A DNA stretch of 64,000 nucleotides from Rhodanobacter sp. (GTDB taxonomy: Bacteria; Pseudomonadota; Gammaproteobacteria; Xanthomonadales; Rhodanobacteraceae), in contig SCRO01000056.1 in the NCBI GenBank assembly GCA_004298505.1, positions 62,001 through 126,000 on the forward strand, read 5' to 3'. The translations under genes were made by a program, and so were the position numbers. Every line of letters begins with the position of its first letter. Position 1 is the stretch's first letter. The notes under the pieces were generated by a model. It ran no database searches and had not been told where the DNA came from. It was given only the letters and a program-made list of their open reading frames with translations. This document shows, piece after piece, positions 1 through 64,000 of the stretch.

Positions 1-1135
1 ATATCTGGCGATGGCGATCGACAGTCTGCTCGCGCAGCAGCGCCCACCTGAAGAGATCATCGTGGCAGACGACCACTCCACTGATCAAACCGGACAGATT
101 CTGGCCCAGTACGGAGATCGTATCCGCGTGCTCAGGAGCGAAAAAAACGAAGGCAAGCCGGCCGCGCTCAATCGGGTGATTCCGCTGGCGCGTGGTTCAC
201 ACATCTGGATATTCGATGACGACGATGTCGCGTTGCCGAACGCCTTGCAAGTGCATACGGATTTTCTACGTTCGCACCCGGACATCGATTTTACCTACAG
301 CGACAAGTTTATTTACCAAGGCGATGGGGACATCTGGGAGCGCAAGGCGTGGCATGTCGATCACCTGCCGGTCTTCCCGCCGGAGGAGTTCCTTATCCGT
401 ACCATGGAGAGCATGCATACCTTGATGCAGGGCATGTTGATCCCGGCACGCTGCTACCTTGCGGTTGGGCCCTTCGACGCGGCTATCCAGCGTTGCGAAG
501 ATCACGACATGTTGCTGCGTCTGGGCGCCCAATTTCGCGCAGGCAATGTGGGGCGGCCAACCTTTGTCTACCGTGACCATGATGGCGCACGCGGCTCCGT
601 CTCCGACCGTCACGCCGGTAAGCAGAGATTTGCTGTTCTATTCCGCTACCGACAGGAGATCTTCCGGCGAGTCTGGGCTGAGTACCCATTGCGCTGCTAC
701 CTGCCTGGCTATCGACATTCGGAAGAGCCTGCCGGCGCGCTGCTGGCCCGAGCGCTGCTGCAGCGCAGTAGCATCATGTTCCGGCAGGGGCTAGCCGATG
801 AGGGTTTCGCTGATCTGCAGCAGGCCATACAACATCTGCCGGAGCCGGCACCGGAGGAAAGCTGGCTGCCCCTGCTTCTGTCCCGATCGATCGATCTGGA
901 CTCGTGGGAGCTGCATGATCGTTGGCGGCTGTTGCAGTATTTCAATCGAGCCCTACAAGGCCGTCGTGTCCGCCGGCTTTCGCGTTACGTTGCGCGGGGA
1001 CTCTACTGGAGCTTCAGTCGCGCGGTAAGAAAAAGAGAGTGGGCTCAGGCACTGTGGTCGTTGCAGATGCTGGCCGCCTATGGCCTCTTGCTTGGCAGCC
1101 GCATTTTGCCGCGATTCGATCATTCACCCACCTGA
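1..1135 (+). CDS. Family 2 glycosyltransferase (5' end outside window)
   Basis: The reading frame is open to the left edge and already reads YLAMAIDSLLAQQ, the usual start region of a GT-A family 2 enzyme, so about 15-25 residues are missing; the ATG at 11 is probably internal. It shows VADDHSTDQT, the nucleotide-binding acidic turn, and the metal-binding FDDDD cluster near residue 67. The C-terminal 150 residues are poorly conserved and may be a helical extension. It probably transfers an activated sugar to the growing exopolysaccharide at the cytoplasmic membrane. It is the only plus-strand gene of the EPS region and converges on the neighbouring minus-strand glycosyltransferase. Sugar donor and acceptor cannot be read from sequence. 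Confidence 0.85.
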   Translation, partial: YLAMAIDSLLAQQRPPEEIIVADDHSTDQTGQILAQYGDRIRVLRSEKNEGKPAALNRVIPLARGSHIWIFDDDDVALPNALQVHTDFLRSHPDIDFTYSDKFIYQGDGDIWERKAWHVDHLPVFPPEEFLIRTMESMHTLMQGMLIPARCYLAVGPFDAAIQRCEDHDMLLRLGAQFRAGNVGRPTFVYRDHDGARGSVSDRHAGKQRFAVLFRYRQEIFRRVWAEYPLRCYLPGYRHSEEPAGALLARALLQRSSIMFRQGLADEGFADLQQAIQHLPEPAPEESWLPLLLSRSIDLDSWELHDRWRLLQYFNRALQGRRVRRLSRYVARGLYWSFSRAVRKREWAQALWSLQMLAAYGLLLGSRILPRFDHSPT

Positions 1136-1201
1136 GAGACAAAGCCCGTTTCCCGCAGAACGTCTGCCTCCGCACGGCGTTGGGTTTCGACCGCTGGGCC
1201 G

Positions 1202-2149
1202 CTACCGTCGTCGGGTCGGGATCAACAATTTTCTGGAGAACAGCAAGTACTTGAACGTGAAAGGTGGACGCATGCTTCGCAGGTGGTAGTGCCAGGCTTT
1301 GCGGCATCCTCCTCGACGCCAGTATCTGGAAGCCAGGGTATGCAGGACATTCCTGTACTTGCGCTCCATGATCGCCAGTGTTTCGTTGTCTACACGAGGG
1401 TCGGCTTTCATGGTGTCCAACAGGTCCAACGCAGCCTCTTCGTATTCAAAGCTCTTTGACGCCGATTTTTGAGTGTTGTAGTACGTGACCGTTGCCACAT
1501 CCAGAAAGCTGATGCGTTTACCCTCAACGGCCAGCAGGAACGCGATATAGGTCCATTCGTGATAATCGCGTTTGACGTCGAGAAATTGAGTGGAAATCGA
1601 CTCGGTCCTGAAGATGCTTGCGCCTGGGCACAACCAGGATTCTTCGAGCAGACTGCGCAACGGATGAACCCCATGCGCCGCGAGGTTCAGATACATGGGG
1701 CGCAATTGGGCATTCGATGAAAAGTATCCGTTGGTGATGAGCACGTCCCAGTCGGGATTGTCCGCAAGGTGGCGCGCGAGCCGTTGCAATCCGTGTTCCA
1801 CCAATTCGTCATCATCGTCGAGGAACATAAAATGAGGCGCCGCCACCAGGGTTCGACCGACCGCAAGCGCGTGCCCAGCCGAAGCTTCTCGCTCGTAATG
1901 GAACAGTACGCCCGATCGCTGCCGCAATGCTTCGACCAGTGGCGGGTGGAAGCGTTCGCCGTTGACGACGACGATGGGCCGTGCGGCCAGCCAGGATTGG
2001 CTCTGAATGCCGTTCAGCGCGCGCAACAATTCGCGCTCACGCGCCTCGAGCGCAAGGGTTCGGATAATGACATCAACCCGGGGCCGGCCATTCTCTGGAT
2101 GCGGCACTTCCCCCTCGGGAACGCGGGTGTGAGTTTCAGCTTCGATCAT
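1202..2149 (-). CDS. Family 2 glycosyltransferase
   Basis: A 315-residue GT-A fold glycosyltransferase. The N-terminal part has VDVIIRTLALEARE (Rossmann-like first strand) and the metal-binding motif FLDDDDELVEHG near residue 110-120, followed by the acceptor-side region with VKRDYHEWTYIAF. The ATG at 2149 overlaps the end of the upstream flippase gene by 14 bp, so the two are translationally coupled. It is the last minus-strand gene of the EPS locus. The likely role is addition of one sugar of the EPS repeat unit; specificity is unknown. Confidence 0.85.
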   Translation of the reverse strand: MIEAETHTRVPEGEVPHPENGRPRVDVIIRTLALEARERELLRALNGIQSQSWLAARPIVVVNGERFHPPLVEALRQRSGVLFHYEREASAGHALAVGRTLVAAPHFMFLDDDDELVEHGLQRLARHLADNPDWDVLITNGYFSSNAQLRPMYLNLAAHGVHPLRSLLEESWLCPGASIFRTESISTQFLDVKRDYHEWTYIAFLLAVEGKRISFLDVATVTYYNTQKSASKSFEYEEAALDLLDTMKADPRVDNETLAIMERKYRNVLHTLASRYWRRGGCRKAWHYHLRSMRPPFTFKYLLFSRKLLIPTRRR

Positions 2150-3632
2150 TTCGTATGCTCCGGCGCCACTGGGTAACCCGACCCATCACGTTCGACATCT
2201 CGGCCCAGAGCGGATGCCGAAAAACCCGAACGCCGATCAGCCAGCCGACTGCCGCACCAAGACTCGCAAGCACAAACGGCGCCCATAGATGACCTGCACT
2301 TGGCGGCATTAATGCGTAAAATGTCAAGGGCAGCACGATGGCGGCACCGGTGACGCCAAGGCTCGACACAAGGGCGCACACTATATCGCGCGCAGTGATG
2401 GCGGTGTATTTCCGCAACGCGGCGTATTTAAGCGCTATGGAGAACCCAGCGACCAGGATCTGGCTAGCGGCGGCGGCTTCGAGGCCGTACATGGTTGCCG
2501 GGACAAGAACGGCAATGCGCACGATCTGAGTGATCGTCGAGACGCCCGTCGTTACCTTGACCTTGCCGATGGCGGTGAAGAACTGCCCAAACTGGGGTAT
2601 CAGCATCCCGGTACCCGCGGCGATGGCCAGCAGGCGCAGGATCGGCACAGCCATATCCCATTGGGTGCCAAACATGATGCGAATAATCGGAAAGGCCATC
2701 AATGCGGAAAACACCGCAAACGGCAAAGAAATACCGGTGATGAAGGTCAGGGATTTCAGATACAGCTTATCGACACCTTTCGCGTTGTGATGACGGTGCG
2801 CAAAAGCTGGAAAAGCTACGGCACCGATGGCGCCCATGACATTATTCTGGAACATGTTGAGCAAACCATAGCCGCGACTGTAAAGCCCCACGTCCGCAAA
2901 CGTGAGAATCCGTCCGATGACGAAATCTGGCGCATAAAATCCCACGCGATTCATGATGTCGCCGATCGTTTGTTGCAAACCGAACCGGGTCACTGCCCTC
3001 CAGTGCGCCAGACTCAGCCCTCTGATCCTGTAGGCCCGCCCCCAAACCCAGCAACCGAGCACGTTGGCTCCCACCCCCGCGACGGAACCCCAAGCCGGGC
3101 TCATGTAGCCGAAGCCGAAAACGGCGAGCGCCATCGTAGTGCCAGTTCGCAGGCATAGTTCTCCCAGATTTATCCGGTAAAGGATGCCAAACTGCATCGA
3201 TCTTGTCAGCAGCGCGTTGACCGTGGAACCGAACGGCAAAAGCAAAAAGTTGATGCTCAACACCCGCAGCACGAGGGTCAGACCCGGCTGGTCGTAGAAA
3301 TCGCCGATCCACGGGCTCACAACGAACATGACTATTGCCAGAGTCCAGGCGATGCACAGGTTGACCGTGAAAGCGGAACGAACCACAACATCGTCGAGGT
3401 CATGTGCCTGGACGAGATATTGGGAGACCCCAAAGTCTCTCAACATCTGCGCCAGTGTGATGGTTGCGGCGCCTACCGAATAGACGCCGACCTGCGCAGG
3501 AGTAAGTAGCCGGCTCAGGATGATCACGGTGGGAACCGCGAACAACAGATTGGTGTACTGCTTGGCGAACGACAGCCCGAGTGAGCGTCGGATGGATGGC
3601 GAACGCGAGTGCGGGTCAGGAGATTTTTGCAT
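2136..3632 (-). CDS. Wzx-type polysaccharide flippase (MOP superfamily)
   Basis: A polytopic membrane protein of 498 residues with about 12-14 hydrophobic helices, including FAKQYTNLLFAVPTVIILSR near the N terminus and GVYSVGAATITLAQM just after, which is typical of the oligosaccharide flippase family (MATE/MOP fold). It should move lipid-linked EPS repeat units across the inner membrane before polymerisation. The in-frame TTG at 3641 is possible, but the ATG at 3632 gives the more ordinary start. It forms a two-gene unit with the glycosyltransferase downstream and is separated from the rest of the EPS locus by a 515-bp gap. Confidence 0.88.
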   Translation of the reverse strand: MQKSPDPHSRSPSIRRSLGLSFAKQYTNLLFAVPTVIILSRLLTPAQVGVYSVGAATITLAQMLRDFGVSQYLVQAHDLDDVVVRSAFTVNLCIAWTLAIVMFVVSPWIGDFYDQPGLTLVLRVLSINFLLLPFGSTVNALLTRSMQFGILYRINLGELCLRTGTTMALAVFGFGYMSPAWGSVAGVGANVLGCWVWGRAYRIRGLSLAHWRAVTRFGLQQTIGDIMNRVGFYAPDFVIGRILTFADVGLYSRGYGLLNMFQNNVMGAIGAVAFPAFAHRHHNAKGVDKLYLKSLTFITGISLPFAVFSALMAFPIIRIMFGTQWDMAVPILRLLAIAAGTGMLIPQFGQFFTAIGKVKVTTGVSTITQIVRIAVLVPATMYGLEAAAASQILVAGFSIALKYAALRKYTAITARDIVCALVSSLGVTGAAIVLPLTFYALMPPSAGHLWAPFVLASLGAAVGWLIGVRVFRHPLWAEMSNVMGRVTQWRRSIRNDRS

Positions 3633-4147
3633 TGCCGTCAACGCAGTTGATGGGGGTTTTGGCTGGCCTTGATAACAAGCCTTGAAATTTGCCGGAACGG
3701 ATTAAAAGTGAGCTACACCCGTATCCCAACCTGCGCGCAAACCGTTCCGTCTCGACAAGCATCCCGGCCCCAGCGGGGGCGCTACCAGATTGCCGTGCTG
3801 CATAGCGGCTGACTTTGCGTGCAGATACATTGCTGCAGCGGTCATCCCGATGGATGTTACATGCGCGGTGTTTGTCAGGAATCCAATTCACGATTATCTA
3901 CCTATGGGAATTGCATCGATTCACGGGCGCCGGCATCTCCGCTGGCAGTCGAGTGAGCCCGCGAGACGGTTGGAATCTCACGTGGATCAAAGCGCGATCA
4001 ATCGCGTACCAGGCGCGCGAGCCGCGGTACGTGGAAACGTGTCAAGCGTCCAAAATGCAGCAGAACGCCGCAAATCTGTTGGTCGCAGCCGCACCGTGTA
4101 GAGAACGGCGCCTTACGGCGTGGCGTCTTGCAGTCACTTGGGGTTCG
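3633..4147. other. Intergenic gap inside the EPS locus
   Basis: About 515 bp with no convincing coding region on either strand. Short open frames exist but give no recognisable domain and low-complexity, arginine-rich translations. It separates the flippase/glycosyltransferase pair from the rest of the minus-strand EPS genes, so it probably holds the promoter for the flippase gene. No clear sigma-70 or sigma-54 promoter was identified by eye. Confidence 0.5.
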
Positions 4148-5383
4148 TCAAACTACCACCTCATCAAGCAAGTGCGCCAGTTTGACCGCGCCGTGGCGAC
4201 GTGACCATTTTTCGATGCTGGATCGATGCGCCTGTAGATCAGGGCCTTCGGCCAGGAAATCCAGAAACCGCAACAAGCCCTGCTCGATCCTCGATTCGTT
4301 GTCGAGCGGCACCAGTTCCGCATTGCCCGCTTCGCGCAGCACGCCCGCCGTGTCGCCGTGTTCGCCGACCAGAGCGAAGATTGGCTTGCCGACCCGCAAG
4401 TACTCATAGACCTTGGCCGGAATTTGCCGGTCGAATCGACTGCCCTGGAACAGCAGCAGGCCATCAGCAGCGGCCTGTTCAAGCAGCGCCTCGCGGCTGC
4501 TAACCGGTGACGCGAGAGTCACGATATCGGCGATGTCACAACGATCAATCTGCTGCTGATACTGGGCCTCGGAGCCGCTTGCGCGCAGCACTACGCGAAA
4601 CATTTCAGGGCCCGCTTTCCCTGACCGCTTGAGTTTTCCAAGCACCGCAAAAAAAGCGCTCGGATCGCGACCGTCCGGATACAGCAGCCCGCTGTGCACC
4701 AAGACGAACGGCGCGGTACGTCCGCCCGACACGGTCGGCATGGCACTGAAATCGGCCTCGTCGTAACCATTCGGGATAACAATCAGGCGGTTATCCCGGG
4801 ATACCTGCGGATAGCGTTCGGCATACCCACGCATAGCCCCCGGAGTGGTGAACACGGTGCGGGCCGCGTGCGCCAGCACCCGCTGTTCCCAGCGCCGTTG
4901 TGAGGCGACAGCAAACCGATTCCCCGCATCTACGGAACTCGCGACCGGGTCTCTGAAGTCTGCCACCCATGGCAGTCCGGTCCTGCGACTCAACGTATGC
5001 GCGACGCAGTGCGCCGTCATGATCGGATACGTGGACCAGATCGCATCGATCTGGTGACGGCGGATCAATCGCAACCCCTGCAAGACTGCTGCCGGCCACC
5101 AAGATGCCCAGCCATCCGGCTGCGCCATGAATCCAGCATACTTCCCGCGGATGGACAAATGTCGTCTTACGTCCAGCGCGAATGTCCGGTGCACGCGGCA
5201 GTTTTCCGGGATCAGTTTGAGGTTGTCGGCATCGACACGCGGGAACGCCGCGGCTATGGCCGACAGCACGATGGGCTCCCAGCCTAGCGACGGCAAATGC
5301 CGGGCGAAGCCCAAAGTGCGCAGGTGCCCGCTGCCCATGGCGACAGGTGGAAAGTGGAACGCAATCATCAGCACGCGCTTCAC
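4148..5383 (-). CDS. Group 1 (GT4) glycosyltransferase
   Basis: A 411-residue GT-B glycosyltransferase. The start VKRVLMIAFHFPP uses the GTG at 5383, which forms a GTGA overlap with the stop codon of the upstream ligase gene; the longer open frame upstream is the shadow of that gene. The N-terminal acceptor domain has GSGHLRTLGFARHL and VADFRDPV, and the C-terminal donor domain has VIPNGYDEADF and a region PAKVYEYLRVGKPIFALV typical of nucleotide-sugar binding. Likely adds a sugar to the EPS repeat unit on the cytoplasmic face. Specificity unknown. Confidence 0.88.
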   Translation of the reverse strand: MKRVLMIAFHFPPVAMGSGHLRTLGFARHLPSLGWEPIVLSAIAAAFPRVDADNLKLIPENCRVHRTFALDVRRHLSIRGKYAGFMAQPDGWASWWPAAVLQGLRLIRRHQIDAIWSTYPIMTAHCVAHTLSRRTGLPWVADFRDPVASSVDAGNRFAVASQRRWEQRVLAHAARTVFTTPGAMRGYAERYPQVSRDNRLIVIPNGYDEADFSAMPTVSGGRTAPFVLVHSGLLYPDGRDPSAFFAVLGKLKRSGKAGPEMFRVVLRASGSEAQYQQQIDRCDIADIVTLASPVSSREALLEQAAADGLLLFQGSRFDRQIPAKVYEYLRVGKPIFALVGEHGDTAGVLREAGNAELVPLDNESRIEQGLLRFLDFLAEGPDLQAHRSSIEKWSRRHGAVKLAHLLDEVVV

Positions 5384-6708
5384 GTGGTCACTCCGGCAAC
5401 ACTTTGCGCGTTGCCGGAGACGGCAAAAGCGCCTGGGCTGCTGCCGTAATGAAGTTCTCGCGCGGGTTGGCTTGCACGCTGCCGCATATGAAGTTCCAGA
5501 ATTGCGCACAGTGCCATCACCTGATAGGCCAGGTCGAAATAGCTCATTGGCAGGAAGGCTCCCGCCGCCATGAACGCCACTAGACTCACCTGCAGCATCG
5601 AGGCCAGATCGAAAGCCCACTTCATGTCCGGAATATCACGTGTTCTTTTTCGCACGCGACTGCAGTTTCTCCAGCTCACGAACAGCAGCATCAGGAACAA
5701 AACCAGCCCGGGAAAACCCTGTTCACCCATAACCCGGAAATAAATGCTGTGTATGGCACGCGGGATCGCGTCTTCTGGACCGTAGCTCCGCCACAGGGAA
5801 GCGCTTTGATATACGTTGAACCCACCACCCAGCAACGGACGGTGCGCGGCGACACTGGCCGCAAACTCGTAGGACTGGATCCGCGTTTCTCCTGAATCCG
5901 TCTGCCCAGCATGGTGCAACGTATCCATCCTGTCCGTCCATTGAGCAGGCATGAAATGGTAGGCGGTAAACCCCACCGCCACGATCACCAAAACAACCGC
6001 CAGCCGACCTCGGCTCTTCAGGAACAAGGCGCCAGCGACGATAACCAAGGCAATCAGGCCGCCTCGTGAATACGTGCCCAGCACGGCGATACCGGTCAAC
6101 AGCATGCCGAAGCCCAAGCCAGTGCGCACGAGTTTCCGCGAGGAATGCAGCTGCAAATAGCGCATGAACGGCAGCGTCATGCATAGGGCAAGCGCCAATG
6201 CATTGTTGTCCGCAATGAAACTGGCGGGAGGTCCGAACACATGGTTGCCACCGCCATGGAGTATCGTGAACAGGCCGCCCTTGACACCATAAAAGCCCAG
6301 CGAGACCACGATCATCCATACCAGCCAATGCATACGCTCGCGGTTGTTGATCAGGACCAGCGTTACGAACACCATGACCAGGATTTTGGCGAATTCCAGC
6401 CACTTCTCCCATGCCGAATTCGGTACAACTGCAAAGAAGGTGGTCAGCCCGGTCCAGAGCAGGAACATTACCAGCAGCACACTGGTCGTCGACCAGGGGA
6501 TCTTTTTGGATTCCTTGCTGAACAGCAAGCTCAAGAGCGTGACGATGGCAACCAGTTCCACCCACGGAAAGCTGATTGCAAACCCGTAACAGAGGCGATT
6601 TGGATTCATGTAGCCGAGCCAAGACCAAACCAGCAGGCCCACATACGGGCGCATCAGAGTGTAGGGGATCATTCCGAAGATGAACAAGGCAAGGGCGATG
6701 TCACGCAT
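5380..6708 (-). CDS. O-antigen ligase/polymerase-like membrane protein, exosortase A-associated
   Basis: A 442-residue protein with roughly ten transmembrane helices. It resembles the 'putative O-glycosylation ligase, exosortase A system-associated' family (TIGR03097): conserved early stretch MIPYTLMRPYVGLLVWSWL, the YSRGG motif and a large periplasmic loop with QSYEFAASVAAHRPLLGGGF typical of the O-antigen ligase/Wzy domain. It probably polymerises the EPS unit or ligates glycan to an acceptor. The ATG at 6708 overlaps the preceding gene by 8 bp (ATGCGTGA); the upstream in-frame start at 6744 would overlap further and lies in that gene. Confidence 0.85.
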   Translation of the reverse strand: MRDIALALFIFGMIPYTLMRPYVGLLVWSWLGYMNPNRLCYGFAISFPWVELVAIVTLLSLLFSKESKKIPWSTTSVLLVMFLLWTGLTTFFAVVPNSAWEKWLEFAKILVMVFVTLVLINNRERMHWLVWMIVVSLGFYGVKGGLFTILHGGGNHVFGPPASFIADNNALALALCMTLPFMRYLQLHSSRKLVRTGLGFGMLLTGIAVLGTYSRGGLIALVIVAGALFLKSRGRLAVVLVIVAVGFTAYHFMPAQWTDRMDTLHHAGQTDSGETRIQSYEFAASVAAHRPLLGGGFNVYQSASLWRSYGPEDAIPRAIHSIYFRVMGEQGFPGLVLFLMLLFVSWRNCSRVRKRTRDIPDMKWAFDLASMLQVSLVAFMAAGAFLPMSYFDLAYQVMALCAILELHMRQRASQPARELHYGSSPGAFAVSGNAQSVAGVTT

Positions 6709-7828
6709 GTCGCTGGCCCCTTTCCAGTTGCAGCATGAGCGCATCCATGAAGAATTTCGCTGCCCAGTTTGGATAGCGGTTTTTCATGTAGCCGCCTGAT
6801 CGCGGGTGCGAGCCGGGCACGCCACCACGTACCGTCCCGTCGGCCGCCGTCACATTCTGGATGGACAGATTAAAGTGATTGGCGCGTTCCGCTGCCGCCT
6901 TCCCGGATTGCTCGCCGGTTTCCGCCACCAGGCGCTGCCAGATGATGGCCATTTGCGCATTGCCCGTCATGCAGCTCCAGCGGCTCGCCGCACGCCAATC
7001 GGAATCGAGACGTCCGGGCAAGGCACCGTCGCCACGCTGACTTTGCGCTACCGCTTGCGCGATGCGTGCAGCCGCATCCACGAAGGCGCTGTCGCCAGCG
7101 ATCAAACCGACTTCCAGGATGCCGCGCGTGGCATATGCGATGGTATGCGTGAGCGGCCGCTCGTTGTCTTCCAGGTCGTTGTTTTCAAGCCAACCATTGG
7201 GATGCATCTGGGTCAGTGCCCACTGCACGTTGCGCACGGCTGCATCCAGATAGCTAGGCTCCCCAAGCGTACGGCCTGCTTGGGCCAGCGCGAAGGCCAC
7301 GCGCGTGTTGTAGGTATTCATGGTATGCGCGGCAAAGGGCGAAGCGTAGCGCCGCCACGCGCCGTCCGGATCCTGGGCGGCTACCAGCCAATCGGCCGCG
7401 CGTGCAGCCGAGTCACGAAAGCGGGCATCCTGCGTTTGCTGCCAAGCCGACAGCCAGCCGAACAGCACCTGCCCGGTGTTGAAGATGGTCGGCACGATCT
7501 GGGTTGCGTCCATCGTGCCGGCACGCACGCCACCCTCGGCAAACTGGATGTCGGATTCCCACGCGGCCATGCGCACGGCCCGTTCCCGATATTCGTTGTT
7601 GCCGGAAAATTCCGCATAGCGAAAGAAGGTTGGAATGATGTAGCCGGTGGTTTCCGGATAGGCACCGGCCCATTGGCGTTTCGCCACGTCGTAATGGGAG
7701 CTGACACCGTCGCAACCGGTGGCGTCCTGCGCGCGCGCCAGCCATTCGGCCGCCGCTTGCAGTCCGCGGCGCGCGTCCACCGCCGAGTGCGTCCATCGTC
7801 TGGGCAGGAGTTTGGCGACCACACTCAT
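6701..7828 (-). CDS. Alpha/alpha-toroid protein of the EPS locus (function unknown)
   Basis: A soluble 375-residue protein with no signal peptide. It is built from repeating helical hairpins rich in WL, AxxAAxW and GW/GA turns (for example AAEWLARAQD, AADWLVAAQDPDGAW, NVQWALTQMHPNGW), the pattern of an (alpha/alpha)6 toroid found in terpene cyclase-like and six-hairpin glycosidase-like enzymes. Such proteins occur in EPS clusters, but I cannot assign a reaction; epimerase, lyase or hydrolase activity on a lipid-linked sugar are possibilities. It overlaps the ATP-grasp gene upstream by 4 bp and the ligase gene downstream by 8 bp, so it belongs to the same operon. Confidence 0.7.
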   Translation of the reverse strand: MSVVAKLLPRRWTHSAVDARRGLQAAAEWLARAQDATGCDGVSSHYDVAKRQWAGAYPETTGYIIPTFFRYAEFSGNNEYRERAVRMAAWESDIQFAEGGVRAGTMDATQIVPTIFNTGQVLFGWLSAWQQTQDARFRDSAARAADWLVAAQDPDGAWRRYASPFAAHTMNTYNTRVAFALAQAGRTLGEPSYLDAAVRNVQWALTQMHPNGWLENNDLEDNERPLTHTIAYATRGILEVGLIAGDSAFVDAAARIAQAVAQSQRGDGALPGRLDSDWRAASRWSCMTGNAQMAIIWQRLVAETGEQSGKAAAERANHFNLSIQNVTAADGTVRGGVPGSHPRSGGYMKNRYPNWAAKFFMDALMLQLERGQRHA

Positions 7829-9030
7829 GACTTGCTCCCGGCCGCTGGCGACCTACCCATCATCTTCGAAGTTCGGCTGTGCAGCGCATGTCGGACGTAT
7901 CGCCAGTTTTGCACCAGGCACGGCATCGGGTCGCGCCACCGCCACAAGGCATCGGCCACGTGACTACCGCGCGGATAACCTTGCTTGAATGGTTGGCCTT
8001 GTGCCACCGCGGATTGCATATCCTCGGATCGCACACGCCACACCGCGGGTCGCTCGTGCACGACAGGGGCCAGGATCGGGAGATCCAGCTCGGAACACCA
8101 GGCCGCATAGGGCAGGTTGACGCCGTTCAAGGTGGCCACTTCCTCCTGGTAATCCGTGCGGCCGACCGTGGGTTCCACCATGCGGAATTCACCACTGCGC
8201 GAGTCGCGCTTGTACTCCATGCTGGCCATACCGATCACGCCCGCAGCTCGAAAAAATTGCGCGGTCATGGCGGACAGTTCCTCATGTGCTTCGGGAGCTG
8301 CGACGCAGCTTGCGGTACCGCCCACCTGCGGTGGCCAGGAACGGATTTTGCGGCCCGTGAATGATGCGGCAACGTGTCCTTGCCTGCCGAGATACTGCAG
8401 ACAAAAGTAAATATTAGAGTCCGGCCCCTCGATCCATTCCTGCACCACAATGTCTCCCATCACCGGCAGAATGCGGCGGAGCAACGCTGCTCCGTCTTCA
8501 GCACTCTCCACGCGGTACGCCTTCTTGAATCGCCGCCCATAATCGTCATTCCGTTTGCCGGGTTTGATCACTACCGGATAACGCAGGTTCTCGATCGCGG
8601 ACAGGTCCGCCAGCGTGCGAACGTGCACCAGCGGCGGAATGGGACTACCGAGTTGTTCGGCGAGGCGCTGGAAACCCTGTTTGTGCTGCAAGGTAGCCAC
8701 CACGTCCATGCTCGGCAGGCTGAAGCGGTAAAGAGAAGACAATCGATCGCGATAGTGCGAAACCGTCTTGACGCTCTCCTCCTGAGTCAGCAATAACACC
8801 GGACGCAAGCCGGAGAACTGTGCGGTAACCAGGCGCACCAGCTCTTCAACCAATGTTTCACCACGCACGGAACGCACCGTCACGAGGGTCGCGGTACGGG
8901 TGTGCATTTCCGGACGGCGCGGATCGGAATCCAGCAACCAGACCGGTACGCGCTCATGCGCCAGACTACGCGCCACGCCCAGGCCATTGATTCCGGCACC
9001 GACTACCACTGCGGGAGTATCAGCCGCCAT
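7825..9030 (-). CDS. ATP-grasp domain protein
   Basis: A 401-residue protein. The N terminus has a Rossmann-type glycine pattern VVVGAGINGLGVARSL followed by WLLDSD, and the middle carries ATP-grasp features: YPVVIKPGKRNDDYG (ATP-binding lysine) near residue 175-190 and VVQEWIEGPDSNIYF near 217-230. The family joins a carboxylate to an amine or other nucleophile through an acyl-phosphate. In this setting it may add an amino acid or other group to a sugar or lipid of the EPS; that is inference from context. It overlaps the toroid gene by 4 bp (ATGA) and abuts the glycosyltransferase upstream. Confidence 0.75.
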   Translation of the reverse strand: MAADTPAVVVGAGINGLGVARSLAHERVPVWLLDSDPRRPEMHTRTATLVTVRSVRGETLVEELVRLVTAQFSGLRPVLLLTQEESVKTVSHYRDRLSSLYRFSLPSMDVVATLQHKQGFQRLAEQLGSPIPPLVHVRTLADLSAIENLRYPVVIKPGKRNDDYGRRFKKAYRVESAEDGAALLRRILPVMGDIVVQEWIEGPDSNIYFCLQYLGRQGHVAASFTGRKIRSWPPQVGGTASCVAAPEAHEELSAMTAQFFRAAGVIGMASMEYKRDSRSGEFRMVEPTVGRTDYQEEVATLNGVNLPYAAWCSELDLPILAPVVHERPAVWRVRSEDMQSAVAQGQPFKQGYPRGSHVADALWRWRDPMPCLVQNWRYVRHALHSRTSKMMGRSPAAGSKS

Positions 9031-10322
9031 CAGCCTCTACCCTCGCTTTGTTGAGTACGGTCGAGCACGGCGGCATAAACAACACGATAGCGCTCCACGC
9101 TTGCCTTCCAGGTGCGCTCGCTTGCCACATACTCGCGCCCATTAGCTATCACCTCATTCCATGTCTCGGGAGTCTTCAGCAGTTCGATCAAGCATTGCGC
9201 AAGTGCCTCATCCGACCCAGCGGGAAAAAGATGGCCATTGTAGCCATCGCGGATCAACTCCCTGTGGCCTCCTACATCCGATGCCACCACCAGTTTGCCC
9301 ATGGCCATCGCCTCAAGCGGCTTCAGTGGTGTCACCAATTCCGTCAGCCGTCGTGGAACCCGCGGATAGACCATGACATCCATGGCGCTGTAATAGCGGG
9401 TCATTTCGCCGTGCGGAACGCGGCCCACGAAATGCACGGCGCGCTCGAGATCAAGGTGGGCCGCCAGTGCCCGCAGATCGGCTTCCTGTGGCCCACCACC
9501 CAACAACAACAAGCGCGCCTGCGGTACCACGCGTAACACCAGCGACATGGCTCGAAGCAGCGCATCGAGCCCTTCGTAGGCGTAAAACGAGCCGGCAAAG
9601 CCCAGCGTATATCCGTGCGTGAGCCCGTATTTTTCCAGCAAGCCGGTGTCCACGCTGGTCGTCAGGTGGAATTGTGATATGTCCACGGCGTTGGGAATTA
9701 CGGTGATCTTGGCGGCGGGGATGCCACGCTGCAACATGTCATCGCGCAAGCCGTCACAGATCGTGGTCACGGCGTCCGCTCGTTGCAGCGCGCGCGTTTC
9801 CATGGCACGCGTCAACCGATAACGCGGCCCCCATTCGCGCGCTGTTCCCTGGTCGGCGGCTGCGTCTTCCCAGAAGGCACGCACTTCATACACCACAGGA
9901 ATGCCCACGGCCCGACCGACCGCGAGCGTGGGGAATGCATTCAACACCGGTGAATGCGCATGGAGGATATCAGGACGCACACGGTCTACCACTTCGGCCA
10001 ACCGGGTCTGCAAGGCGCGCATCAAGTAGCGATACTGCACCAGCGGCAGCGTCGCCAGGAAACCGGACGCCGGCGGAGTGCGATAAAACAGCCAGTCGCC
10101 GATGTGTTCCACGCGCTCCTGCGCACTACCTTGCTTGGGACCGGTCAGTTGCATCGTTTCCCATCCCAAGGCCCGCTGCTGACTGAGGATGGCGAGCGTC
10201 CGGAATGTATAACCGCTATGCAGAGGCAACGAGTGATCGAGCACATGCAAGATACGCAACGACCGGTCGGCGGACATGCTGCGCGGACCTTGGCGTTGCG
10301 CGCCGCTCGGCGTGTCGCTCAT
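9030..10322 (-). CDS. PEP-CTERM/exosortase A-associated glycosyltransferase (Daro_2409-like)
   Basis: A GT4 glycosyltransferase of 430 residues. The stretch RILHVLDHSLPLHSGYTFRT near the N terminus, the histidine-rich acceptor loop and YEVRAFWEDAA match the exosortase A-associated subfamily known as TIGR04063. The donor-binding half has VIPNAVDISQF and PLKPLEAMAMGKLVVASDVGG. The ATG at 10322 overlaps the stop codon of the upstream gene (ATGA); the longer open frame beyond it is the shadow of that gene. Probable role: sugar transfer during EPS repeat-unit assembly. Confidence 0.88.
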   Translation of the reverse strand: MSDTPSGAQRQGPRSMSADRSLRILHVLDHSLPLHSGYTFRTLAILSQQRALGWETMQLTGPKQGSAQERVEHIGDWLFYRTPPASGFLATLPLVQYRYLMRALQTRLAEVVDRVRPDILHAHSPVLNAFPTLAVGRAVGIPVVYEVRAFWEDAAADQGTAREWGPRYRLTRAMETRALQRADAVTTICDGLRDDMLQRGIPAAKITVIPNAVDISQFHLTTSVDTGLLEKYGLTHGYTLGFAGSFYAYEGLDALLRAMSLVLRVVPQARLLLLGGGPQEADLRALAAHLDLERAVHFVGRVPHGEMTRYYSAMDVMVYPRVPRRLTELVTPLKPLEAMAMGKLVVASDVGGHRELIRDGYNGHLFPAGSDEALAQCLIELLKTPETWNEVIANGREYVASERTWKASVERYRVVYAAVLDRTQQSEGRG

Positions 10323-11653
10323 GACGCTGACTCCGTCGTGGCGCCAGCCGCACGCGCTGCAAGCACGCGTGCATACAATGCGCATTGCGCCTCGACCACC
10401 GATTGCCACCCCAGTTGCTCCGCGAACCTGCGCGTTGCAACGCGGTCCGGTTGGCGTGACCGCAAAGCGGTCCATGCCCGTACCAGGGCCGGCGCACTCC
10501 GTTCCTGCATCAGTTCTCCGGCCTCGGGCGCGGTGATCAGTTCCGGGGTGCCACCGACCGGTGTGGCCACCACTGACGTCCCGCAAGCCAGGGCCTCCAG
10601 CACGACGTTGGGCATGCCTTCACGACTGGATGCGAGCACCAACACATCGGCTGCGTTGTAGTACTTGCACAACTCATCATGCGCGATGGCACCCAGGAAA
10701 CGAACGCGCGCGCCGAGGCCGAACCGTTCCACCAGCCCGCGCAACCGGTACTCTTCGGGGCCTGCACCAGCAATCAACAGCGTGGTACCTGACACTGCTG
10801 CCAGGGCCTCGACGACAAGATGCACACCCTTCAATTCGACCAGATGACTCACCGTCAACCACACTGGACCATGCAGACCCAACTGGCCACGAATCGCGAT
10901 GCGGTCCCGCGGCCCGAAACGATCCAGATCAACGCCATTGCGCAAAACCGTAATCTTCTCAGGATGCACGCCCAAGGCCATGATGCGGTCCTTCAGTGAC
11001 TGCGACACGGTCGCGATGGCAGCGGCATGTGCTGCAGCCCATTGGATCTGCACTCTTGGTCGTCGATAGCGCGGTATCCAAGTCACATCGGTGCCGCGTG
11101 CAGTGATCACCACCGGCTTGCCCAGGGCCGCACCAAGCCGCGCCGCAGCCACACCGTCCGGATAAAAATAGTGTGCATCAAGCAAATCAAAATCGATCCC
11201 GCTGGCTTGCAATTTCCGCACGAAGGGCAGCAACGCGCGCACCATCAGAAATGGTGCGATGTTCATGCCGATCTTCGGTATCACTGGGTAGCGTGGGTGC
11301 AAAATCCTGATGCCGTAACGCTCTCCTTCCTTTGGTACGGCGGCAAACCTGGAATAGGCGCCGAACATGGCACTACGGAACGGAAACCATGGCACCGGCG
11401 CTACGACTGTCGCGGTAATCCGACCGGAGCCGATGAGATGGCGTATCCGCTCTTCGACAAATACGCCGTGGCGCGGCTGTGCGGCATTCGGATACAGGCT
11501 GGTGAAGACCAGCAGGCGAATCCTGCGTTTATCATCCGCTCCGGACAGCCGCCCAGCATCGGCGTCGGCATAACCCCGCGCTGTGCTGAATTTCGGTTTC
11601 GACAACAACGCGCCACTGCTTTCGGTAGCGTGGTCAACCAGTGCAGTCTTCAT
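10319..11653 (-). CDS. Group 1 (GT4) glycosyltransferase
   Basis: A 444-residue GT-B enzyme. The N-terminal 45 residues are poorly ordered, then RLLVFTSLYPNAAQPRHG starts the acceptor domain; LLDAHYFYPDGVAAARLG and VITARGTDVTWIPR follow. The donor half has VLRNGVDLDRF, LLIAGAGPEEYRLR and the E-x7-E-like segment EGMPNVVLEALACGTSVVAT. The start at 11653 overlaps the stop of the sulfotransferase gene (ATGA). Likely adds a hexose during EPS assembly. Confidence 0.88.
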   Translation of the reverse strand: MKTALVDHATESSGALLSKPKFSTARGYADADAGRLSGADDKRRIRLLVFTSLYPNAAQPRHGVFVEERIRHLIGSGRITATVVAPVPWFPFRSAMFGAYSRFAAVPKEGERYGIRILHPRYPVIPKIGMNIAPFLMVRALLPFVRKLQASGIDFDLLDAHYFYPDGVAAARLGAALGKPVVITARGTDVTWIPRYRRPRVQIQWAAAHAAAIATVSQSLKDRIMALGVHPEKITVLRNGVDLDRFGPRDRIAIRGQLGLHGPVWLTVSHLVELKGVHLVVEALAAVSGTTLLIAGAGPEEYRLRGLVERFGLGARVRFLGAIAHDELCKYYNAADVLVLASSREGMPNVVLEALACGTSVVATPVGGTPELITAPEAGELMQERSAPALVRAWTALRSRQPDRVATRRFAEQLGWQSVVEAQCALYARVLAARAAGATTESAS

Positions 11654-12669
11654 GGCGCCGCCTCCAGCACTGCCGCCGCCCCATGCCGATCGTCGGGGTA
11701 GAAGTAAGACAGATGGCTGCTGTGGAAAATTCGCAGGATGCGTTCAATGACTTGCGGCGCCAGCTCCGTGCGCCAGCGCTCCGCCGATGCCTGCGGACGT
11801 TTGAACACGCTGTAGTACCCGGTGTTCTGCGCCGGGTCGATCGTCTGCGTGCTCGCATGGACAAACTCCGCCGTCTGCGACTGCCAATCGAGATCGGCAA
11901 ACGCGAACATTTGCCGGGTCATGTTGAGGGGCTCGGCACAGATATCCTCATATCGTAACGTGAGCACGCGCTCGCAACGCGCGACATCGGCAAGGATTTT
12001 TTCCTGGGTCAGCACCCAGTACCACGCCATCTGCTCCTCGTACGTGAGCTGGCGGAGATCGTCCAGAACCAGCCTGTGTGTTTCCCCAGTTTGCGTAGCC
12101 AGCAGTAGCTTTAGCTGCCAGACGCTGTCCGCAGGCGGTGGTTGATTGCCGAACCGCCCGGTTGCGTGGCCCTTCAATACCGATGCCACATAACCGCAAG
12201 GATGACGCATCAAATGAATGGCACGGGTATCCGGCAGTGCCTCGAGACAAACACCCAGCCGTCCCGACGACTCGATCGACTTCCACACGAGACGTACCCG
12301 CTCGCCACTGCCCGCGGCCGTGGGTCGGTAGAGACACGGAAAGTCTCGCCGGACGAGGCTGGTGGCCTTGGCAAGGGTCACGCTTACCCGGTATGCACAC
12401 AACGCCGCGGTGGACTGGTAGCTCTTGGGAAACAACGGTTGCTTGCCGACCACCTTGGGATGACGCAGCTGCGGCAGCGAGGCGACAAACCGTTCCAGGT
12501 CCGCGCGATACTGAGGTGCCGATTGTACTTCGGGATACAGTGGCAGGCTCAGCCGCTGCACACTGTCCGGTTCATGGCGATACAGGGTGTCCGGATGACT
12601 GTCAAACAGTTTGCCGACCCAGGTGGTCCCGGAGCGGGGCATCCCGAACACCAGGATGCAGCGATTCAT
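11650..12669 (-). CDS. Sulfotransferase family protein
   Basis: A 339-residue sulfotransferase. It opens with VFGMPRSGTTWVGKLFDSHP: the RSGTTW P-loop binds the 5'-phosphosulfate of PAPS. A second feature, HLMRHPCGYVASVLKGH, fits the 3'-phosphate-binding RxxxxxxS region. Expected reaction: transfer of sulfate from PAPS to a sugar hydroxyl or related acceptor. The ATG at 12669 overlaps the amidotransferase stop codon (ATGA), which rules out the much longer in-frame extension. Its position inside the EPS operon suggests the polysaccharide, or a lipid-linked precursor, is sulfated. The acceptor is not known. Confidence 0.85.
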   Translation of the reverse strand: MNRCILVFGMPRSGTTWVGKLFDSHPDTLYRHEPDSVQRLSLPLYPEVQSAPQYRADLERFVASLPQLRHPKVVGKQPLFPKSYQSTAALCAYRVSVTLAKATSLVRRDFPCLYRPTAAGSGERVRLVWKSIESSGRLGVCLEALPDTRAIHLMRHPCGYVASVLKGHATGRFGNQPPPADSVWQLKLLLATQTGETHRLVLDDLRQLTYEEQMAWYWVLTQEKILADVARCERVLTLRYEDICAEPLNMTRQMFAFADLDWQSQTAEFVHASTQTIDPAQNTGYYSVFKRPQASAERWRTELAPQVIERILRIFHSSHLSYFYPDDRHGAAAVLEAAP

Positions 12670-14615
12670 GACCCTGCCCCGGCTGCTGCGACCCTTTGCA
12701 CGGGCTCGGCAGGGGCTGCAGCAGCGGACTGCTGCATGCGGCGCAGAAAGGCATCCAGCATCAAGAGCTTCCACAAGGTGGCACTGTGGTCGCGTCGGCC
12801 CGACGCATGTTGCCGCAGCAAGCGCTCGAGCACCGCGGGTTCGAAATACCCGCATTCGGCCACCGCGCCGGTCAGCAAAGCCTTGCGGGCGCGCCGCGCA
12901 AGTGGGCCGCGCAACCATGCCGCCAGCGGCACGCTGAAACCCATTTTGGTCCGGTACAACACGTCGTGCGGCAAATTGGGTTCGAGCGCTTTCTTGAAGA
13001 TGTACTTGCCAATGCTTCCCTTGAGCTTTAGCCCAGGTGGCAACGAGGATGCCCACTCGACCAACCGATGATCAAGCAGTGGCACGCGCACTTCCAGGCT
13101 GTGCGCCATGCTGGCGCGGTCCACCTTGGTCAGAATGTCGCCGGGTAGCCAAGTCTTGAGATCCAGGTACTGCGCCAGCAGCAGCGGATGGTCGGTGGGC
13201 GCGCGGCTGGCGTGCTCGCGAAACACCGTGAGTGCGCTGTAACCCTGAAGCTCGCGCTTGAAGCTCGCGCTGTAAAGCTGCTGGCGCATTGCCATGGACG
13301 TCGTGCAAACGCTGTGGAAATAGGCTTCCACATCGTCGCAGGCCAGTGCCTGCAGCGTGGTCTTGGCGCGCAGCGGACGTGGCGCCCAATCGGCCTTGGG
13401 ATAAATCCTCCCCAACCAACCGAACAGCGGCTTGCGCAATGCCAGCGGCAAGCGCGCGCGCAGGCCACTTTCCCACGCATGCAGGCGGTAACGCCGATAG
13501 CCGGCGAAATTCTCGTCGCCACCATCGCCAGAGAGTGCCACCGTCACCTGGGTGCGTGCCAATTCGCACACGCGATAAGTCGGCAGGGCCGAGCTGTCGG
13601 AAAACGGTTCGTCGTAAATCGCCGCCAGCGTGTCGAGCAGTGCGTAATCGTCGGCGCTGACCTGTTGCTCGAAATGCTGCGTATGCAGATGCTGAGCCAC
13701 GCGCCGCGCATAGACGGTTTCATCGAATTCGCCATTGTCGAAACCAATCGAACAGGTGCGCACCGGTTGCGGCGACGCCCGGCTCATGCTGGCCACCACG
13801 GCACTGGAATCCACGCCGCCGGAAAGGAACGCTCCAAGCGGCACGTCCGCGATCATCTGGCTTGCCACAGCGACATCCAGCACGCCGCGAAGCTGGACCA
13901 CGGCGTCGTCGGCAGTCATGTCGGGCGCACGATGGAAAGGCACATCCCAGTATTGGCGGATGACCGGCTGGGGTTCGCCCGCGCGCCAGCTCAGCCAATG
14001 ACCCGGGGACAGCTTGAAAATTCCACGGTAGATACTTTTCGGATCCGGCACGTAGCCCAGCGCCAGATAGTCCTCCAAGGCGCGCGGATCGAGCGTGCGT
14101 TCCATGCCAGGATGCGCCAACAGCCCCTTGAGTTCGGAAGCAAACGCCAGGTCGCCGGCGCACGTGAAGCCGTAATACAGCGGTTTGATGCCCATCTGAT
14201 CGCGAGCCAGATAGATGCGCCGCGCACGCATGTCCCACACTGCAAACGCAAACATGCCCACCAGGCGCGTCAGGCTCGCTTCACCCCATTGTTGCCACGC
14301 ACGCAGCAGTACCTCTGTGTCGGAGCGGCTATGAAACACCACGCCCTGCACCTCCAGTTCAGCCCTCAGGGACTGGAAGTTGTAAAGCTCGCCGTTGTAG
14401 ATCAACGCCAGGCCGGCCGCTTCATCCACCATGGGCTGCTGCCCATGGCTCAGGTCGATGATGGACAGTCGACGATGTCCCAGACCCACGCCCTCGCCGA
14501 GATACAGCCCAGCTTCGTCAGGTCCGCGGTGCAGCTGCGCATCCCGCATGGCCAACAGAACGCTTTCATCAACGCGCGATGGGTGCGACAACACGATTCC
14601 CGCCAGACCGCACAC
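12666..14615 (-). CDS. Exosortase A-associated asparagine synthase-like amidotransferase
   Basis: A 649-residue glutamine-dependent amidotransferase. The start is a GTG, fixed by the catalytic N-terminal nucleophile: the protein begins MCGLAGIV, so Cys2 becomes residue 1 after Met removal. The class II glutaminase domain has RLSIIDLSHGQQP and YNGELYN; the synthase domain has the pyrophosphate loop SGGVDSSAVVAS near residue 265. It resembles TIGR03108, found in PEP-CTERM/EPS loci rather than in asparagine biosynthesis. It probably amidates a carboxylated sugar such as a uronic acid in the EPS. Only 1 bp separates it from the upstream glycosyltransferase stop. Confidence 0.9.
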   Translation of the reverse strand: MCGLAGIVLSHPSRVDESVLLAMRDAQLHRGPDEAGLYLGEGVGLGHRRLSIIDLSHGQQPMVDEAAGLALIYNGELYNFQSLRAELEVQGVVFHSRSDTEVLLRAWQQWGEASLTRLVGMFAFAVWDMRARRIYLARDQMGIKPLYYGFTCAGDLAFASELKGLLAHPGMERTLDPRALEDYLALGYVPDPKSIYRGIFKLSPGHWLSWRAGEPQPVIRQYWDVPFHRAPDMTADDAVVQLRGVLDVAVASQMIADVPLGAFLSGGVDSSAVVASMSRASPQPVRTCSIGFDNGEFDETVYARRVAQHLHTQHFEQQVSADDYALLDTLAAIYDEPFSDSSALPTYRVCELARTQVTVALSGDGGDENFAGYRRYRLHAWESGLRARLPLALRKPLFGWLGRIYPKADWAPRPLRAKTTLQALACDDVEAYFHSVCTTSMAMRQQLYSASFKRELQGYSALTVFREHASRAPTDHPLLLAQYLDLKTWLPGDILTKVDRASMAHSLEVRVPLLDHRLVEWASSLPPGLKLKGSIGKYIFKKALEPNLPHDVLYRTKMGFSVPLAAWLRGPLARRARKALLTGAVAECGYFEPAVLERLLRQHASGRRDHSATLWKLLMLDAFLRRMQQSAAAAPAEPVQRVAAAGAGS

Positions 14616-14616
14616 G

Positions 14617-15813
14617 TCAATTCTCCCTGCGCCGAGTCACGCCGGGCCTCATACGTGATTGCACAGCGTAGCCAGGCCGACCCAATAGTTCGTCGTACAG
14701 TGCCACATACGCAGCCACCATGGTGCTCAAATCGAATTGCGCAGCGACACGGGTGCGCCCGGCCTCGCCATGCTGGCGCCGCAGTTGCTCATCGGCAACG
14801 TAAGCACCCAAGGCCCCCGCGAGGGCGTGCGGATCACCGGCCGACACCAGTGTGCCAGTCACGCCATCCTCGACTACCGAGGCTATGCCCCCGACGTTGG
14901 TTGCAACCACCGGCAACCCGGCCGCCATGGCTTCCAGCAAGGTGACCGGCATGCCTTCTGCAATGGAAGACAGGACAAACACATCACATTCGGCCAGCCA
15001 TTGCGCCACATCATCACGGTTGCCGAGCAATCGCACGGTTTCCGTCAGGCCAAGCTGGGCAATCTGTCGCTCCAATTCCTCGCGTTGCGGGCCGCCCCCC
15101 GCGATGATCAAGCGGCAGCGACCACTGTTGCCGTCGACTTCATCGCGCAAGAGCATGAATGCGGCGATCAATCCGGCGTGATCCTTGACCTTGTCAAGGC
15201 GTGCGACGTTGCCGATAAGCACAGTGCCCGGAGGCGCGAAATCACTGAACATCCTGCGCGGCCTGCGCCTGCCACGCGATGCATCGAACCGCCCCGTGTC
15301 AATTCCGTTCGGGATATATGTCACCTTGGATGGTCGAATGCGCACGCAATCGACGAGCCAGTGTTGCAAGTCAGCTGACACGGCAACATAGCGCCCGATC
15401 AGCGGCGCCATCCAGCGCCGCAGTCGATGGTATTTGCGATTGTCTCCCCACGGATCGGTCACGTCGCGCCCATGTTCGGCGTGGACCAGCCGGTGCACGC
15501 CGGCCAATTTCACGACGGGCGCAAGATCCAGCGTCCCGATGTTGTACGTCTGCACCAGGTCCGGCTTTAGTGCCCGCAGTGCACGCCAGAACCGGAAGTA
15601 GCATGGCCAGTCCTTGCCCGGCTGCTTTTCAAGCGACAGACATGTTGTAACGACATCTTCGATTTCGCTGCGCAAAGTTCCGAAGCCAGTCAGCGCAATT
15701 ACCGCGTGTCGGTAGCGATCACAGGTCGCGTTTATCAGCGACACGATGATGTGCTCCATACCACCTGTATCCAGCCGGTAGAGCACGTGCACGATCAGCG
15801 GTTTGTCGTTCAC
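14617..15813 (-). CDS. PEP-CTERM/EpsH1-associated sugar transferase (stp2-like GT4)
   Basis: A 398-residue GT4 enzyme beginning VNDKPLIVHVLYRLDTGGME at the GTG at 15813, which forms a GTGA overlap with the exosortase stop. The motifs TYNIGTLDLAPVVKLAGV and HAEHGRDVTDPWG are characteristic of the exosortase-associated family TIGR03088. Donor-domain features include YIPNGIDTGRFDAS and EGMPVTLLEAMAAGLPVVAT. Likely role: sugar transfer in EPS repeat-unit synthesis. The longer in-frame extension upstream overlaps exosortase coding sequence and is rejected. Confidence 0.9.
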   Translation of the reverse strand: MNDKPLIVHVLYRLDTGGMEHIIVSLINATCDRYRHAVIALTGFGTLRSEIEDVVTTCLSLEKQPGKDWPCYFRFWRALRALKPDLVQTYNIGTLDLAPVVKLAGVHRLVHAEHGRDVTDPWGDNRKYHRLRRWMAPLIGRYVAVSADLQHWLVDCVRIRPSKVTYIPNGIDTGRFDASRGRRRPRRMFSDFAPPGTVLIGNVARLDKVKDHAGLIAAFMLLRDEVDGNSGRCRLIIAGGGPQREELERQIAQLGLTETVRLLGNRDDVAQWLAECDVFVLSSIAEGMPVTLLEAMAAGLPVVATNVGGIASVVEDGVTGTLVSAGDPHALAGALGAYVADEQLRRQHGEAGRTRVAAQFDLSTMVAAYVALYDELLGRPGYAVQSRMRPGVTRRREN

Positions 15814-17384
15814 GGCTCGTTCCCCGCGATGTCGGCTGGCCGCTGCGCTTGCAAATTCGACGCCTCTGCCGCGTGCAAAGCCTGCGCAAAGGCGTGCAGC
15901 TTCGTTCGAGCCTGATCCAGGCCGCTGCTGGCAACCGGCGACGACAATGCCCATACCGAAGATCGCGGCATGTGCCCGCGCAGTACGTCCCATGCCTGCA
16001 GCAACTTGGTCAGCACTGGCGAAGACGTACAGCGATTATCCACGCAGTACCAGTACCACACCAACCGCGGACCCGTAGCACCGGCCAGCCACAGTTCGCC
16101 GGCGGTCGTGCCGCGCCCACCGGCGAGATCAACCTGCCGGCTGGTGTGGCTCAGAACTTGCAAGTCCGCTGAATCGTAGAGGTCGTTGCCGTGGGTAATC
16201 AGGTTATGTCCGCGACGCGGCTTGCCAGTGTAGACGGCATGAAACAGCTCGACGACATCATTGCCGGATACGGATCGATAAGCCGCGCGCAGCTGTCCGG
16301 CCGCGCCGTTGAATACCGGCTGCCAGCCGTCGGCGGAAGCTTGTGGCCCGATCCAGCCAGCAATCGTCGGCGCGGTCAAGTGCAGTACCTCCACTGCGGC
16401 TGGCCCCGCGAGTCTGGCGGCCAATGCCGGGCCCACCACCAGCAGCGCGAGCGCCACCGGCCAAACAACGCGGCGCGCGCCGACAGACCTGCCGCCATGC
16501 ACCGGAAGAACTTGCCGCACCACCGGGTTGTCGCGGAAAAACCAACCCACCAGCAACAGCAACAACAGCACGGTACCGAAGAACTGCCAGCCGAAAATCA
16601 TGTGATCCGTGCCGGTAGCGTATTTCATCCCCCAGGTCTCGCCAATCAATATCGTGAAATAGACGCGCAGTCCATTCGCGATGACCGGCGCCACCGCCGC
16701 CAACACCACGAAAACCGCGCGCTTCCACCAGCGCTGGTACATCAGGTAGGCATACAGGGAGCCGAGTGCGGTGCAGGCGATGAAAAACTTCACGCCGCTG
16801 CACGCGTCCGCCACCATCCACACCGCCGAGGGCGTCATGATCTCGCGGCCGTTGAGCAGTACCGGGGTGCCGGTCAACTCCAGCGCGCGTACGGCAAAAT
16901 GCGCCGTGATGTCTTGCAGCGGACCCACCAGCGCATCGCCCCAAGGCACCGCGAACACCACCAGATAGCCGAGCGGGAACAGCAACACCCACAGCGCGCG
17001 CCAGCCCCAGCAAGCGAGTACCAGCGCCGGGAAGAAGGCCACCAGCGCAAAATGCTGCGGCAGATTGACATCGAGCAGATGCCCGGCATACCAGACAAAT
17101 ACCAACACGGCCACTGCTGCCAGGCCCCAAATGCTTGGCGCGGGCGCGTTCGCCCGCAGCTGGTGGCGCAGGCTGAATGCTACCCACAGGCTCAACGGAA
17201 AGATCAGAAACGCGTACTGATAGGTTCCATCGTGACCCCAGGCCCACACCAGCGATTGCACGGTTTGCCAGTAGCCGACCAGCAGCGCGATGACGGCGAT
17301 GGCGAAGGCAGTCGCCGCCGCTATCCAGCCGGGTGCCCGCAGGGAAATGTCAGCCGTGGGCGTGAGTAGCGGCTTCACGGGCAT
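15810..17384 (-). CDS. xrtA: Exosortase A with C-terminal EpsI domain
   Basis: A 524-residue membrane protein. Residues 20-280 form about eight transmembrane helices with the exosortase catalytic residues: Cys195 in VADACSGVKFF, Arg240 in ANGLRVYF and His261 in TGTDHMIFGW. Known function: cleavage of the PEP-CTERM sorting signal and probable transfer of the protein to a glycan or lipid. After a linker, residues about 310-500 form an EpsI-like periplasmic domain, which in many species is a separate protein; here it is fused. The ATG at 17384 overlaps the preceding gene by 10 bp. No PEP-CTERM substrate gene is visible in the window. Confidence 0.93.
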   Translation of the reverse strand: MPVKPLLTPTADISLRAPGWIAAATAFAIAVIALLVGYWQTVQSLVWAWGHDGTYQYAFLIFPLSLWVAFSLRHQLRANAPAPSIWGLAAVAVLVFVWYAGHLLDVNLPQHFALVAFFPALVLACWGWRALWVLLFPLGYLVVFAVPWGDALVGPLQDITAHFAVRALELTGTPVLLNGREIMTPSAVWMVADACSGVKFFIACTALGSLYAYLMYQRWWKRAVFVVLAAVAPVIANGLRVYFTILIGETWGMKYATGTDHMIFGWQFFGTVLLLLLLVGWFFRDNPVVRQVLPVHGGRSVGARRVVWPVALALLVVGPALAARLAGPAAVEVLHLTAPTIAGWIGPQASADGWQPVFNGAAGQLRAAYRSVSGNDVVELFHAVYTGKPRRGHNLITHGNDLYDSADLQVLSHTSRQVDLAGGRGTTAGELWLAGATGPRLVWYWYCVDNRCTSSPVLTKLLQAWDVLRGHMPRSSVWALSSPVASSGLDQARTKLHAFAQALHAAEASNLQAQRPADIAGNEP

Positions 17385-18625
17385 GCCTCCAACCCGGCTT
17401 CGCTCGCCGCATCCATGCCGGCCGCATCCGGCTGCGCATTGCGCAGCACGTTTTCATACAGGTCGAGACTGCGCTTCCAGTCATAACGAGCCAGCACCAT
17501 CGCGCGGGCTGCGGGAACCCGCGCTACATGCGCCGCATCCAACCAACGCAAGGCTTCCGTGGCCAGGACCTGGGGCGATGCATCGATGCGGCCTTGGCGA
17601 CCCTCGAAATCCGCGACGCCCTCCCAGGCTTCAGGCGTTGCCAGCAGCACCTTCTCCATGGCCAGCGCCTCCAGCACCTTGTTCTGAATGCCGCGGGCAA
17701 TGCGCAGCGGTGCCACCACGACATGCGCGTGAGCCAGGTATGGCCGCACATCTTCCACTCGCCCGGTAACCGTAATGCCGGCAACCCCGGTCAGCGCGCG
17801 GACCGCTGCGGTCGGCTTGCTTCCCACGATGTAAAAGCGGGCATCCTGGCGTCGGGCCGATACCAGCGGCCAGACTTCGCGCGCAAACCATTGCACCGCA
17901 TCCACGTTGGCGCGGTAATCCATGGCGCCGGCGAACACCACCACCCGTTGCCCTGACCTATAGGGATTGACATAGGTGCGCTGTGGATCCCAGTACTCGG
18001 CATCCACCCCATTCGGGATACCGTGCACCTTGCCGGCCGATGCCGGCAGCTGCTGGCGAAAGAACGCCGCTTCAGCTTCCGAGACAAATATACTGGCGTC
18101 GAATTGCGCGGCAATGGCGTGCTCGAATCGCGCAAGCCCCCGAGCTTCGCGTCCGTAAACCATGCGTGCCACACCACGACGGGCCTGCGCATATTGGCGC
18201 CATTTGTCGGAATCCACATCCACGAAATCCATGATGCGGCGCAGTTGCGGGTGTGCCATGACGAACGGCGCCACGCCAGACGAGTAGCACAAGACCAGGC
18301 CCAGTTTGCGCTCGGTCAGCAGCCCTTCGATCCAGCGCCGCATCACGCGGTCGCGGTACACCCCGACGGTCAGCGCTTCGCCGCGCAGCAACGAGGCCAG
18401 CGCGCGCCGGCGCGTCTGCCAAGCTGTCAGAGGCCGCACGCATACCTCGGCACATAACGCTTGCACGGGGGCGAGATACTGCCAGTCGGCCGGATCGTCC
18501 ACAAACGCGCCCAGATATACGCGGTAGTGTTCGGCGAGCCGGCGCAACACGTGGTATGAGCGGATCTTGTCGCCCTTGCTGGGCGGCCACGGCAGCCGGT
18601 GGCAGAGGAACAATACTGAGCGCAT
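17375..18625 (-). CDS. PEP-CTERM/EpsH1-associated sugar transferase (stp1-like GT4)
   Basis: A 416-residue GT4 glycosyltransferase. MRSVLFLCHRLPWPPSKGDK at the N terminus and RSYHVLRRLAEHYRVYLGAF are hallmarks of the exosortase-associated subfamily TIGR03087. The donor domain has GIPNGVDAEYWDP, VFAGAMDYRANVDAVQWF and GIQNKVLEALAMEKVLLAT. It overlaps the exosortase gene by 10 bp and follows the FemAB-like gene by 3 bp, so it is in the EPS operon. The added sugar is unknown. Confidence 0.9.
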   Translation of the reverse strand: MRSVLFLCHRLPWPPSKGDKIRSYHVLRRLAEHYRVYLGAFVDDPADWQYLAPVQALCAEVCVRPLTAWQTRRRALASLLRGEALTVGVYRDRVMRRWIEGLLTERKLGLVLCYSSGVAPFVMAHPQLRRIMDFVDVDSDKWRQYAQARRGVARMVYGREARGLARFEHAIAAQFDASIFVSEAEAAFFRQQLPASAGKVHGIPNGVDAEYWDPQRTYVNPYRSGQRVVVFAGAMDYRANVDAVQWFAREVWPLVSARRQDARFYIVGSKPTAAVRALTGVAGITVTGRVEDVRPYLAHAHVVVAPLRIARGIQNKVLEALAMEKVLLATPEAWEGVADFEGRQGRIDASPQVLATEALRWLDAAHVARVPAARAMVLARYDWKRSLDLYENVLRNAQPDAAGMDAASEAGLEACP

Positions 18626-18628
18626 GCG

Positions 18629-19690
18629 CTAACCCAGATCCCGCGCAAGCCACGGACCCAGCGCGCAACTCAGCGGCAGCGGCAGCCGCCGCCAGGCCTT
18701 GATGAGCAAGCTGTACTTGGTGTTCGTGGGGCTGAGATTGGGCACCACCTTGGCGCGCACCAGGTAATAGGCGTAGGGCAGCGGCTGTGGTTCGAAGCCC
18801 CAGTGTTTCTTGAAGTGATAGGAGCCGGTGCCCTGTTTGCTGCGACCGTAGTCGAACAGCCGTGCGCCGCGCTCCACCGCACGCTGCATCACGGCCCAGT
18901 ACATGAAATCGTTGGCCGCTAGATCACGGCCATGTGCCACGCTGCCGCCGTAATAGGGATGCACTTCATCGCGAAAGTAAAAACTCATGACGGCGGCGAC
19001 CGGCTTACCCTGGTGGGTGACCACGGTCACCTCGCAATCCTCGCCAAACGCCTGCTGCACTCGCAGGTAATAGTTTCGCGACAACACCGGCGTGCCCAGA
19101 TTGCGCACGCTCTCGGCGTACACCCGGTAAAAGTCGGCAAGGCTGCCGTCATGCCGCGCCTCCAGCCCGGCGGCGGCGCCCTTGCGCACCATGGCGCGTT
19201 GCTTGCGCGGAATCGCCTTGAGATTCTTGTCATGGTCCGGATCGATCGCCTTGCGGAAGCTGACGTACAGGTCCTTGATTGGCCAGTCAGGCTGGCGCAG
19301 CTCGCGCTCGCGCAGTTCGAGATAATCCACGCGCAGTTCGTCGGCGAGCGCGGTCGCCGCCTGGACAAGCTGTGTCTCACTGTCCGGGTCGCGCGCCACC
19401 ACCCCGCCATACACACAGAACGGCGTCGAAATCAGCGCGTGGCCGAACAACCGGCTGCGTATCTCGGCAAGCGGCAGGATGCCGGTGATGACCCCATGCC
19501 GTTCCGCATACAAATAATGGCAGCGGTGGCCGAGCCCCTGCTCGAGGATGCCGCGCCAGGCGGCGCGATGGAAAAACGTGGCCTGCGGCGCTTCCTCGAC
19601 AAAAGCATCCCAGCGTCCCTCGTCACCGCTTTCCAGGCACTTGATCACGCACGGGCCGGCGGCAGGACTGTCGTCCACACGATCGAGCAT
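18629..19690 (-). CDS. FemAB-like (GNAT-fold) protein, PEP-CTERM system-associated
   Basis: A 353-residue protein with two GNAT-like halves. FHRAAWRGILEQGLGHRCHYLYAE (read in two parts) opens the first half; the second has AVMSFYFRDEVHPYYGGSVA, ANDFMYWAVMQRAVERG and LFDYGRSKQGTGSYHFKKHW, features of the PEP-CTERM-associated FemAB family (TIGR03019). FemAB enzymes move an amino acid from aminoacyl-tRNA to an amine; in EPS loci the acceptor is not established. It sits between the deacetylase and a glycosyltransferase in the same operon, so aminoacylation of a deacetylated amino sugar is a reasonable but unproven idea. Confidence 0.88.
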   Translation of the reverse strand: MLDRVDDSPAAGPCVIKCLESGDEGRWDAFVEEAPQATFFHRAAWRGILEQGLGHRCHYLYAERHGVITGILPLAEIRSRLFGHALISTPFCVYGGVVARDPDSETQLVQAATALADELRVDYLELRERELRQPDWPIKDLYVSFRKAIDPDHDKNLKAIPRKQRAMVRKGAAAGLEARHDGSLADFYRVYAESVRNLGTPVLSRNYYLRVQQAFGEDCEVTVVTHQGKPVAAVMSFYFRDEVHPYYGGSVAHGRDLAANDFMYWAVMQRAVERGARLFDYGRSKQGTGSYHFKKHWGFEPQPLPYAYYLVRAKVVPNLSPTNTKYSLLIKAWRRLPLPLSCALGPWLARDLG

Positions 19691-19702
19691 GTTGCTTCCT
19701 CT

Positions 19703-20614
19703 TCAATGCGCACCGAGTTCGGCGGCCTGCAGCGCCACCACCGGATAGTCGGCATGCCCGGGGGCAAGAAACACCCGGTCCATACGGTCGAAATGGAAAT
19801 CGCGCACGAGCCGTTCCAGCCGTGGCGCGGTACGCGTCAGGTTCAAGTAGTGACGCACGCGATTCTTGAGCGTCACGCCCGGCACCCGCGGTTGCTGCGG
19901 ATCCACTTCCCAGGGATGGAAATAGAACACCCCGGAGCTTTGCTCGTGACAGTTGACGCGGTGCAAGCCGCGCTTGAACAGCGCGTAGGGCAACAAGCGG
20001 AAATAGCCACCGCCGCCACATGGCCAGTTGTGCCCCCATCGCCGCACCGTCGTCACCGGGATTTCAAGCAAGCCGGAGTCCTCGACATAAAACGCAAACC
20101 GCGGTGCGGCCGGCATGCCATACAGATCATGATGGATCGGCACGATGCTGGAACTGTAGCGGTAGCCAGCCTCGCGCAGTTCCTCGTGTGCCCACAGCGT
20201 CGTCGGTCCAATCGAATAGCTGGGGGCGCGATAGCCGTACACGGGGGTGCCGGCAAGGTCCTCCAGCAGCAGCTTCGTGCGCGTAATACTGTCGCGGAAT
20301 TCGCTGCGACTGATGTTGGTCAGGCGCTCATGGCCGAAGCCATGGCTGGCGATCTCATGGCCGGCTGAGCCGATATCACGTACTAGTGCGGGGTAGCGTT
20401 CTGCCACCCAGCCAAGTACAAAAAAGGTTGCGTGCACACCGTGACGCTCGAAAAGCTCCAGCACGGTCCGCGTGTTGCGTTCGACGCGGACGGGCCAATG
20501 CGGCCAGTCCTCACGTCGAATACATTTTTCGAAGGCCGCAACCTGGAAATAATCCTCGACGTCGACCGTCATTGCGTTGGTGATGAATTCGAGTTGTTGC
20601 GGCGCCACGTTCAT
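19703..20614 (-). CDS. Polysaccharide deacetylase, PEP-CTERM locus subfamily
   Basis: A 303-residue NodB-fold deacetylase. The catalytic/metal Asp pair lies in AMTVDVEDYF (residues 14-23) and the zinc-binding histidines are His91 and His95 in SHGFGHE. Later motifs GYRAPSYSIG and the SSIVPIHHDLYGMP region fit TIGR03006. No signal peptide is visible, so it may act on lipid-linked precursors in the cytoplasm, or reach the periplasm another way. It should remove N- or O-acetyl groups from EPS sugars. The start overlaps the ATPase stop (ATGA). Confidence 0.9.
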   Translation of the reverse strand: MNVAPQQLEFITNAMTVDVEDYFQVAAFEKCIRREDWPHWPVRVERNTRTVLELFERHGVHATFFVLGWVAERYPALVRDIGSAGHEIASHGFGHERLTNISRSEFRDSITRTKLLLEDLAGTPVYGYRAPSYSIGPTTLWAHEELREAGYRYSSSIVPIHHDLYGMPAAPRFAFYVEDSGLLEIPVTTVRRWGHNWPCGGGGYFRLLPYALFKRGLHRVNCHEQSSGVFYFHPWEVDPQQPRVPGVTLKNRVRHYLNLTRTAPRLERLVRDFHFDRMDRVFLAPGHADYPVVALQAAELGAH

Positions 20615-21675
20615 TTGCCTTGCCGTTCGGAACGCGAGCCTCGCACGTCGGTGCTCGTGGCTTTGTCCACCGCAGACGGCCGCATCGGCACGCCTCGCAG
20701 CATCTTCCTGAACTGGATCCTTTCACGCATCAACTGAAACATGAGGTCGTCGTCCTTGAGCTCCAGCAAGTCGAGCTCGGGTTCGGACTTCGAGGTTGAC
20801 ATGGCACGCGCCAGATCCGGACTTTGCGGCACGGCGGGCTCCTCCAGCGACGGCGGCAAACCGGCCATCTCATCGGCCATCTCGTCGAGCACCACGGCGA
20901 GCGCCGCCCGGCCCAGATCATGTAGTTCTTCAAGGTAACCGTGCAGCAGCAACCGGTCCATGATGAGATTGATCTTGCGCGGGATACCGTGACTGGCCTG
21001 GAAAATACCCACAAACATATCGGGTGTCAGATGCGGATCGTCGTTCCAGCCGACGGCACGCAGGCGGTGCAGGATGTACGCGCGGCTCTCCTCCTCGCCC
21101 ATGGGCTCAAGCCGGTGCGAGGCAATGATACGCTGGCGCAGCTGTTCCATATGGTTGCTGATGATGGTGCGCCGCAGTTCGGCCTGGCCGACAAGAAATA
21201 TCTGCAAGAGCGCGTGACCCTTGAGTTCGAAATTCGACAGAATGCGCAGCATCTCCAGCGCTGTCGGGGTAAGCGTTTGCGCTTCATCCACTACCAGCAG
21301 GGCATGCGTCTGACGGGCCTGCAGCGAGATCAGGTACTGTTTCACGTCCTGCAGCAGGGCCTCTTTGCTGCGCCCCTCATAAGGTAGTTCAAAGGCCGAG
21401 GCCACGGCCGGCAAGATGTCTTCGCCATCGAGATTGGCCGAGGCGACGCTCGCGATGGCGATGTTGCGATGCGTGAGTTCTTCGAGCAGCTTCTGCAGCA
21501 GCAGCGTCTTGCCGGTGCCAACGGCGCCGGTGATCATGACGAAGCCTTCGCCCTTCTCGAAGCCGTAGAGCAGGTACGCCATCGCGCGCTTGTGACCCTT
21601 GCTGGGAAACAGCATGCCCGGATCAGGAGTCAACTGGAACGGTTTGCCGTGCAACTTGTAAAACGCCTGATACAT
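20611..21675 (-). CDS. PEP-CTERM system-associated secretion ATPase (ExeA-like)
   Basis: A 354-residue AAA ATPase. It starts MYQAFYKLHGKPFQLTPDPG, typical of ExeA/GspA-like proteins and of TIGR03015. Walker A is GAVGTGKT (residues 50-57), Walker B LLVVDEAQ (126-133), with sensor region SNFELKGHALLQIFLVGQ. The last ~90 residues are charged and poorly conserved. It is thought to energise or regulate EPS or protein export, but the exact role is unsettled. It lies 7 bp downstream of the outer-membrane barrel gene. Confidence 0.9.
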   Translation of the reverse strand: MYQAFYKLHGKPFQLTPDPGMLFPSKGHKRAMAYLLYGFEKGEGFVMITGAVGTGKTLLLQKLLEELTHRNIAIASVASANLDGEDILPAVASAFELPYEGRSKEALLQDVKQYLISLQARQTHALLVVDEAQTLTPTALEMLRILSNFELKGHALLQIFLVGQAELRRTIISNHMEQLRQRIIASHRLEPMGEEESRAYILHRLRAVGWNDDPHLTPDMFVGIFQASHGIPRKINLIMDRLLLHGYLEELHDLGRAALAVVLDEMADEMAGLPPSLEEPAVPQSPDLARAMSTSKSEPELDLLELKDDDLMFQLMRERIQFRKMLRGVPMRPSAVDKATSTDVRGSRSERQGK

Positions 21676-21682
21676 GGGGTTC

Positions 21683-23233
21683 TCAGAAAAGATGGGTCCA
21701 CTGCAGGAAAATCACGTTCGCGTCATAGCCATGCGCACCCGGCACCGCAGAGTGCACCGTGCCGGAGTCACGGCGCAACTGCAAACTGACGGAATCCTTG
21801 GCGTTCAGCTGACGCGCGAGTGCAAGTTGGGCGTAACGCCGGTAGCTGATCTGCGCGCTCCGGAACCGGTAACGTTCCCAGTCCAGGCTTGGCGTGAGAG
21901 TGGTGAACGCTCCCAGATTGAACAGCCACGAAACGTCCGCATTTGCCACCCGCTCCTGCCCGCTGCCCTTCGTGAAATAAGTGCGCGACTCCTCGTATAG
22001 CATCACACGCAGCGTGCTCTTGGGCATCGTATATGCCGCCACTGCCGCCCAGCGCTTGCTCAGATACGGTTGCCGCTCGGTCAGTGAGGGGATCGAGGCG
22101 CCAATCCCGGTCGGGCGCGTCAGCACCGAGCCGGAATTGAAGCCGAGCAGTTGCTGATTGTAGGTGGTCGGCTGCTCGACGTAGCCCAGGGTGGTCGTCA
22201 GCAATGCGGCGTGGTGAGTCCAGGAAAGCTGGTAACTGCGCCCGAAGAACCGGTGTCCCGTCATCAGCTTGAAATCGTCTCGCGTGTTCGACCAGGTAAA
22301 CCCGACGTCCCAGAACGGCGCCCCCAGCCGCTGCACCGTGCCGTCCGGCTGGAACTTGCTTTCCTTGCCGCCATCGGCCAACAAGTGCAGCGAGTTGCTG
22401 ACTTGATACGAAACCCCCGCTGTTGCCTTGGCAAACTGCACGCCCGGCCCGAAATCCGGATCCAGCCGCTGATCCGAATAGCCGAGGTTCCAACCCCAGG
22501 TTTGGCCCTCGGGGCTCACCAGCTGGAATTGCACGGCGTTGCTGGTAACGTCAGGAATGCCGTTGAGTTGCGCGTGGCTCTGCGCGGGAATGCCGCGGTC
22601 GTTGTACAGCACTCTTCCACGCGTGTAGCGCAGTGTCATGCTGCCGACACGGCCGAGATCCTGCAGCCAGTACGGACTGAGTGTGCCGATGGCGACGTTG
22701 GCCTGATTATTGTTCAGGAAAAATGCACCCGACCCAGCTGACAATTCATTGTTGATGAGTTCGCGTCGATACATCGCGCCACCGTCGATAAAGAAATGCT
22801 GCGGCAAGATGGTGAACGTGCCGTTGGCGCTAAGGTTTTGAGCCAACTGTTTATGGCTCGCTTGCCCCTCATACAAATAGCCGGTGAGCGTGTAGTCGAG
22901 CACCCCGGAAAACCGCGGGCCGCTGACGGCTGACTTGATGAACGGCTGGACCTCAGTGATCCAGCTGGTTTGTTTCGGCGTGCCGCTGGCCGCCAGCTTC
23001 AGGTTGTCGGTATACAATTCGCCGAGGGTGACGCCCACGACCACACCTGGGGAGTCGATACTTGGCTGCGGAATAACGCCAGGCGGCAGGTTTTCGGAGT
23101 CCGACGTTGTACCACCGGGCGATGCGTTCAGCGCAGGCAACGTATCGAGGCCTAGGTTCTGGGCTTCCGCCCGGGTCAGCAAACTGCCCAGGATAATCGA
23201 CGACAAGACCACCGACGCCGACAATGCACGCAT
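21683..23233 (-). CDS. PEP-CTERM system-associated outer-membrane beta-barrel protein
   Basis: A 516-residue exported protein. The N terminus has a signal peptide (SASVVLSSIILGSLLTRAEA, cleavage likely after AEA). The rest shows alternating hydrophobic/polar strands with many aromatic residues, ending in IFLQWTHLF, the aromatic terminal signature of outer-membrane barrels. It corresponds to the uncharacterised exosortase-associated family TIGR03016. It could form the outer-membrane pore or assembly partner for EPS export. It starts 1 bp from the tyrosine kinase stop. Confidence 0.85.
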   Translation of the reverse strand: MRALSASVVLSSIILGSLLTRAEAQNLGLDTLPALNASPGGTTSDSENLPPGVIPQPSIDSPGVVVGVTLGELYTDNLKLAASGTPKQTSWITEVQPFIKSAVSGPRFSGVLDYTLTGYLYEGQASHKQLAQNLSANGTFTILPQHFFIDGGAMYRRELINNELSAGSGAFFLNNNQANVAIGTLSPYWLQDLGRVGSMTLRYTRGRVLYNDRGIPAQSHAQLNGIPDVTSNAVQFQLVSPEGQTWGWNLGYSDQRLDPDFGPGVQFAKATAGVSYQVSNSLHLLADGGKESKFQPDGTVQRLGAPFWDVGFTWSNTRDDFKLMTGHRFFGRSYQLSWTHHAALLTTTLGYVEQPTTYNQQLLGFNSGSVLTRPTGIGASIPSLTERQPYLSKRWAAVAAYTMPKSTLRVMLYEESRTYFTKGSGQERVANADVSWLFNLGAFTTLTPSLDWERYRFRSAQISYRRYAQLALARQLNAKDSVSLQLRRDSGTVHSAVPGAHGYDANVIFLQWTHLF

Positions 23234-24148
23234 CTAGGCTTCTCCTTGACTGAGGCGGGCATACTGGCCGTAGTAGTTGTCGTAGTGGTTCTCGCTTGCG
23301 GGCAGGCGGCTCATGTTGAGAATCAGGCCGACGTATTGCGCGTTATCCAGTCGTTCCAGGGCTGCATTGACCAGATGCTGGCCGGTACGACCGGCGGCCA
23401 CCACGACAACAACCTGACCCATGTGAGACGCCAGCACCTGCGCCTCCGAGGTCGCCAGCAACGGCGAGGAGTCAAACACCACCAGCCGGCGCCGGTTCCG
23501 ACCGCCAAGTTCTTCAAGCGCGTAGTCCATGCGCAGGCTGCCGAACAACTCGGCGGTAAGCCGATGACGATCACCCACGGGAACCACCAGCAGATTCGAT
23601 ATGTCGGTCCGTACGACGACCTCGTCGGGATGGCGCCGCTCGTCCACCAGCACGTCCATCAGACCGGGATGCTTTTCGAGCCCCAAAACGCGGGTGACAT
23701 GGGCTTTCGGTATATCGCCGTCCACCAGCAACACCTCGAAATCCGGCTCGCGTGCCAGGCTCAGCGCGAGATTCACCGCGGTAAAGGTCTTGCCTTCGCC
23801 CGGCACTGCACTGGTGACCATGATGCGCGCCGCGTTGACTGGCGCTTCAACACCTTTTCCCATCGCATTGCGCATCAACGGCCGCTTGATGCGGCGCACT
23901 TCATCCGCGAGCCGATCATTCGCCTTCTCATCCACGGCGAGCAGGCCCGCACGCTTGAGCGCCATATGATCGATGTGCCAGGGCGGCGACTCGGTTTCGC
24001 CACCTTGATCGCCGCTCCGCACCCTCTCCTGCAAACGCTCAATCGCAGGTGTGGGATGCGGCGACTCACTCTCGACGGGAGGCGATGCCTGCAAGCCAAG
24101 CTGCTGCAGTGCCTTGAGCTTTTCGGCGGCCTTCTCAACGATACTCAT
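23234..24148 (-). CDS. EPS/PEP-CTERM locus tyrosine autokinase (Wzc/BY-kinase domain)
   Basis: A 304-residue cytoplasmic BY-kinase. Walker A is SAVPGEGKTF (about 113-122), Walker A' LLVDGDIPKAH (140-150) and Walker B LVVFDSSPLL (about 222-231). The C-terminal tail has a tyrosine cluster, YDNYYGQY, the usual autophosphorylation site. It matches the short PEP-CTERM kinase family TIGR03018, which works with a separate chain-length protein encoded immediately upstream. The start overlaps that gene's stop (ATGA). It should control EPS chain length and export through phosphorylation cycles. Confidence 0.92.
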   Translation of the reverse strand: MSIVEKAAEKLKALQQLGLQASPPVESESPHPTPAIERLQERVRSGDQGGETESPPWHIDHMALKRAGLLAVDEKANDRLADEVRRIKRPLMRNAMGKGVEAPVNAARIMVTSAVPGEGKTFTAVNLALSLAREPDFEVLLVDGDIPKAHVTRVLGLEKHPGLMDVLVDERRHPDEVVVRTDISNLLVVPVGDRHRLTAELFGSLRMDYALEELGGRNRRRLVVFDSSPLLATSEAQVLASHMGQVVVVVAAGRTGQHLVNAALERLDNAQYVGLILNMSRLPASENHYDNYYGQYARLSQGEA

Positions 24149-25734
24149 GCGGCCCCCACCGTAAAGAAGTGCTGCACCAACCTGGTAAGCTGCCCGTCAA
24201 AGGCAAACCCGAGCACCAGCGCTACTGCCAACAGACCAGCCCCGGTACAGAACCCGACCACTTCACGGCGCTGGTCGTGGCGTCGTGATCGCGACACGAT
24301 CAAGCTGACGGCACCGAGCACCGGATAATCCCCAGACTCGCGCAAGCTCCTGAGGCTTACAAAGACTGGTCTTATCAAGTGCATGAAATACGCAAACCCG
24401 CCACCGAGTGCCACGGCCAGCGCGAACACCATCAACAGCAACAGCCCGCGTTTCGGGCTCACCGGCAGCAATGGTACCACCGGCGGATTGATGACCCGGA
24501 ATTTCAAGTTATTGCCGCTCTGCGTCGCATCCTGGGACAGCTCGGCCGTGTTCAAATGCTCTACCAACTGGTCATACTGCTTCTTGGTCACGTCGTAATT
24601 TCGCGTCAGCCCCTGCAAGGTGGCCTGCACGTCGGTGATCTTGTCCACGTTGCTCTTGAGGTCGGCGATCTGGCGTTTCTGCAGAGCGATTTGTGAGGCC
24701 AGCGTCCGGAGGCTGACTTGCGTGGAATACATAGATTTCTGCATCTCCTGGTAGACCGGGTTGTCCGAAACCACACTCATCATCGACGTGCTACCTGCGT
24801 TCTTCTGCAGCGCTTCACGCCGTGCCTGGAGTTGGGCGATCATGCGCCGGGCAGAAATCACGTCAGGATATTTATCGGTGTAACTGAGCAACAGCTTGTT
24901 GAGCTGCTGCTTGTAGGATGCAATTTGCTGGTCGATCTGCTGGGCGCGCGGATCGATCCCCGAGGAACCCGGGTTACTCGCCATCTCACGCATCTGCTGC
25001 TGGATCGTCGCTCGCCTGGCGACCGCCGTATCGTACTGCCCTTGCAAATTCTGCAATTGGGTCTGGGCCGCCTGCAGGCGCGTGAAATAGCTACTGCCAC
25101 CCTGGCTGGGAATGAAGCCGACGTTGGCTTTCTGGAAATCTGCGAGTTTTTTCTCCGCCTCATTCAGTCGGTCGCCATAACTCCTGACCTGTTGCTGCAG
25201 GAAATTTTGTGCGGTCTCGGCGGATGCGCTATTCGCGCCCAGGGTGTTGTTCATCAGGATCTGCAAAAATGCCTGTACCACTTTTCGCGCCATCTGCCGA
25301 TCGGGATCGGCGTAGGTGATGTTGTAAAGGTCCCTGGTGCCCGCACTCCTGACCGTAACTGCAGCGCCGAGGCGCTCCAGCAATGCATCCTTGTCGGCCG
25401 GCGTCGTGGCGCGCAAGGACAGCCCGGTATTGTCCGCCACCGTTTCCAGATTCGGGCGCGAGAGCAAGGTGTGGGTGATGATCAGCAGGCGCCCCCGCAC
25501 ATCCGGCTGCACCGCAACCCCGCGAAGCAGGGGATTCGTCAACGCCTCGGTATCGGCGTAAACCTGCGCACTGGCGGCATACTTGTTCGGCAGGCTGAAC
25601 ACCAGTAACGCGCCTACGATCGTCACGCACCACGCCACGATCAAGGCGTGCCACCGGTAACGCCAGGCAGCGCGCGCCTCCAGTAGTGCATGCTGAAACA
25701 ATTCATGCAAGTCGATCGATCGCTTCTGCATCAT
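24145..25734 (-). CDS. Polysaccharide chain-length determinant (Wzz-like), PEP-CTERM locus
   Basis: A polysaccharide co-polymerase with a Wzz domain: a transmembrane helix near residues 30-48 (ALIVAWCVTIVGALLVF), a long periplasmic coiled-coil rich in Q/A/L, and a second transmembrane helix after PPVVPLLPVSPKRGLLLLM near residue 430. The family is TIGR03007. The start ATGATG at 25734/25731 is preceded by AAGGAAGAG, a good ribosome-binding site; the earlier ATG at 25788, nested in the upstream stop codon, is less likely. It should act with the downstream tyrosine kinase to set EPS length. Confidence 0.9.
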   Translation of the reverse strand: MMQKRSIDLHELFQHALLEARAAWRYRWHALIVAWCVTIVGALLVFSLPNKYAASAQVYADTEALTNPLLRGVAVQPDVRGRLLIITHTLLSRPNLETVADNTGLSLRATTPADKDALLERLGAAVTVRSAGTRDLYNITYADPDRQMARKVVQAFLQILMNNTLGANSASAETAQNFLQQQVRSYGDRLNEAEKKLADFQKANVGFIPSQGGSSYFTRLQAAQTQLQNLQGQYDTAVARRATIQQQMREMASNPGSSGIDPRAQQIDQQIASYKQQLNKLLLSYTDKYPDVISARRMIAQLQARREALQKNAGSTSMMSVVSDNPVYQEMQKSMYSTQVSLRTLASQIALQKRQIADLKSNVDKITDVQATLQGLTRNYDVTKKQYDQLVEHLNTAELSQDATQSGNNLKFRVINPPVVPLLPVSPKRGLLLLMVFALAVALGGGFAYFMHLIRPVFVSLRSLRESGDYPVLGAVSLIVSRSRRHDQRREVVGFCTGAGLLAVALVLGFAFDGQLTRLVQHFFTVGAA

Positions 25735-25784
25735 CTTCTCTTCCTTGACGCCCCTGACCGCTGCCGTGTGCCCATGCGCGGGGC

Positions 25785-26408
25785 TCAAAGCAACGACTGC
25801 GGAATGATCAAAATATCGCCGGGCTGCATGACCATGTTGTATTTGATCGCGCCGTTCATCAGGTCGCCGAGCCGCACCGGGATCGTCTGCTCGTTGCCGT
25901 CATGCAATCGACGGATAACCTTGGCCGAGTTACCTGAGGCAAACTTGGTGAGACCGCCGACATCGATCATCACGTCGAGCAAGCTCATGCCGCTACGGTA
26001 CGGTACGGCCTTGGGCACCGCCGCCTGCCCGACCACGCGTACCTGCTGGCTGTAGGCACCGACAAAACTCTTGACAATGACCGTCACCAGCGGCGCGCGG
26101 ATGTAGCTGCCCAGTGCCTTCTCCAGGTTGCCTGCCAGCTCTTCCGGAGTTTCCCCGGCCGCCATGATGGACTGCACCAGGGGGATTGAGATACGCCCGT
26201 CAGGACGCACCGGCACCGTGGTGGACAGCGTGGGATTGTCACGCACGAAGATTTCCAGCGAATCCCCCGGGCCGATGATGTAGTGCTCCACCGGTGGGGC
26301 CACCGCAGCCAAGTGAGTGACGGCTGGTGCAGTGCTGCAACCGCCAAGCAGCAGCAAGCCAAGCACCATCATCAACCAGAGGACGTAATTTTGTGGTAGT
26401 GGTCTCAC
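25785..26408 (-). CDS. Polysaccharide export lipoprotein (Wza-like), PEP-CTERM system-associated
   Basis: A 207-residue outer-membrane lipoprotein. The start is GTG at 26408, with AAGGAG 14-9 bases upstream. The signal peptide ends in the lipobox LLGGC, so Cys24 is lipidated. The Poly_export domain follows (IIGPGDSLEIFVRDNPTLS, then VPVRPDGRISIPL), then a SLBB-like domain with VRVVGQAAVPKAVPY and MQPGDILIIPQSLL. It matches TIGR03027. It should form the outer-membrane channel for the EPS, possibly with the beta-barrel protein encoded downstream. Confidence 0.92.
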   Translation of the reverse strand: MRPLPQNYVLWLMMVLGLLLLGGCSTAPAVTHLAAVAPPVEHYIIGPGDSLEIFVRDNPTLSTTVPVRPDGRISIPLVQSIMAAGETPEELAGNLEKALGSYIRAPLVTVIVKSFVGAYSQQVRVVGQAAVPKAVPYRSGMSLLDVMIDVGGLTKFASGNSAKVIRRLHDGNEQTIPVRLGDLMNGAIKYNMVMQPGDILIIPQSLL

Positions 26409-26427
26409 TTGCTCTTCTCCTTAGATT

Positions 26428-27828
26428 TCAGCGGGCACCGCGCCCAAACAGCACCACTTCTACAGTCTGAACCAAAATGGTCAGATCAAACACGAAATTG
26501 TGGTTTTTCACGTAGAACAGATCGAACTTCAGCTTCTCCTCGGTGTCCCGCGTGGACGAACCGTAGGAGTAGCGCAGTTGGGCCCAACCGGTCAGCCCTG
26601 GCTTCACACAATGTCGCAACCAGTAATAGCGAATGCTGGTGTTGAATTCGTCCACGAACTGTGGCCGCTCCGGGCGCGGGCCAATGATGCTCATGTCGCC
26701 GCGCAACACGTTCCACAGCTGCGGCAGCTCGTCAAGCCGGACCTTGCGGATGAAACGCCCGACCCGGGTCACCCGCTTGTCGTTCTTGCCAGCCCAGCGT
26801 GCCACACCGTCGCATTCCGCGTCGGTGCCCATGCTGCGGAACTTGACCATCTGAAATGGCTTGCCGTTCTCGCCAACCCGTTCCTGGCGATACAGGATCG
26901 GCGCTCCACGGCCTGACTCCAGTCGCACCGCGAGGGCAGTGAGCAACATGAATGGCCATGCCACGAACAGTACCAGAAACGCGAGGCATAGATCGAAGGC
27001 GCGCTTGATCGTGCGCCGCGTCGGTGACACGTTGAAGCCATCCGAGAATACCAACCACGATGGGCTGGTGAGATCCATCTTGATTTTGCCGGCCTCACGC
27101 TCGAAAAACTCGGTGAGCTCGGTCACGGCCATGCCGCGTTGCTTGCACTCCAGCAGCCTGGCCACCGGCAAGGCGTCGCGGCGGTCGTCTGGCCCCACCA
27201 CGATTTCGTCGACATGGAGCCGAGTCGCCCATTCGCACAACATGCCGTCGGGATGCAGCAGCAAGGGCGCCGGGATGGACACCGGATCGGCGCCGATCGG
27301 CACGTAGCCCAGGACTTTGAACCCACGTTGATCGGTCTTGCGGCGCATCTCGCGGGTCACTTCGGCGGCACGCTTGCCAGCACCGAGCACCACCACACGG
27401 CGCTTGAACAGGTCGGCATCCACGAAACCCAGAAACGTCATCCGCCACAACGACACCAAGACATATCCGCATATCAACGCGATGCCCAGGACGCCGCGCC
27501 CCAGGTACGCCGGCGGAATCACGTAATACAGCACGCTGAGCACGATGCCGCCCAGCAGAAAGGCGACGCCTAGACGGCTGAGGCGCCCTAGCCAGCCCGC
27601 CCGCAGGTGAATATCGTACAAACCAAGCGCTGCAATGGAGAGAATCAGCACCGTCGCAATCAGTGGCGTACGCCACTGCAGCGTATGGTTGAACATGGCT
27701 TGGGTGTCAGCATCACCCCAATAACGCAATACCACGGCGGCATAGACACTCGCCATCAGCAGTACGAACTCGACCAGCGCGAGCAGAAGCTGCCAGCGCA
27801 GCGCCCTTTGTCGGAACAATCGGTACAT
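26428..27828 (-). CDS. epsB: EpsB-type initiating undecaprenyl-phosphate sugar transferase
   Basis: A 466-residue polyprenyl-phosphate hexose-1-phosphate transferase. The N-terminal half has four to five transmembrane helices and a CoA-binding-like nucleotide fold ([17 protein letters not shown]). The C-terminal catalytic domain has the re-entrant helix [44 protein letters not shown] and [12 protein letters not shown], the bacterial sugar transferase signature. It fits TIGR03013. It loads the first sugar phosphate onto undecaprenyl phosphate, starting EPS synthesis. It is the first gene of the minus-strand EPS operon. Confidence 0.93.
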
Positions 27829-27885
27829 GTTTGCGTCCCCGGAGACAACTCCCTGCTGCCAACCAGTCGCTCAGTGGGCGGAGTG

Positions 27886-27913
27886 TTCTTATACCACAAT
27901 TGCACGCTGTCAA
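27886..27913 (-). promoter_or_regulatory. Candidate promoter of the EPS operon
   Basis: On the minus strand, a perfect sigma-70 -35 box TTGACA (27908-27913) is followed by TATAAG (27888-27893, 14-bp spacer) or the overlapping TAAGAA (27886-27891, 16-bp spacer). It lies about 60 bp before the EpsB start codon. The 14-bp spacer is short, so the second -10 is the better reading. No sigma-54 promoter of the kind used in some exosortase loci was seen here. Confidence 0.4.
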
Positions 27914-28104
27914 CGCTTTATTCCGGTCCTCGACGCTCCCTTCACGAAGTGCTCACAAATCAAACGGTTGGATCGGACTTCGCCGCGCGCCAGGCCAGCG
28001 TCGATTCCCGCTGGTCGGCACAGAAGACCGCTGAGGCAAACGCGGGCGGGTGCGTGACGAATCATGCGAAAATAGCGGGATCAGGACCCACCCAAGCGAT
28101 ACAG

Positions 28105-28383
28105 ATGACCTCCCCGAAATACGATTTCCGTCAGTTCCAGGATGAACTGACCCGACTCGAGCGCAAGGCAGAAGAACAGCGCCCAATCAAACCACTGGGC
28201 AAGAAGGCGGTCGCCGCGCAGCGCATCGCGATGGCGCGCGAGGAATTCCTGACGCTGCGCAAGCGACATGAGCTGACTGTTGCCGACGTGGTCGCCTTCT
28301 TCCCGGAAGAAGAAGGCATCACTTACCTGCAGGAGTTGATCGCGGCGGCGCAGGTGAAACCGCGGCGCAAGCGGAAGGTCTGA
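28105..28383 (+). CDS. Small conserved-looking hypothetical protein
   Basis: A 92-residue charged protein, MTSPKYDFRQFQDELTRLER at the N terminus and RRKRKV at the C terminus. The middle is helical with EEFLTLRKRHELTVADVVAFF, reminiscent of small H-NS-family or DNA-binding accessory proteins, but the C-terminal H-NS core motif is not present, so I make no functional claim. It diverges from the EPS operon. The ATG at 28105 has no strong ribosome-binding site. The longer in-frame extension upstream enters the EPS promoter region and is unlikely. Confidence 0.6.
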   Translation: MTSPKYDFRQFQDELTRLERKAEEQRPIKPLGKKAVAAQRIAMAREEFLTLRKRHELTVADVVAFFPEEEGITYLQELIAAAQVKPRRKRKV

Positions 28384-28620
28384 TCCAACTGAAGAATCGG
28401 CTGCAAATCCGCCTCCTGCTGTGGGTGAACTGGGCGATCAAGCCGTTTTCGATGGCCTTGCTCGGTTGGCTGTTCATTCGCCACGTGTTTGCCGCCTGGC
28501 TACCTGCCAACCAGCACGATGCGTATAGCGCCGGCCCCGGACTGTCGCTGCAACTGCGGCAAGGGAGATCTCGCGCGCTGCCCCGTCATGGTCGAAAGGC
28601 CGGCTCGATCAGTCGCAAGC
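28383..28620 (+). pseudogene. ACR3-type arsenite efflux pump fragment
   Basis: In the frame beginning near 28383 the DNA reads LQIRLLLWVNWAIKPFSMAL then LGWLFIRHVFAAWLPANQ. This is the conserved ACR3 helix pair (NWxIKPFxMALLGWLF). After about residue 55 the frame departs from the family at the position where LILLAAAPCTAMVF is expected, and neither flank encodes the rest of a ~350-residue pump. It is therefore an internal fragment, decayed by deletion and frameshift. It borders the arsenosugar cluster and suggests a former arsenic-resistance gene set at this site. Confidence 0.65.
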
Positions 28621-29715
28621 TCACCGGATCCACCCGTAAAGCAGCGCGCCAAACACCGCGCCCACGGGTAGCGTGACCACCCACGACCCGACGATGCCCT
28701 TCATCACCTTGCGATCGACTCCACCCTGCCCGCCGCTGGCACCGGCACCGGCCAGTGCGCCGACTGCAACGTGCGTGGTCGATACCGGCAAGCCATTGAA
28801 GCTGGCGGTACCCACCAGCAAGGCGGTGGTCAGGCTGGCGGCCAATCCGCCGCCCATGTCCAGCCGGGTGATCTTGTCGCTCAGGGTGCGCGCCACCTTC
28901 CGCGCACCCACCAGGCCTCCCAGCAGCATCGCCGCAGCAACCGCGGCGACGGCGGCGTGGCCGTCGAGCGCGGCAACCGGCAGCAACAGGGCGGCTATCT
29001 TCGGCGTGTCGTTGAGTCCGCGCGCGAACCCCACGGCGCCAGCGAGCAAGAAGTGCAGCGTGTCGACCATGCCGAATCCGCGAACCCGTGCCACGGTCTG
29101 CGCATCCCGTTCGGCACACTCGGCCAGCGAGCCGGTGCGCAGTGCGAGGCTTTCTCGCGATAGCACCCCTTCCGGCGTGACCAGCGCGTCACGCTCGATG
29201 CACAGGCACGCGGTGCGCCGCTGTTGATGGCCGGCCACCCAGCGACGCAGCAGCGGCGCGACCAGGAACGCCGGTACGATCGCAATGATCGGGCTGGCCA
29301 GCAGGGGTAACAGAAACACTCGCCCCAATGAAGCGAATTGCAAGCCCGTGCCCACGGCAACCAGTCCGGCGCCGGCCATCGCACCGAGCAGCGCATGTGT
29401 CGTTGACACCGGCAGCCCGCGCCAGGTGGCGAGGGCGATGGTCAGTGCCGCGCCAAGCGCCACCGCCAACGCAAAACTTGTTTGTGCGGCAATATCCGCA
29501 GTCACCAGACCGGCACCGGTGAAAGTCGTGAGCAAGGCCTGGGCGAGCCACGCCGACGCCAGCGAGCCGGCCAATGTGGTCACGCTGGCCCAGCCAAGCG
29601 CCACCCGGTAGCTTACTGTACGACTGCCGTACAGGGCCGCCACACCCTTGAAGTTATCGTTGGCGCCGTTGCTTGCAGCCAGCAACAACACCGTGATCAA
29701 CAACGCGATGCTCAT
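28621..29715 (-). CDS. PiT-family inorganic phosphate transporter
   Basis: A 364-residue membrane protein of the PiT family (PF01384). The duplicated signature GANDNFKGVAALYGSRTVSY near the N terminus and GFARGLNDTPKIAALLLPVA near residue 232 are clear, as are the paired loops GLPVSTTHALLGAMAGAGL and GLPVSTTHVAVGALAGAG. Known function: H+- or Na+-coupled phosphate (and often arsenate) uptake. It overlaps the arsenosugar-type transferase gene by 4 bp (ATGA), which ties it to arsenic metabolism here; it could handle phosphate, arsenate or a phosphorylated arsenical. Direction and substrate are inference. Confidence 0.9.
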   Translation of the reverse strand: MSIALLITVLLLAASNGANDNFKGVAALYGSRTVSYRVALGWASVTTLAGSLASAWLAQALLTTFTGAGLVTADIAAQTSFALAVALGAALTIALATWRGLPVSTTHALLGAMAGAGLVAVGTGLQFASLGRVFLLPLLASPIIAIVPAFLVAPLLRRWVAGHQQRRTACLCIERDALVTPEGVLSRESLALRTGSLAECAERDAQTVARVRGFGMVDTLHFLLAGAVGFARGLNDTPKIAALLLPVAALDGHAAVAAVAAAMLLGGLVGARKVARTLSDKITRLDMGGGLAASLTTALLVGTASFNGLPVSTTHVAVGALAGAGASGGQGGVDRKVMKGIVGSWVVTLPVGAVFGALLYGWIR

Positions 29716-30404
29716 GCTTCACACTCCACGCAACGCTCAGGTATTGCGACGGTATCGAGCCATTGCCGCAGGGCTTGCTGCGCCGGCAATGGCGCACTGA
29801 GGGCGCCAAGGGCATCACGCAGCACTGGCAGATCCTCGACCTTGTCGACATCGGTCAGGCGCCCCACGCTGCCGACGGCACCGTGGGGCGCCAGTTGCTG
29901 CCGCAGCTCCGATGCGGTCTGCACCTGCGAATAACGCACGCGCGTCCAGACCTCGCGAGGAACCGCGGTGCGACCACCAAACAGCCAGAATCCACCATCG
30001 CTGGCATCGCCGATCACGAACGGAGTGCGTGCGTCGTCCAGCAAGATGAGCGCGCGCTGCAGCGAGGCGACGGTCAATTGCGGGGCATCGGCGCCGAGCA
30101 GCAACACGCGGCCATGTCGGGCCTGGAGTCGGGCGTACACCGTGTGCAGGCGCTCACCGAGATCGCCCTGCCCTTGATGCAATGAGGCGAAGCCCGGCCA
30201 CGCGGCAACGGCGGCCGGATCGGCTTCGGCAATGGCCCAGTACGGCGTCAACCACGGCTCGCAAATACGCGCGACTTCGGCGGTGGCCGCCGCGGCCAGT
30301 TGATAAAAGTGCAGCGCCGCAGCCGCACCGATGCCGGCGGCAAGCCGCGTTTTCACCGGCGACAAGCCGGGCGTCTTGACGAAGATGGCCAGCGCCGCCG
30401 TCAT
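29712..30404 (-). CDS. Arsenosugar-type glycosyltransferase (TIGR04282 family)
   Basis: A 230-residue nucleotidyl/glycosyl-transferase-like protein beginning MTAALAIFVKTPGLSPVKTR at 30404, in ATGA overlap with the upstream gene. LLLGADAPQLTVASL and VIGDASDGGFWLFGG are the conserved motifs of the TIGR04282 family, formerly called rSAM/selenodomain-associated transferase 1. It is repeatedly found with ArsS and ArsM and is thought to take part in making arsenosugars. The exact substrate has not been established from sequence. Confidence 0.85.
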   Translation of the reverse strand: MTAALAIFVKTPGLSPVKTRLAAGIGAAAALHFYQLAAAATAEVARICEPWLTPYWAIAEADPAAVAAWPGFASLHQGQGDLGERLHTVYARLQARHGRVLLLGADAPQLTVASLQRALILLDDARTPFVIGDASDGGFWLFGGRTAVPREVWTRVRYSQVQTASELRQQLAPHGAVGSVGRLTDVDKVEDLPVLRDALGALSAPLPAQQALRQWLDTVAIPERCVECEA

Positions 30405-31111
30405 GCCCTGCTCCCGCGCATGACGCGCCAGGCCGGCCAAGCCTGCGCGGCAGTCAGTCGCCAATGCCGCAGCGTCGTGCGCAGCCAGCCGTGCCGCGCA
30501 TATTTGCGTGCACTGGTTTCAAGTACCGCGGAAATATGCCGCAACGGCAGCCCGGCCTGTCGCGCGGCCCACACCAGCAGGTGATCTTCGCCATAGGTGG
30601 CCTGTTCGTCGAATCCATGCAGCGCTTCGAAGCACGCGCGTGGCAGCAGCAGGCCCTGGTCGCCGAACGGCAGCCCCAGCCAGCGCGCGCGCCAGTTGGC
30701 GCCGACGGCGTTCAAGGCAGTGCAGCGCGGCCCGTCGCGGCGGAACGCCAGCGTGAACCAGCCCAAGCCCGCGTTGCCTTGCGCGATGAAGTCCTGCAAT
30801 GAAGGCAGGGTTTCCGCGCGCAGGCGTGAGTCGGCATGCACAAACCACAGCCAGTCGCCGCTGGCCATGCGCGCGCCAAGGTTCTGCTGACGCGCACGGC
30901 CGGGCTGGCTGTGGCACGCGCGATAACGCAACTGCGCCGGCCATACCGGGGGCGGCGGACGCGAGACGTTGTCGGCACACACCACGATCACTTCGCTGCC
31001 GGACGGCAACGCGGCGAGTTGCTCAAGCAGCGGCTGCCATTCGCCCTCGCCGGGCGCCAGCGGCACGATCACCGACAGCGATGCGCACAGGGGATGAACC
31101 ATGTTGGACAT
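30401..31111 (-). CDS. Arsenosugar-type family 2 glycosyltransferase (TIGR04283 family)
   Basis: A 236-residue GT-A glycosyltransferase: SLSVIVPLAPGEGEWQPLLE, VVCADNVSRPPPPV, LGARMASGDWLWFVHADSRL with the DxD-type metal site, and later LPFGDQGLLLPRACFEAL followed by YGEDHLLVWAARQ. It matches TIGR04283 (rSAM/selenodomain-associated transferase 2). The start used here is ATG 31111; ATG 31102 is equally possible. It lies between arsM and the TIGR04282 gene, completing a standard arsenosugar gene set. Confidence 0.85.
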   Translation of the reverse strand: MSNMVHPLCASLSVIVPLAPGEGEWQPLLEQLAALPSGSEVIVVCADNVSRPPPPVWPAQLRYRACHSQPGRARQQNLGARMASGDWLWFVHADSRLRAETLPSLQDFIAQGNAGLGWFTLAFRRDGPRCTALNAVGANWRARWLGLPFGDQGLLLPRACFEALHGFDEQATYGEDHLLVWAARQAGLPLRHISAVLETSARKYARHGWLRTTLRHWRLTAAQAWPAWRVMRGSRA

Positions 31112-31119
31112 CGGCCGGC

Positions 31120-32196
31120 TCAGCAGCAACTGGGTGCGGCGCTGCCGGTCGCGCTGGCAGGCGCGCAATCGAACAACCCGTGATGCCGGTGTTTGTCGCC
31201 ATCGATGTGAAAGTGCGCGGCATAGCGACTGGCCGAGAGCATGTCCGCGGTGTTGCCGCAGACCAGCACCGGCCGATCGCGCTCGAAGCGGTGATGGTCA
31301 TCCAGTTCGAACTGGTGCGGATGCCCTGGCAGACTGCCGCGATAGGTGGCGACCTGACCGTAGTCCTCGCAGCGATCCTCCAGCGGCAGCTTGAACGCGC
31401 GCCAGGTAATCGACTCGAATGTAGCGAAACCGATGCGTTGCTCGATCGCCGCGTCGGTCAGCGCGATCGGGCTGCGCGCACATACGCGAGCATCGGCCAC
31501 GCCAAGGTCGACAAGCAGACGGCGGAAATCCTCCACGTACAGCGCGCCGGCCAGGCATTCGCCCAGCAGCACCGGATCGGCCAGCAACTCGTGCGGCAAC
31601 CGGCGGTCGCTGAATACATCGGAGAAATACAGTTCGCCGCCGGGCTTGAGCACGCGGAAGGTTTCGGCAAACGCGCGACGCTTGTCCGGCACCAGGTTCA
31701 GCACGCAGTTGGACACCACCACGTCGACCGAGTTGTCGGCGATGCCCAGCGCGGCCAGATCAGCCAGATCACCCAGGTGGAATTCGACATTGGAATGCGC
31801 GTGACCGAACGCCTGGGCATGGAATGCGCGGTGACGTTCGGCCACCTCCAGTTGCTGCGCGGTCATGTCGACGCCGATCACGCGACCAGGCTCACCGACC
31901 AGGCTCGACAGCAGGTACGCATCGCGCCCGCTGCCGCAGCCAAGATCGAGCACGGTTCTGCCATCGAGCGCCGGCGGCAAGGGTGAGCCGCAGCCGTAGA
32001 AGCGTTCGCGCACTTCCGGATGCAATTGCGACAGGATCGTGCGCAATGGCTCGGGCATGGTGCCGATGCTGCAGCAGGCGGTGGTACGCAGGTCGCTGCT
32101 CGATCGCAGGGTCTCGCCGTAGTAGCTGCGCACGGCGGACTGTTGCGCCTCGGCGCTGATGTCGTTGTCGGTGTCGATGTCGTGTTCCATGTTCAT
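31120..32196 (-). CDS. arsM: Arsenite S-adenosylmethionine methyltransferase
   Basis: A 358-residue class I methyltransferase. SAM-binding motif I is TVLDLGCGSGRDAYL (about 81-95). Cysteines expected to bind As(III) are present: Cys41/Cys42 (TTACCSIG), Cys164 (VVSNCVLNL) and Cys214 (LGECLAGALY), and the protein ends in SCC. Known reaction: stepwise methylation of arsenite to methyl- and dimethylarsenicals. The ATG at 32196 overlaps the arsS stop (ATGA). Together with ArsS it should supply the dimethylated arsenic used for arsenosugars. The much longer upstream frame is a shadow of arsS. Confidence 0.92.
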   Translation of the reverse strand: MNMEHDIDTDNDISAEAQQSAVRSYYGETLRSSSDLRTTACCSIGTMPEPLRTILSQLHPEVRERFYGCGSPLPPALDGRTVLDLGCGSGRDAYLLSSLVGEPGRVIGVDMTAQQLEVAERHRAFHAQAFGHAHSNVEFHLGDLADLAALGIADNSVDVVVSNCVLNLVPDKRRAFAETFRVLKPGGELYFSDVFSDRRLPHELLADPVLLGECLAGALYVEDFRRLLVDLGVADARVCARSPIALTDAAIEQRIGFATFESITWRAFKLPLEDRCEDYGQVATYRGSLPGHPHQFELDDHHRFERDRPVLVCGNTADMLSASRYAAHFHIDGDKHRHHGLFDCAPASATGSAAPSCC

Positions 32197-33173
32197 GCCA
32201 GTGCGCCTCCACAAGAGCTGCCCGCACCTGCGGTGCAGCCATAACAATGGTCGCCAAACACGATCGGATCGCGTTCGACGTCGGTGAGTGATTCGATATC
32301 CCAGATGCTGCGCTGCCGGCCACCCTGGGGCAGCTCCAGCGCCTGGTTGAAGTCGCAGTCGTACAGCTGCCCACGCCAGTCCACCGACAACTGGTTGCGG
32401 CACATCACGCCCAGCGCCGCGCGCGGATTGAACGCATCGAGCAGGGTATGCATGTAGCTGTCGTAACGGCCTTCGCGTTCGAGCAGGTGCAAGAAGCGTT
32501 TGATCGGCATGTTGGTGATGGTGAACAGGCGGTTGAACACGATGCCGAAATGCTCGGCCAGTTCGTGCCTGTAGGTCGCCTCCAGCGACGCCTGCGATGG
32601 CGGCAGGCTGGCGCCGACCGGGTTGTAGACCAGGTCCAGCTCCAGTCCACTGTCCGGCCGCCCATAGCCGAGCCCATTGAGTTGATGCAGCGCACGCAGG
32701 CTGGGGTCGAACACGTGCTGGCCACGCTGTTTCTCGACGTTGGCCTTGCTGTAGCACGGCAACGAGGCGACGACCTTGACGCCCTGTTCGGCGAGGAACT
32801 CGGCGGTGTCCTCCTGCCCCGGCCGGAACAGCACGGTGAGGTTGCAGCGGTCGATCACGGTCTTGCCCAACGCACGCGACTCGCGCACCAGGGTGTGGAA
32901 ATGCGGATTCAGCTCCGGTGCGCCGCCGGTGAGGTCGACGGTATGGATGGCCCGCGCATCAGCCAGCAGTTCGAGCAGACGCTCGACCGTGGCCGAGCGC
33001 ATGATCTCGGTGCGCTTGGGCCCGGCCTCCACATGGCAGTGCTGGCAAGCCAGGTCGCACAGCTTGCCCACATTGATCTGCAGAATCTCCAGCAGCGTGC
33101 GCGGAAGGGTCAACCCATGCTCGCGCAGGGTGCGAGCAAACGATGGTAGTGACAAGGAGAGCGCGGCGTTCAC
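32193..33173 (-). CDS. arsS: Arsenosugar biosynthesis radical SAM protein
   Basis: A 326-residue radical SAM enzyme with the [4Fe-4S] motif C-x3-C-x2-C at Cys39, Cys43, Cys46 (GKLCDLACQHCHVEAGP), TVDLTGGAPELNPHF for SAM binding, and a C-terminal DUF3641-like region with ALGVMCRNQLSVDWRGQLYD and FGDHCYGCTAGAGSSCGG. It matches the ArsS family (TIGR04167). It is thought to join a 5'-deoxyadenosyl group to a dimethylarsenical, a step towards arsenosugars. It is the first gene of the arsenosugar operon. Confidence 0.92.
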   Translation of the reverse strand: MNAALSLSLPSFARTLREHGLTLPRTLLEILQINVGKLCDLACQHCHVEAGPKRTEIMRSATVERLLELLADARAIHTVDLTGGAPELNPHFHTLVRESRALGKTVIDRCNLTVLFRPGQEDTAEFLAEQGVKVVASLPCYSKANVEKQRGQHVFDPSLRALHQLNGLGYGRPDSGLELDLVYNPVGASLPPSQASLEATYRHELAEHFGIVFNRLFTITNMPIKRFLHLLEREGRYDSYMHTLLDAFNPRAALGVMCRNQLSVDWRGQLYDCDFNQALELPQGGRQRSIWDIESLTDVERDPIVFGDHCYGCTAGAGSSCGGALA

Positions 33174-33606
33174 GAAAAATCCAGGTGGAGCCTGCGATCA
33201 CAAATCACGGATCACCGGCACCATGCAAGTAGGGTCATCAAGGTGGACTCGGCAAAACCGAAGCGAAGCTGAGGTCCGGACTGTCATGGCGTCACCATCG
33301 CGTTCACAAGCCGGTCGCAAGGCAGAAACTCGATAACAACGCGTCGATAAGAGGCAGTGAATCGAGGAAAAGATTCATGTTGTCGCGACAGGCGTCTCTG
33401 AGGGCAGATTGCCCCGCGAGTCTAGCAGCCTGTTCCGCAACTGCCGGTAGGTGCCGGCAGCGCCGCAGTCCTCGATGAAACTGGATCTCGAACGCTACCG
33501 CGCCGGGGGGGGACAGCGATTGCCGGCGCTGCCTCACCAGCCACTGAATGCGTCTTGACCATGCGCCCGGGTTAAAATGGCCGGCCATACCCGGCAAGGA
33601 CACTTC
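33174..33606. other. Intergenic region between divergent arsS and the phosphatidyltransferase
   Basis: About 430 bp. It must hold the promoters of the arsenosugar operon (minus) and of the phosphatidyltransferase gene (plus). No convincing coding frame, ArsR box or perfect promoter was recognised. No arsR gene lies in the window, so regulation of the arsenosugar operon cannot be read here. A run of eight G residues occurs at about 33506. Confidence 0.4.
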
Positions 33607-34203
33607 ATGCTCGACACGCATGCGCGACGACTGGTTGAACCGGTTATCGGTGCCGTGGCCCGCACGCTGCATCGGGCGGGGCTGACCGCCAACGCGGTGA
33701 CCGCGCTGGCCATGCTGATCGGCGTGCTTGCCGCACTGTGCGTGATGGAAGGCTGGCAATGGACGGGGGTCGCCATGCTGTGGCTCTCCGGCCTGCTCGA
33801 TGCGGCGGATGGCGCGCTGGCACGGATGACGCGCAGCAGCCCGTTCGGCGCGATCCTCGACATCACCTTCGATCGCGTGGTGGAAATCGCCATCATCATC
33901 GCGCTGGCGTGGCGCTACCCGGAGGCACGCTTCACCCTGGTGATCCTGGCCGGTACCATCGCCGTGGCGATGTCGCTGTTCCTGTCGATCGCCGCCGCCG
34001 TGCGCAATCATTCGGCGAAGTCGTTCCATTACGCGCCGGGCCTGGGTGAGCGCAGCGAGGCGTTCATCTGCCTGAGTCTGATGATCGTCGGGGCCGGCCA
34101 CCTGGTGGCCTGGACGGGCCTGTTCATCGGTGTTATCGCCTTCACCATGGGGCAACGCCTGCGTCATGCCGCGCGGGCCCTGGCCACCGACGCAGTCGAC
34201 TGA
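33607..34203 (+). CDS. CDP-alcohol phosphatidyltransferase family protein
   Basis: A 198-residue membrane enzyme. The family signature D-x2-D-G-x2-A-R-x8-G-x3-D-x3-D is complete in LDAADGALARMTRSSPFGAI followed by LDITFDRVVE; its acidic residues bind the divalent cation and CDP. Six transmembrane helices are likely. It transfers a phosphatidyl or phospho-alcohol group from a CDP-activated donor to an alcohol. The start at 33607 (MLDTHARR) is preferred; an ATG 30 bp upstream is in frame. No operon partner reveals the acceptor. Confidence 0.88.
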   Translation: MLDTHARRLVEPVIGAVARTLHRAGLTANAVTALAMLIGVLAALCVMEGWQWTGVAMLWLSGLLDAADGALARMTRSSPFGAILDITFDRVVEIAIIIALAWRYPEARFTLVILAGTIAVAMSLFLSIAAAVRNHSAKSFHYAPGLGERSEAFICLSLMIVGAGHLVAWTGLFIGVIAFTMGQRLRHAARALATDAVD

Positions 34204-34298
34204 GTATCATCCAGCGCGCCACACGCCGACCACGTGTAAACCATGCGATCCAAACATGCTAAAGTCGGGCCTCATTGCAGGTGCTCAGGTGACATCTC

Positions 34299-34880
34299 AT
34301 GCCGTGGGAAAAGTCGTTCAACGAAGACGAGGCCGTCGGCAAGGCGATGAGGGTGTTCTGGGAAAAGGGCTATGAGCCCGCTTCCATGGCCGACCTCATT
34401 GCCGGTATCGGCATCAGCCGGGGCAGCCTGTACAACGCGTTTGGCGGCAAAGAGCAATTGTTCGTCAAGGCGCTGCAGAAATACGACACGGACAACCGTC
34501 GCGCGATCCTGGCCGAAATGGAAGCGATGGACGATCCCAAGCGCGCCATTGCAGCGCTATTCGATGGCATCGTCGCCGAAACCGTGGGCGACACCCGTAA
34601 AAAAGGCTGCTTTCTAGTCAACACCGCTGCCGAGCTTGTGACGCATGGCGAAGAGGTGAACCGCATCGTGCGCACCGGGTTGCGCGAATTGGAGGCCTTC
34701 TTCCAGCGCAGCATCGAGGTGGCGCAGGCGCGCAAGCAAATGCCGGGTTCACTGGATCCGGCGACCACGGCCAAAGGCCTGGTGGCGATGATCGTCGCCA
34801 TCCGCCTGCTTGGCCGCGGCATGTTTGACGAGGCATCACTCAAGGCGATCGCCGGCCAGGCCCAACGCCTGCTGGGCTGA
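34299..34880 (+). CDS. TetR/AcrR-family regulator (NemR/AcuR-like)
   Basis: A 193-residue repressor. The N-terminal helix-turn-helix is SMADLIAGIGISRGSLYNAF followed by GGKEQLF. The ligand domain has KKGCFLVNTAAELV, with a conserved cysteine seen in electrophile-sensing NemR-like and AcuR-like proteins. It is followed by a carboxymuconolactone decarboxylase-like gene, with a NemR-like palindrome in between. It probably represses that gene and is released by reactive electrophiles or an oxidant; the inducer is inference. Confidence 0.88.
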   Translation: MPWEKSFNEDEAVGKAMRVFWEKGYEPASMADLIAGIGISRGSLYNAFGGKEQLFVKALQKYDTDNRRAILAEMEAMDDPKRAIAALFDGIVAETVGDTRKKGCFLVNTAAELVTHGEEVNRIVRTGLRELEAFFQRSIEVAQARKQMPGSLDPATTAKGLVAMIVAIRLLGRGMFDEASLKAIAGQAQRLLG

Positions 34881-34959
34881 TACGGCCCGTTTTCCCGTTC
34901 CTTGATTCCCCCGGACCCGGCGCCTTTGTCTCGACCGATTGATCTGATTGGGCTATATT

Positions 34960-34975
34960 TAAACCATATGGTCTA
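34960..34975. promoter_or_regulatory. NemR-like TetR operator
   Basis: A 16-bp near-perfect palindrome, TAAACC-ATAT-GGTCTA, with only one mismatched pair. It closely resembles the NemR operator pattern TAGACC-N4-GGTCTA. It sits between the tetR gene and the CMD-like gene, about 107 bp before the latter's start, and overlaps a possible -10 box (TATATT). A half-site (GTAAACCATG) also occurs upstream of the regulator gene. Probable binding site of the TetR protein encoded at 34299. Confidence 0.6.
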
Positions 34976-35081
34976 CATCGTCGATAAATCGACCTCAAGC
35001 CTCGTTTGAGCCCCAACCGACATCTGCAATGAACCGTTTGAACCACAAAATGGCCGTCATCACCGGCATACGGAGTTACCC

Positions 35082-35636
35082 ATGATTGAGTTCCAGATTC
35101 ACGACGAAACCACCGCGCCCGAAGCCAGCAAGCCGCTGCTCGAGAAGTCGAGAAAAGCCAACGGCAGGGTCCCCGGCCTGCATGGCGTCATGGCCGAAGC
35201 CCCCGGACTGCTGGAGGGCTACGGCGTGCTCCACCGGTTGTTGCTGAATTCAAGCTTCGACAAGGACGAGCTGACCGTGGTCTGGCAGACGGTCAATGTC
35301 GAGCACAACTGCCACTACTGCGTGCCGGCCCATACCGCCATCGCCAAGGCCATGCACGTGGACGACGCGATCACCGACGCGCTGCGCAATGAAACGCCGC
35401 TGCCCAATGCGCACCTCGAAGCGCTGCGCAGCTTTACGCTGAGCATGGTGCGTGGCCGCGGCAACGTGGATGACAGCGAAGTGCAGGCGTTCCTGGATGC
35501 CGGCTTCACCAAGCGCCAGGTACTGGAAGTTGTTCTCGGCATCGCCCAGAAGGTGATGTCCAATTACACCAACCACCTCGCGCACACACCGGTTGATGAG
35601 GTGGTCGGGAAATACGAGTGGCACAAAGTGGCGTGA
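35082..35636 (+). CDS. Carboxymuconolactone decarboxylase-family protein (AhpD-like)
   Basis: A 184-residue helical protein with the AhpD-type redox motif Cys77-x2-Cys80-x3-His84 (HNCHYCVPAHT). It ends with a region VLEVVLGIAQKVMSNYTNHL shared with the paralogue at 54277. Many members act as alkylhydroperoxidases or unrelated decarboxylases; the CxxC-H motif favours a peroxide- or electrophile-linked redox role. It lies downstream of the TetR operator, so it is probably the main target of that repressor. Confidence 0.85.
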   Translation: MIEFQIHDETTAPEASKPLLEKSRKANGRVPGLHGVMAEAPGLLEGYGVLHRLLLNSSFDKDELTVVWQTVNVEHNCHYCVPAHTAIAKAMHVDDAITDALRNETPLPNAHLEALRSFTLSMVRGRGNVDDSEVQAFLDAGFTKRQVLEVVLGIAQKVMSNYTNHLAHTPVDEVVGKYEWHKVA

Positions 35637-35834
35637 TCGCGCGGGCTGCCCCGGCTCGCCGGCTGGGTCAGCCCGCCTGGCGGCTGACACGCGCACCCTG
35701 CTCGACGAAAGCGCCCGAACATCAGATCGCGAGCATGGGTTGCTCGATCAAATCGCCGCTGTTGCGCCTGACCTGGCAAATCACAGCAGCTTTCCTCACC
35801 CCCAACGGGCCTATGCTCTGCTGACGGAACCACG

Positions 35835-36524
35835 ATGAACCCAGCAAAGAAACGTGATCGCGTGATTGTCTTTGATGTGAATGAAACGCTGCTTGACATC
35901 GATAGTCTCAAGCCCTTTTTCAAGCAGACTTTCGGCGACGAAGATGCACTGCGGCAGTGGTTTGGTGAATTGATCCTGTACTCCCAGGCATTGACCTTGA
36001 GCGGCACCTACATGCCGTTCGGGCAACTCGCCGTGGCTGTACTCGGGATGGTCGCCGAGATTCGTGGCCTGCCCCTTGCGGCTGGCAACGTCGATGAGTT
36101 CAAGGAGCGGATGGCAAACCTGCCTGCACACGACGACGCGGCGCCTGCCCTGGGCACGCTTCGCGAGGCAGGCTTCCGCCTGGTGACCCTGACCAACTCG
36201 GCGCCTGGCACTGGCACCAGCACCCTGGACAAGGCCGGCCTTGCCCTGTATTTCGAACAGCAGTTTTCGGTGCACGCGGTGCAGCGATTCAAGCCGGCCC
36301 TCGAGACCTACCGCAGCGTTTCAACGGCACTGGGTACCGAGGCAAGCTCGCTGCGACTGGTCGCCGCCCATAGCTGGGACACGCTGGGTGCGATGGCGGC
36401 GGGTTGGAAGGCTGCGCTGGTGGCCCGCGCGGGAAATGCCGCGTTGTCCGTCGGTGCGCAGCCGGACATCATCGAAAAAGACCTGCGCGCCATTGCCACG
36501 CGAATCATTGGCGCGGACGCCTAG
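35835..36524 (+). CDS. Haloacid dehalogenase type II
   Basis: A 229-residue HAD-superfamily hydrolase. Motif I is VIVFDVNETLLDIDSL with the nucleophilic aspartate; motif II is VTLTNSAPGTGTS; motif III around KPALETYRSV and the SLRLVAAHSWDTLGAMAAGW region fit L-2-haloacid dehalogenases. It would hydrolyse 2-haloacids with inversion, or a related substrate. The stop codon TAG (36522-36524) lies inside a copy of a dispersed repeat that begins at 36521, so the natural C terminus may have been altered by insertion. Confidence 0.85.
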   Translation: MNPAKKRDRVIVFDVNETLLDIDSLKPFFKQTFGDEDALRQWFGELILYSQALTLSGTYMPFGQLAVAVLGMVAEIRGLPLAAGNVDEFKERMANLPAHDDAAPALGTLREAGFRLVTLTNSAPGTGTSTLDKAGLALYFEQQFSVHAVQRFKPALETYRSVSTALGTEASSLRLVAAHSWDTLGAMAAGWKAALVARAGNAALSVGAQPDIIEKDLRAIATRIIGADA

Positions 36525-36556
36525 GAGTCTGTCGGACTTTGGCTGGCCGGTCTGCG
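36521..36556 (+). repeat. Solo copy of the dispersed CTAGGAGTCTGTCGGACTTT repeat
   Basis: A 36-bp stretch beginning CTAGGAGTCTGTCGGACTTT and continuing to GGCCGG matches the ends of the 168-bp inverted-repeat element at 42962 (about 33 of 36 bases identical to the right end). The repeat supplies the stop codon of the haloacid dehalogenase gene. No second inverted end was found nearby, so this is a solo end or a decayed copy. Confidence 0.7.
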
Positions 36557-36589
36557 CAGCCTGGCTTCCGCTGCGGCGGACGGACCTCC

Positions 36590-37378
36590 TCATGAATCAG
36601 CCGTCCGCGCATCACACCCGGAAACCTGCGCATCACCCGAGGTAAACGCTTGCCAGAAAGCCGCCTCGCGCTCCACCCCGCTGGCCGGATCGGCGCAGAA
36701 CGCCTTGCGATCGGCATAGGCGTGCACGCGCCCGCCCCGCATCATCGCAAAACTGTCGCCCATGCGCATCGACTCCTTCAGGTCATGGGTGACCAGCAGC
36801 GCCGTGATGCCGCGCCGGCGCGCCAGCTGCTTGAACAGGTCCTGCATGCTGGTGCGCGTGTCCGGATCGAGATTGCTGAACGGCTCGTCCAGCAACAGCA
36901 GCGCCGGCTCCACCACCAGCGCCCGCCCGAAGGCGGCACGCTGGCGCTGCCCGCCCGACAGGGCATGCGCATGACGCCGTTCCATGCCGTCCAGCTCCAG
37001 TTGGACCAGCATTTCGGCCACACGCTCCCGGACCTGCCGCTCGGGCAGCCGGCGCAGGCGCAGGCCAAAGGCGATGTTCTCGAACAGATCCAGGTGCGGA
37101 AACAGCAGCGGCTCCTGATTCAGGTAGACGATGCCGCGCCGGTTCGGTGCCAGCAGATCGACCCGCCGCGCGCCCAGCTTCACCTCGCCGTGCGCGGGAG
37201 TGAGCAGCCCGGCAATCGCGCGCAGCAAGGTGGTCTTGCCGCAGCCAGAGGCGCCGATCACGGCCATCGTGGTGTGGACATCGACGACGAAAGACACGTC
37301 GTGCAGGATAACCTGACCACCCAATTGCACGCCCAGGCGATCCACGCGCAGCGTCGGGCTGGAAGCATCAGTCGTCAT
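36590..37378 (-). CDS. ABC importer ATP-binding subunit (YnjD-like)
   Basis: A 262-residue ABC ATPase. Walker A is GASGCGKTTLL (about 43-53), signature ALSGGQRQRAAFGRAL (about 138-153), Walker B LLLLDEPFSNLDP, with the H-loop in LLVTHDLKESM. The QEPLLFPHLDLFENIAFGLR Q-loop region is typical of importers. It overlaps the permease gene by 11 bp. Linked to a YnjB-like binding protein, it should power uptake of the operon's substrate (thiamine is proposed for YnjBCD, not proven). Confidence 0.9.
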   Translation of the reverse strand: MTTDASSPTLRVDRLGVQLGGQVILHDVSFVVDVHTTMAVIGASGCGKTTLLRAIAGLLTPAHGEVKLGARRVDLLAPNRRGIVYLNQEPLLFPHLDLFENIAFGLRLRRLPERQVRERVAEMLVQLELDGMERRHAHALSGGQRQRAAFGRALVVEPALLLLDEPFSNLDPDTRTSMQDLFKQLARRRGITALLVTHDLKESMRMGDSFAMMRGGRVHAYADRKAFCADPASGVEREAAFWQAFTSGDAQVSGCDARTADS

Positions 37379-38159
37379 CGTGCGCCTCGAGATGCGTGAC
37401 GATCGTGGCCGAAAGAAGTTGCTGATTCAGCCCCAGTGCCAGCAGCGGCGGCGCCAGCAGCAGCAGCGCACAGGTCGCGGCAAGGCGGATGTCGCCGGAG
37501 CTGAAATACTGGTACAGGGTAATGGTCAGGGTCGCGACCTGACCACTGCCGATCAGCAGCACCAGCGCGTAGTCGAACCAGGAAATCAGGAACGTCTGGA
37601 ACAGGCATACGCCGAGTAGCGGCCGTGCCAGCGGCATCAGTACGTGCAGCCATACCTGCCGGCGCCCCGCTCCCAGCGAACTGGCCAGCTCTTCCAGCGA
37701 GCGCGCCCGCGGGTTCCAGAAGCCGCTGAGCAGGATCACGGCGTAAGCATAGGCAAACACCAGTTGCGCCAGCATCACACCAAGCAGGTGCCCGGCCAGA
37801 TGCAGCCGCAGGAACGCATACAGCAGGCTCACGCCCAACACCACCGGGGACACCGCGAACGGCAGATGCAGCAACGCCAGCAGGCGCCCCTGCCGCGCAT
37901 GCCGCGCCAGGCTGCGGCTGCTGGCGAAACCCAGCGCGGTGGCGGCGACGGCCACGCCGATGCCCATCCCCAGCGAGCGCAGCACCACCGTGCCCAGCCC
38001 GTTCGCATCGGCGAACAGATCCCGCCACTGGCGTAGCTGCAGGTCGGCCGGCAGCAGCGCCGGCCAGGTCCAGTGCCGCGCCAGCGACAGCAGCACGAGC
38101 AGTACCAGCGGCAGGACCAGCATGCCTGACAATATCCACGCCAGTGCGCGCCGCATCAC
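37368..38159 (-). CDS. ABC importer permease (second half of a YnjC-like pair)
   Basis: A 263-residue membrane protein with about six helices. The cytoplasmic EAA-type loop LEELASSLGAGRRQVWLHVL followed by MPLARPLLGVC couples to the ATPase. E. coli-type YnjC carries both permease domains in one ~510-residue chain; here they are two genes. The ATG at 38159 overlaps the upstream permease stop (ATGA), so they should be made in equal amounts. Confidence 0.87.
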   Translation of the reverse strand: MMRRALAWILSGMLVLPLVLLVLLSLARHWTWPALLPADLQLRQWRDLFADANGLGTVVLRSLGMGIGVAVAATALGFASSRSLARHARQGRLLALLHLPFAVSPVVLGVSLLYAFLRLHLAGHLLGVMLAQLVFAYAYAVILLSGFWNPRARSLEELASSLGAGRRQVWLHVLMPLARPLLGVCLFQTFLISWFDYALVLLIGSGQVATLTITLYQYFSSGDIRLAATCALLLLAPPLLALGLNQQLLSATIVTHLEAHDDD

Positions 38160-39022
38160 GCGGCCCGCTCGCCGGCTTCACGGCGGCCGCGCCAGGCGAA
38201 CAACGCCAGCAGCAGGCCCATCGCCAGGCAGGCATACAGGCTGGCCAACACATACGCCTCGGGCCGGGTGCTGATGTCGAATTGCGAAAAGCGCCGCTGG
38301 ATCAGCACCGACACCATCGCGGGGTATTGCGCGCCGACCAGCAACGGCACCTCGAACGCCCCCATCAGCGCGATGAAATACACGCTCAATACCGGCATGC
38401 CGGCGCGCATCAGCACCGGCAGGCAGACCTGTCGCCAGGCCTGCCAGCGCGACGCGCCGAGGGTACGTGCCACCTGCATCAGGTCGGCGACCCGCGCGTT
38501 GCGCCCGAGACGATCGAGCAGCAGCAGCAGAAACGGCGTCACCAGCGTCATGTGGGCCAGCACGATGCCGACGCCCGATGGCGTGAACAGCAAGCTGGGA
38601 AAGTCGCCGGGCTGATCGATCCAGCCCAGGGCATGTGCCAGCCGCGCCAGCAGTCCGGCATTTCCGAGCACTTCCACGCTGAGCAGCGCCGCCACCAGTG
38701 GTGGCACCGCCAGCGGCACGAACAGCAGGCCGCGCAGTGCACCGCGCCGCAGGCGCGCACCCAACGCGGCCTGCAACGCCAGCGCCAGCAGCAGTGACGC
38801 ACCCAGGCTGGCAAGCCCCATGGCCAGGCTGTAGGCGAGCGTGATCCAGGTCTGGCGGTCGTCCAGCACAACGCGCCAGTAATGCAGCGTGAAACCGTGC
38901 GCGAGCAGCCCGATCTGGCCCGTGCTGTAGAGCAGCATGAACACCAGTCCGGCCAGCACCGGACCGGCGCTCATGGTTGCCAGCAGAATGATCCACGGAT
39001 CGGGTCGGCGCGACCTACTCAT
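38156..39022 (-). CDS. ABC importer permease (first half of a YnjC-like pair)
   Basis: A 288-residue permease with six predicted helices and an EAA-type loop VADLMQVARTLGASRWQAWR followed by QVCLPVLMRAG. The start MSRSRRPDPW at 39022 overlaps the binding-protein stop by 8 bp. It should form a heterodimeric channel with the following permease. Confidence 0.87.
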   Translation of the reverse strand: MSRSRRPDPWIILLATMSAGPVLAGLVFMLLYSTGQIGLLAHGFTLHYWRVVLDDRQTWITLAYSLAMGLASLGASLLLALALQAALGARLRRGALRGLLFVPLAVPPLVAALLSVEVLGNAGLLARLAHALGWIDQPGDFPSLLFTPSGVGIVLAHMTLVTPFLLLLLDRLGRNARVADLMQVARTLGASRWQAWRQVCLPVLMRAGMPVLSVYFIALMGAFEVPLLVGAQYPAMVSVLIQRRFSQFDISTRPEAYVLASLYACLAMGLLLALFAWRGRREAGERAA

Positions 39023-40235
39023 GCAGTATCCGCTCACGGAAATCGCGGGTGAGTTCGATCATGACCTCCGGCGCCGGCTCCCGCCGCGCATAGGGCTGGA
39101 TCGCACGGCGCAGCGGCGCGTGCGTGCGCGTCCCGGCGACGGCAAAACGCTGCCGCCACGGCGCCGGCAGCCGTGCCACGTCGAGCACGGTACCATCGCC
39201 CCAGACCGCCGGATCGAGCTTTTTCAGCTGGGCCGCGGGCGAGATCAGGAAATTGGCCACCACCATGGCGGCCGCCTTGTGCACCGAACGGTCGACGATG
39301 CCCACGTAATGGCTGTTCTGCAGCGTGCCGGTATGCAACACGAAGGCCCTGGCGGTGGCGGGGAACAACCCGCTGTCGACCCGGTTGTCGACCTCGCCAT
39401 CGTTGAAACTCATGGTGAAGTCCACTTCGCCATTGGCGAACAGCTGATGCAGTTGCGCCGTGCTGGCCGGAAAGGTCTCGCCGTGATGCCACAGGTCGGT
39501 GCGCACCGAATCGATCCAGGCGAACACCTTGTCGCGCAGGCGCCGGTAGGTCTTTGCATCGAACGGCCCGCGCAGATCGCCGGGCCGATCGGCGAATGCG
39601 TACATCAACGACTTCAGAAAGCTCATGCCGGTGAAACCGGTATCGAACGTGAAGCGCCCCGGATGCGCATGGATCCACGCCGCCAGCGCCGCAGGATCGG
39701 TCGGCGGGCTGGGTACCCGCGCGGTATCCGTGATCAGCAGCAGCTGCACATTGCCCCACGGCATTTCGTAGCCGTCTACCGGCTGCTGGAAGTCGTAGGC
39801 AATGAACGGATTGTTCCAGTCGATGTAGTGCTGGTTGGGCAGCTTGGCAGTGAACGGGCCGTACAGCGCATGGATCTGGTGCAGTTGGTAGAACGTTTCG
39901 CCGTTGATCCACACCAGATCCAGCGCGCTGTGCTGACGACCGGCTTCGACCTCGGTCATGAGCATGTTGACGATCATGCTGCCCTGCGCCGGCACCAGGC
40001 GCAGCGTGATGCCGTCCGCACGCTTCACCTGCGGCGCCACGTAGTCGCGCATGTAGGCATTGATGGCCGGATCGCCGCCCCACATCGCCATGGTGACGGT
40101 CTGGCCGCGTGCGGCGGACTGGATCTGCGACCAGTCCTGCGCGCGTGGATCGGCCGGCGTCGACGATGGTGTGCGGCCGCAGGCGGCGATCACGATCGCC
40201 ACCAACGCACCCAGCGACAGCCAGAGACGGCGCAT
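39015..40235 (-). CDS. ABC transporter substrate-binding lipoprotein (YnjB-like)
   Basis: A 406-residue periplasmic protein. The N terminus MRRLWLSLGALVAIVIAACG is a lipoprotein signal with Cys at the lipobox. The segments MAMWGGDPAINAYMRDYVAP, SALDLVWINGETFYQLH and GYEMPWGNVQLLLI are the hallmarks of YnjB (COG4134). The start at 40235 places the signal peptide correctly; a longer frame upstream overlaps the receptor gene. The substrate is not established; database names often say putative thiamine transport. It follows the TonB receptor by 5 bp, so one operon should move the same ligand across both membranes. Confidence 0.88.
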   Translation of the reverse strand: MRRLWLSLGALVAIVIAACGRTPSSTPADPRAQDWSQIQSAARGQTVTMAMWGGDPAINAYMRDYVAPQVKRADGITLRLVPAQGSMIVNMLMTEVEAGRQHSALDLVWINGETFYQLHQIHALYGPFTAKLPNQHYIDWNNPFIAYDFQQPVDGYEMPWGNVQLLLITDTARVPSPPTDPAALAAWIHAHPGRFTFDTGFTGMSFLKSLMYAFADRPGDLRGPFDAKTYRRLRDKVFAWIDSVRTDLWHHGETFPASTAQLHQLFANGEVDFTMSFNDGEVDNRVDSGLFPATARAFVLHTGTLQNSHYVGIVDRSVHKAAAMVVANFLISPAAQLKKLDPAVWGDGTVLDVARLPAPWRQRFAVAGTRTHAPLRRAIQPYARREPAPEVMIELTRDFRERILHE

Positions 40236-40240
40236 CGTGC

Positions 40241-42679
40241 TCAGAAGCTCTGGCGCACGCTGAACATCAGGTTGAACGGCAGCTCGGGGAAGACATCGGT
40301 GGACCCGAAATAACCGCCATCGAACACTGGCGCCCAGTTTTTCTGGTTGGTCAGGTTGTTCATCGCCAGGCGAACCTCCGTACCGGTCGTTTTCCAGCGG
40401 AAATACACCGACGCATCGAGCGTGTATTGCGCGCGGATCCACACCGTCGCCAGGTAATCCAGCGGAAATGCGTTGGTGTAGTTGCCCGACAGTGTGCCAC
40501 CAAGACCGTTGTCGAAGTTGTAACCCACCAGCGCCGAGGCGGTCACCGTCGGCAGCCCTTGCACTCGCCGCGTGCTGGGCGGGAACGCGGCGAAGTTGGG
40601 GGCACCCACGCCGGTGCCGGCCACGATGTCAGGCCGCGAATTATCGAAGGCATCCAGCACCTGGACGCTGTCCTGGAAGCTGGCCGAATGATCGTAGCGG
40701 GCATCGAGGTAGCTGATGCCGGCGCTGGCGAACAGATGCCGGGCCTGATAGAACCACTGCGCGTCGAGCCCCTTGGTGTGGATGCCGGAGTTGCTGCCGT
40801 CGCGGTTGCGCAGGCTGCGGGTCTGGTCGAACAGCGATACATCGGCGTACCAGCGGCCCTGCGGCGGGGCCAGCTTGAGCCCGATTTCATACAGCGTGCT
40901 GTCGGTGGCGAAGCTGGCCGGGTCGATCCGGTTGCCGGCGCCCAGCGGCGTACCGCCGCCGATCGAGTTGGAGGTCGACTGGCTGTAGCTGCCGGCGGCA
41001 TACAGTGCAATCGCGTCAACCGGCTTCCAGGTCACGCTGCCGTTGGCGGCCTTCAGAAAGTGGTGCGCGCCGTCGTGTGCCGCCAGCTGGCCCGGTGGCG
41101 GGATCGGGTCCTTGGCGGTGACGTAGTATTCGTCGCCGCGCACGCCGGCCATGACGCTCCACTGCGGCGTGAAGCGGATCTCGTGCTGCACGAACACGCC
41201 GCTCTGGTAGCTGTTCGAGTCGGTGGTATCGGACAGCAGGTAACCGGCGGCCTGGCCGTTGCGCGGATACTGGGCACCGGGCGAGACGTACAGCCCGGGG
41301 CGCAGCAATACCAGTTGCGCCTGCTGAGCGGACGTCAACGGAATGCGGCGGTTGCTGATCGGCCCGGTCAGGTCGACCGGAAGATCGGCCTCGGTGTCGA
41401 ACTGGCTGTAACCCAGCACATGGTTCCAGCGCACATCGATGCCCAGGTCGGTCTGCTGGTGCGTGGTGTGTCCGAACAGATCCGCATCGCGATCGAGCAC
41501 CAGTTCGCTACGGTGTTCGGCTGTGTCGGCGCCCTTGATGATCTCCACGAAACTGTCGTTGGCGACCTCGTTGCGCTCCAGATGCTGGTAGTACGTGCGG
41601 CTGATGTATCGGGTCTCGTCGCTGAGCGAACGCTCATAGCGGAGGTGGGCAATCCAGGTGCGCACACTGTCGCGATCGGCCGGATCGGTCAGTACGCGAT
41701 GGCGCGGTATCCGCACCTCGCCGGTGGGACTGATCACGGCGAACGCCCCCGGCACGGTGGAGCCGTCCGGCTGTACCCCCTGCCCGGTGACGTAGAGCCC
41801 GTGGTCGATCAGATTCTGGGTCGGCCGATTGATGCCGGCGATGTCCGTGAAGTTGACGTGGTAGTACTCGACGCTGGCGTTGAGTTCGCTGACCGCATCG
41901 GGTTTCAGCCGGTAGGCGAGAAACACATCCTGACTGTGGTGGTGGGCGTAATCGTAGTAGCTGCCTTCATTGTGATCCTCGACACTCAGGCGCAGCGCCG
42001 ATTTGCCCGGCGTGATCGGCGTGGAGTAATCCAGCTGCCCCCAGTTACGGTTCCAGCTGCCGCTGCCCAGTTCGACAAAGCCGCCAGACGTATCCAGATC
42101 GGGGCGCTTGAGCTGCAGGTCGACGAAGCCGCCGACGCGTTGCGTGGTGCCGAGCACGACCGGGGGCGGCCCCTTGACCACATTGATGCTGTCCACCGCA
42201 TTGAACGAGAGCGGCAGGCCGAACCCGTTGTTGCCGCCCTGCTGGCGCATGCCGTCTTCGAACACCTCGCCCAGCTGGCCACGGATGTCCGGCAGGCTCG
42301 GCGCACCGAAGTCCGTGGGTGAGTAGGTATCCGGCGCCAGCTTCATGATGTCGCGCAGGTTGTTCACACCGGTCGCACGCATGAGGTCAGCGCTGATCGG
42401 CGTCACCGAGCGCGGCGTATCGAGCATGCTGCGACCCGGACCGAACGGACCGTCGATGGTCGCTGCAGTGGGCAGGATGGCCTGCCGACTGGTGCCTTTG
42501 ACCTCGACCGTACCCAGGTTGGTGGCACTGGACTTGTCCTGCGTCGTGGCCTTGGGTTTGTCCTGGGTGGCATCGGCGGCAGCGGCATGGGCTGACACCA
42601 GCGCGAGCGCAAACGCCATGGATGAAGCAAGCCGGCGTGCCGTGTTTCCCGACCGCGGGGCAAGTGGTGATGGTGTCAT
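40241..42679 (-). CDS. TonB-dependent outer-membrane receptor
   Basis: An 812-residue receptor. The start MTPSPLAPRSGNTARRL at 42679 gives a signal peptide ending near AHAAAADA; an in-frame ATG at 42724 is possible. The plug domain includes SVTPISADLMRATGVNNLRD and DSINVVKGPPPVVLGTTQRV; the barrel ends in LPFNLMFSVRQSF with the terminal Phe needed for outer-membrane assembly. It imports a ligand with energy from TonB/ExbBD. The following YnjBCD-type importer suggests the same ligand. There is no FecA-type N-terminal signalling extension. Confidence 0.92.
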   Translation of the reverse strand: MTPSPLAPRSGNTARRLASSMAFALALVSAHAAAADATQDKPKATTQDKSSATNLGTVEVKGTSRQAILPTAATIDGPFGPGRSMLDTPRSVTPISADLMRATGVNNLRDIMKLAPDTYSPTDFGAPSLPDIRGQLGEVFEDGMRQQGGNNGFGLPLSFNAVDSINVVKGPPPVVLGTTQRVGGFVDLQLKRPDLDTSGGFVELGSGSWNRNWGQLDYSTPITPGKSALRLSVEDHNEGSYYDYAHHHSQDVFLAYRLKPDAVSELNASVEYYHVNFTDIAGINRPTQNLIDHGLYVTGQGVQPDGSTVPGAFAVISPTGEVRIPRHRVLTDPADRDSVRTWIAHLRYERSLSDETRYISRTYYQHLERNEVANDSFVEIIKGADTAEHRSELVLDRDADLFGHTTHQQTDLGIDVRWNHVLGYSQFDTEADLPVDLTGPISNRRIPLTSAQQAQLVLLRPGLYVSPGAQYPRNGQAAGYLLSDTTDSNSYQSGVFVQHEIRFTPQWSVMAGVRGDEYYVTAKDPIPPPGQLAAHDGAHHFLKAANGSVTWKPVDAIALYAAGSYSQSTSNSIGGGTPLGAGNRIDPASFATDSTLYEIGLKLAPPQGRWYADVSLFDQTRSLRNRDGSNSGIHTKGLDAQWFYQARHLFASAGISYLDARYDHSASFQDSVQVLDAFDNSRPDIVAGTGVGAPNFAAFPPSTRRVQGLPTVTASALVGYNFDNGLGGTLSGNYTNAFPLDYLATVWIRAQYTLDASVYFRWKTTGTEVRLAMNNLTNQKNWAPVFDGGYFGSTDVFPELPFNLMFSVRQSF

Positions 42680-42961
42680 CGGAGTGAAGGATCTCTCAGT
42701 GGTGGTTTGAAGGCGCAACGCCATGGCGACGCCAGTCCCGGGAGCCTGTTCGCGCAGTCACCGCTGGATCGTCGGGGCGGCGTTCGCACCACGGGCACTT
42801 CCTTCGGTCGCAGTAGGTGGGTGGTTTTTTCACAGCCTCTCAGCCAAGGTGCAGAAGCGCTCCCGCCAGGGGCTGGAAAGAAAACTCCCCGGATTCTTAC
42901 TCGAGTGCAGCTCGGGCCAGCGTGTCAACACCTTCTCGATGGTGAATACGTTGCAGGCAAG

Positions 42962-43129
42962 CTAGGAGCCTGTCGGGCTTTGGTGGTCGAGGCGAGAATG
43001 CGGCTGTGCGAGGACAGATTTTCGACGGTTCGCTGGCCCATGGTGGTTCCATGGGTCAAGAATCGGCGCAAATATGGACCGCACAGGCGGATTCGCAGGC
43101 CGGCCAACCAAAGTCCGACAGACTCCTAG
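42962..43129. repeat. 168-bp MITE-like element with terminal inverted repeats
   Basis: The element is bounded by 22-bp inverted repeats: left end 42962-42983, right end 43108-43129, differing at only two positions (consensus CTAGGAGYCTGTCGGRCTTT plus GG). The interior carries no coding region. A solo copy of the end occurs at 36521. This looks like a non-autonomous mobile or REP-like element. It sits about 280 bp upstream of the TonB receptor gene and could separate it from older regulatory DNA. Confidence 0.75.
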
Positions 43130-43209
43130 GCCGGCTTGTGGAAACAACGGCGTTCAAGGGTAATCGCTCCTGTTCGGGCCTGTGACGGGATCCGGCACGG
43201 GCGTGGTAT

Positions 43210-43968
43210 TCATCGGCCAGCCGCTGCCGTGGCAGACGGGGTCGGATCCGACGCAAGCGTCAGATCACCGAACCACGCCTCGACGTGACCGCCGGTATTG
43301 TCGGTATCGGCGGCCAGGGCAACACCGGTCACACGCGGCGCGGGGCGACCGAAGGCGGCGCGGAAATCCACCGCCAGATCGCGCTGTTGGGGCTGCCAGG
43401 TGTCAGCGTTCGCATTGCCGCTTTGCAGCACGATGACCCGCACCAGGCTGGAAAAGGCGTTGGGTACGATGGTGCCCACCGGATGACGATTGTCCCACAC
43501 GTAGCACAAGGCGGCGGTGGGTATCTCATGGCCGAGACTGCGACCGGCCACGCTCAGTTTCACGCGCTGCAGCCACGATAGCTGCGAGCGCGGCACATCG
43601 AAGAAGACATAGACGCGCGCAGCAAAGTCGTCGCCCGATTTTTTCGACAGATCGGCCTTCGCGACACTGCGGTCCACCTTCCAGCGCCAGCTCAGCGTGG
43701 TGGCCGCGGGGATATCCAGCACATGGGCGATGGCGCCGGCGGCATGGTTGGCATCGATGTTGAACACCTCGTCGCTGCCGTCACGCACAATCGCCATGCG
43801 CGCTGCGGGATGGTGCCGCGACATGGCATAAGCTTTCCAGCCGGACGGCAAGGCGCTGCCCGGCACCGTATCTGAAAAGCGTAACGTGATGGGTGCCGGC
43901 ACCGCTGCGGTCCATCCGACAGGCGCCAAGAGGATCAACAGAACCATGATTTTCATCGATACACTCAT
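43210..43968 (-). CDS. DUF3047 domain protein, exported
   Basis: A 252-residue protein with an N-terminal signal peptide (MSVSMKIMVLLILLAPVGWT). The remaining fold has WRWKVDRSVAKADLSKKSGD, DDFAARVYVFFDVP and ALCYVWDNRHPVGTIVPNAF, typical of DUF3047, a periplasmic beta-sandwich family of unknown function. The ATG at 43968 overlaps the stop codon of the TVP38-oxidoreductase gene (ATGA), so it is the last gene of that operon. Confidence 0.85.
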   Translation of the reverse strand: MSVSMKIMVLLILLAPVGWTAAVPAPITLRFSDTVPGSALPSGWKAYAMSRHHPAARMAIVRDGSDEVFNIDANHAAGAIAHVLDIPAATTLSWRWKVDRSVAKADLSKKSGDDFAARVYVFFDVPRSQLSWLQRVKLSVAGRSLGHEIPTAALCYVWDNRHPVGTIVPNAFSSLVRVIVLQSGNANADTWQPQQRDLAVDFRAAFGRPAPRVTGVALAADTDNTGGHVEAWFGDLTLASDPTPSATAAAGR

Positions 43969-46106
43969 CCGCGTCGCCAGGTGTGATAACGCGCCAGCCA
44001 GCCCAGTACGCGCTCGGGTGCATGCGCCTTCTTCCAGTTGCCTGCCGCGTACTTGTTCGCCTCGGCCCAGGTCGGATAGGCATGGATGGTGCCGAGAATC
44101 TTGTTCAGGCCCAGCCCATGGCGCATCGCCAGCACGAACTCAGCGAGCATTTCGCCGGCGTGCTGGCCGACGATGGTGGCGCCGAGAATGCGATCCTTGC
44201 CGGGCACGGTCAGCACCTTGACGAAGCCGTGCGCATGATCCTCGGTGATCGCGCGATCGAGATCGTCCAGCTCGTAGCGGGTGACCTCGTACGCGACGTC
44301 CTGCTGCTTCGCCTCGCGCTCGTTCAGGCCGACGCGTGCGACTTCTGGATCGACAAAGGTCACTGCCGGAATCACCGAGTAGTCGGCGCGAAAGCGCTTG
44401 AACTGGCCGAACAGCGCATTGACCGCCGCGTACCACGCCTGATGTGCGGCCACGTGGGTGAACTGGTAGGGCCCGGCCACGTCGCCGCAGGCATAGATGT
44501 TGGGATACAGCGTGGCGAGCCAGGCATCGGTCTCGACCGTCTTCGCGGCCGGGATGCCCAGCTCCTCCAGACCAAACCCGGTGGTGCGGGGCTGCCGGCC
44601 CACCGCGACCAGCAAGAGGTCGAACGGCACGCGCATGCGCTCGCCGGCGTCCTCGCACACCAGCACCTTTTCCTCGCCATCGCGTTCGATCGCGATCGCC
44701 CGGCAGCCGGTACGCACGGTCACGCCGTCGGCGCTCAGGCGGGCCTGGACGAAGGCCGAGACCTCGTCGTCCTCGCGCTCGAGCAGCCGCTGGTGACTCT
44801 GCACCTGGGTCACGCGCGAGCCGAGCCGGGCGAACGCTTGCGCCAGCTCGCAGCCGATCGGCCCGCCGCCGAGCACCAGCAGCCGGGCTGGCTGTTCGCG
44901 CAGTTGCCACAGCGTGTCAGAAGTGAGGTAACCCGAGCCTTCCAGGCCCGGGAGCGTCGGGAGGCGCGGCTCGGCGCCACTGGCGATGACGATGGCGCGG
45001 GTGGTGATGGGTTTGCCATTGAGCTCAACCACCCAGGGCGAGACGATCCGCGCGTGACCGCGCTGCACGTCCACGCCCAACTCGCGATAGCGCTCGACCG
45101 AGTCATGCGGGGCGACCGCCTCCACCGCCCGCTGCACGCTCTCCATCACCGCGCGGAAATCCACGCGTACCGCGCCGACATGCACGCCGGCTGGTGCAGC
45201 GGCGCGCGCCTGCGCGGCCAAACGCGCCGCGTGGATGAGCGACTTGGAGGGGACGCAGCCGGTATTGAGGCAGTCGCCGCCCATCTGGTGGCTTTCGATC
45301 AGGGTGACCTTGGCGCGCACTGTGGCGGCGATATAGGCGCTGACCAGGCCGGCCGAGCCGGCGCCGATCACTACCAGGTTGCGATCGAATTGCCTGGGCT
45401 TGGGCCAGCGCGCATACACGCGGCGCGCCTTGCCCCGCGCCACGATCCAGCGCGCCAGCAGCGGAAACACGCCGAGCAGCGCGAACGAACCGATGATCCG
45501 CGGCGACAGGATGCCCGACAGTGAGTGCAGGCCGGCGAGTTGGGTGCCTGCATTCACGAATACCACGGTGGCGGCGAGCATGCCGAGCTGGCTGACCCAG
45601 TAGAACGTACGCGCGGGTAGCGTGGTCAAACCCATCACGAGGTTGACCACGAAGAACGGAATCACCGGCACCAGTCGCAGCGTGAACAGGTAAAACGCAC
45701 CCTCGCGCTGCATGCCCTCGTTGATGGTCGACAGACGCTTGCCGAAACGCTCCTGCACCGTGTCGCGCAGCACGAAGCGGCTGGCCAGCATGGCCAGCGT
45801 GGCACCGATGGCGGAGGCAAACGAGACCAACACGGTGCCTTCGAGCAAACCGAAAACAGCGCCGCCAGCCAGCGTCAACAAGGTGGCCGCCGGCAACGAC
45901 AGCGCGGTAACCGCCACGTAGACCAGAAAGAACCCGCCAGCGAGAACTAGGGGGTGGGCCTGACGCCAGGCATCCAGAGCATGTTGACGTGCCTTCAAGG
46001 CTTCGAGGCTGAGCTGGTGCTGCAGGCCCAGCGCAAAGAACGCCACCACTGCCCCGAGCAGCCCGATAACGACCAGCCAGCGAATGAGCGTGGCGTTTTT
46101 CTTCAT
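43965..46106 (-). CDS. Fused TVP38/TMEM64 membrane protein and FAD-NAD(P) disulfide oxidoreductase
   Basis: A 713-residue fusion. Residues 1-225 form a TVP38/DedA-like membrane domain (FTLRLVPVIPFFVVNLVMGL). Residues 240-713 are a mercuric reductase/lipoamide dehydrogenase-like flavoprotein: FAD site VVIGAGSAGLVSAYIA, redox pair Cys279-x4-Cys284 in GGDCLNTGCVPSKSL, NAD site LLVLGGGPIGCELAQAF, second FAD site PNIYACGDVAG, and a C-terminal HAYPTWAE with the base His/Glu. It lacks the N-terminal metal-binding and C-terminal Cys pair of true mercuric reductases. Start at 46106 (MKKNATLIRW). It likely performs membrane-linked disulfide or quinone redox chemistry. Confidence 0.88.
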   Translation of the reverse strand: MKKNATLIRWLVVIGLLGAVVAFFALGLQHQLSLEALKARQHALDAWRQAHPLVLAGGFFLVYVAVTALSLPAATLLTLAGGAVFGLLEGTVLVSFASAIGATLAMLASRFVLRDTVQERFGKRLSTINEGMQREGAFYLFTLRLVPVIPFFVVNLVMGLTTLPARTFYWVSQLGMLAATVVFVNAGTQLAGLHSLSGILSPRIIGSFALLGVFPLLARWIVARGKARRVYARWPKPRQFDRNLVVIGAGSAGLVSAYIAATVRAKVTLIESHQMGGDCLNTGCVPSKSLIHAARLAAQARAAAPAGVHVGAVRVDFRAVMESVQRAVEAVAPHDSVERYRELGVDVQRGHARIVSPWVVELNGKPITTRAIVIASGAEPRLPTLPGLEGSGYLTSDTLWQLREQPARLLVLGGGPIGCELAQAFARLGSRVTQVQSHQRLLEREDDEVSAFVQARLSADGVTVRTGCRAIAIERDGEEKVLVCEDAGERMRVPFDLLLVAVGRQPRTTGFGLEELGIPAAKTVETDAWLATLYPNIYACGDVAGPYQFTHVAAHQAWYAAVNALFGQFKRFRADYSVIPAVTFVDPEVARVGLNEREAKQQDVAYEVTRYELDDLDRAITEDHAHGFVKVLTVPGKDRILGATIVGQHAGEMLAEFVLAMRHGLGLNKILGTIHAYPTWAEANKYAAGNWKKAHAPERVLGWLARYHTWRRG

Positions 46107-46197
46107 GCGTAAAGGGCCTTGGGGTGACACGATTGAGGCTGCAAAAAATAGCGGCGCCGCCAACCTCGCGACGCCGCCATGGATCGACGCGGTGGCT

Positions 46198-46650
46198 TCA
46201 AGCCGTAGCGGCGGAACGACTGAGGCCAGCAAAGGTGGCGCCGAGCACGGCACCCCAGATCAGGTGCAGCACCAGCGTCATCACCGGCGCCATCATACCC
46301 AGGTGCATGCCGAACAGGCCGGCCCCGGCCATCGGCATCGGGATCAACATCATCGCCAGCCAGGCCAGCACGCCGAACACGATGCCCTTGACTACCGGAC
46401 CGCCGCCAGGGAGCGCCTTGTAGAGCAGCGCAAAACCAATGCCCCACACCACAGTACCGATCAGGAAGTGGAGCATCCAGCCAACAGCTGGACTGGCGGG
46501 CAGCCCCATCATGTTGTGCGCCATGCCGGCCAGCATCCCGGCGATGTCCAGTCCGGGCATCACCCCCATCATGGACTTCAACAGCATCAGCACCGACAGC
46601 ACCACCGTGGCGACAAAGCCGGCAATCATCCCGCGCAAATAGACATTCAT
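46198..46650 (-). CDS. Small membrane protein (DUF6789-like)
   Basis: A 150-residue, methionine-rich membrane protein with four likely helices (for example MIAGFVATVVLSVLMLLKSM). The ATG at 46650 has AAAGGAG upstream. It lies 76 bp downstream of the ECF sigma gene and could be its partner, but it shows no zinc-binding anti-sigma motif, so this is only a suggestion. Confidence 0.7.
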   Translation of the reverse strand: MNVYLRGMIAGFVATVVLSVLMLLKSMMGVMPGLDIAGMLAGMAHNMMGLPASPAVGWMLHFLIGTVVWGIGFALLYKALPGGGPVVKGIVFGVLAWLAMMLIPMPMAGAGLFGMHLGMMAPVMTLVLHLIWGAVLGATFAGLSRSAATA

Positions 46651-46726
46651 GACGTTCTCCTTTGAGGTGATCGCTCAGTAACTAATTCCCGCACCCGAAG
46701 TTGGGCTCGGTAGTGTGAGACGCCCG

Positions 46727-47236
46727 TCAATCCTTGAGGTATTCCTGCACCATCTGACGACCGCGGTAGATACGGCTCTTCACCGCTTCCCGGGTCAACA
46801 GCAGCTGGTCGGCAATCTCGCCGATCGAGAACTCCTCGAAATCGCGCAGGACGATGGCCTCGCGGTATTTTTCCGGCAGCGACTGGATCGCGGCGGCCAG
46901 ATCACTGCGCAGTTCGAAGTGATCGATGTACACCGCCACCGGCAGGTTCTCGCTCTCGGTGGCTCGCTCGCCGTGCATGGCACGCCAGAGACGATGGCAT
47001 TCGCGCCGCACGATCGAAAACGTCCACGCCGGAAACGCCGCCACCGTGCGCAGCGCGCCGATGCGTCGATAGATCAGCAACAGCGACTCCTGCACTGCAT
47101 CATCCGGATCCACGCCGGCCGCACATTGCGTATGCGCGATCCGGCTCAGATCCGGGCGGCAGGCGGCAAGCAAGTGTTCCACCGCCACGATGTCGCCTTG
47201 ACGCGCCGCATCCACCAAAGTTGGGTCGTGTTGCAT
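46727..47236 (-). CDS. ECF sigma factor
   Basis: A 169-residue sigma-70-type ECF factor. Region 2 has HTQCAAGVDPDDAVQESLLL and FSIVRRECHRLW; region 4 has SLPEKYREAIVLRDFEEFSI then GEIADQLLLTREAVKSRIYR, the helix-turn-helix. The ATG at 47236 has GAGGA at the correct distance; upstream starts at 47257 and 47287 are less likely, and 47287 lies in the promoter. The gene is preceded by the motif TGAATCC-N17-CTCTAT, also found before bufA and two other loci, so it is probably autoregulated and drives them. Confidence 0.9.
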   Translation of the reverse strand: MQHDPTLVDAARQGDIVAVEHLLAACRPDLSRIAHTQCAAGVDPDDAVQESLLLIYRRIGALRTVAAFPAWTFSIVRRECHRLWRAMHGERATESENLPVAVYIDHFELRSDLAAAIQSLPEKYREAIVLRDFEEFSIGEIADQLLLTREAVKSRIYRGRQMVQEYLKD

Positions 47237-47290
47237 CGTGTCCTCATACTGCGGCATCACCGCCGCATAGCGTAAGCGATTCTCCACTGA

Positions 47291-47320
47291 ATAGAGCAGC
47301 TCAGCAGTGGAAAGGATTCA
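47291..47320 (-). promoter_or_regulatory. ECF-type promoter of the sigma-factor gene
   Basis: On the minus strand: -35 TGAATCC (47314-47320), 17-bp spacer, -10 CTCTAT (47291-47296). The transcription start should fall about 10 bp downstream, before the ATG at 47236. Three more copies with identical spacing occur on the minus strand in this window. This copy and the bufA copy also share TTTCC directly after the -35 box. Confidence 0.75.
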
Positions 47321-47348
47321 AGTTCGGCAGCTTCGCAAAACGCCCGCG

Positions 47349-47864
47349 CTATTCGGCAACCGGCTGCGGCTTGGGCTGCGACCTGGCACCAGGCCAGAAC
47401 CGCTGGATCAGCCAATCGATCGAAAGCTTGCCCGGTCCCCAGGCGATCACGGCCAGCAGCATGATGGCCCAGATCTTGTGATCGGTGAAATCGCTGCCGA
47501 TCAGGCCGGCCCAGAAACCGTGTGGCCACAACGCCGAGTACGAGATCACCGCCATGATGTTGTAGACGAACAGGAACACAGCGGTCAGTCGTCCGGCAAC
47601 GCCAAAAACCAGTAGCCATGGCGTGATCAACTCGATCCACGTGCCGAGGAAGGCAGCCGTGTCAGGCGAGAGTAGCGGTACCTGGTACATGGTATTGAAC
47701 AAGAAGCTCGTGCCGTAAGGGTCGTCGAACTTGACCACGCCGGCGTGCCAGAACGCGAGCGCGACCCACACGCGCATCAACAACAAGACGACAGGGCCCA
47801 GCCAGTCGGTCGCAACCTGGGCGCCGCCAGTGTAGCCCGACGTCAGATATCGGAGCATGCGCAT
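47349..47864 (-). CDS. DoxX-family membrane protein of the bufferin operon
   Basis: A 171-residue protein with four transmembrane helices (VVLLLMRVWVALAFWHAGVV, then two helices around WIELITPWLLVFGVAGRLTA). It belongs to the DoxX family, which often accompanies DUF692/bufferin genes. The start at 47864 (MRMLRYL) overlaps the end of bufC by 22 bp. Its role in the system is unknown; a quinone-linked or thiol-linked redox role has been suggested for the family. Confidence 0.82.
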   Translation of the reverse strand: MRMLRYLTSGYTGGAQVATDWLGPVVLLLMRVWVALAFWHAGVVKFDDPYGTSFLFNTMYQVPLLSPDTAAFLGTWIELITPWLLVFGVAGRLTAVFLFVYNIMAVISYSALWPHGFWAGLIGSDFTDHKIWAIMLLAVIAWGPGKLSIDWLIQRFWPGARSQPKPQPVAE

Positions 47865-48658
47865 GATGAACTTTCCTCGGGTTGAACAGGGATGATTTCC
47901 GTGACGAGACTCGCAGCGACAAGACTCGTGATGCACGCCGGGAGATCGAAAGACGGATCCTGGGCGCTCGCTGCCGCGTGGGCGGCGTCCAGCGTGTCGC
48001 CGCGTGCCAGCGCATCGATGCAGGCAAAGCTGGCGCTGTCGATGGCCGCCATGGCCACTTCGCCTTCGCTGCGCCAGAGCACCACGCGATCACCGGATTC
48101 GGGGAGTGTCAAACGCTCTGCCGTCGGCTGCGTCGCGTATTGCCAAAGCGCGAGCACGGGATAGGCACTGACAAACCGCTGCATGCTGGGGTGCAACGCC
48201 ATTCGCGCCGCTCCCTCCAGCGCAGCCAGCCTGGACTCGAACTCTGCGCGGGTCAGCGCGCGGGTTTCGCTGGCCAATACCGCCACCTGACGCCGCCATT
48301 CCAGGCGCGCGACGTCGCCGAGATACGGGAATTGCTGCACGTTGGGCAACCGCTCCAGGCATTCGGGAAAGTGTTCCCCGAAGGCCTGAAGATTGCCGGA
48401 TCGGGACGGCTGCATGCACCGATAGTGCGCGGCAGCGTGCTCGAAAAACGCCTCGCCCACCAACGCGGCTACGGCAGGAAACGTCGTGCGCAGAGCCTCC
48501 AGGTGGATCAGTTCGCTATTGTGACGGTAGATGCGCAGGCGAGCGGCGGGTTCGATGCCGACGTCGACCAGTTGCTCGGTAGGCCCCGTTTCCTCGGCGT
48601 CGTAGAGTGCGTCAAGAAAGCAGCGCTGAAGGTCAAGCAGTGCAGGCGCGGTACGCAT
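47843..48658 (-). CDS. bufC: BufC-like partner protein (DUF2063-type N-terminal domain)
   Basis: A 271-residue protein with a HvfC/BufC-type N-terminal domain: IYRHNSELIHLEALRTTFPA and GEAFFEHAAAHYRCMQPSRS. In bufferin clusters this partner is thought to bind the precursor and bring it to the MNIO enzyme. The ATG at 48658 overlaps bufB by 26 bp; the longer frame to 48691 lies further inside bufB. The C-terminal part (about 170-271) is a poorly defined winged-helix-like region ending SSSCACSDI. Confidence 0.88.
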   Translation of the reverse strand: MRTAPALLDLQRCFLDALYDAEETGPTEQLVDVGIEPAARLRIYRHNSELIHLEALRTTFPAVAALVGEAFFEHAAAHYRCMQPSRSGNLQAFGEHFPECLERLPNVQQFPYLGDVARLEWRRQVAVLASETRALTRAEFESRLAALEGAARMALHPSMQRFVSAYPVLALWQYATQPTAERLTLPESGDRVVLWRSEGEVAMAAIDSASFACIDALARGDTLDAAHAAASAQDPSFDLPACITSLVAASLVTEIIPVQPEESSSCACSDI

Positions 48659-49505
48659 CGAGCACCTCCTCGGCGTGGGCCGCTTCGGCAAGCAGCACCT
48701 CCAGTTCGGGAATGTCCTGATCCCACTCGATCAGCGTCGGCACCGGCCCGAAGTACGCGATGGCCTCGGCATACAAGTCCCACACGGCGGCGTCCACCGG
48801 ACGGCTGTGCGTATCGATCAGCAGCGGCACCGCGAACTCATCCTTGCGCGTGAAGCCGGCCAGGTGGATTTCCCGTACGCGGTCGCGCGGCAGCGAATGC
48901 AGATAGGTGCGCGGATCAAAGCCGTGATTCACGCTGTTGACATAGATATTGTTGACGTCGCAAAGCAATCCGCATCCGCTGCGCCGGACTACTTCGGCGA
49001 CGAAGTCCCACTCGGTGTAGTCGCCATCCTGGAAACGCAGGTAGGTGGAGATGTTCTCGACCAGAAATTCGCGTCCCAACGTGTCCTGCACCTGGCTGAT
49101 TCGTGACGCCAGCAAGGCTACGGCCTCCTCGGTGAACGGCAATGGCAGCAAATCGTTGCTGTGACGCCCACCGACCGCACCCCAGCACAGATGCTCGGAT
49201 ACCAGCGCCGGCTGGTAGCGCTCCACCAGTTCCACCAAGCGCTTGAGGTGCAAGCTGTCCAAGGCGTCGGCGGAACCCAGCGAAAGCCCCACGCCATGCA
49301 GGCTCAGCGGATAGTCGGCGCGGATGCGCTCCATCGCTCCATGCAGGCTGCCGCCGGCGGCAAACAGATTTTCGCTGTGCACCTCGAACCACGGCACGCG
49401 GGGCCGCTCGCGCAACACCCGGCTCACGTGTGGGGCGCGCAAGCCGATGCCGGCCGCAGCCGGCATCGGGGAGGCACTCATGGCGATGATTTCTTCGTTC
49501 GACAC
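48633..49505 (-). CDS. bufB: MNIO-family (DUF692) peptide-modifying enzyme
   Basis: A 290-residue TIM-barrel enzyme of the multinuclear non-heme iron oxidative (DUF692) family. Metal-ligand regions are present: WFEVHSENLF, LSLHGVGLSLGS, LVSEHLCWG, FLVENISTYL, LLCDVNNIYVN, REIHLAGF, LIDTHSRP and IEWDQD. Known role of family members: oxidative modification of cysteine-containing precursor peptides, for bufferins giving thiooxazole-type groups that bind copper. It is 12 bp downstream of the bufA-like precursor and overlaps bufC. Confidence 0.92.
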   Translation of the reverse strand: MSNEEIIAMSASPMPAAAGIGLRAPHVSRVLRERPRVPWFEVHSENLFAAGGSLHGAMERIRADYPLSLHGVGLSLGSADALDSLHLKRLVELVERYQPALVSEHLCWGAVGGRHSNDLLPLPFTEEAVALLASRISQVQDTLGREFLVENISTYLRFQDGDYTEWDFVAEVVRRSGCGLLCDVNNIYVNSVNHGFDPRTYLHSLPRDRVREIHLAGFTRKDEFAVPLLIDTHSRPVDAAVWDLYAEAIAYFGPVPTLIEWDQDIPELEVLLAEAAHAEEVLDAYRACTA

Positions 49506-49517
49506 GGTGCCTGGGCC

Positions 49518-49838
49518 TCACATCGCTTTCTCGGTGCCGCCATCGATCTTCCCGCATAGGCCCGCCGGCAACGCCACGAACGCATTGGCATCACGCGCAT
49601 GGCTGTCCTGTCCGGCGCACGAGTGACCCGGCGACTTGCAATCGTTCTTGTACGCGGCATTGACGCCGTAACACAATTGCATATGATCTTTCTTCACCAT
49701 CGCCATCACGCGTTCTTGCTGCATCTTCATCTGCGCGGGCGTCATCTGCATCGGCGCCGCCGCGGCCATGGCGACCGATGCCCCGCCAAACGTCAGGGCG
49801 CCGACCAAAGCGGCCTTGAGTAGCTGAGTGCTGTTCAT
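49518..49838 (-). CDS. bufA: Bufferin precursor
   Basis: A 106-residue exported peptide. The signal sequence (about 1-26) ends in ASVAMAAAA. The mature part has four cysteines at 56, 67, 74 and 95 in the bufferin arrangement: [20 protein letters not shown] and LPAGLCGKI. In the family these are partly oxidised by BufB, and the product binds copper in the periplasm. The ATG at 49838 has GGAGA upstream; an in-frame start at 49883 lies inside the -10 box of the promoter and is rejected. The histidine/methionine-rich leader of the mature region ([19 protein letters not shown]) is also notable. Confidence 0.9.
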
Positions 49839-49881
49839 AGAGATGTCTCCGGTATGGTTGGCCGGGATGTTCCGGCAACTC

Positions 49882-49911
49882 ATAGAGCCGCCGAGCGTGG
49901 GAAAGGATTCA
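49882..49911 (-). promoter_or_regulatory. ECF-type promoter of the bufferin operon
   Basis: On the minus strand: -35 TGAATCC (49905-49911), 17-bp spacer, -10 CTCTAT (49882-49887), 44 bp before the bufA start. It matches the promoter of the ECF sigma gene box for box, so the sigma factor encoded downstream should transcribe bufABC-doxX. Confidence 0.78.
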
Positions 49912-50018
49912 TCTGATTGTCAACGGTGTGTCGCTGGTGTTCGACATGCTCGATTCGTGGCGTTGGCTGCGAGGTGAACGCGACATACCCGGGCATGCTC
50001 GCCGCGGGTTGGACGAAA

Positions 50019-51500
50019 TCACCTGAGCGGCACAGAACCTGACCGGGCGTGCGCGCCGGCAGCCGGCGCGGTGGTCTTCGACTCGTCACCCTGCAGCTCG
50101 CCCAGAAAGCTCCGGAACTCCGGCGCCTGCGTCAGCAACCGGGCAGCCAGGGCACGCAACGCATCGACCTGATCGGGGTGCAGATGAAACGTGGTCGGCA
50201 TCGCGTTGAAGCGCTGCCGCTCGGCGGGATCGGTGATCTGGTTGAACGTCAGTACGGCGAAATTCACGTCGACCTTTGCTGCGCCCGGCGGGCGCATCGC
50301 GTTGACGTGCCTCGCCCACATCATGAAGCCGCCCTTGGCCAGCGCTGCCGTCTCATTGTTGAGAATGCCCAAGGAGGCATCAAACGATGCGCGCAAGGTA
50401 TCGATGAGGTCGGGTCCGTGGCCGCTCCGCGACCAGGGATAGGGCGCATAGACCTGCGCATTGGCGACAACAACCAGCACATGCCGCACCCGACGCAGTT
50501 GTTCGGGCGTGAACGCGCCAGCCATGTCCGGTACGTTGCCGTACTGCGCCACCGGACTCATCATCGAGCCGCGCACGCCGAGATTGTCGGTAACACCGCC
50601 GTCGACCAGACGCAGGATCGGCATCTTTTTCGGGTCGTCGTAGCGCGACAGGGCCAGCGCCACGGCATAGCGGCGCGCCAGCAGGCTGTCGTGCGCCAGC
50701 GACTGCACCACCCACGGCTGGTGCCGTTGCGGGCAATCGGGATAATTGCGCAATGCAATCGGCGCGAACGGCCCCGGCACCGCCGCCGAGGCCATCACCG
50801 CGTTGGCCACCGGATAGGTCGACAGATCCGAGCACAGGAAATCGAACTGCGGCTGGATGAAGGAAAACGTGGTGGCATTGTTCAAATCGCTGGCATTGAG
50901 GATGATCATTGGCAGGCCGGCCGGCGACATGTCGGCGAACGTCTTGCCATCGAGCAGCGTGCGATTGAGGTAGGCGGCGACCAGGTCGCTGCGGTTGTAG
51001 TGGCGGCTGGCGATCGAGAGCAGATGATCGGGTCGCCGCAGCAAGCGCAGCAACTCGCCCTGCCAGTTGCGATACAGAAAACGGGAAGGAAAGTCGTCGA
51101 AAATGCGGTCGCCGAACAGGCCGTAATACGCTGCCGTGTAGCTGCCGCCGGATACCGAGGTGATCACGTCTACCAGATCGAGCAGCCGCGTCGGTTGCCC
51201 GTCCACATCGACGACGGTGTCACGCAGCTTTTCCAGCACGCCATAGCTGAACGCGGCCGCGCGGGTGCCGCCACCGGAGAAGGCAAGTACGATAAAGGTG
51301 TCGCGCGGCGGATGCGGGAACCGCGTCTTGAACTCGTAGCGATCTTCGACCCCGACCGGCTTGATCCGTGTGTTCCACACGCGCGTGGCGCAACCGGCCA
51401 ACCCGCACAGGGCGACGCCAAGCAACAGCCATCCCGTGCAGCGCCGGCGCCGCTGGCCAAATGCCGAACTGCTGGCTCGTCTCTGCGCCGTGTTCACCAT
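50019..51500 (-). CDS. Patatin-like phospholipase, lipoprotein
   Basis: A 493-residue protein. The signal region WLLLGVALCGLAGC carries a lipobox, so it should be membrane-anchored. The patatin core has the oxyanion loop FSGGGTRAAAFSYGV, the nucleophile serine in ITSVSGGSYTA (a variant of GxSxG), and the catalytic Asp in RLVDGGVTDNLG. It is a predicted lipid acyl hydrolase acting in the periplasm or at the outer membrane. No operon partner is evident. Confidence 0.88.
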   Translation of the reverse strand: MVNTAQRRASSSAFGQRRRRCTGWLLLGVALCGLAGCATRVWNTRIKPVGVEDRYEFKTRFPHPPRDTFIVLAFSGGGTRAAAFSYGVLEKLRDTVVDVDGQPTRLLDLVDVITSVSGGSYTAAYYGLFGDRIFDDFPSRFLYRNWQGELLRLLRRPDHLLSIASRHYNRSDLVAAYLNRTLLDGKTFADMSPAGLPMIILNASDLNNATTFSFIQPQFDFLCSDLSTYPVANAVMASAAVPGPFAPIALRNYPDCPQRHQPWVVQSLAHDSLLARRYAVALALSRYDDPKKMPILRLVDGGVTDNLGVRGSMMSPVAQYGNVPDMAGAFTPEQLRRVRHVLVVVANAQVYAPYPWSRSGHGPDLIDTLRASFDASLGILNNETAALAKGGFMMWARHVNAMRPPGAAKVDVNFAVLTFNQITDPAERQRFNAMPTTFHLHPDQVDALRALAARLLTQAPEFRSFLGELQGDESKTTAPAAGAHARSGSVPLR

Positions 51501-51525
51501 ACGCCCACCATACCGCTGTCCCGTA

Positions 51526-51807
51526 TCAGGCTTGCACGGTCACGCCTCGCCAGAACGCCACAAGGCCGCGAATTTCCGCTGCCGCCGACTTGGGCTCGGG
51601 GTAATACCACGCCGCCCCGGGGTTGACCTCCTCGCCAACGACCACATCGAAATAGCTGGCCGTACCCTTCCAGGGGCACACCGTGAGCTGAGTGCTGTCA
51701 CGGAAATGTTCACGCTTGAGCGACTCCGGCGGGAAATAATGATTGCCCTCGACGACCACGGTGTTGTCGCTCTCGGCGATGACGCAGTCTTTCCAGATGG
51801 CACGCAT
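51526..51807 (-). CDS. DUF427 domain protein
   Basis: A 93-residue beta-barrel-type protein with GNHYFPPESLKREHF, CPWKGTASYFDVVVG and AAWYYPEPKSAA, the pattern of DUF427. Function of the family is not established. It lies 15 bp downstream of the hydrolase/OsmC gene and is probably cotranscribed with it. Confidence 0.88.
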   Translation of the reverse strand: MRAIWKDCVIAESDNTVVVEGNHYFPPESLKREHFRDSTQLTVCPWKGTASYFDVVVGEEVNPGAAWYYPEPKSAAAEIRGLVAFWRGVTVQA

Positions 51808-51822
51808 GGTCTTCTCCTGGTT

Positions 51823-52818
51823 TCAGATTTGTTGATGACTCCCGGCGACCATGCGCAAGGTCATCGTGGTGCACGTGCCCAGGGCCGCCAGCAGATAGTC
51901 AAACGGACCGGGGCCGGCGTCGTTGCCGCCGACGCTGGTCGGCTCGTCGGCCAGCAAGTGATGCCGGCCGGCCTGCACCAGCTGGGTGTAGCGCCCGGTA
52001 CCGCTCTCGGTCACGCGTACCTGCCCCGCGGCCAGCACCGACGGTGGTGCCTGCTCGGGCAGGTACGGCGTCACCCACGCAGCGATCACACTGGCCGCAT
52101 ATGCGGCGTGCGCGCGACCGGTCAACAAGTGGTTGGCGCCATCCAGCGCCACGAAGCTCTTCGGATGTCTGGCTGCCTCGAAGATTCGCCGCGCCTGGTC
52201 GATATCGACCACTTGGTCCAGCGGCGCATGCATCACCAGTAGGGCGCAGCCCAGCGAGGTGATGCGCTCGTGCAGGCGTTGGGCCTTGAGGTCATCCAGA
52301 AACTGTCGTTGGATGCGAAACGGTCGGCCCGCCAGGCTCACGCCTACTTCGCGCTCGGTATCGAGCTTTGCCAGGGTGTCGTCACCCAGTTGCCTGGCGA
52401 CATGCAGCGGCTCGGACGGTGCCCCGAGGGTGACCACCGCACGCACTTCGGCGATGTCGTGCGCGGCCGACAACACCGCCGCACCGCCCAGGCTGTGCCC
52501 GATCAACAGCGTCGGTGCCTGGTGATTCTCGCGCAGGAAATCGGCTGCCTTCAGCAGATCGGCCACGTTGGAGCTGAAATTGGTGTTGGCAAATTCGCCC
52601 TCACTCAGGCCCAGGCCGGTGAAGTCGAAGCGCAGTACGGCAATGCCCTGCGCGTTCAGTGCGGCACTAATGCGCGAGGCGGCCAGCACGTCCTTGCCGC
52701 AGGTGAAACAATGCGCAAACAGCGCATACGCACGCGGCGGTGTCGGCGGCAGGTCGAGCCGGGCTGCCAGCAAACTGCCGTCGTAACCGGGAAACTCCAC
52801 GCGTTGTGCACCCATCAT
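51823..52818 (-). CDS. Alpha/beta hydrolase fused to a truncated OsmC-like domain
   Basis: A 331-residue protein. Residues 1-250 are an alpha/beta hydrolase with the nucleophile elbow LIGHSLGGAA and the catalytic His in DGANHLL. From about 270 it has an OsmC-like start (HHLLADEPTSVGGNDAGPGP then ALGTCTTMTLRM), but the chain stops after 331 residues where full-length fusions of about 400 residues continue with the second catalytic cysteine. The OsmC half is therefore incomplete and probably inactive in peroxide reduction. The hydrolase part looks intact. Confidence 0.85.
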   Translation of the reverse strand: MMGAQRVEFPGYDGSLLAARLDLPPTPPRAYALFAHCFTCGKDVLAASRISAALNAQGIAVLRFDFTGLGLSEGEFANTNFSSNVADLLKAADFLRENHQAPTLLIGHSLGGAAVLSAAHDIAEVRAVVTLGAPSEPLHVARQLGDDTLAKLDTEREVGVSLAGRPFRIQRQFLDDLKAQRLHERITSLGCALLVMHAPLDQVVDIDQARRIFEAARHPKSFVALDGANHLLTGRAHAAYAASVIAAWVTPYLPEQAPPSVLAAGQVRVTESGTGRYTQLVQAGRHHLLADEPTSVGGNDAGPGPFDYLLAALGTCTTMTLRMVAGSHQQI

Positions 52819-53285
52819 GTCGACTCCGTCATAGCTGGCTCAAGCTGAGCCGCATACTTCGAACATAGCCGATAGAGGTACCCACCGGCGCAAAAGGTTT
52901 ATCCGGCGACCGGCGCACATTCGCATGGCATCAGGCACTGAAGAACAGGTGATACGGCAGTTCCGGGAAACGCACGCCCACGGCCGCTACGGCGGCACCT
53001 CGCGAAAAATCCCCGTTTTGTTCCGCACGGAATGACATCGGCTTGGCCTCGCTCTGAGTGTGAGGACTCACCAGTGCAACCCGTGGGAGTCCATCGTGCG
53101 TCGAATGCCCGGTCTGCCAGGGCGGCAATCGGGTTGCGATGAGTGAGGACGCGTACAGCGGACCCGACAGGCTCGGGGTTCACGGCCCGGATTCGTGGGG
53201 GGAGTGGCCGTGAACTGATGTGTCCGCCGTACGACGTTCTCACCTCTATAGAGCAGGCCAACCCCCGATCGGATTCACCGCAGCA
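52819..53285. other. Intergenic region with an ECF promoter copy
   Basis: About 470 bp. Apart from the promoter copy at 53248-53277, it holds a possible 35-codon minus-strand frame (about 52931-53038) ending PELPYHLFFSA. This resembles the tail of a TonB receptor, but it is too short to call a gene. No other coding region is supported. Confidence 0.4.
53248..53277 (-). promoter_or_regulatory. Third copy of the ECF-type promoter motif
   Basis: On the minus strand: TGAATCC (53271-53277), 17-bp spacer, CTCTAT (53248-53253). The copy begins 9 bp beyond the araC stop codon. It points towards the hydrolase/OsmC and DUF427 genes, but with a 430-bp leader, so either a small gene lies between or part of the target has been lost. 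Confidence 0.6.
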
Positions 53286-54140
53286 TCACGACATACGCAG
53301 CGCCCCGGGCGAGCGACCGTGGATGCGCTTGAAGGCGCGGCTGAACGCTGCCTCGGTCGCATAGCCGGCGATCTCCGCCGCTTCGGCCACGCTGACGCCG
53401 CGCTCGGCCAGCGCCGCGTGTGCCTGTTGCATGCGCAAGGCGGTGACGTATTCCATCGGCGTGGTGCCCACCGATTGCGCAAAGCGGCGTGCAAATGCGG
53501 CGCGTGACAGGTGCACCTTGTCGGCCAGGCTGGCGACCGTCCACGGATGCTGGGGGTCCTGGTGCACGGCCAACAGTACGGGGCCAAGATAAGGGTCCGA
53601 GATGGCCCTCAGCAGCCCCTGCTCGACGGTGCCGGCAGCCAGGCACTGCCGCAGCGCGTACATGAACAGCGCGTCTGACAGCTTGTCCATCAGCGCGGCC
53701 GCACCCGGTCCATTGGTCTGCGCCTCGGCAATGATCAGCTGCAGCAACGCGGTCGGCGTGGCAGCAACCACGGGATCCGACGGCGAGGACTGCCGCAACA
53801 GGATTTGCGCCGGCAAGGATGCCAGCAACACCGCCGCCAGCGGCGATTCAAACTCGAAGTAACCGCAAAGCAACAGCGTGGTTGTACTGTCATCGGCATC
53901 GAGCGCCGCAATCAGGCGGTGCTCGCGGGGGCGGCTGAACAGTACCCCGTCGCCGCCCCGCAGCACCACATCGGCGCCGTCGTCGTCGGTGCGCAATACG
54001 CAATGCCCGGCGGCTACCAGGTGGAACATCGCCTTGCGCTCGTACTCCGCGTCCAGCACCCACTGCCCGCAATGCGTGCTGCGATGGAATACGCGCGCCT
54101 GCAGGCGCAGGTGACGCATCAATTCGCTCAGTTCATCCAC
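53286..54140 (-). CDS. AraC-family transcriptional regulator (cupin sensor)
   Basis: A 284-residue regulator. The N-terminal cupin domain (about 15-110) includes AMFHLVAAGHCVLR and GDGVLFSRPREHRL. The C-terminal AraC domain has two helix-turn-helices: TVASLADKVHLSRAAFARRF and VAEAAEIAGYATEAAFSRAF, then RIHGRSPGALR. It is divergent from the CMD/EthD genes beginning at 54277 and may control them. Confidence 0.9.
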   Translation of the reverse strand: MDELSELMRHLRLQARVFHRSTHCGQWVLDAEYERKAMFHLVAAGHCVLRTDDDGADVVLRGGDGVLFSRPREHRLIAALDADDSTTTLLLCGYFEFESPLAAVLLASLPAQILLRQSSPSDPVVAATPTALLQLIIAEAQTNGPGAAALMDKLSDALFMYALRQCLAAGTVEQGLLRAISDPYLGPVLLAVHQDPQHPWTVASLADKVHLSRAAFARRFAQSVGTTPMEYVTALRMQQAHAALAERGVSVAEAAEIAGYATEAAFSRAFKRIHGRSPGALRMS

Positions 54141-54276
54141 GGTGGCTCCAGATCAAGACGCAGGGACAAGCATGCGCGCGCTGCAGACATGGTCGCATCT
54201 CCGGCCGGCTGTCAAAGTATGCCCACGGCCACAGCGACATTCGATCGGCCGCCCATCCAACGAAGGAGTATGAACC

Positions 54277-54834
54277 ATGAGCGAATTTACCTTGCACACC
54301 CCTGACTCCGCACCCGAAGCAGCCCGCGCCATACTGCAGGGCGCCAAGAAACAAACGGGGTTCGTGCCCAACTTGTACGCCAACCTTGCCAACGCGCCAG
54401 CGGCCCTGGAAGCTTATGTCGGGCTCGGTGCACAGTTCGACAAGACCTCGTTCAACCCGGTGGAACGCCAGGTGGTGCTGCTGGCCGTCAGCGTGGAGAA
54501 TGGCTGCGAATTCTGCGTCGCCGCCCATTCGATGATCGCACGCAAGATCGCCAAGGCCCCCGATGCCGTCGTCGACGCGCTGCGCAACCGCACCAGCTTG
54601 CCGGACCCGCGGCTGCAGGCGCTGGCCGTGTTCACCCGCACCATGGTGAAGGAGCGTGGCTGGGTCACCGGCGCGCCACTGGAAGCCTTCATCAAGGCCG
54701 GCTTCACTCACCAGCAGGCGCTGGAGGTCGTGCTGGGCGTGACGATGAAGACACTCAGCAACTATGCCAACCACCTGACCGAAACCCAGACCAACGTCGA
54801 GTTTTCCAGTGAAGCCTGGAAGCGTCAGGCATAA
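54277..54834 (+). CDS. Carboxymuconolactone decarboxylase-family protein (AhpD-like)
   Basis: A 185-residue paralogue of the protein at 35082, with the same motif Cys77-x2-Cys80-x3-His84 (NGCEFCVAAHS) and the shared tail LEVVLGVTMKTLSNYANHLT. The start follows GAAGGAG. It is divergent from the araC gene and followed by an EthD-family gene. A thiol-peroxidase-like role is likely; the substrate is unknown. Confidence 0.87.
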   Translation: MSEFTLHTPDSAPEAARAILQGAKKQTGFVPNLYANLANAPAALEAYVGLGAQFDKTSFNPVERQVVLLAVSVENGCEFCVAAHSMIARKIAKAPDAVVDALRNRTSLPDPRLQALAVFTRTMVKERGWVTGAPLEAFIKAGFTHQQALEVVLGVTMKTLSNYANHLTETQTNVEFSSEAWKRQA

Positions 54835-54937
54835 ATGTCCTCTACACTGTAAAACAGCTGTCACACGAGGCGCCACGGTGCGCCGATGCGGGAGCGACCA
54901 AACCCCTGGTCGCTCCACCCTCTGCAAGGAGACACCG

Positions 54938-55258
54938 ATGATCAAGGTAAGCGTTATGTACCCCCATACTCCGGGCGCGCGATTCGACCATGCGTATTAC
55001 TGCAATACGCATATGCCGCTGGTGAAGAGTCGCATGGGCGAGAGCTGCCGGTTTTACACGGTGGACCAGGGCTTGGCGGGCGGATCGCCCGACACACCAC
55101 CGACCTACATTGGCATGAGCCACATATTCTGTGACTCGGTCGAAGCCTTCCAGGACGGCTTCGGGCCGCACGCCGCCGAACTCATGAAGGATCTGCCCAA
55201 CTTCACCGATATCGCCCCGGTGATCCAGGTCAGCGAGGTCCTGGTGGGTCGCGCCTGA
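54938..55258 (+). CDS. EthD-family protein
   Basis: A 106-residue ferredoxin-like alpha/beta protein: MIKVSVMYPHTPGARFDHAY, YCNTHMPLVKSRMG and GPHAAELMKDLPNFTDIAP are typical of the EthD family (dimeric alpha/beta barrel). The ATG is 8 bp after AAGGAG. Family function is poorly defined; members are linked to ether degradation and to small-molecule binding. A deletion scar of a second copy is present at 57808. Confidence 0.85.
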   Translation: MIKVSVMYPHTPGARFDHAYYCNTHMPLVKSRMGESCRFYTVDQGLAGGSPDTPPTYIGMSHIFCDSVEAFQDGFGPHAAELMKDLPNFTDIAPVIQVSEVLVGRA

Positions 55259-55503
55259 ACCGCTCGCAGCGACCTGCGTATCATTGCGAAGGCGAATGGT
55301 GGGTGCATGTTACGAGCGCAGGAGGCGATCGCCTGAGCCGGAACCGTCGTGGGTCGGCGGGGGCAGCTGAGCCAGTCCCATCGCACGGCTCAGTGGTTTT
55401 GGCATGTCGTTCGTGGGGAAACCTCAGGCTCTGACCCGCTTTGAGTCCGAGGCCCCTGACGAGGACGGAAGATGATGAAAGTGAAACAGTCGGCGGTGGC
55501 CCC

Positions 55504-56967
55504 ATGAGCGTCCGCGACGTCAAGGTCGCCATCATTGGCAGCGGCACCGCCGGCATGGCCGCCTATCGCGAAGTGCGCAAGACCTGCACGTCGATCGCAC
55601 TGATCGAGGGTGGCCCGTTCGGCACGACCTGCGCACGGGTCGGCTGCATGCCGTCCAAGTTGCTGATCGCCGCGGCCGAGGCGCGCCATCGGCTGGCCAG
55701 CTTGCCCGCCTTCGGCATCGCCAGCGACGCCGGTCGCGTCGATGGCCGCGCGGTGATGCGTCGCGTGCGCGAGGAACGCGACCGCTTCGTCGGTTTCGTG
55801 CTTGATGCGGTCGACGGTTTTGATCCGCGGGATATCGTGCGCGCCCACGCGAGTTTCGAGGATCCCCACACCTTGAGACTTTCGCCGCCGCTGCAGGGCG
55901 GCGCGCCTGAGTTTGCGCGCATCCACGCCGAACGCATTGTCATCGCCACCGGTTCGCGCACGATGATTCCCGAATCGTTGCGCAGTGCGGGCGAGCGCCT
56001 GATCGTCAACGACGATGTGTTCGACTGGCAGGATCTGCCGGAATCGGTCGCGGTATTCGGCGCCGGGGTGATCGGCCTGGAGCTGGGCCAGGCGTTGCAT
56101 CGCCTCGGCGTGCGCGTGCACCTGTTCGGGCGCGGCGGACGCCTCGCCGGGATCAGCGACCCGACGGTGCGCGACTGCGCCGTGCGGATCATCGCCGACG
56201 AGGTGCCGACCAGCCTGCACGCCGGCGAGGCGCGTATCGAACGTGAAGACGATGGCATCGTGGTGCACTTCACCGATGCGCACGGCAAGCCGGCCTGCGA
56301 ACGCTTCGCTTACCTGCTGGCCGCCACCGGCCGCATTCCCAATATCGACAGCCTGGCGCTGGAAAACAGCGGCCTGCTGCTCGATGCGCGCGGCATGCCT
56401 TCTTACGACCGGCAAACCACGCGTGCCGGCGACAGTCATATCTTCATCGCCGGCGATGCCAACGTCGACCTGCCGCTGCTGCACGAGGCCGCCGACGAAG
56501 GGCGTTTGGCCGGCGAAAATGCGGCCCGCTACCCGGACGTCTATCGGCGTGCGCGGCGCACGCCGCTAGGCATCGTGTTTTCCGATCCGCAAGTGGCCTT
56601 TACCGGCCAGCGCCATGCGCAATTGGTCGCCGACGGCGTCGACTTCGCCGTCGGCGAGGTGTCGTTCGAGGATCAGGGCCGTTCGCGGGTGATGCTGATC
56701 AACCAGGGCTTGCTGCGTGTCTATGGCGAGCGCTGCAGCGGCTTGTTGCTCGGCGCCGAGATGATCGGACCACACAATGAGCATCTGGCCCATCTGCTGG
56801 CATGGGCGATCCAGGCCCGCATGACGGTGAACGACGCGCTGAGCATGCCGTTCTATCACCCGGTGATCGAGGAGGGCTTGCGCAGCGCACTGCGTGACCT
56901 GCTTGAGGCGCTGGGCATGGGCCCGCATCCGCCGTTGCACTGCATCGATTGCGGACCGGGCGCGTGA
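55504..56967 (+). CDS. Dihydrolipoamide dehydrogenase-like flavoprotein
   Basis: A 487-residue pyridine nucleotide-disulfide oxidoreductase. FAD site VAIIGSGTAGMAAYREV, redox pair Cys43-x4-Cys48 in TTCARVGCMPSKLL, NAD site VAVFGAGVIGLELGQAL, second FAD site SHIFIAGDANVDLPLL, C-terminal base region LSMPFYHPVIEEGL. It resembles the Lpd-like group not tied to 2-oxoacid dehydrogenases. The tail LHCIDCGPGA carries an extra Cys pair. No pyruvate- or oxoglutarate-dehydrogenase genes are nearby, so the partner is unknown. Confidence 0.9.
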   Translation: MSVRDVKVAIIGSGTAGMAAYREVRKTCTSIALIEGGPFGTTCARVGCMPSKLLIAAAEARHRLASLPAFGIASDAGRVDGRAVMRRVREERDRFVGFVLDAVDGFDPRDIVRAHASFEDPHTLRLSPPLQGGAPEFARIHAERIVIATGSRTMIPESLRSAGERLIVNDDVFDWQDLPESVAVFGAGVIGLELGQALHRLGVRVHLFGRGGRLAGISDPTVRDCAVRIIADEVPTSLHAGEARIEREDDGIVVHFTDAHGKPACERFAYLLAATGRIPNIDSLALENSGLLLDARGMPSYDRQTTRAGDSHIFIAGDANVDLPLLHEAADEGRLAGENAARYPDVYRRARRTPLGIVFSDPQVAFTGQRHAQLVADGVDFAVGEVSFEDQGRSRVMLINQGLLRVYGERCSGLLLGAEMIGPHNEHLAHLLAWAIQARMTVNDALSMPFYHPVIEEGLRSALRDLLEALGMGPHPPLHCIDCGPGA

Positions 56968-57067
56968 ACATGCAGGCAAAACCCTTCTTCGTCAGGTACC
57001 GATACAGCCCGTAGCCGCAGGGGCCGGCCTCGTAGACGAAACGCACGGCGAGCCCTTGCTCGCTCAA
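56968..57067 (-). pseudogene. IS110-family transposase fragment
   Basis: Minus-strand translation gives VRFVYEAGPCGYGLYRYLTK followed by KGFAC, the conserved RFVYEAGPCGYGLYR core of IS110-family transposases. Only about 30 residues remain; both flanks belong to other genes. The fragment starts at the lpd-like stop codon and ends just before the truncated higB, so an IS110 insertion and later deletion probably removed the toxin's 5' half. Confidence 0.7.
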
Positions 57068-57087
57068 GCGAAAGTGATACTGTCTAG

Positions 57088-57222
57088 ACTGGTTTTCGCT
57101 TGCACCGTCTCAAGGGCGCCTTGCAAGCGCGCTGGTCGATTTCAGTCAATGGCAACTGGCGGATCACATTCGAGTTCAAAGACGGCAACGCCTACGTGCT
57201 CGACTACGAGGACTATCATTAA
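57088..57222 (+). pseudogene. higB: HigB toxin, 5'-truncated
   Basis: An in-frame stop at 57085 is followed by the C-terminal 44 residues of a HigB/RelE-type toxin: FRLHRLKGALQARWSISVNG, NWRITFEF and YVLDYEDYH. A complete HigB has about 92-95 residues, so the first ~50 are lost. It ends in a TAATG overlap with higA, as in intact higBA operons. The toxin should be inactive. Confidence 0.8.
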
Positions 57223-57515
57223 TGGCCATGTACAACCCTCCCCATCCTGGCGAGTTCATCACCAGCATCTACCTTGAGCCCAACGACATCAGTGGTCGCG
57301 AACTTGCGGCCAAGCTGGACGTGGCGGCTTCCACGCTCAGCCGCGTTCTCAACGGTACTAGTCGCGTTACGCCGGACATGTCGCTGCGGCTGTCCAAAAC
57401 TTTGGGCCGCTCGCCGGAGAGTTGGCTCACCATGCAAGCCAATCACGACCTTTGGGCTGCAAAGCAGCACGCCAATTTGCAACGGGTCAGCAAGCTCAAG
57501 TTGGCGATTGTCTAA
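57222..57515 (+). CDS. higA: HigA antitoxin (XRE-family helix-turn-helix)
   Basis: A 97-residue antitoxin: NPPHPGEFITSIYLEPNDIS and the helix-turn-helix LAAKLDVAASTLSRVLNGTS followed by MSLRLSKTLGRSPESW. It would normally neutralise HigB and repress the operon. The toxin is truncated, so this gene may persist as a repressor or as a passive remnant. Confidence 0.88.
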   Translation: MAMYNPPHPGEFITSIYLEPNDISGRELAAKLDVAASTLSRVLNGTSRVTPDMSLRLSKTLGRSPESWLTMQANHDLWAAKQHANLQRVSKLKLAIV

Positions 57516-57582
57516 CGATGGCTTCAGTTTTCACGGATTTCTTTACACGTCGGCAGACCTTGGTCTGTGACATATTTAGCTA

Positions 57583-57713
57583 TCAGCGTGCGGCATGTTG
57601 TATATGCCCATGTTTCAGCTTGTCGGCGGCTTCCGGAAGACTCCACAGGCTGCTCCAGACGCCGCCGCGGCGGCGGCGTTCCAGCAGAATGCGGTCGCAG
57701 GTGTCGCAGCATA
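57583..57713 (-). pseudogene. MutY C-terminal domain fragment
   Basis: Minus-strand translation reads CDTCDRILLERRRRGGVWSS then LWSLPEAADKL and stops soon after. This fits the start of the MutY NUDIX-like domain (VLLExRPxxGxWxGLWSLPE). Nothing else of MutY is present, so it is a short remnant. The match covers about 30 residues and should be confirmed by similarity search. Confidence 0.45.
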
Positions 57714-57743
57714 AGGGGACGGAACGCAGCACAAGGGGACGGA
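57706..57743 (+). repeat. Tandem 18-bp repeat (GCAGCAYAAGGGGACGGA)
   Basis: Two units, 57706-57723 and 57726-57743, differ at one base. They lie between the MutY remnant and the EthD remnant. Origin unknown. Confidence 0.6.
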
Positions 57744-57807
57744 GTGGATTAAGTCGGGTTTATCCCCTGCGTCGCCTGTCGCCTCGTCCATCTGCAAGGA
57801 AACACCG

Positions 57808-57872
57808 ATGATCAAGGTAAGTATGTTGCCTCCGTGATTCAAATAAGCGAAGTTCTGGTGGAGCGCGGCTGA
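57808..57872 (+). pseudogene. EthD paralogue with internal deletion
   Basis: The sequence upstream (TCTGCAAGGAAACACCG) and the first codons (ATGATCAAGGTAAG, MIKVS) match the intact EthD gene at 54938 almost exactly, and the end reads VIQISEVLVERG then stop, against VIQVSEVLVGRA in the intact gene. About 260 bp of the interior is gone and the two parts are out of frame. It is the remnant of a second EthD gene. Confidence 0.75.
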
Positions 57873-57920
57873 GAGGCTGCCATCCTGCCACCGACGTCCA
57901 CCTACCGAGGAACTCGCTCG

Positions 57921-58212
57921 TCAACTACCCCACCCTGAAGGGCGGAGCTTGTGCAAGCAGGCTAGGTTGACCAGGGAGAGAACGATGTAACCGCTGCATC
58001 GATCTACGTTACGGACAGGTCGTCAAGACGCACCAGCGAATGCTTCCTCAGTTCGTTGCTCTGCAAGGATCCGATCATGCTGGCGAAGGGCAAAGCGCCG
58101 AAGGTTGGGACCGCCGCGAAAGCGGGAGCCGGTTCGTGACATTCCCGAGGGGAGATGCACCGCAAGGTGCGCGTCACAAGGCCATTACGGGCATGTTTTT
58201 TGGAGATCCAGA
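57921..58212 (+). ncRNA. IscB omega-RNA (HEARO-type RNA), approximate limits
   Basis: The ~290 bp upstream of iscB are non-coding and highly structured. A hairpin CCCCACCC-TGAA-GGGCGGAG (57928-57947) is followed by further stems, such as GCACC-GCAA-GGTGC at about 58157-58170 and a GCCATTACGGGC loop close to the iscB start. This layout, an RNA immediately 5' of an IscB gene, is the known HEARO/omega-RNA organisation. By analogy the guide lies at the 5' end, from DNA just outside the element (about 57905-57920). Exact ends were not determined. Confidence 0.7.
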
Positions 58213-59625
58213 ATGGCCGTTTTCGTACTCGATACACATAAGGAACCGTTGATGCCGTGCAGCGAGAAGCGGGCGCGTCTGCTGTTGGGGCGTGGGCGTG
58301 CACGGGTCCATCGCTTGCGTCCGTTCGCCATCCGGCTGGTCGATCGACGGAAGGAAGACAGTGTGTTGCAACCCCTTCGCGTGGGGATCGACCCCGGCAG
58401 CAAGGTGACCGGCCTGGCGCTCTGCCGCGAGAGCGAAGCGGTGGACCGGATCACCGGTGAAGTCGCCACGACACGTCACACCCTTTTCCTCGCCGAGCTG
58501 CAGCATCGTGGACAGGCGATCCGCGATGCACTCACGCAGCGCGCAGGGTACCGGCGCCGCCGGCGCAACAGCCATCTTCGCCATCGCGCGGCGCGGTTCG
58601 ACAATCGCACCAGGCCGCCGGGGTGGCTCGCCCCGAGCTTGCAGCACCGAGTGGACACCACCGTGGCCTGGGTGAGCACGCTCTCGCGCCTCGCGCCGAT
58701 CAGCGCGATCGACCAGGAGCTGGTGCGCTTCGACATGCAGTCCATACAGAACCCCGATATTTCCGGTGTCGAGTACCAACAAGGCACGCTGGCCGGCTAC
58801 GAAGTGCGTGAATATCTGCTGGAAAAGTGGCACCGCCAGTGTGCCTACTGCGGTGCACAGAACGTGCCGCTGCAGATCGAGCACGTCCAGCCGCGATCCG
58901 TCGGCGGCAGCGATCGGGTGAGCAACCTCACCCTGGCCTGCGGAGCGTGCAATGCGGCCAAAGGCGCCCGGGACGTGCGCGTATTTCTCGCGCACAAGCC
59001 GGCGGTGCTCAAGCGTATTCCCGTACAGGCTACCGCACCACTGAAGGATGCCGCGGCCGTCAACGCCACGCGCTGGGCGCTTTTCAACGCGCTCAAGGGC
59101 CTTGGTCTTCCGGTCGAAGCGGCCAGCGGCGGACGCACGAAGTGGAATCGCACCCGACTGGGCGTGCCCAAAGCGCATGCGCTCGATGCCTTGTGCGTTG
59201 GTCGCATGGATGCGGTCGCGCATTGGCAGGTGCCGACTCTGGCGATCAAGGCCACTGGCCGGGGTAGTTACCAGCGTACCCGGGTGGATCGCTTTGGCTT
59301 TGCGCGGGGTTTTTTGATGCGGACCAAGTCCGTCCGTGGTTTCCAGACCGGTGATCACGTCAGCGCACGTGTGCCGGACGGAAAGAAGGTTGGCTTGCAC
59401 ATCGGGCGCGTCGCCGTTCGTGCCTCCGGCACCTTCAACATCCAGACGCCGCACGGCATCGTTCAAGGTATATCGCACCGGCACTGCCGTATGTTGCAGC
59501 GCGCCGATGGGTATGGGTATCAGTACGTAGCGCCACACCACAAGGAGAGCGAGAACGGGGGGCACGCGGCGCGTGCCGCGCTATCCCTCCCCGGCCAGAA
59601 CGCCGGGGTTTCTCGCGCAAAATGA
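58213..59625 (+). CDS. iscB: IscB RNA-guided endonuclease
   Basis: A 470-residue IscB. The PLMP domain is at the N terminus (VLDTHKEPLMPCSEKRARLL, residues 6-25). RuvC-I has Asp60 in VGIDPGSKVTGLAL; an arginine-rich bridge helix follows at 110-132; RuvC-II has Glu169 in DQELVRFDMQ. The inserted HNH domain (about 205-255) has Cys210/Cys213, the catalytic His224 in IEHVQPRS and Cys243/Cys246. RuvC-III has His322 and Asp325 in AHALDALCVG. All catalytic residues are intact. The start ATG 58213 is preceded by TGGAGA. The last ~20 residues run into the element's right-end hairpin. No tnpA transposase gene is nearby. Confidence 0.95.
   Translation: MAVFVLDTHKEPLMPCSEKRARLLLGRGRARVHRLRPFAIRLVDRRKEDSVLQPLRVGIDPGSKVTGLALCRESEAVDRITGEVATTRHTLFLAELQHRGQAIRDALTQRAGYRRRRRNSHLRHRAARFDNRTRPPGWLAPSLQHRVDTTVAWVSTLSRLAPISAIDQELVRFDMQSIQNPDISGVEYQQGTLAGYEVREYLLEKWHRQCAYCGAQNVPLQIEHVQPRSVGGSDRVSNLTLACGACNAAKGARDVRVFLAHKPAVLKRIPVQATAPLKDAAAVNATRWALFNALKGLGLPVEAASGGRTKWNRTRLGVPKAHALDALCVGRMDAVAHWQVPTLAIKATGRGSYQRTRVDRFGFARGFLMRTKSVRGFQTGDHVSARVPDGKKVGLHIGRVAVRASGTFNIQTPHGIVQGISHRHCRMLQRADGYGYQYVAPHHKESENGGHAARAALSLPGQNAGVSRAK
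59589..59608 (+). terminator. Hairpin at the right end of the IscB element
   Basis: A perfect 7-bp stem CCCCGGC / GCCGGGG around the loop CAGAAC, followed by TTTCTC. It overlaps the 3' end of iscB and lies just before the doxX start. It could be the right-end hairpin of the IS200/IS605-type element and may also act as a weak terminator. Confidence 0.55.
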
Positions 59626-60056
59626 TGAGCGCTACGAAACGCCTGAGTTTGTCACTGCTTGGGTTGCGACTGAGCGTGTTCCTGGTGATGCTGATGTGGA
59701 CTGTAGACAAGTTCCTCCGCCCCGAGCACGCCGCCGGCGTATTCGCCAACTTCTACGCCATGGGCGAGTTCGGCGCATCTGTATTCGTCACCCTTGGCGT
59801 ACTTGAACTATTGCTGCTGCTGGCCTTTGTCACCGGGTTTGCACGCCGCTACTCTTATGGCGCCGTGCTGCTGTTGCATGCCGGCTCCACCTTGGCTGCA
59901 TGGCAGCAATACCTGCACCCGCACGAGGGTGCCAATTTGCTGTTTTTCACCGCTTGGCCGATGTTGGCCGCGTGTCTCGCACTTTACTTGCTGCGTGACG
60001 CCGACAGCATGACGATCGACGGGCTCCGGGCGAGCACACGAAAGAGGAGTGAATAG
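59622..60056 (+). CDS. DoxX-like membrane protein
   Basis: A 144-residue protein with four transmembrane helices (LGLRLSVFLVMLMWTVDKF, VTLGVLELLLLLAFVTGFA, and two more). It resembles small DoxX-family proteins. The start ATGATG overlaps the iscB stop codon, which suggests the IscB element inserted just upstream and the gene may depend on readthrough or on a promoter inside the element. The following CMD-like gene overlaps by 1 bp. Confidence 0.75.
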   Translation: MMSATKRLSLSLLGLRLSVFLVMLMWTVDKFLRPEHAAGVFANFYAMGEFGASVFVTLGVLELLLLLAFVTGFARRYSYGAVLLLHAGSTLAAWQQYLHPHEGANLLFFTAWPMLAACLALYLLRDADSMTIDGLRASTRKRSE

Positions 60057-60610
60057 TGGGCTGGATCGACGAAGTTCCCGACGACGAAGCGCAGGGAGCG
60101 CTGCGCCAGATCTACGACGCCGTGAAGGCACAGCGCGGCCGGGTGGCACGCATCCTCAGCGTGCACAGCCTCGACCCGCCGGCGCTGCAGCACCACCTGG
60201 ACCTATACATGCACCTGATGTTCTCGCCCGGCCCGTTGAGCCGGCGCGAGCGCGAGGCCGTCGCGGTCACCGTGTCGGCCGGCAACGGCTGCGCCTATTG
60301 CGTGGCGCATCACATGGAGGCGCTGAAGCGTTACGAAAAGAACGAGGACGTGCTGACCGCGGTGCGCGATGCGCCGGAGCAACTGGCCACGCCGCGACTG
60401 CGCGCGATGCTGCTGTACGCGCGCCAGCTAACCCTTGCTCCGTCGACGATGGACGAAGCGCGAGTCGCGGCATTGCGCGCCGACGGGCTGACCGACCAGG
60501 ATATTCTTCGGATCAACCTGATCACCGCTTATTTCAATTTCGTCAACCGCATCGCGCTGGGCCTTGGCGTGGAGGCCGATGCGCAAGAGGTGGTCGGCTA
60601 CCATGTGTGA
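60056..60610 (+). CDS. Peroxidase-related carboxymuconolactone decarboxylase-family protein
   Basis: A 184-residue AhpD-like protein; GTG start at 60056 overlapping the doxX stop codon. The motif Cys79-x2-Cys82-x3-His86 is in GNGCAYCVAHHMEAL. It matches the uncharacterised peroxidase-related group more closely than the paralogues at 35082 and 54277. Coupled to doxX, so both probably serve one redox function. Confidence 0.85.
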   Translation: MGWIDEVPDDEAQGALRQIYDAVKAQRGRVARILSVHSLDPPALQHHLDLYMHLMFSPGPLSRREREAVAVTVSAGNGCAYCVAHHMEALKRYEKNEDVLTAVRDAPEQLATPRLRAMLLYARQLTLAPSTMDEARVAALRADGLTDQDILRINLITAYFNFVNRIALGLGVEADAQEVVGYHV

Positions 60611-60688
60611 GTCATTTTCCATGAAACAACCCACCGCCGCTCGACCGGAAGGAGTAGACGAGACCCTGGACCGGCGAGGGTTGCCGTA

Positions 60689-60931
60689 GTGTCGCCGCGC
60701 CGCGCCCTCGCCGTCATCCTGCATCCATCGCATCTGAAACGAACCTGCGTGGTGGCGCTGGTCGTGGGAGTCCTGCTGAGCCTGGTCAACCTCGGCGGGC
60801 AGTTGCTGACGGGGCCGTGGAACCTGCCGCTGGCGATCAAGATCGCCTTGAACGTGTTGACCCCGTTCGTCGTGGCAAATCTCGGCTTGATGTCACGACA
60901 AGGCGGCTCGGGAACGGATTCCCAGGGATGA
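60689..60931 (+). CDS. Small NrtS-like membrane protein
   Basis: An 80-residue protein with two hydrophobic helices (CVVALVVGVLLSLVNLGGQL and IALNVLTPFVVANLGLMS). The pattern GTLL-x-x-N-near-helix followed by KI(A)L(N)V(L)TPFVV resembles NrtS nitrate/nitrite transporter-like proteins. Start is GTG at 60689. No nitrate genes are nearby, so the function is tentative. Confidence 0.55.
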   Translation: MSPRRALAVILHPSHLKRTCVVALVVGVLLSLVNLGGQLLTGPWNLPLAIKIALNVLTPFVVANLGLMSRQGGSGTDSQG

Positions 60932-60977
60932 GCGATGCGGAAATCATCGTCAGTTCTGCGACAGCCGTCCGAGCCGG

Positions 60978-61712
60978 TCAGCGGTACTCGGGGTTTTCGA
61001 AATCGAACCGACTGCCGGCGTCCCAGGCGCGCCGCTGGTTGCCATGGGCCGGAATGCCACCCTGCGTCTTGAGCATCCGCGCCAGATGCATCAGGTTCCA
61101 AGCCATGAAGGTGGTGTTGCGGTTGGTGAAGTCGTTCTCCGGGCCGCCGGATCCCTCGTCCAGATAGGACGGACCGGGGCCTGCCTCGCCCAGCCAGCAG
61201 GCGTCGGCCTGCGGCGGGATCACATAGCCAAGATGCTGCAACGAATACAGCACGTTCATCGCGCAGTGCTTGGCGCCGTCTTCATTGCCGGTGACCAGAC
61301 AGCCGCCCACGCGACCGTAGTAGGCGTACTGTCCGGCCTGGTTGAGCAATCCGGAGGCGGCGTACAGGCGTTCGATGACGCGGGTGCAGACCGACGACTT
61401 GTCGCCCAGCCAGATCGGCGTACCGATCACCAGGATATCGGCCGCCATCACCTTCGTCAGCAGCGTCGGCCAGTCATCGTGGGCGGCGCCGTGTTCGGTC
61501 ATGTCCGGGTACACGCCCGGCGCCAAGTCGTACTCCACCGGGCGCACCAGTTCGGTCTGTACGCCGTGCTTTTCCATGATCGCGCGAGCAATGCGGATCA
61601 GTCCCTCGGTATGCGACAACGCCGGCGACGGCTTGAGCGTGCAGTTGAGAAAGATCGCTTTGAGCCCACCAAAATCGAGATCGACGTCAGTGACGTTTGT
61701 TGTGCTGGCCAT
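60978..61712 (-). CDS. Flavodoxin/NAD(P)H-dependent FMN reductase-family protein
   Basis: A 244-residue flavoprotein. AIFLNCTLKPSPALSHTEG is the FMN-phosphate loop region, then ADILVIGTPIWLGDKSSVCT and YYGRVGGCLVTGNEDGAKHC. The ATG at 61712 is preceded by AGGAGG. It is preceded by a copy of the ECF promoter motif (61789-61818), so it should belong to the bufferin sigma-factor regulon. Probable reduction of quinones, flavin or metal-bound thiols. Confidence 0.87.
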   Translation of the reverse strand: MASTTNVTDVDLDFGGLKAIFLNCTLKPSPALSHTEGLIRIARAIMEKHGVQTELVRPVEYDLAPGVYPDMTEHGAAHDDWPTLLTKVMAADILVIGTPIWLGDKSSVCTRVIERLYAASGLLNQAGQYAYYGRVGGCLVTGNEDGAKHCAMNVLYSLQHLGYVIPPQADACWLGEAGPGPSYLDEGSGGPENDFTNRNTTFMAWNLMHLARMLKTQGGIPAHGNQRRAWDAGSRFDFENPEYR

Positions 61713-61780
61713 GCTGACCTCCTGAGCCGTAGGAAAGGGAGTGTTTGTGCACCGCTCTATTCTGCATGAGCCCAAGCGGG

Positions 61781-62005
61781 TTACCCGAATAGAGGCGAGA
61801 TAGCGAGAAAGGGATTCACCGGCGCGCGCTTCCACCCGTTGGAGATTGTGCGGTCGCCAATGTTCAACCACGCCAATACGCCATGGGTGGCCATGTACGC
61901 GGCGATGCCGGCGGCGCCGGTGATCTTGGCGATACCGCTGGGAATAAAGAACGCGGCAAAGAGGATGCGTCCGACCAGTGCGAGCGCGTTGTGGATGATA
62001 TTCAT
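61781..62005 (-). pseudogene. DoxX-family protein, 3'-truncated
   Basis: Begins [20 protein letters not shown] then IPSGIAKITGAAGIAAYMAT, the first helix and loop of a DoxX protein (normally 130-140 residues). After about 48 residues the sequence changes to unrelated residues and stops. The divergent part contains the ECF promoter copy for the downstream gene. The start overlaps the truncated wrbA stop (ATGA). Confidence 0.7.
61789..61818 (-). promoter_or_regulatory. Fourth copy of the ECF-type promoter motif
   Basis: On the minus strand: TGAATCC (61812-61818), 17-bp spacer, CTCTAT (61789-61794), about 80 bp before the flavodoxin-family gene start at 61712. It is inside the decayed end of the doxX remnant. 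Confidence 0.7.
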
Positions 62006-62199
62006 GCGGGTCTCCAATCGTGAGAAGTAAGTTGATCCACCTTGTAATGCACCTGCTGCGCGACCTCCGCCGGGACCAGTACCGGCACGCGCCGGATTGC
62101 AACCTGTGCGCCCGCGTCCCGCGCGCCCTCAGCCCCGGCACGCGCGGGTTGCTCGATGTGACCCCAACTGCTGTAGTACAAAACCAACACGTTTGCCAT
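62002..62199 (-). pseudogene. WrbA-type flavoprotein, 3'-truncated
   Basis: Begins [20 protein letters not shown] then [19 protein letters not shown], the flavodoxin-like start of WrbA quinone oxidoreductase (about 200 residues when complete). After about 54 residues it ends in unrelated sequence and a stop at 62002. The gene is inactive. Confidence 0.75.
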
Positions 62200-62257
62200 G
62201 TCGTTGCTCCTGCCTCGAAGTTACCGGGGAGCACTGTACGGTTTGATCGCTCGATAA

Positions 62258-62905
62258 AAAGCGGAAAAATATGAGACAAATGACCAGACGGAGACGATTT
62301 TCCCCACCTGGCTGCTGCTGAACGCACTGCAGCAATTCGGAGAAGAGTGGCCGTCCACCCGGATCGAACTTTCCGAGACGGTGCTGGGCGGCACCGAGGA
62401 AACGCTTGTCGAACGACGCGCAGATCTCGTGATCGCGAGTGTCGTGCCGCAGGGCTTTCTGGGTGACCCGTTGATGCGGCTGCGCATTGTTGCGGTTACT
62501 ACACCCGAGCACCCGCTGCAGCACCTCGGCCGGCCGGTGAGCCAACACGATCTGCGCCGCTATCGCCAACTGGTGATCCGCGATTCCGGCACGCAGCGCA
62601 AGCGCAACGCCGGGTGGCTCGCCGCCGAAGCGCGCTGGACGGTCAGCCACAAAGCGACCTCGATCCGGGCAGCGTGCATGGGGTTGGGTTTTGCCTGGTA
62701 CCCCGAGGACGTCGTCACGGAAGAACTGGCAGCGGGGACGCTGAAACCTCTGCACCTCGAGACCGGCGCCGAGCGCTATGCGGACTTGTACCTGATTCTT
62801 GCCGATCGCGATTACGCCAGCCGCGGCGTTCAGCGCCTCGCAGAACTTTTGCACCAGGCTGTCGATGACTACACGGCCAAAGGCACACGCACGCGCAGGA
62901 CCTGA
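62258..62905 (+). pseudogene. LysR-family regulator lacking its DNA-binding domain
   Basis: The frame, open from 62258, encodes a LysR substrate-binding domain (TIFPTWLLLNALQQFGEEWP, then RADLVIASVVPQGFLGDPLM and GLGFAWYPEDVVTEELAAG) but there is no winged-helix N-terminal domain. It is divergent from truncated wrbA with only about 60 bp between. The 5' part was probably lost in the same deletion that shortened wrbA. A short internal start (GTG 62381) could give a partial protein. Confidence 0.72.
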
Positions 62906-63342
62906 AGGCGGCGCAAGTGTCGTTGAATGCCAACCAGATCTTTAGCCGTCGAACCCGGCCACGCGGATGACATTGCGGCGCTTGAGTTCGGCGAGTAGCG
63001 GCAGTCAGTGCTCCGACATCGTCTGCAAGGGCACGGCGTTGTCGATCAACAACGCGTCGAAGCCGGGGTCTTGCGCCGCGGGTCCCAGTACGCCGCCGGC
63101 CCAATCGGCCAGCCGCCCCAACCGCACCTACGCGATCGGCGTGCTCCGGCCGATACTCGTCGGCTGCCTGGACGCGCTCACCAGCGTGTTCAACGTCATC
63201 GCACGCACGCGTTGCCGCATACAATCGGGTCGCAGCTATCCGTGAACCTCACGAATCAAGCCGCATACGTACGCCGCTTACAAGCTGTGCTGTTGATTGT
63301 GAAGGGCTCAAGTTCGGAGCATTGGTCTCCTCCCTGGTACCA
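62906..63342. other. Intergenic or decayed region
   Basis: About 440 bp with no intact gene. Minus-strand frames give scraps such as LLIDNAVPLQTMSEH then stop and LPLLAELKRRNVIRVAGFDG, which look like a decayed gene but could not be assigned. Confidence 0.35.
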
Positions 63343-63434
63343 TCAACTCACTTTCAGGACCGGCTTGATGGTGACGCCGCTTGCTGAGTCCTCAAACGCC
63401 TGATTAATCTGATCAAATTCATAGAACTTGATCA
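63343..63434 (-). pseudogene. Zinc-type alcohol dehydrogenase, C-terminal remnant
   Basis: Minus-strand translation ends [20 protein letters not shown] then [10 protein letters not shown] and stop, a typical C terminus of zinc-dependent alcohol dehydrogenases ([21 protein letters not shown]). It directly follows the aldehyde dehydrogenase sequence on the same strand, in another frame. The rest of the gene is missing. Confidence 0.7.
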
Positions 63435-64000
63435 GTATTCACTGGCATATCGTTAACATGAGTCATGCCGGTTCTGATTTTGCGAGCAAATCTCAATCCT
63501 CTGTCCAGATCGCCGGAGAATACGGCACTGGAGAGACCAAATTCCGTGCCATTGGCCAGTTCCAGGGCGTGCCGTTCGTTCCGGGCTTTCTGGATGCCAA
63601 CCAGCGGTCCGAAGACTTCATCGCTGCTGAGCTGCATATCGGGCGTTACGTCACCAAAGACATGTGGCGGCACCATCTGCCCGTGAATTTCACCCTCCAG
63701 GAGTACTTTTGCCCCCTGCTCTTTGGCTTTGGCAATTTTCTGCTGCAGACCTTCAAGCTGGGATTTATTGATGACAGGGCCGATAGCGGTTTCGATCGCA
63801 GAGGGGTCGCCGACGTTCAGCTTGCTGACGTGTGCCACAAACGCTTCTACAAAGCGGTCATACAAGCGCTGATCGACAATAATCCGGTTGATGGCCATAC
63901 AGATCTGCCCCTGATGCAAGAACTTGCCGAACACCGCCGCTTTCACGGCCTGCTCAACATCCGCATCATCAAGCACCACGAACGGGCTGTTGCCACCCAG
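63419..64000 (-). CDS. Aldehyde dehydrogenase (5' end outside window, 3' end truncated)
   Basis: The frame is open to the right edge ([19 protein letters not shown]), so the N-terminal part lies outside. The active-site cysteine is in [11 protein letters not shown]. Normal aldehyde dehydrogenases continue after [10 protein letters not shown] with about 40-50 residues; here the frame ends NTDQVL and stops at 63419, where the alcohol-dehydrogenase remnant begins. The gene was probably truncated by a deletion joining the two. Base composition here is visibly lower in GC than the rest of the window, a sign of recent transfer. Substrate may be an aryl or aliphatic aldehyde. Confidence 0.8.

Follow-up and report, generated by a model that had tools for sequence, protein, structure and literature searches.

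A shared putative promoter motif suggests a common ECF regulon for a bufferin operon, its neighbouring sigma factor gene and dispersed redox genes in Rhodanobacter

Bufferins and related copper-binding peptides have been discovered only recently, and how they are regulated is known in few species. Control of bufferin operons by ECF sigma factors has already been described. In the sections of the cited reports considered here, Caulobacter crescentus sigma-F controls the DUF2282-DUF692-DUF2063-DoxX operons CC3254-3257 and CC2907-2905, a YedY-type oxidoreductase gene and, partly, its own gene (PMC3511200). The ECF sigma factor of the Sinorhizobium meliloti RpoE7/EcfR7 system controls a DUF692 and DUF2063 operon and its own gene (PMC6180224). 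At the rpoQ-rsqA/gigPABT locus of Cupriavidus metallidurans, a bufferin-type operon induced by copper and gold lies beside an ECF sigma gene, and the corresponding section of the report states that no RpoQ-dependent start had been shown at gig (PMC10304878). In Neisseria (sigma-E/MseR) and Haemophilus (RpoE2/HrsE), an ECF sigma factor has both a DoxX/DUF2063/UPF0276 operon and redox repair genes under its control (PMC2893595, PMC7907618). For all five organisms, these same sources describe or predict an anti-sigma factor or a negative regulator. The CorE-type sigma factor of Myxococcus represents another arrangement, being a copper-responsive, cysteine-based ECF factor without an anti-sigma factor (PMC8999054).

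The window analysed here is a 64,000-nucleotide stretch of a Rhodanobacter sp. contig, for which the original prediction had proposed that four identical motifs on the minus strand link a bufferin operon, its sigma factor gene and distant redox genes. All four copies were found. Based on comparative sequence analyses, they are very probably promoters for the RNA polymerase holoenzyme that contains the neighbouring ECF sigma factor, which would drive its own gene, bufABCD and scattered genes with thiol and redox functions. The features of the core locus and the four sites are as follows.

61789..61818, minus strand: putative promoter 4, TGAATCC-N17-CTCTAT, 76 nt upstream of the FMN reductase-like gene ATG, overlapping the end of a truncated doxX frame
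53248..53277, minus strand: putative promoter 3, TGAATCC-N17-CTCTAT, 8 nt behind an AraC-type gene, in the same place in several relatives
49882..49911, minus strand: putative promoter 2, TGAATCC-N17-CTCTAT, 43 nt upstream of the bufA ATG
49518..49838, minus strand: bufA, bufferin precursor (DUF2282; Pfam PF10048, 57.5 bits)
48633..49481, minus strand: bufB, MNIO bufferin maturase (NCBIfam MNIO_BufB, 384.5 bits, cut-off 310)
47843..48658, minus strand: bufC, DUF2063 partner protein (Pfam PF09836)
47349..47864, minus strand: bufD, DoxX membrane protein (Pfam PF07681)
47291..47320, minus strand: putative promoter 1, TGAATCC-N17-CTCTAT, 54 nt upstream of the sigma gene ATG, suggesting autoregulation
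46727..47236, minus strand: ECF sigma factor, 169 residues (Pfam Sigma70_r2 and r4_2), start placed by alignment
46198..46650, minus strand: DUF6789 membrane protein (Pfam PF20587), accessory gene behind the sigma gene
43965..46106, minus strand: VTT membrane domain fused to an FAD disulphide oxidoreductase, MerA/RclA-like but below the cut-offs of those models

As predicted, the operon next to the sigma gene is a bufferin operon, with the DUF2282 precursor and the MNIO, DUF2063 and DoxX genes that characterize Buf1 clusters, whose expected product is a thiooxazole-bearing peptide that binds copper. The bufA product has a signal peptide and four Cys residues as read from its sequence, and it scored 28.3 bits with the NCBIfam BufA2 model, below the cut-off of 60. 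The sigma factor belongs to the ECF (group IV) proteins, with Sigma70_r2 (36.4 bits) and Sigma70_r4_2 (58.5 bits) both above cut-offs and no sigma3 domain; it consists of the sigma2 and sigma4 domains only, without extension, and sigma4 ends the protein. We replaced the start initially proposed for its gene (GTG at 47287) by the ATG at 47236, with which the starts of 17 of 18 orthologues align. The VTT-oxidoreductase gene comes after the sigma gene in many relatives.

The motif had been claimed to be very unlikely by chance, and no match was found in 100 dinucleotide-preserving shuffles of the window. Genome-wide, it does not occur at the random frequency that would have counted against the prediction: with the spacer left free between 15 and 19 bp, the 3.78-Mb genome of this strain contains five exact matches and none of the reversed control motif. 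All five have a 17-bp spacer and lie on the contig of the window, the fifth at C120:172902-172931. Allowing up to two mismatches gave 16 matches (5 exact, 1 with one mismatch and 10 with two) versus 4 for the control. We counted as real the one-mismatch site, at C120:142790-142819 before a DUF302 gene, and discarded the ten two-mismatch matches as background-like. By our reading of the sequence, the one on contig C11 overlaps the beginning of a Maf-like coding region. The boxes are asymmetric, like those of promoters. The presence of all six own-genome sites within 64 kb of one contig might suggest recent duplication of a single promoter-bearing segment, or chance resemblance, but the spacers and flanks differ between copies, relatives have their copies on separate contigs or at a distance of 231 kb, and neither shuffles nor the reversed control gave any exact match, which makes both origins vanishingly unlikely.

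The position of the sites was examined in the loci of relatives, with duplicate promoters merged, start codons placed from alignments and matches spanning <40% of a gene dropped; genes truncated at the end of a contig (bufA of locus L083, for example) were not included. A site with at most one mismatch is found 41-56 nt before the start codon of 22 of 23 distinct bufA genes, and directly before none of the 24 operon-internal bufB genes or the 23 oxidoreductase matches, 4 of which are distant paralogues. In the alignment of 22 bufA promoters, the box columns have information contents of 1.4-2 bits, versus at most 0.5 bits for the 15 columns upstream. An inverted CCGGA...TCCGG is present in many bufA leaders, yet we do not propose an RNA hairpin there, as the consensus fold of 17 leaders gave only three pairs, elsewhere, without compensatory change.

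A site also precedes the sigma gene in relatives, directly and with at most one mismatch in 15 of 31 cases. Among the other 16 sigma genes, 6 are within bufABCD-sigma operons, 3 are behind another site-bearing gene, 3 have sites with two or three mismatches, 2 have decayed sites and 2 are unexplained. Thus, 13 of the 31 lack a recognizable site directly before them (at least four mismatches), which the operon or the preceding gene explains in nine cases, decay in two, with two unexplained.

We then compared the distributions of the motif and the sigma gene (E≤1e-40) in 233 genomes of the family. The exact motif is present in 19 and the sigma gene in 27 of them. With at most 15 candidates scored per genome, so that a sigma gene might have been overlooked, all 19 motif-bearing genomes have the sigma gene and none of the 206 sigma-less genomes has the motif (Fisher p 6e-22). 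Full scoring of every candidate in 60 genomes agrees, except for divergent members reached by profile only. Of the eight sigma-bearing genomes missing an exact copy, six harbour one-mismatch copies, and in the remaining two the sigma gene is only partial. At one mismatch, 11 sigma-bearing genomes gave 36 sites (3 for the control) and 25 sigma-less genomes gave 14 (7 for the control). One exact match, in genome G128, lies 16 kb from a divergent sigma gene and may be due to chance. Because the genome-wide count, this one-way co-occurrence with the sigma gene and the constant location upstream of bufA (22 of 23) all support it, we retain the proposal of a candidate regulon extending beyond what gene order reveals.

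These distributions also bear on which protein reads the motif. As genomes have several ECF sigma genes each, the boxes might be owned by another, co-inherited ECF factor; this is extremely improbable, given that the other ECF genes (approximately 23-40% identical) are also listed for sigma-less genomes and that the motif is often directly before the sigma gene considered here. Alternatively, the motif might be the operator of a different regulator, such as the AraC-type protein, whose gene is immediately adjacent to promoter 3 and, in several relatives, to the corresponding sites. This gene (E≤1e-60) is present in 14 of the 233 genomes, 13 of which have the exact motif, and its copy in locus L162 resembles RclR (116 bits, cut-off 400). 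However, it tracks the motif less well than the sigma gene does: it occurs in 13 of the 19 motif genomes and was not seen in the other 6 (G005, G012, G020, G024, G128 and G186), versus 19 of 19 for the sigma gene, and genome G193 has it without the motif. In four contigs labelled betaproteobacterial, in which bufABCD is followed by the sigma gene, and in locus L086, the motif before bufA is kept (with zero or one mismatch in the former four) and no AraC gene was seen in the locus. The asymmetry of the boxes, their invariant 17-bp gap and their location 41-56 nt upstream of the bufA start codons also argue against an operator. The case for the AraC-type regulator is weakened by its distribution, and we consider an operator of this kind very improbable. 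The neighbouring ECF sigma factor is thus our preferred candidate.

The other putative targets in the window are as follows.

60978..61712, minus strand: NADPH-dependent FMN reductase-like (flavodoxin-fold) protein (Pfam PF03358)
52872..52901, minus strand: degenerate second putative promoter, TAAACCT...CTCTAT, three mismatches, 53 nt before the ATG of the hydrolase gene, the first of its row
51823..52818, minus strand: alpha/beta hydrolase with a truncated OsmC domain (OsmC positions 1-31 of 100 only; 26.9 bits, cut-off 27.5)
51526..51807, minus strand: DUF427 protein, whose gene is behind the corresponding site in relatives
50019..51500, minus strand: patatin-like gene, next after the DUF427 gene in the same orientation

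The distant flavodoxin-family gene of the original prediction is the FMN reductase-like gene behind promoter 4. Promoter 3 faces the hydrolase/OsmC-DUF427-patatin gene row at a distance of ~430 nt; loci L079, L117 and L173 likewise have a second site behind the first. The regulon likely comprises the sigma gene, bufABCD, the DUF427/hydrolase operon and the FMN reductase, DUF302 and SDR genes, to which peroxiredoxin and Cys-rich peptide genes are likely added in relatives. Target genes vary between species.

No anti-sigma gene was recognized beside the sigma gene, as judged from its neighbours, NrsF and DUF6789. NrsF (PF06532) has no match in the genome of this strain, which is one of 8 among 19 sigma-bearing genomes devoid of it, a distribution that rules it out as an obligatory anti-sigma factor; in the other 11, its gene is on another contig or >0.8 Mb from the sigma gene. 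An unrecognized anti-sigma factor might nevertheless hold the sigma factor as NrsF holds sigma-F in Caulobacter, the DUF6789 membrane protein being an example. Its gene comes after the sigma gene in the window, it is found above cut-off in 9 of 27 sigma-bearing genomes versus none of the 22 sigma-less genomes of the genus searched, and genome G203 has it on a contig other than that of the sigma gene, preceded at ~310 nt by its own exact site. The 18 sigma-bearing genomes in which it is missing above cut-off rule it out as an obligatory anti-sigma factor, and by reading of the frames the betaproteobacterial-type loci L078, L082 and L087 and the sister locus L210 have no conserved neighbour besides the peptide genes. 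We therefore regard such an inhibitor as unlikely.

A sister sigma factor in another family, 43-50% identical, heads operons for EGKCG peptides (HvfA-like). Three of the 28 sister-level loci, without EGKCG repeats, were omitted from the motif and cysteine counts. CGAATCC-N17-CTCTT, with at most two mismatches and a 17-bp spacer, precedes the operon in 18 of the remaining 25 loci; as this consensus was picked after reading 12 of them, the pass rate is 11 of 12 for these and 7 of 13 for loci unseen beforehand. Spacings of 13-16 and 18-21 bp gave 0-5 of 25, and simple base shuffles 0.8%. Two cysteines of sigma region 2 are kept in both lineages, ECF matches at 45-55% identity having been put in neither set. 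An AlphaFold2 structure of the sigma factor computed from 18 close orthologues had a mean pLDDT of 58.5, too poor for judging the closeness of Cys38 and Cys80, and was not used.

In the mechanism that we propose, sigma-loaded RNA polymerase would read all four sites and switch on the sigma gene itself, bufABCD and the thiol and redox genes at scattered positions; the cell would thereby produce redox repair functions along with a periplasmic copper-binding peptide. The signal might be copper or a thiol oxidant. Rather than a linked anti-sigma factor, the sigma protein (perhaps by means of its residues Cys38 and Cys80) or a regulator encoded elsewhere would exert control. More speculatively, and with considerable doubt, an ECF lineage free of anti-sigma factors, with Cys38/Cys80 as a copper or thiol-oxidant sensor, might command MNIO-made copper metallophores, namely bufferins within the family of Rhodanobacter and, in the sister family, the HvfA-like EGKCG peptides. 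Its short boxes might let foreign metallophore operons plug in, as with the betaproteobacterial-type bufferin operon under a Rhodanobacter-type sigma factor in the window. If so, an ECF factor without dedicated inhibitor or sensor domain would represent a compact, portable metal or redox switch. A clean promoter signature makes co-regulated genes, and hence the stress answered, readable from genomes; additional Cys-rich peptides become candidate metallophores by the same means.

Searches of the open-licence PubMed Central literature found neither the TGAATCC-N17-CTCTAT motif with this gene layout nor, for Rhodanobacter with copper, ECF or DUF692, a description of such a regulon. As far as the consulted parts of the reports go, the known systems compare as follows. 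CorE senses through a Cys-rich domain at its C-terminus and a CxC in the linker, whereas the sigma factor described here ends at sigma4 and has no CxC, with only the two kept region-2 cysteines. The Neisseria and Haemophilus systems include anti-sigma factors, and the Neisseria motif is GTMAGBWTT, 12-13 nt, CGTCTAAH. The Cupriavidus layout is divergent and includes a predicted membrane anti-sigma factor, RsqA, unlike the present locus. In Sinorhizobium, the anti-sigma factor EcfR7 accompanies RpoE7, and the listed promoters read TGTAAC... rather than TGAATCC... Caulobacter sigma-F/NrsF is alike in associating an ECF sigma factor with a bufferin-type operon. However, judging from the conserved boxes, its GTAACC-N16-CGAA motif differs from TGAATCC-N17-CTCTAT, its negative regulator NrsF (DUF1109) has no counterpart in the genome of our strain, and the Rhodanobacter system has more putative target operons.

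The original prediction had placed four minus-strand copies of TGAATCC-N17-CTCTAT in the window, three of them before an ECF sigma gene, bufA and a flavodoxin-family gene. All four are present at those coordinates, 100 shuffles contained none, and domain matches confirmed the genes downstream of 47291, 49882 and 61789. The sites, predicted promoters, are listed below, including two on other parts of the 241-kb contig that holds the window (C120, of which the window is 62001-126000):

47291-47320 (minus strand): promoter 1, followed by the ECF sigma gene, a DUF6789 gene and a VTT-FAD oxidoreductase gene
49882-49911 (minus strand): promoter 2, followed by bufA (DUF2282), bufB (MNIO_BufB), bufC (DUF2063) and bufD (DoxX)
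53248-53277 (minus strand): promoter 3, 8 nt past the end of an AraC-type gene, facing genes for a hydrolase whose OsmC domain is truncated, for a DUF427 protein and for a patatin-like protein
52872-52901: degenerate copy, 53 nt upstream of the hydrolase ATG
61789-61818 (minus strand): promoter 4, followed by an NADPH-dependent FMN reductase-like gene
C120:142790-142819: TGAATCT...CTCTAT, 69 nt upstream of a secreted DUF302 gene
C120:172902-172931: fifth exact copy, 45 nt upstream of an SDR gene

The genome-wide check against random frequency was performed on the whole assembly (3,776,620 bases in 139 contigs, 99.6% complete). Searches with spacers of 15-19 bp returned five exact copies, all with 17-bp spacers, and none of the reversed pattern; the chance expectation, estimated from the window's base composition (58-67% G+C in 4-kb steps), is approximately 0.03. 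Allowing up to two mismatches yielded 16 matches, versus 4 for the control. We counted the site preceding the DUF302 gene as a regulon member, and ten two-mismatch matches look like background. The five exact copies and the DUF302 site all fall inside 64 kb of C120.

As for the genes themselves, bufB scores 384.5 bits against the MNIO_BufB model (cut-off 310). In relatives, DUF427 genes are found downstream of the counterpart sites, and tandem pairs of sites also occur at three of their loci (L079, L117 and L173). A truncated doxX-like frame (61781-62017, minus strand) overlaps promoter 4 with its end. Two carboxymuconolactone decarboxylase-family genes (54277-54834 and 60056-60610, plus strand) and an EthD gene are divergent from the AraC gene and adjoin the regulon in several relatives. 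An IscB-like gene at 58105-59625 (plus strand) encodes an RRXRR domain, scoring 235 bits, along with HNH nuclease domains.

Among the related genomes searched, the exact motif occurs only in those bearing the sigma gene. In an initial set of 60 genomes including our own, close sigma orthologues (E below 1e-70) were found in 11, and the exact 17-bp motif in 9, all within these 11; four more matches in other genomes of the set have spacers of 16, 18, 18 and 19 bp. Across 233 genomes of the family, where the sigma gene was sought with its profile (E≤1e-40, up to 15 candidates per genome scored), the motif is present in 19 and the sigma gene in 27, with 19/19 motif genomes harbouring sigma and 0/206 sigma-less genomes harbouring the motif (Fisher p 6e-22). 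The reversed control pattern is found in 1 of the 233. When one mismatch was tolerated, a search of 36 genus genomes detected 36 sites in the 11 sigma-bearing ones (control 3) versus 14 in the 25 sigma-less ones (control 7). Eight sigma-bearing genomes lack an exact copy; six of them have one-mismatch copies, and in the remaining two the sigma gene is merely partial. One genome (G128) has a divergent sigma and a single exact copy 16 kb off, which may be a chance occurrence.

The AraC-type gene beside promoter 3, another candidate owner of the motif, served as a control. Sought in the same 233 genomes (E≤1e-60, up to 10 candidates scored), it was identified in 14, 13 of which have the motif, yet it is missing from 6 of the 19 motif genomes; it thus accompanies the regulon but follows the motif less well than the sigma gene does. 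It codes for an AraC/cupin regulator (53286-54140, minus strand), whose copy in a relative (L162) is similar to RclR, a regulator responding to reactive chlorine (116 bits, under the cut-off of 400). Similarity to RclA was seen for the VTT oxidoreductase (205.7 bits, under the cut-off of 740).

Site positions were tallied for distinct loci drawn from the window, from named contigs and from relatives. In 22 of 23 cases, a site with no more than one mismatch is located 41-56 nt upstream of the bufA start codon, the remaining one having two mismatches and lying at 105 nt, and no site precedes the operon-internal bufB (0/24) or the VTT oxidoreductase gene (0/23 matches, four of them distant paralogues). 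Among 31 sigma genes, 15 have such a site upstream, at a distance of 54-63 nt in 12 cases and of 152-268 nt in the other three. The 16 site-less sigma genes include those with two- to three-mismatch sites (L111, L178, L176), those downstream of bufABCD in the same orientation (L078, L082, L084, L087, L166, L177), those preceded by another gene that carries the site (L162-L164; weak PagL likeness below cut-off in the two tested), those with decayed sites (L077, L171), and L115 and L180, which belong to none of these categories. TTT directly follows TGAATC[CT] or its one-mismatch form in 21/22 bufA promoters, and the upstream flank carries little information. Just 3' of the -10 box, the bufA leaders of many relatives, as in the window (49840-49881, minus strand), harbour an inverted CCGG...CCGG that may form a hairpin or serve as a second operator; covariation analysis gave no support for a hairpin.

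In relatives, sites also precede genes for AhpC/TSA peroxiredoxins (L107, L170), CBS-domain proteins (L109, L168), a PHO4-type transporter (L163), DUF302 proteins (L168, L175) and a DUF6789 protein not linked to sigma (L167). One-mismatch sites precede genes for small, secreted, Cys-rich peptides with KCG units and without family match (L106:2846-3172 and L108:7652-7915, minus strand), which are candidate further metallophore precursors. Our script found no convincing gene behind the sites of L112, L115, L164 (17507) and L170 (4668). The putative target genes have a common theme, thiol and redox stress together with metal stress, and copper or a thiol oxidant is the presumed signal.

The trees of the sigma factor and of the bufferin operon (47349-49838) conflict. 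The window's sigma pairs with that of L073 (support 100/97), whose bufB sits in a Rhodanobacter-type clade, whereas the window's bufB groups with betaproteobacterial-type copies on the other side of a 100/100 split, and its bufC likewise clusters with such copies (100/99). Hence the same boxes precede a bufferin operon of another type. The taxon labels of these copies (Castellaniella, Burkholderiaceae, Burkholderiales and Pandoraea) were taken from metagenome bins, some of whose contigs may be mis-binned.

Profile searches of 398 genomes of the order yielded 34 matches at E≤1e-40, six in the family, 27 in another family (f2) and one in a third (f4); 369 genomes of the class added one match besides our genome. 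Outside the family, 25 of 28 distinct loci, all in f2, have EGKCG-type repeats directly behind the sigma gene, and these sister sigmas are 43-50% identical to the window's. At L210, a sister locus, sigma is the first gene of the row, with no anti-sigma gene seen in it; EF-hand motifs (Pfam) are present in the precursor, which scores 54.8 bits against the HvfA-family repeat model (cut-off 19.5) and reaches 57.7 of the 95 bits needed for the full HvfA model, and the next gene codes for an HvfB-type MNIO (436.6 bits, cut-off 360). CGAATCC-N17-CTCTT (≤2 mismatches) is found upstream of 18/25 sister sigma genes (other spacings 0-5/25, base shuffles 0.8%), comprising 11/12 loci read before this consensus was picked and 7/13 unread ones. 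From this comparison, the -35 box and spacing are broadly conserved and the -10 box is different. Cys38 and Cys80 are present in 34/35 (the lone exception being a partial gene read past its true start) and 35/35 orthologues, versus 9/22 and 3/22 other ECF proteins. Both are found in 25/25 EGKCG-linked sisters, three other sisters being left out, and Cys26 is replaced by Ser in 25/25. Direct thiol or metal sensing via the kept cysteines would be a testable idea.

The literature covered describes or predicts anti-sigma factors or negative regulators for ECF systems associated with operons of the bufferin type or of related types: NrsF in Caulobacter (PMC3511200), EcfR7 in Sinorhizobium (PMC6180224), RsqA in Cupriavidus (PMC10304878), MseR in Neisseria (PMC2893595) and HrsE in Haemophilus (PMC7907618). 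Buf1 clusters with sigma and NrsF genes are described in a survey of MNIO clusters (PMC12452194), RpoS is indicated instead for the Legionella GIG operon (PMC5413113), and Methylosinus methanobactin operons have a FecI/FecR-like pair (PMC3621798). A review devoted to ECF factors that lack an anti-sigma partner (PMC8999054) contains none of the words DUF692, DUF2063, DUF2282 and DoxX. Unlike the Caulobacter system, our genome has no NrsF (PF06532) match, nor do 7 others among 19 sigma-bearing genomes; in the other 11, NrsF does not adjoin this sigma. DUF6789 scores above cut-off in 9/27 sigma-bearing versus 0/22 sigma-less genus genomes searched, and is thus tied to sigma but not obligatory. 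At the three betaproteobacterial-type loci covered (L078, L082 and L087), genes past sigma, in frames read by eye, look mercury-type or lie on the opposite strand. The sigma factor itself, of 169 residues, lacks any extension, and its acidic DPDD region is intact. No linked anti-sigma factor was recognised among neighbour genes, NrsF and DUF6789; one may be unlinked or of a kind not yet known.

Motif and sigma co-inheritance, the fixed position before bufA and genome-wide rarity together bear out, and extend, the proposal of a candidate regulon not evident from gene order. ECF control of bufferin operons is already known; this case is set apart by the motif, a wide putative regulon, the absence of any recognised linked anti-sigma factor, and a sister lineage on HvfA-like operons.
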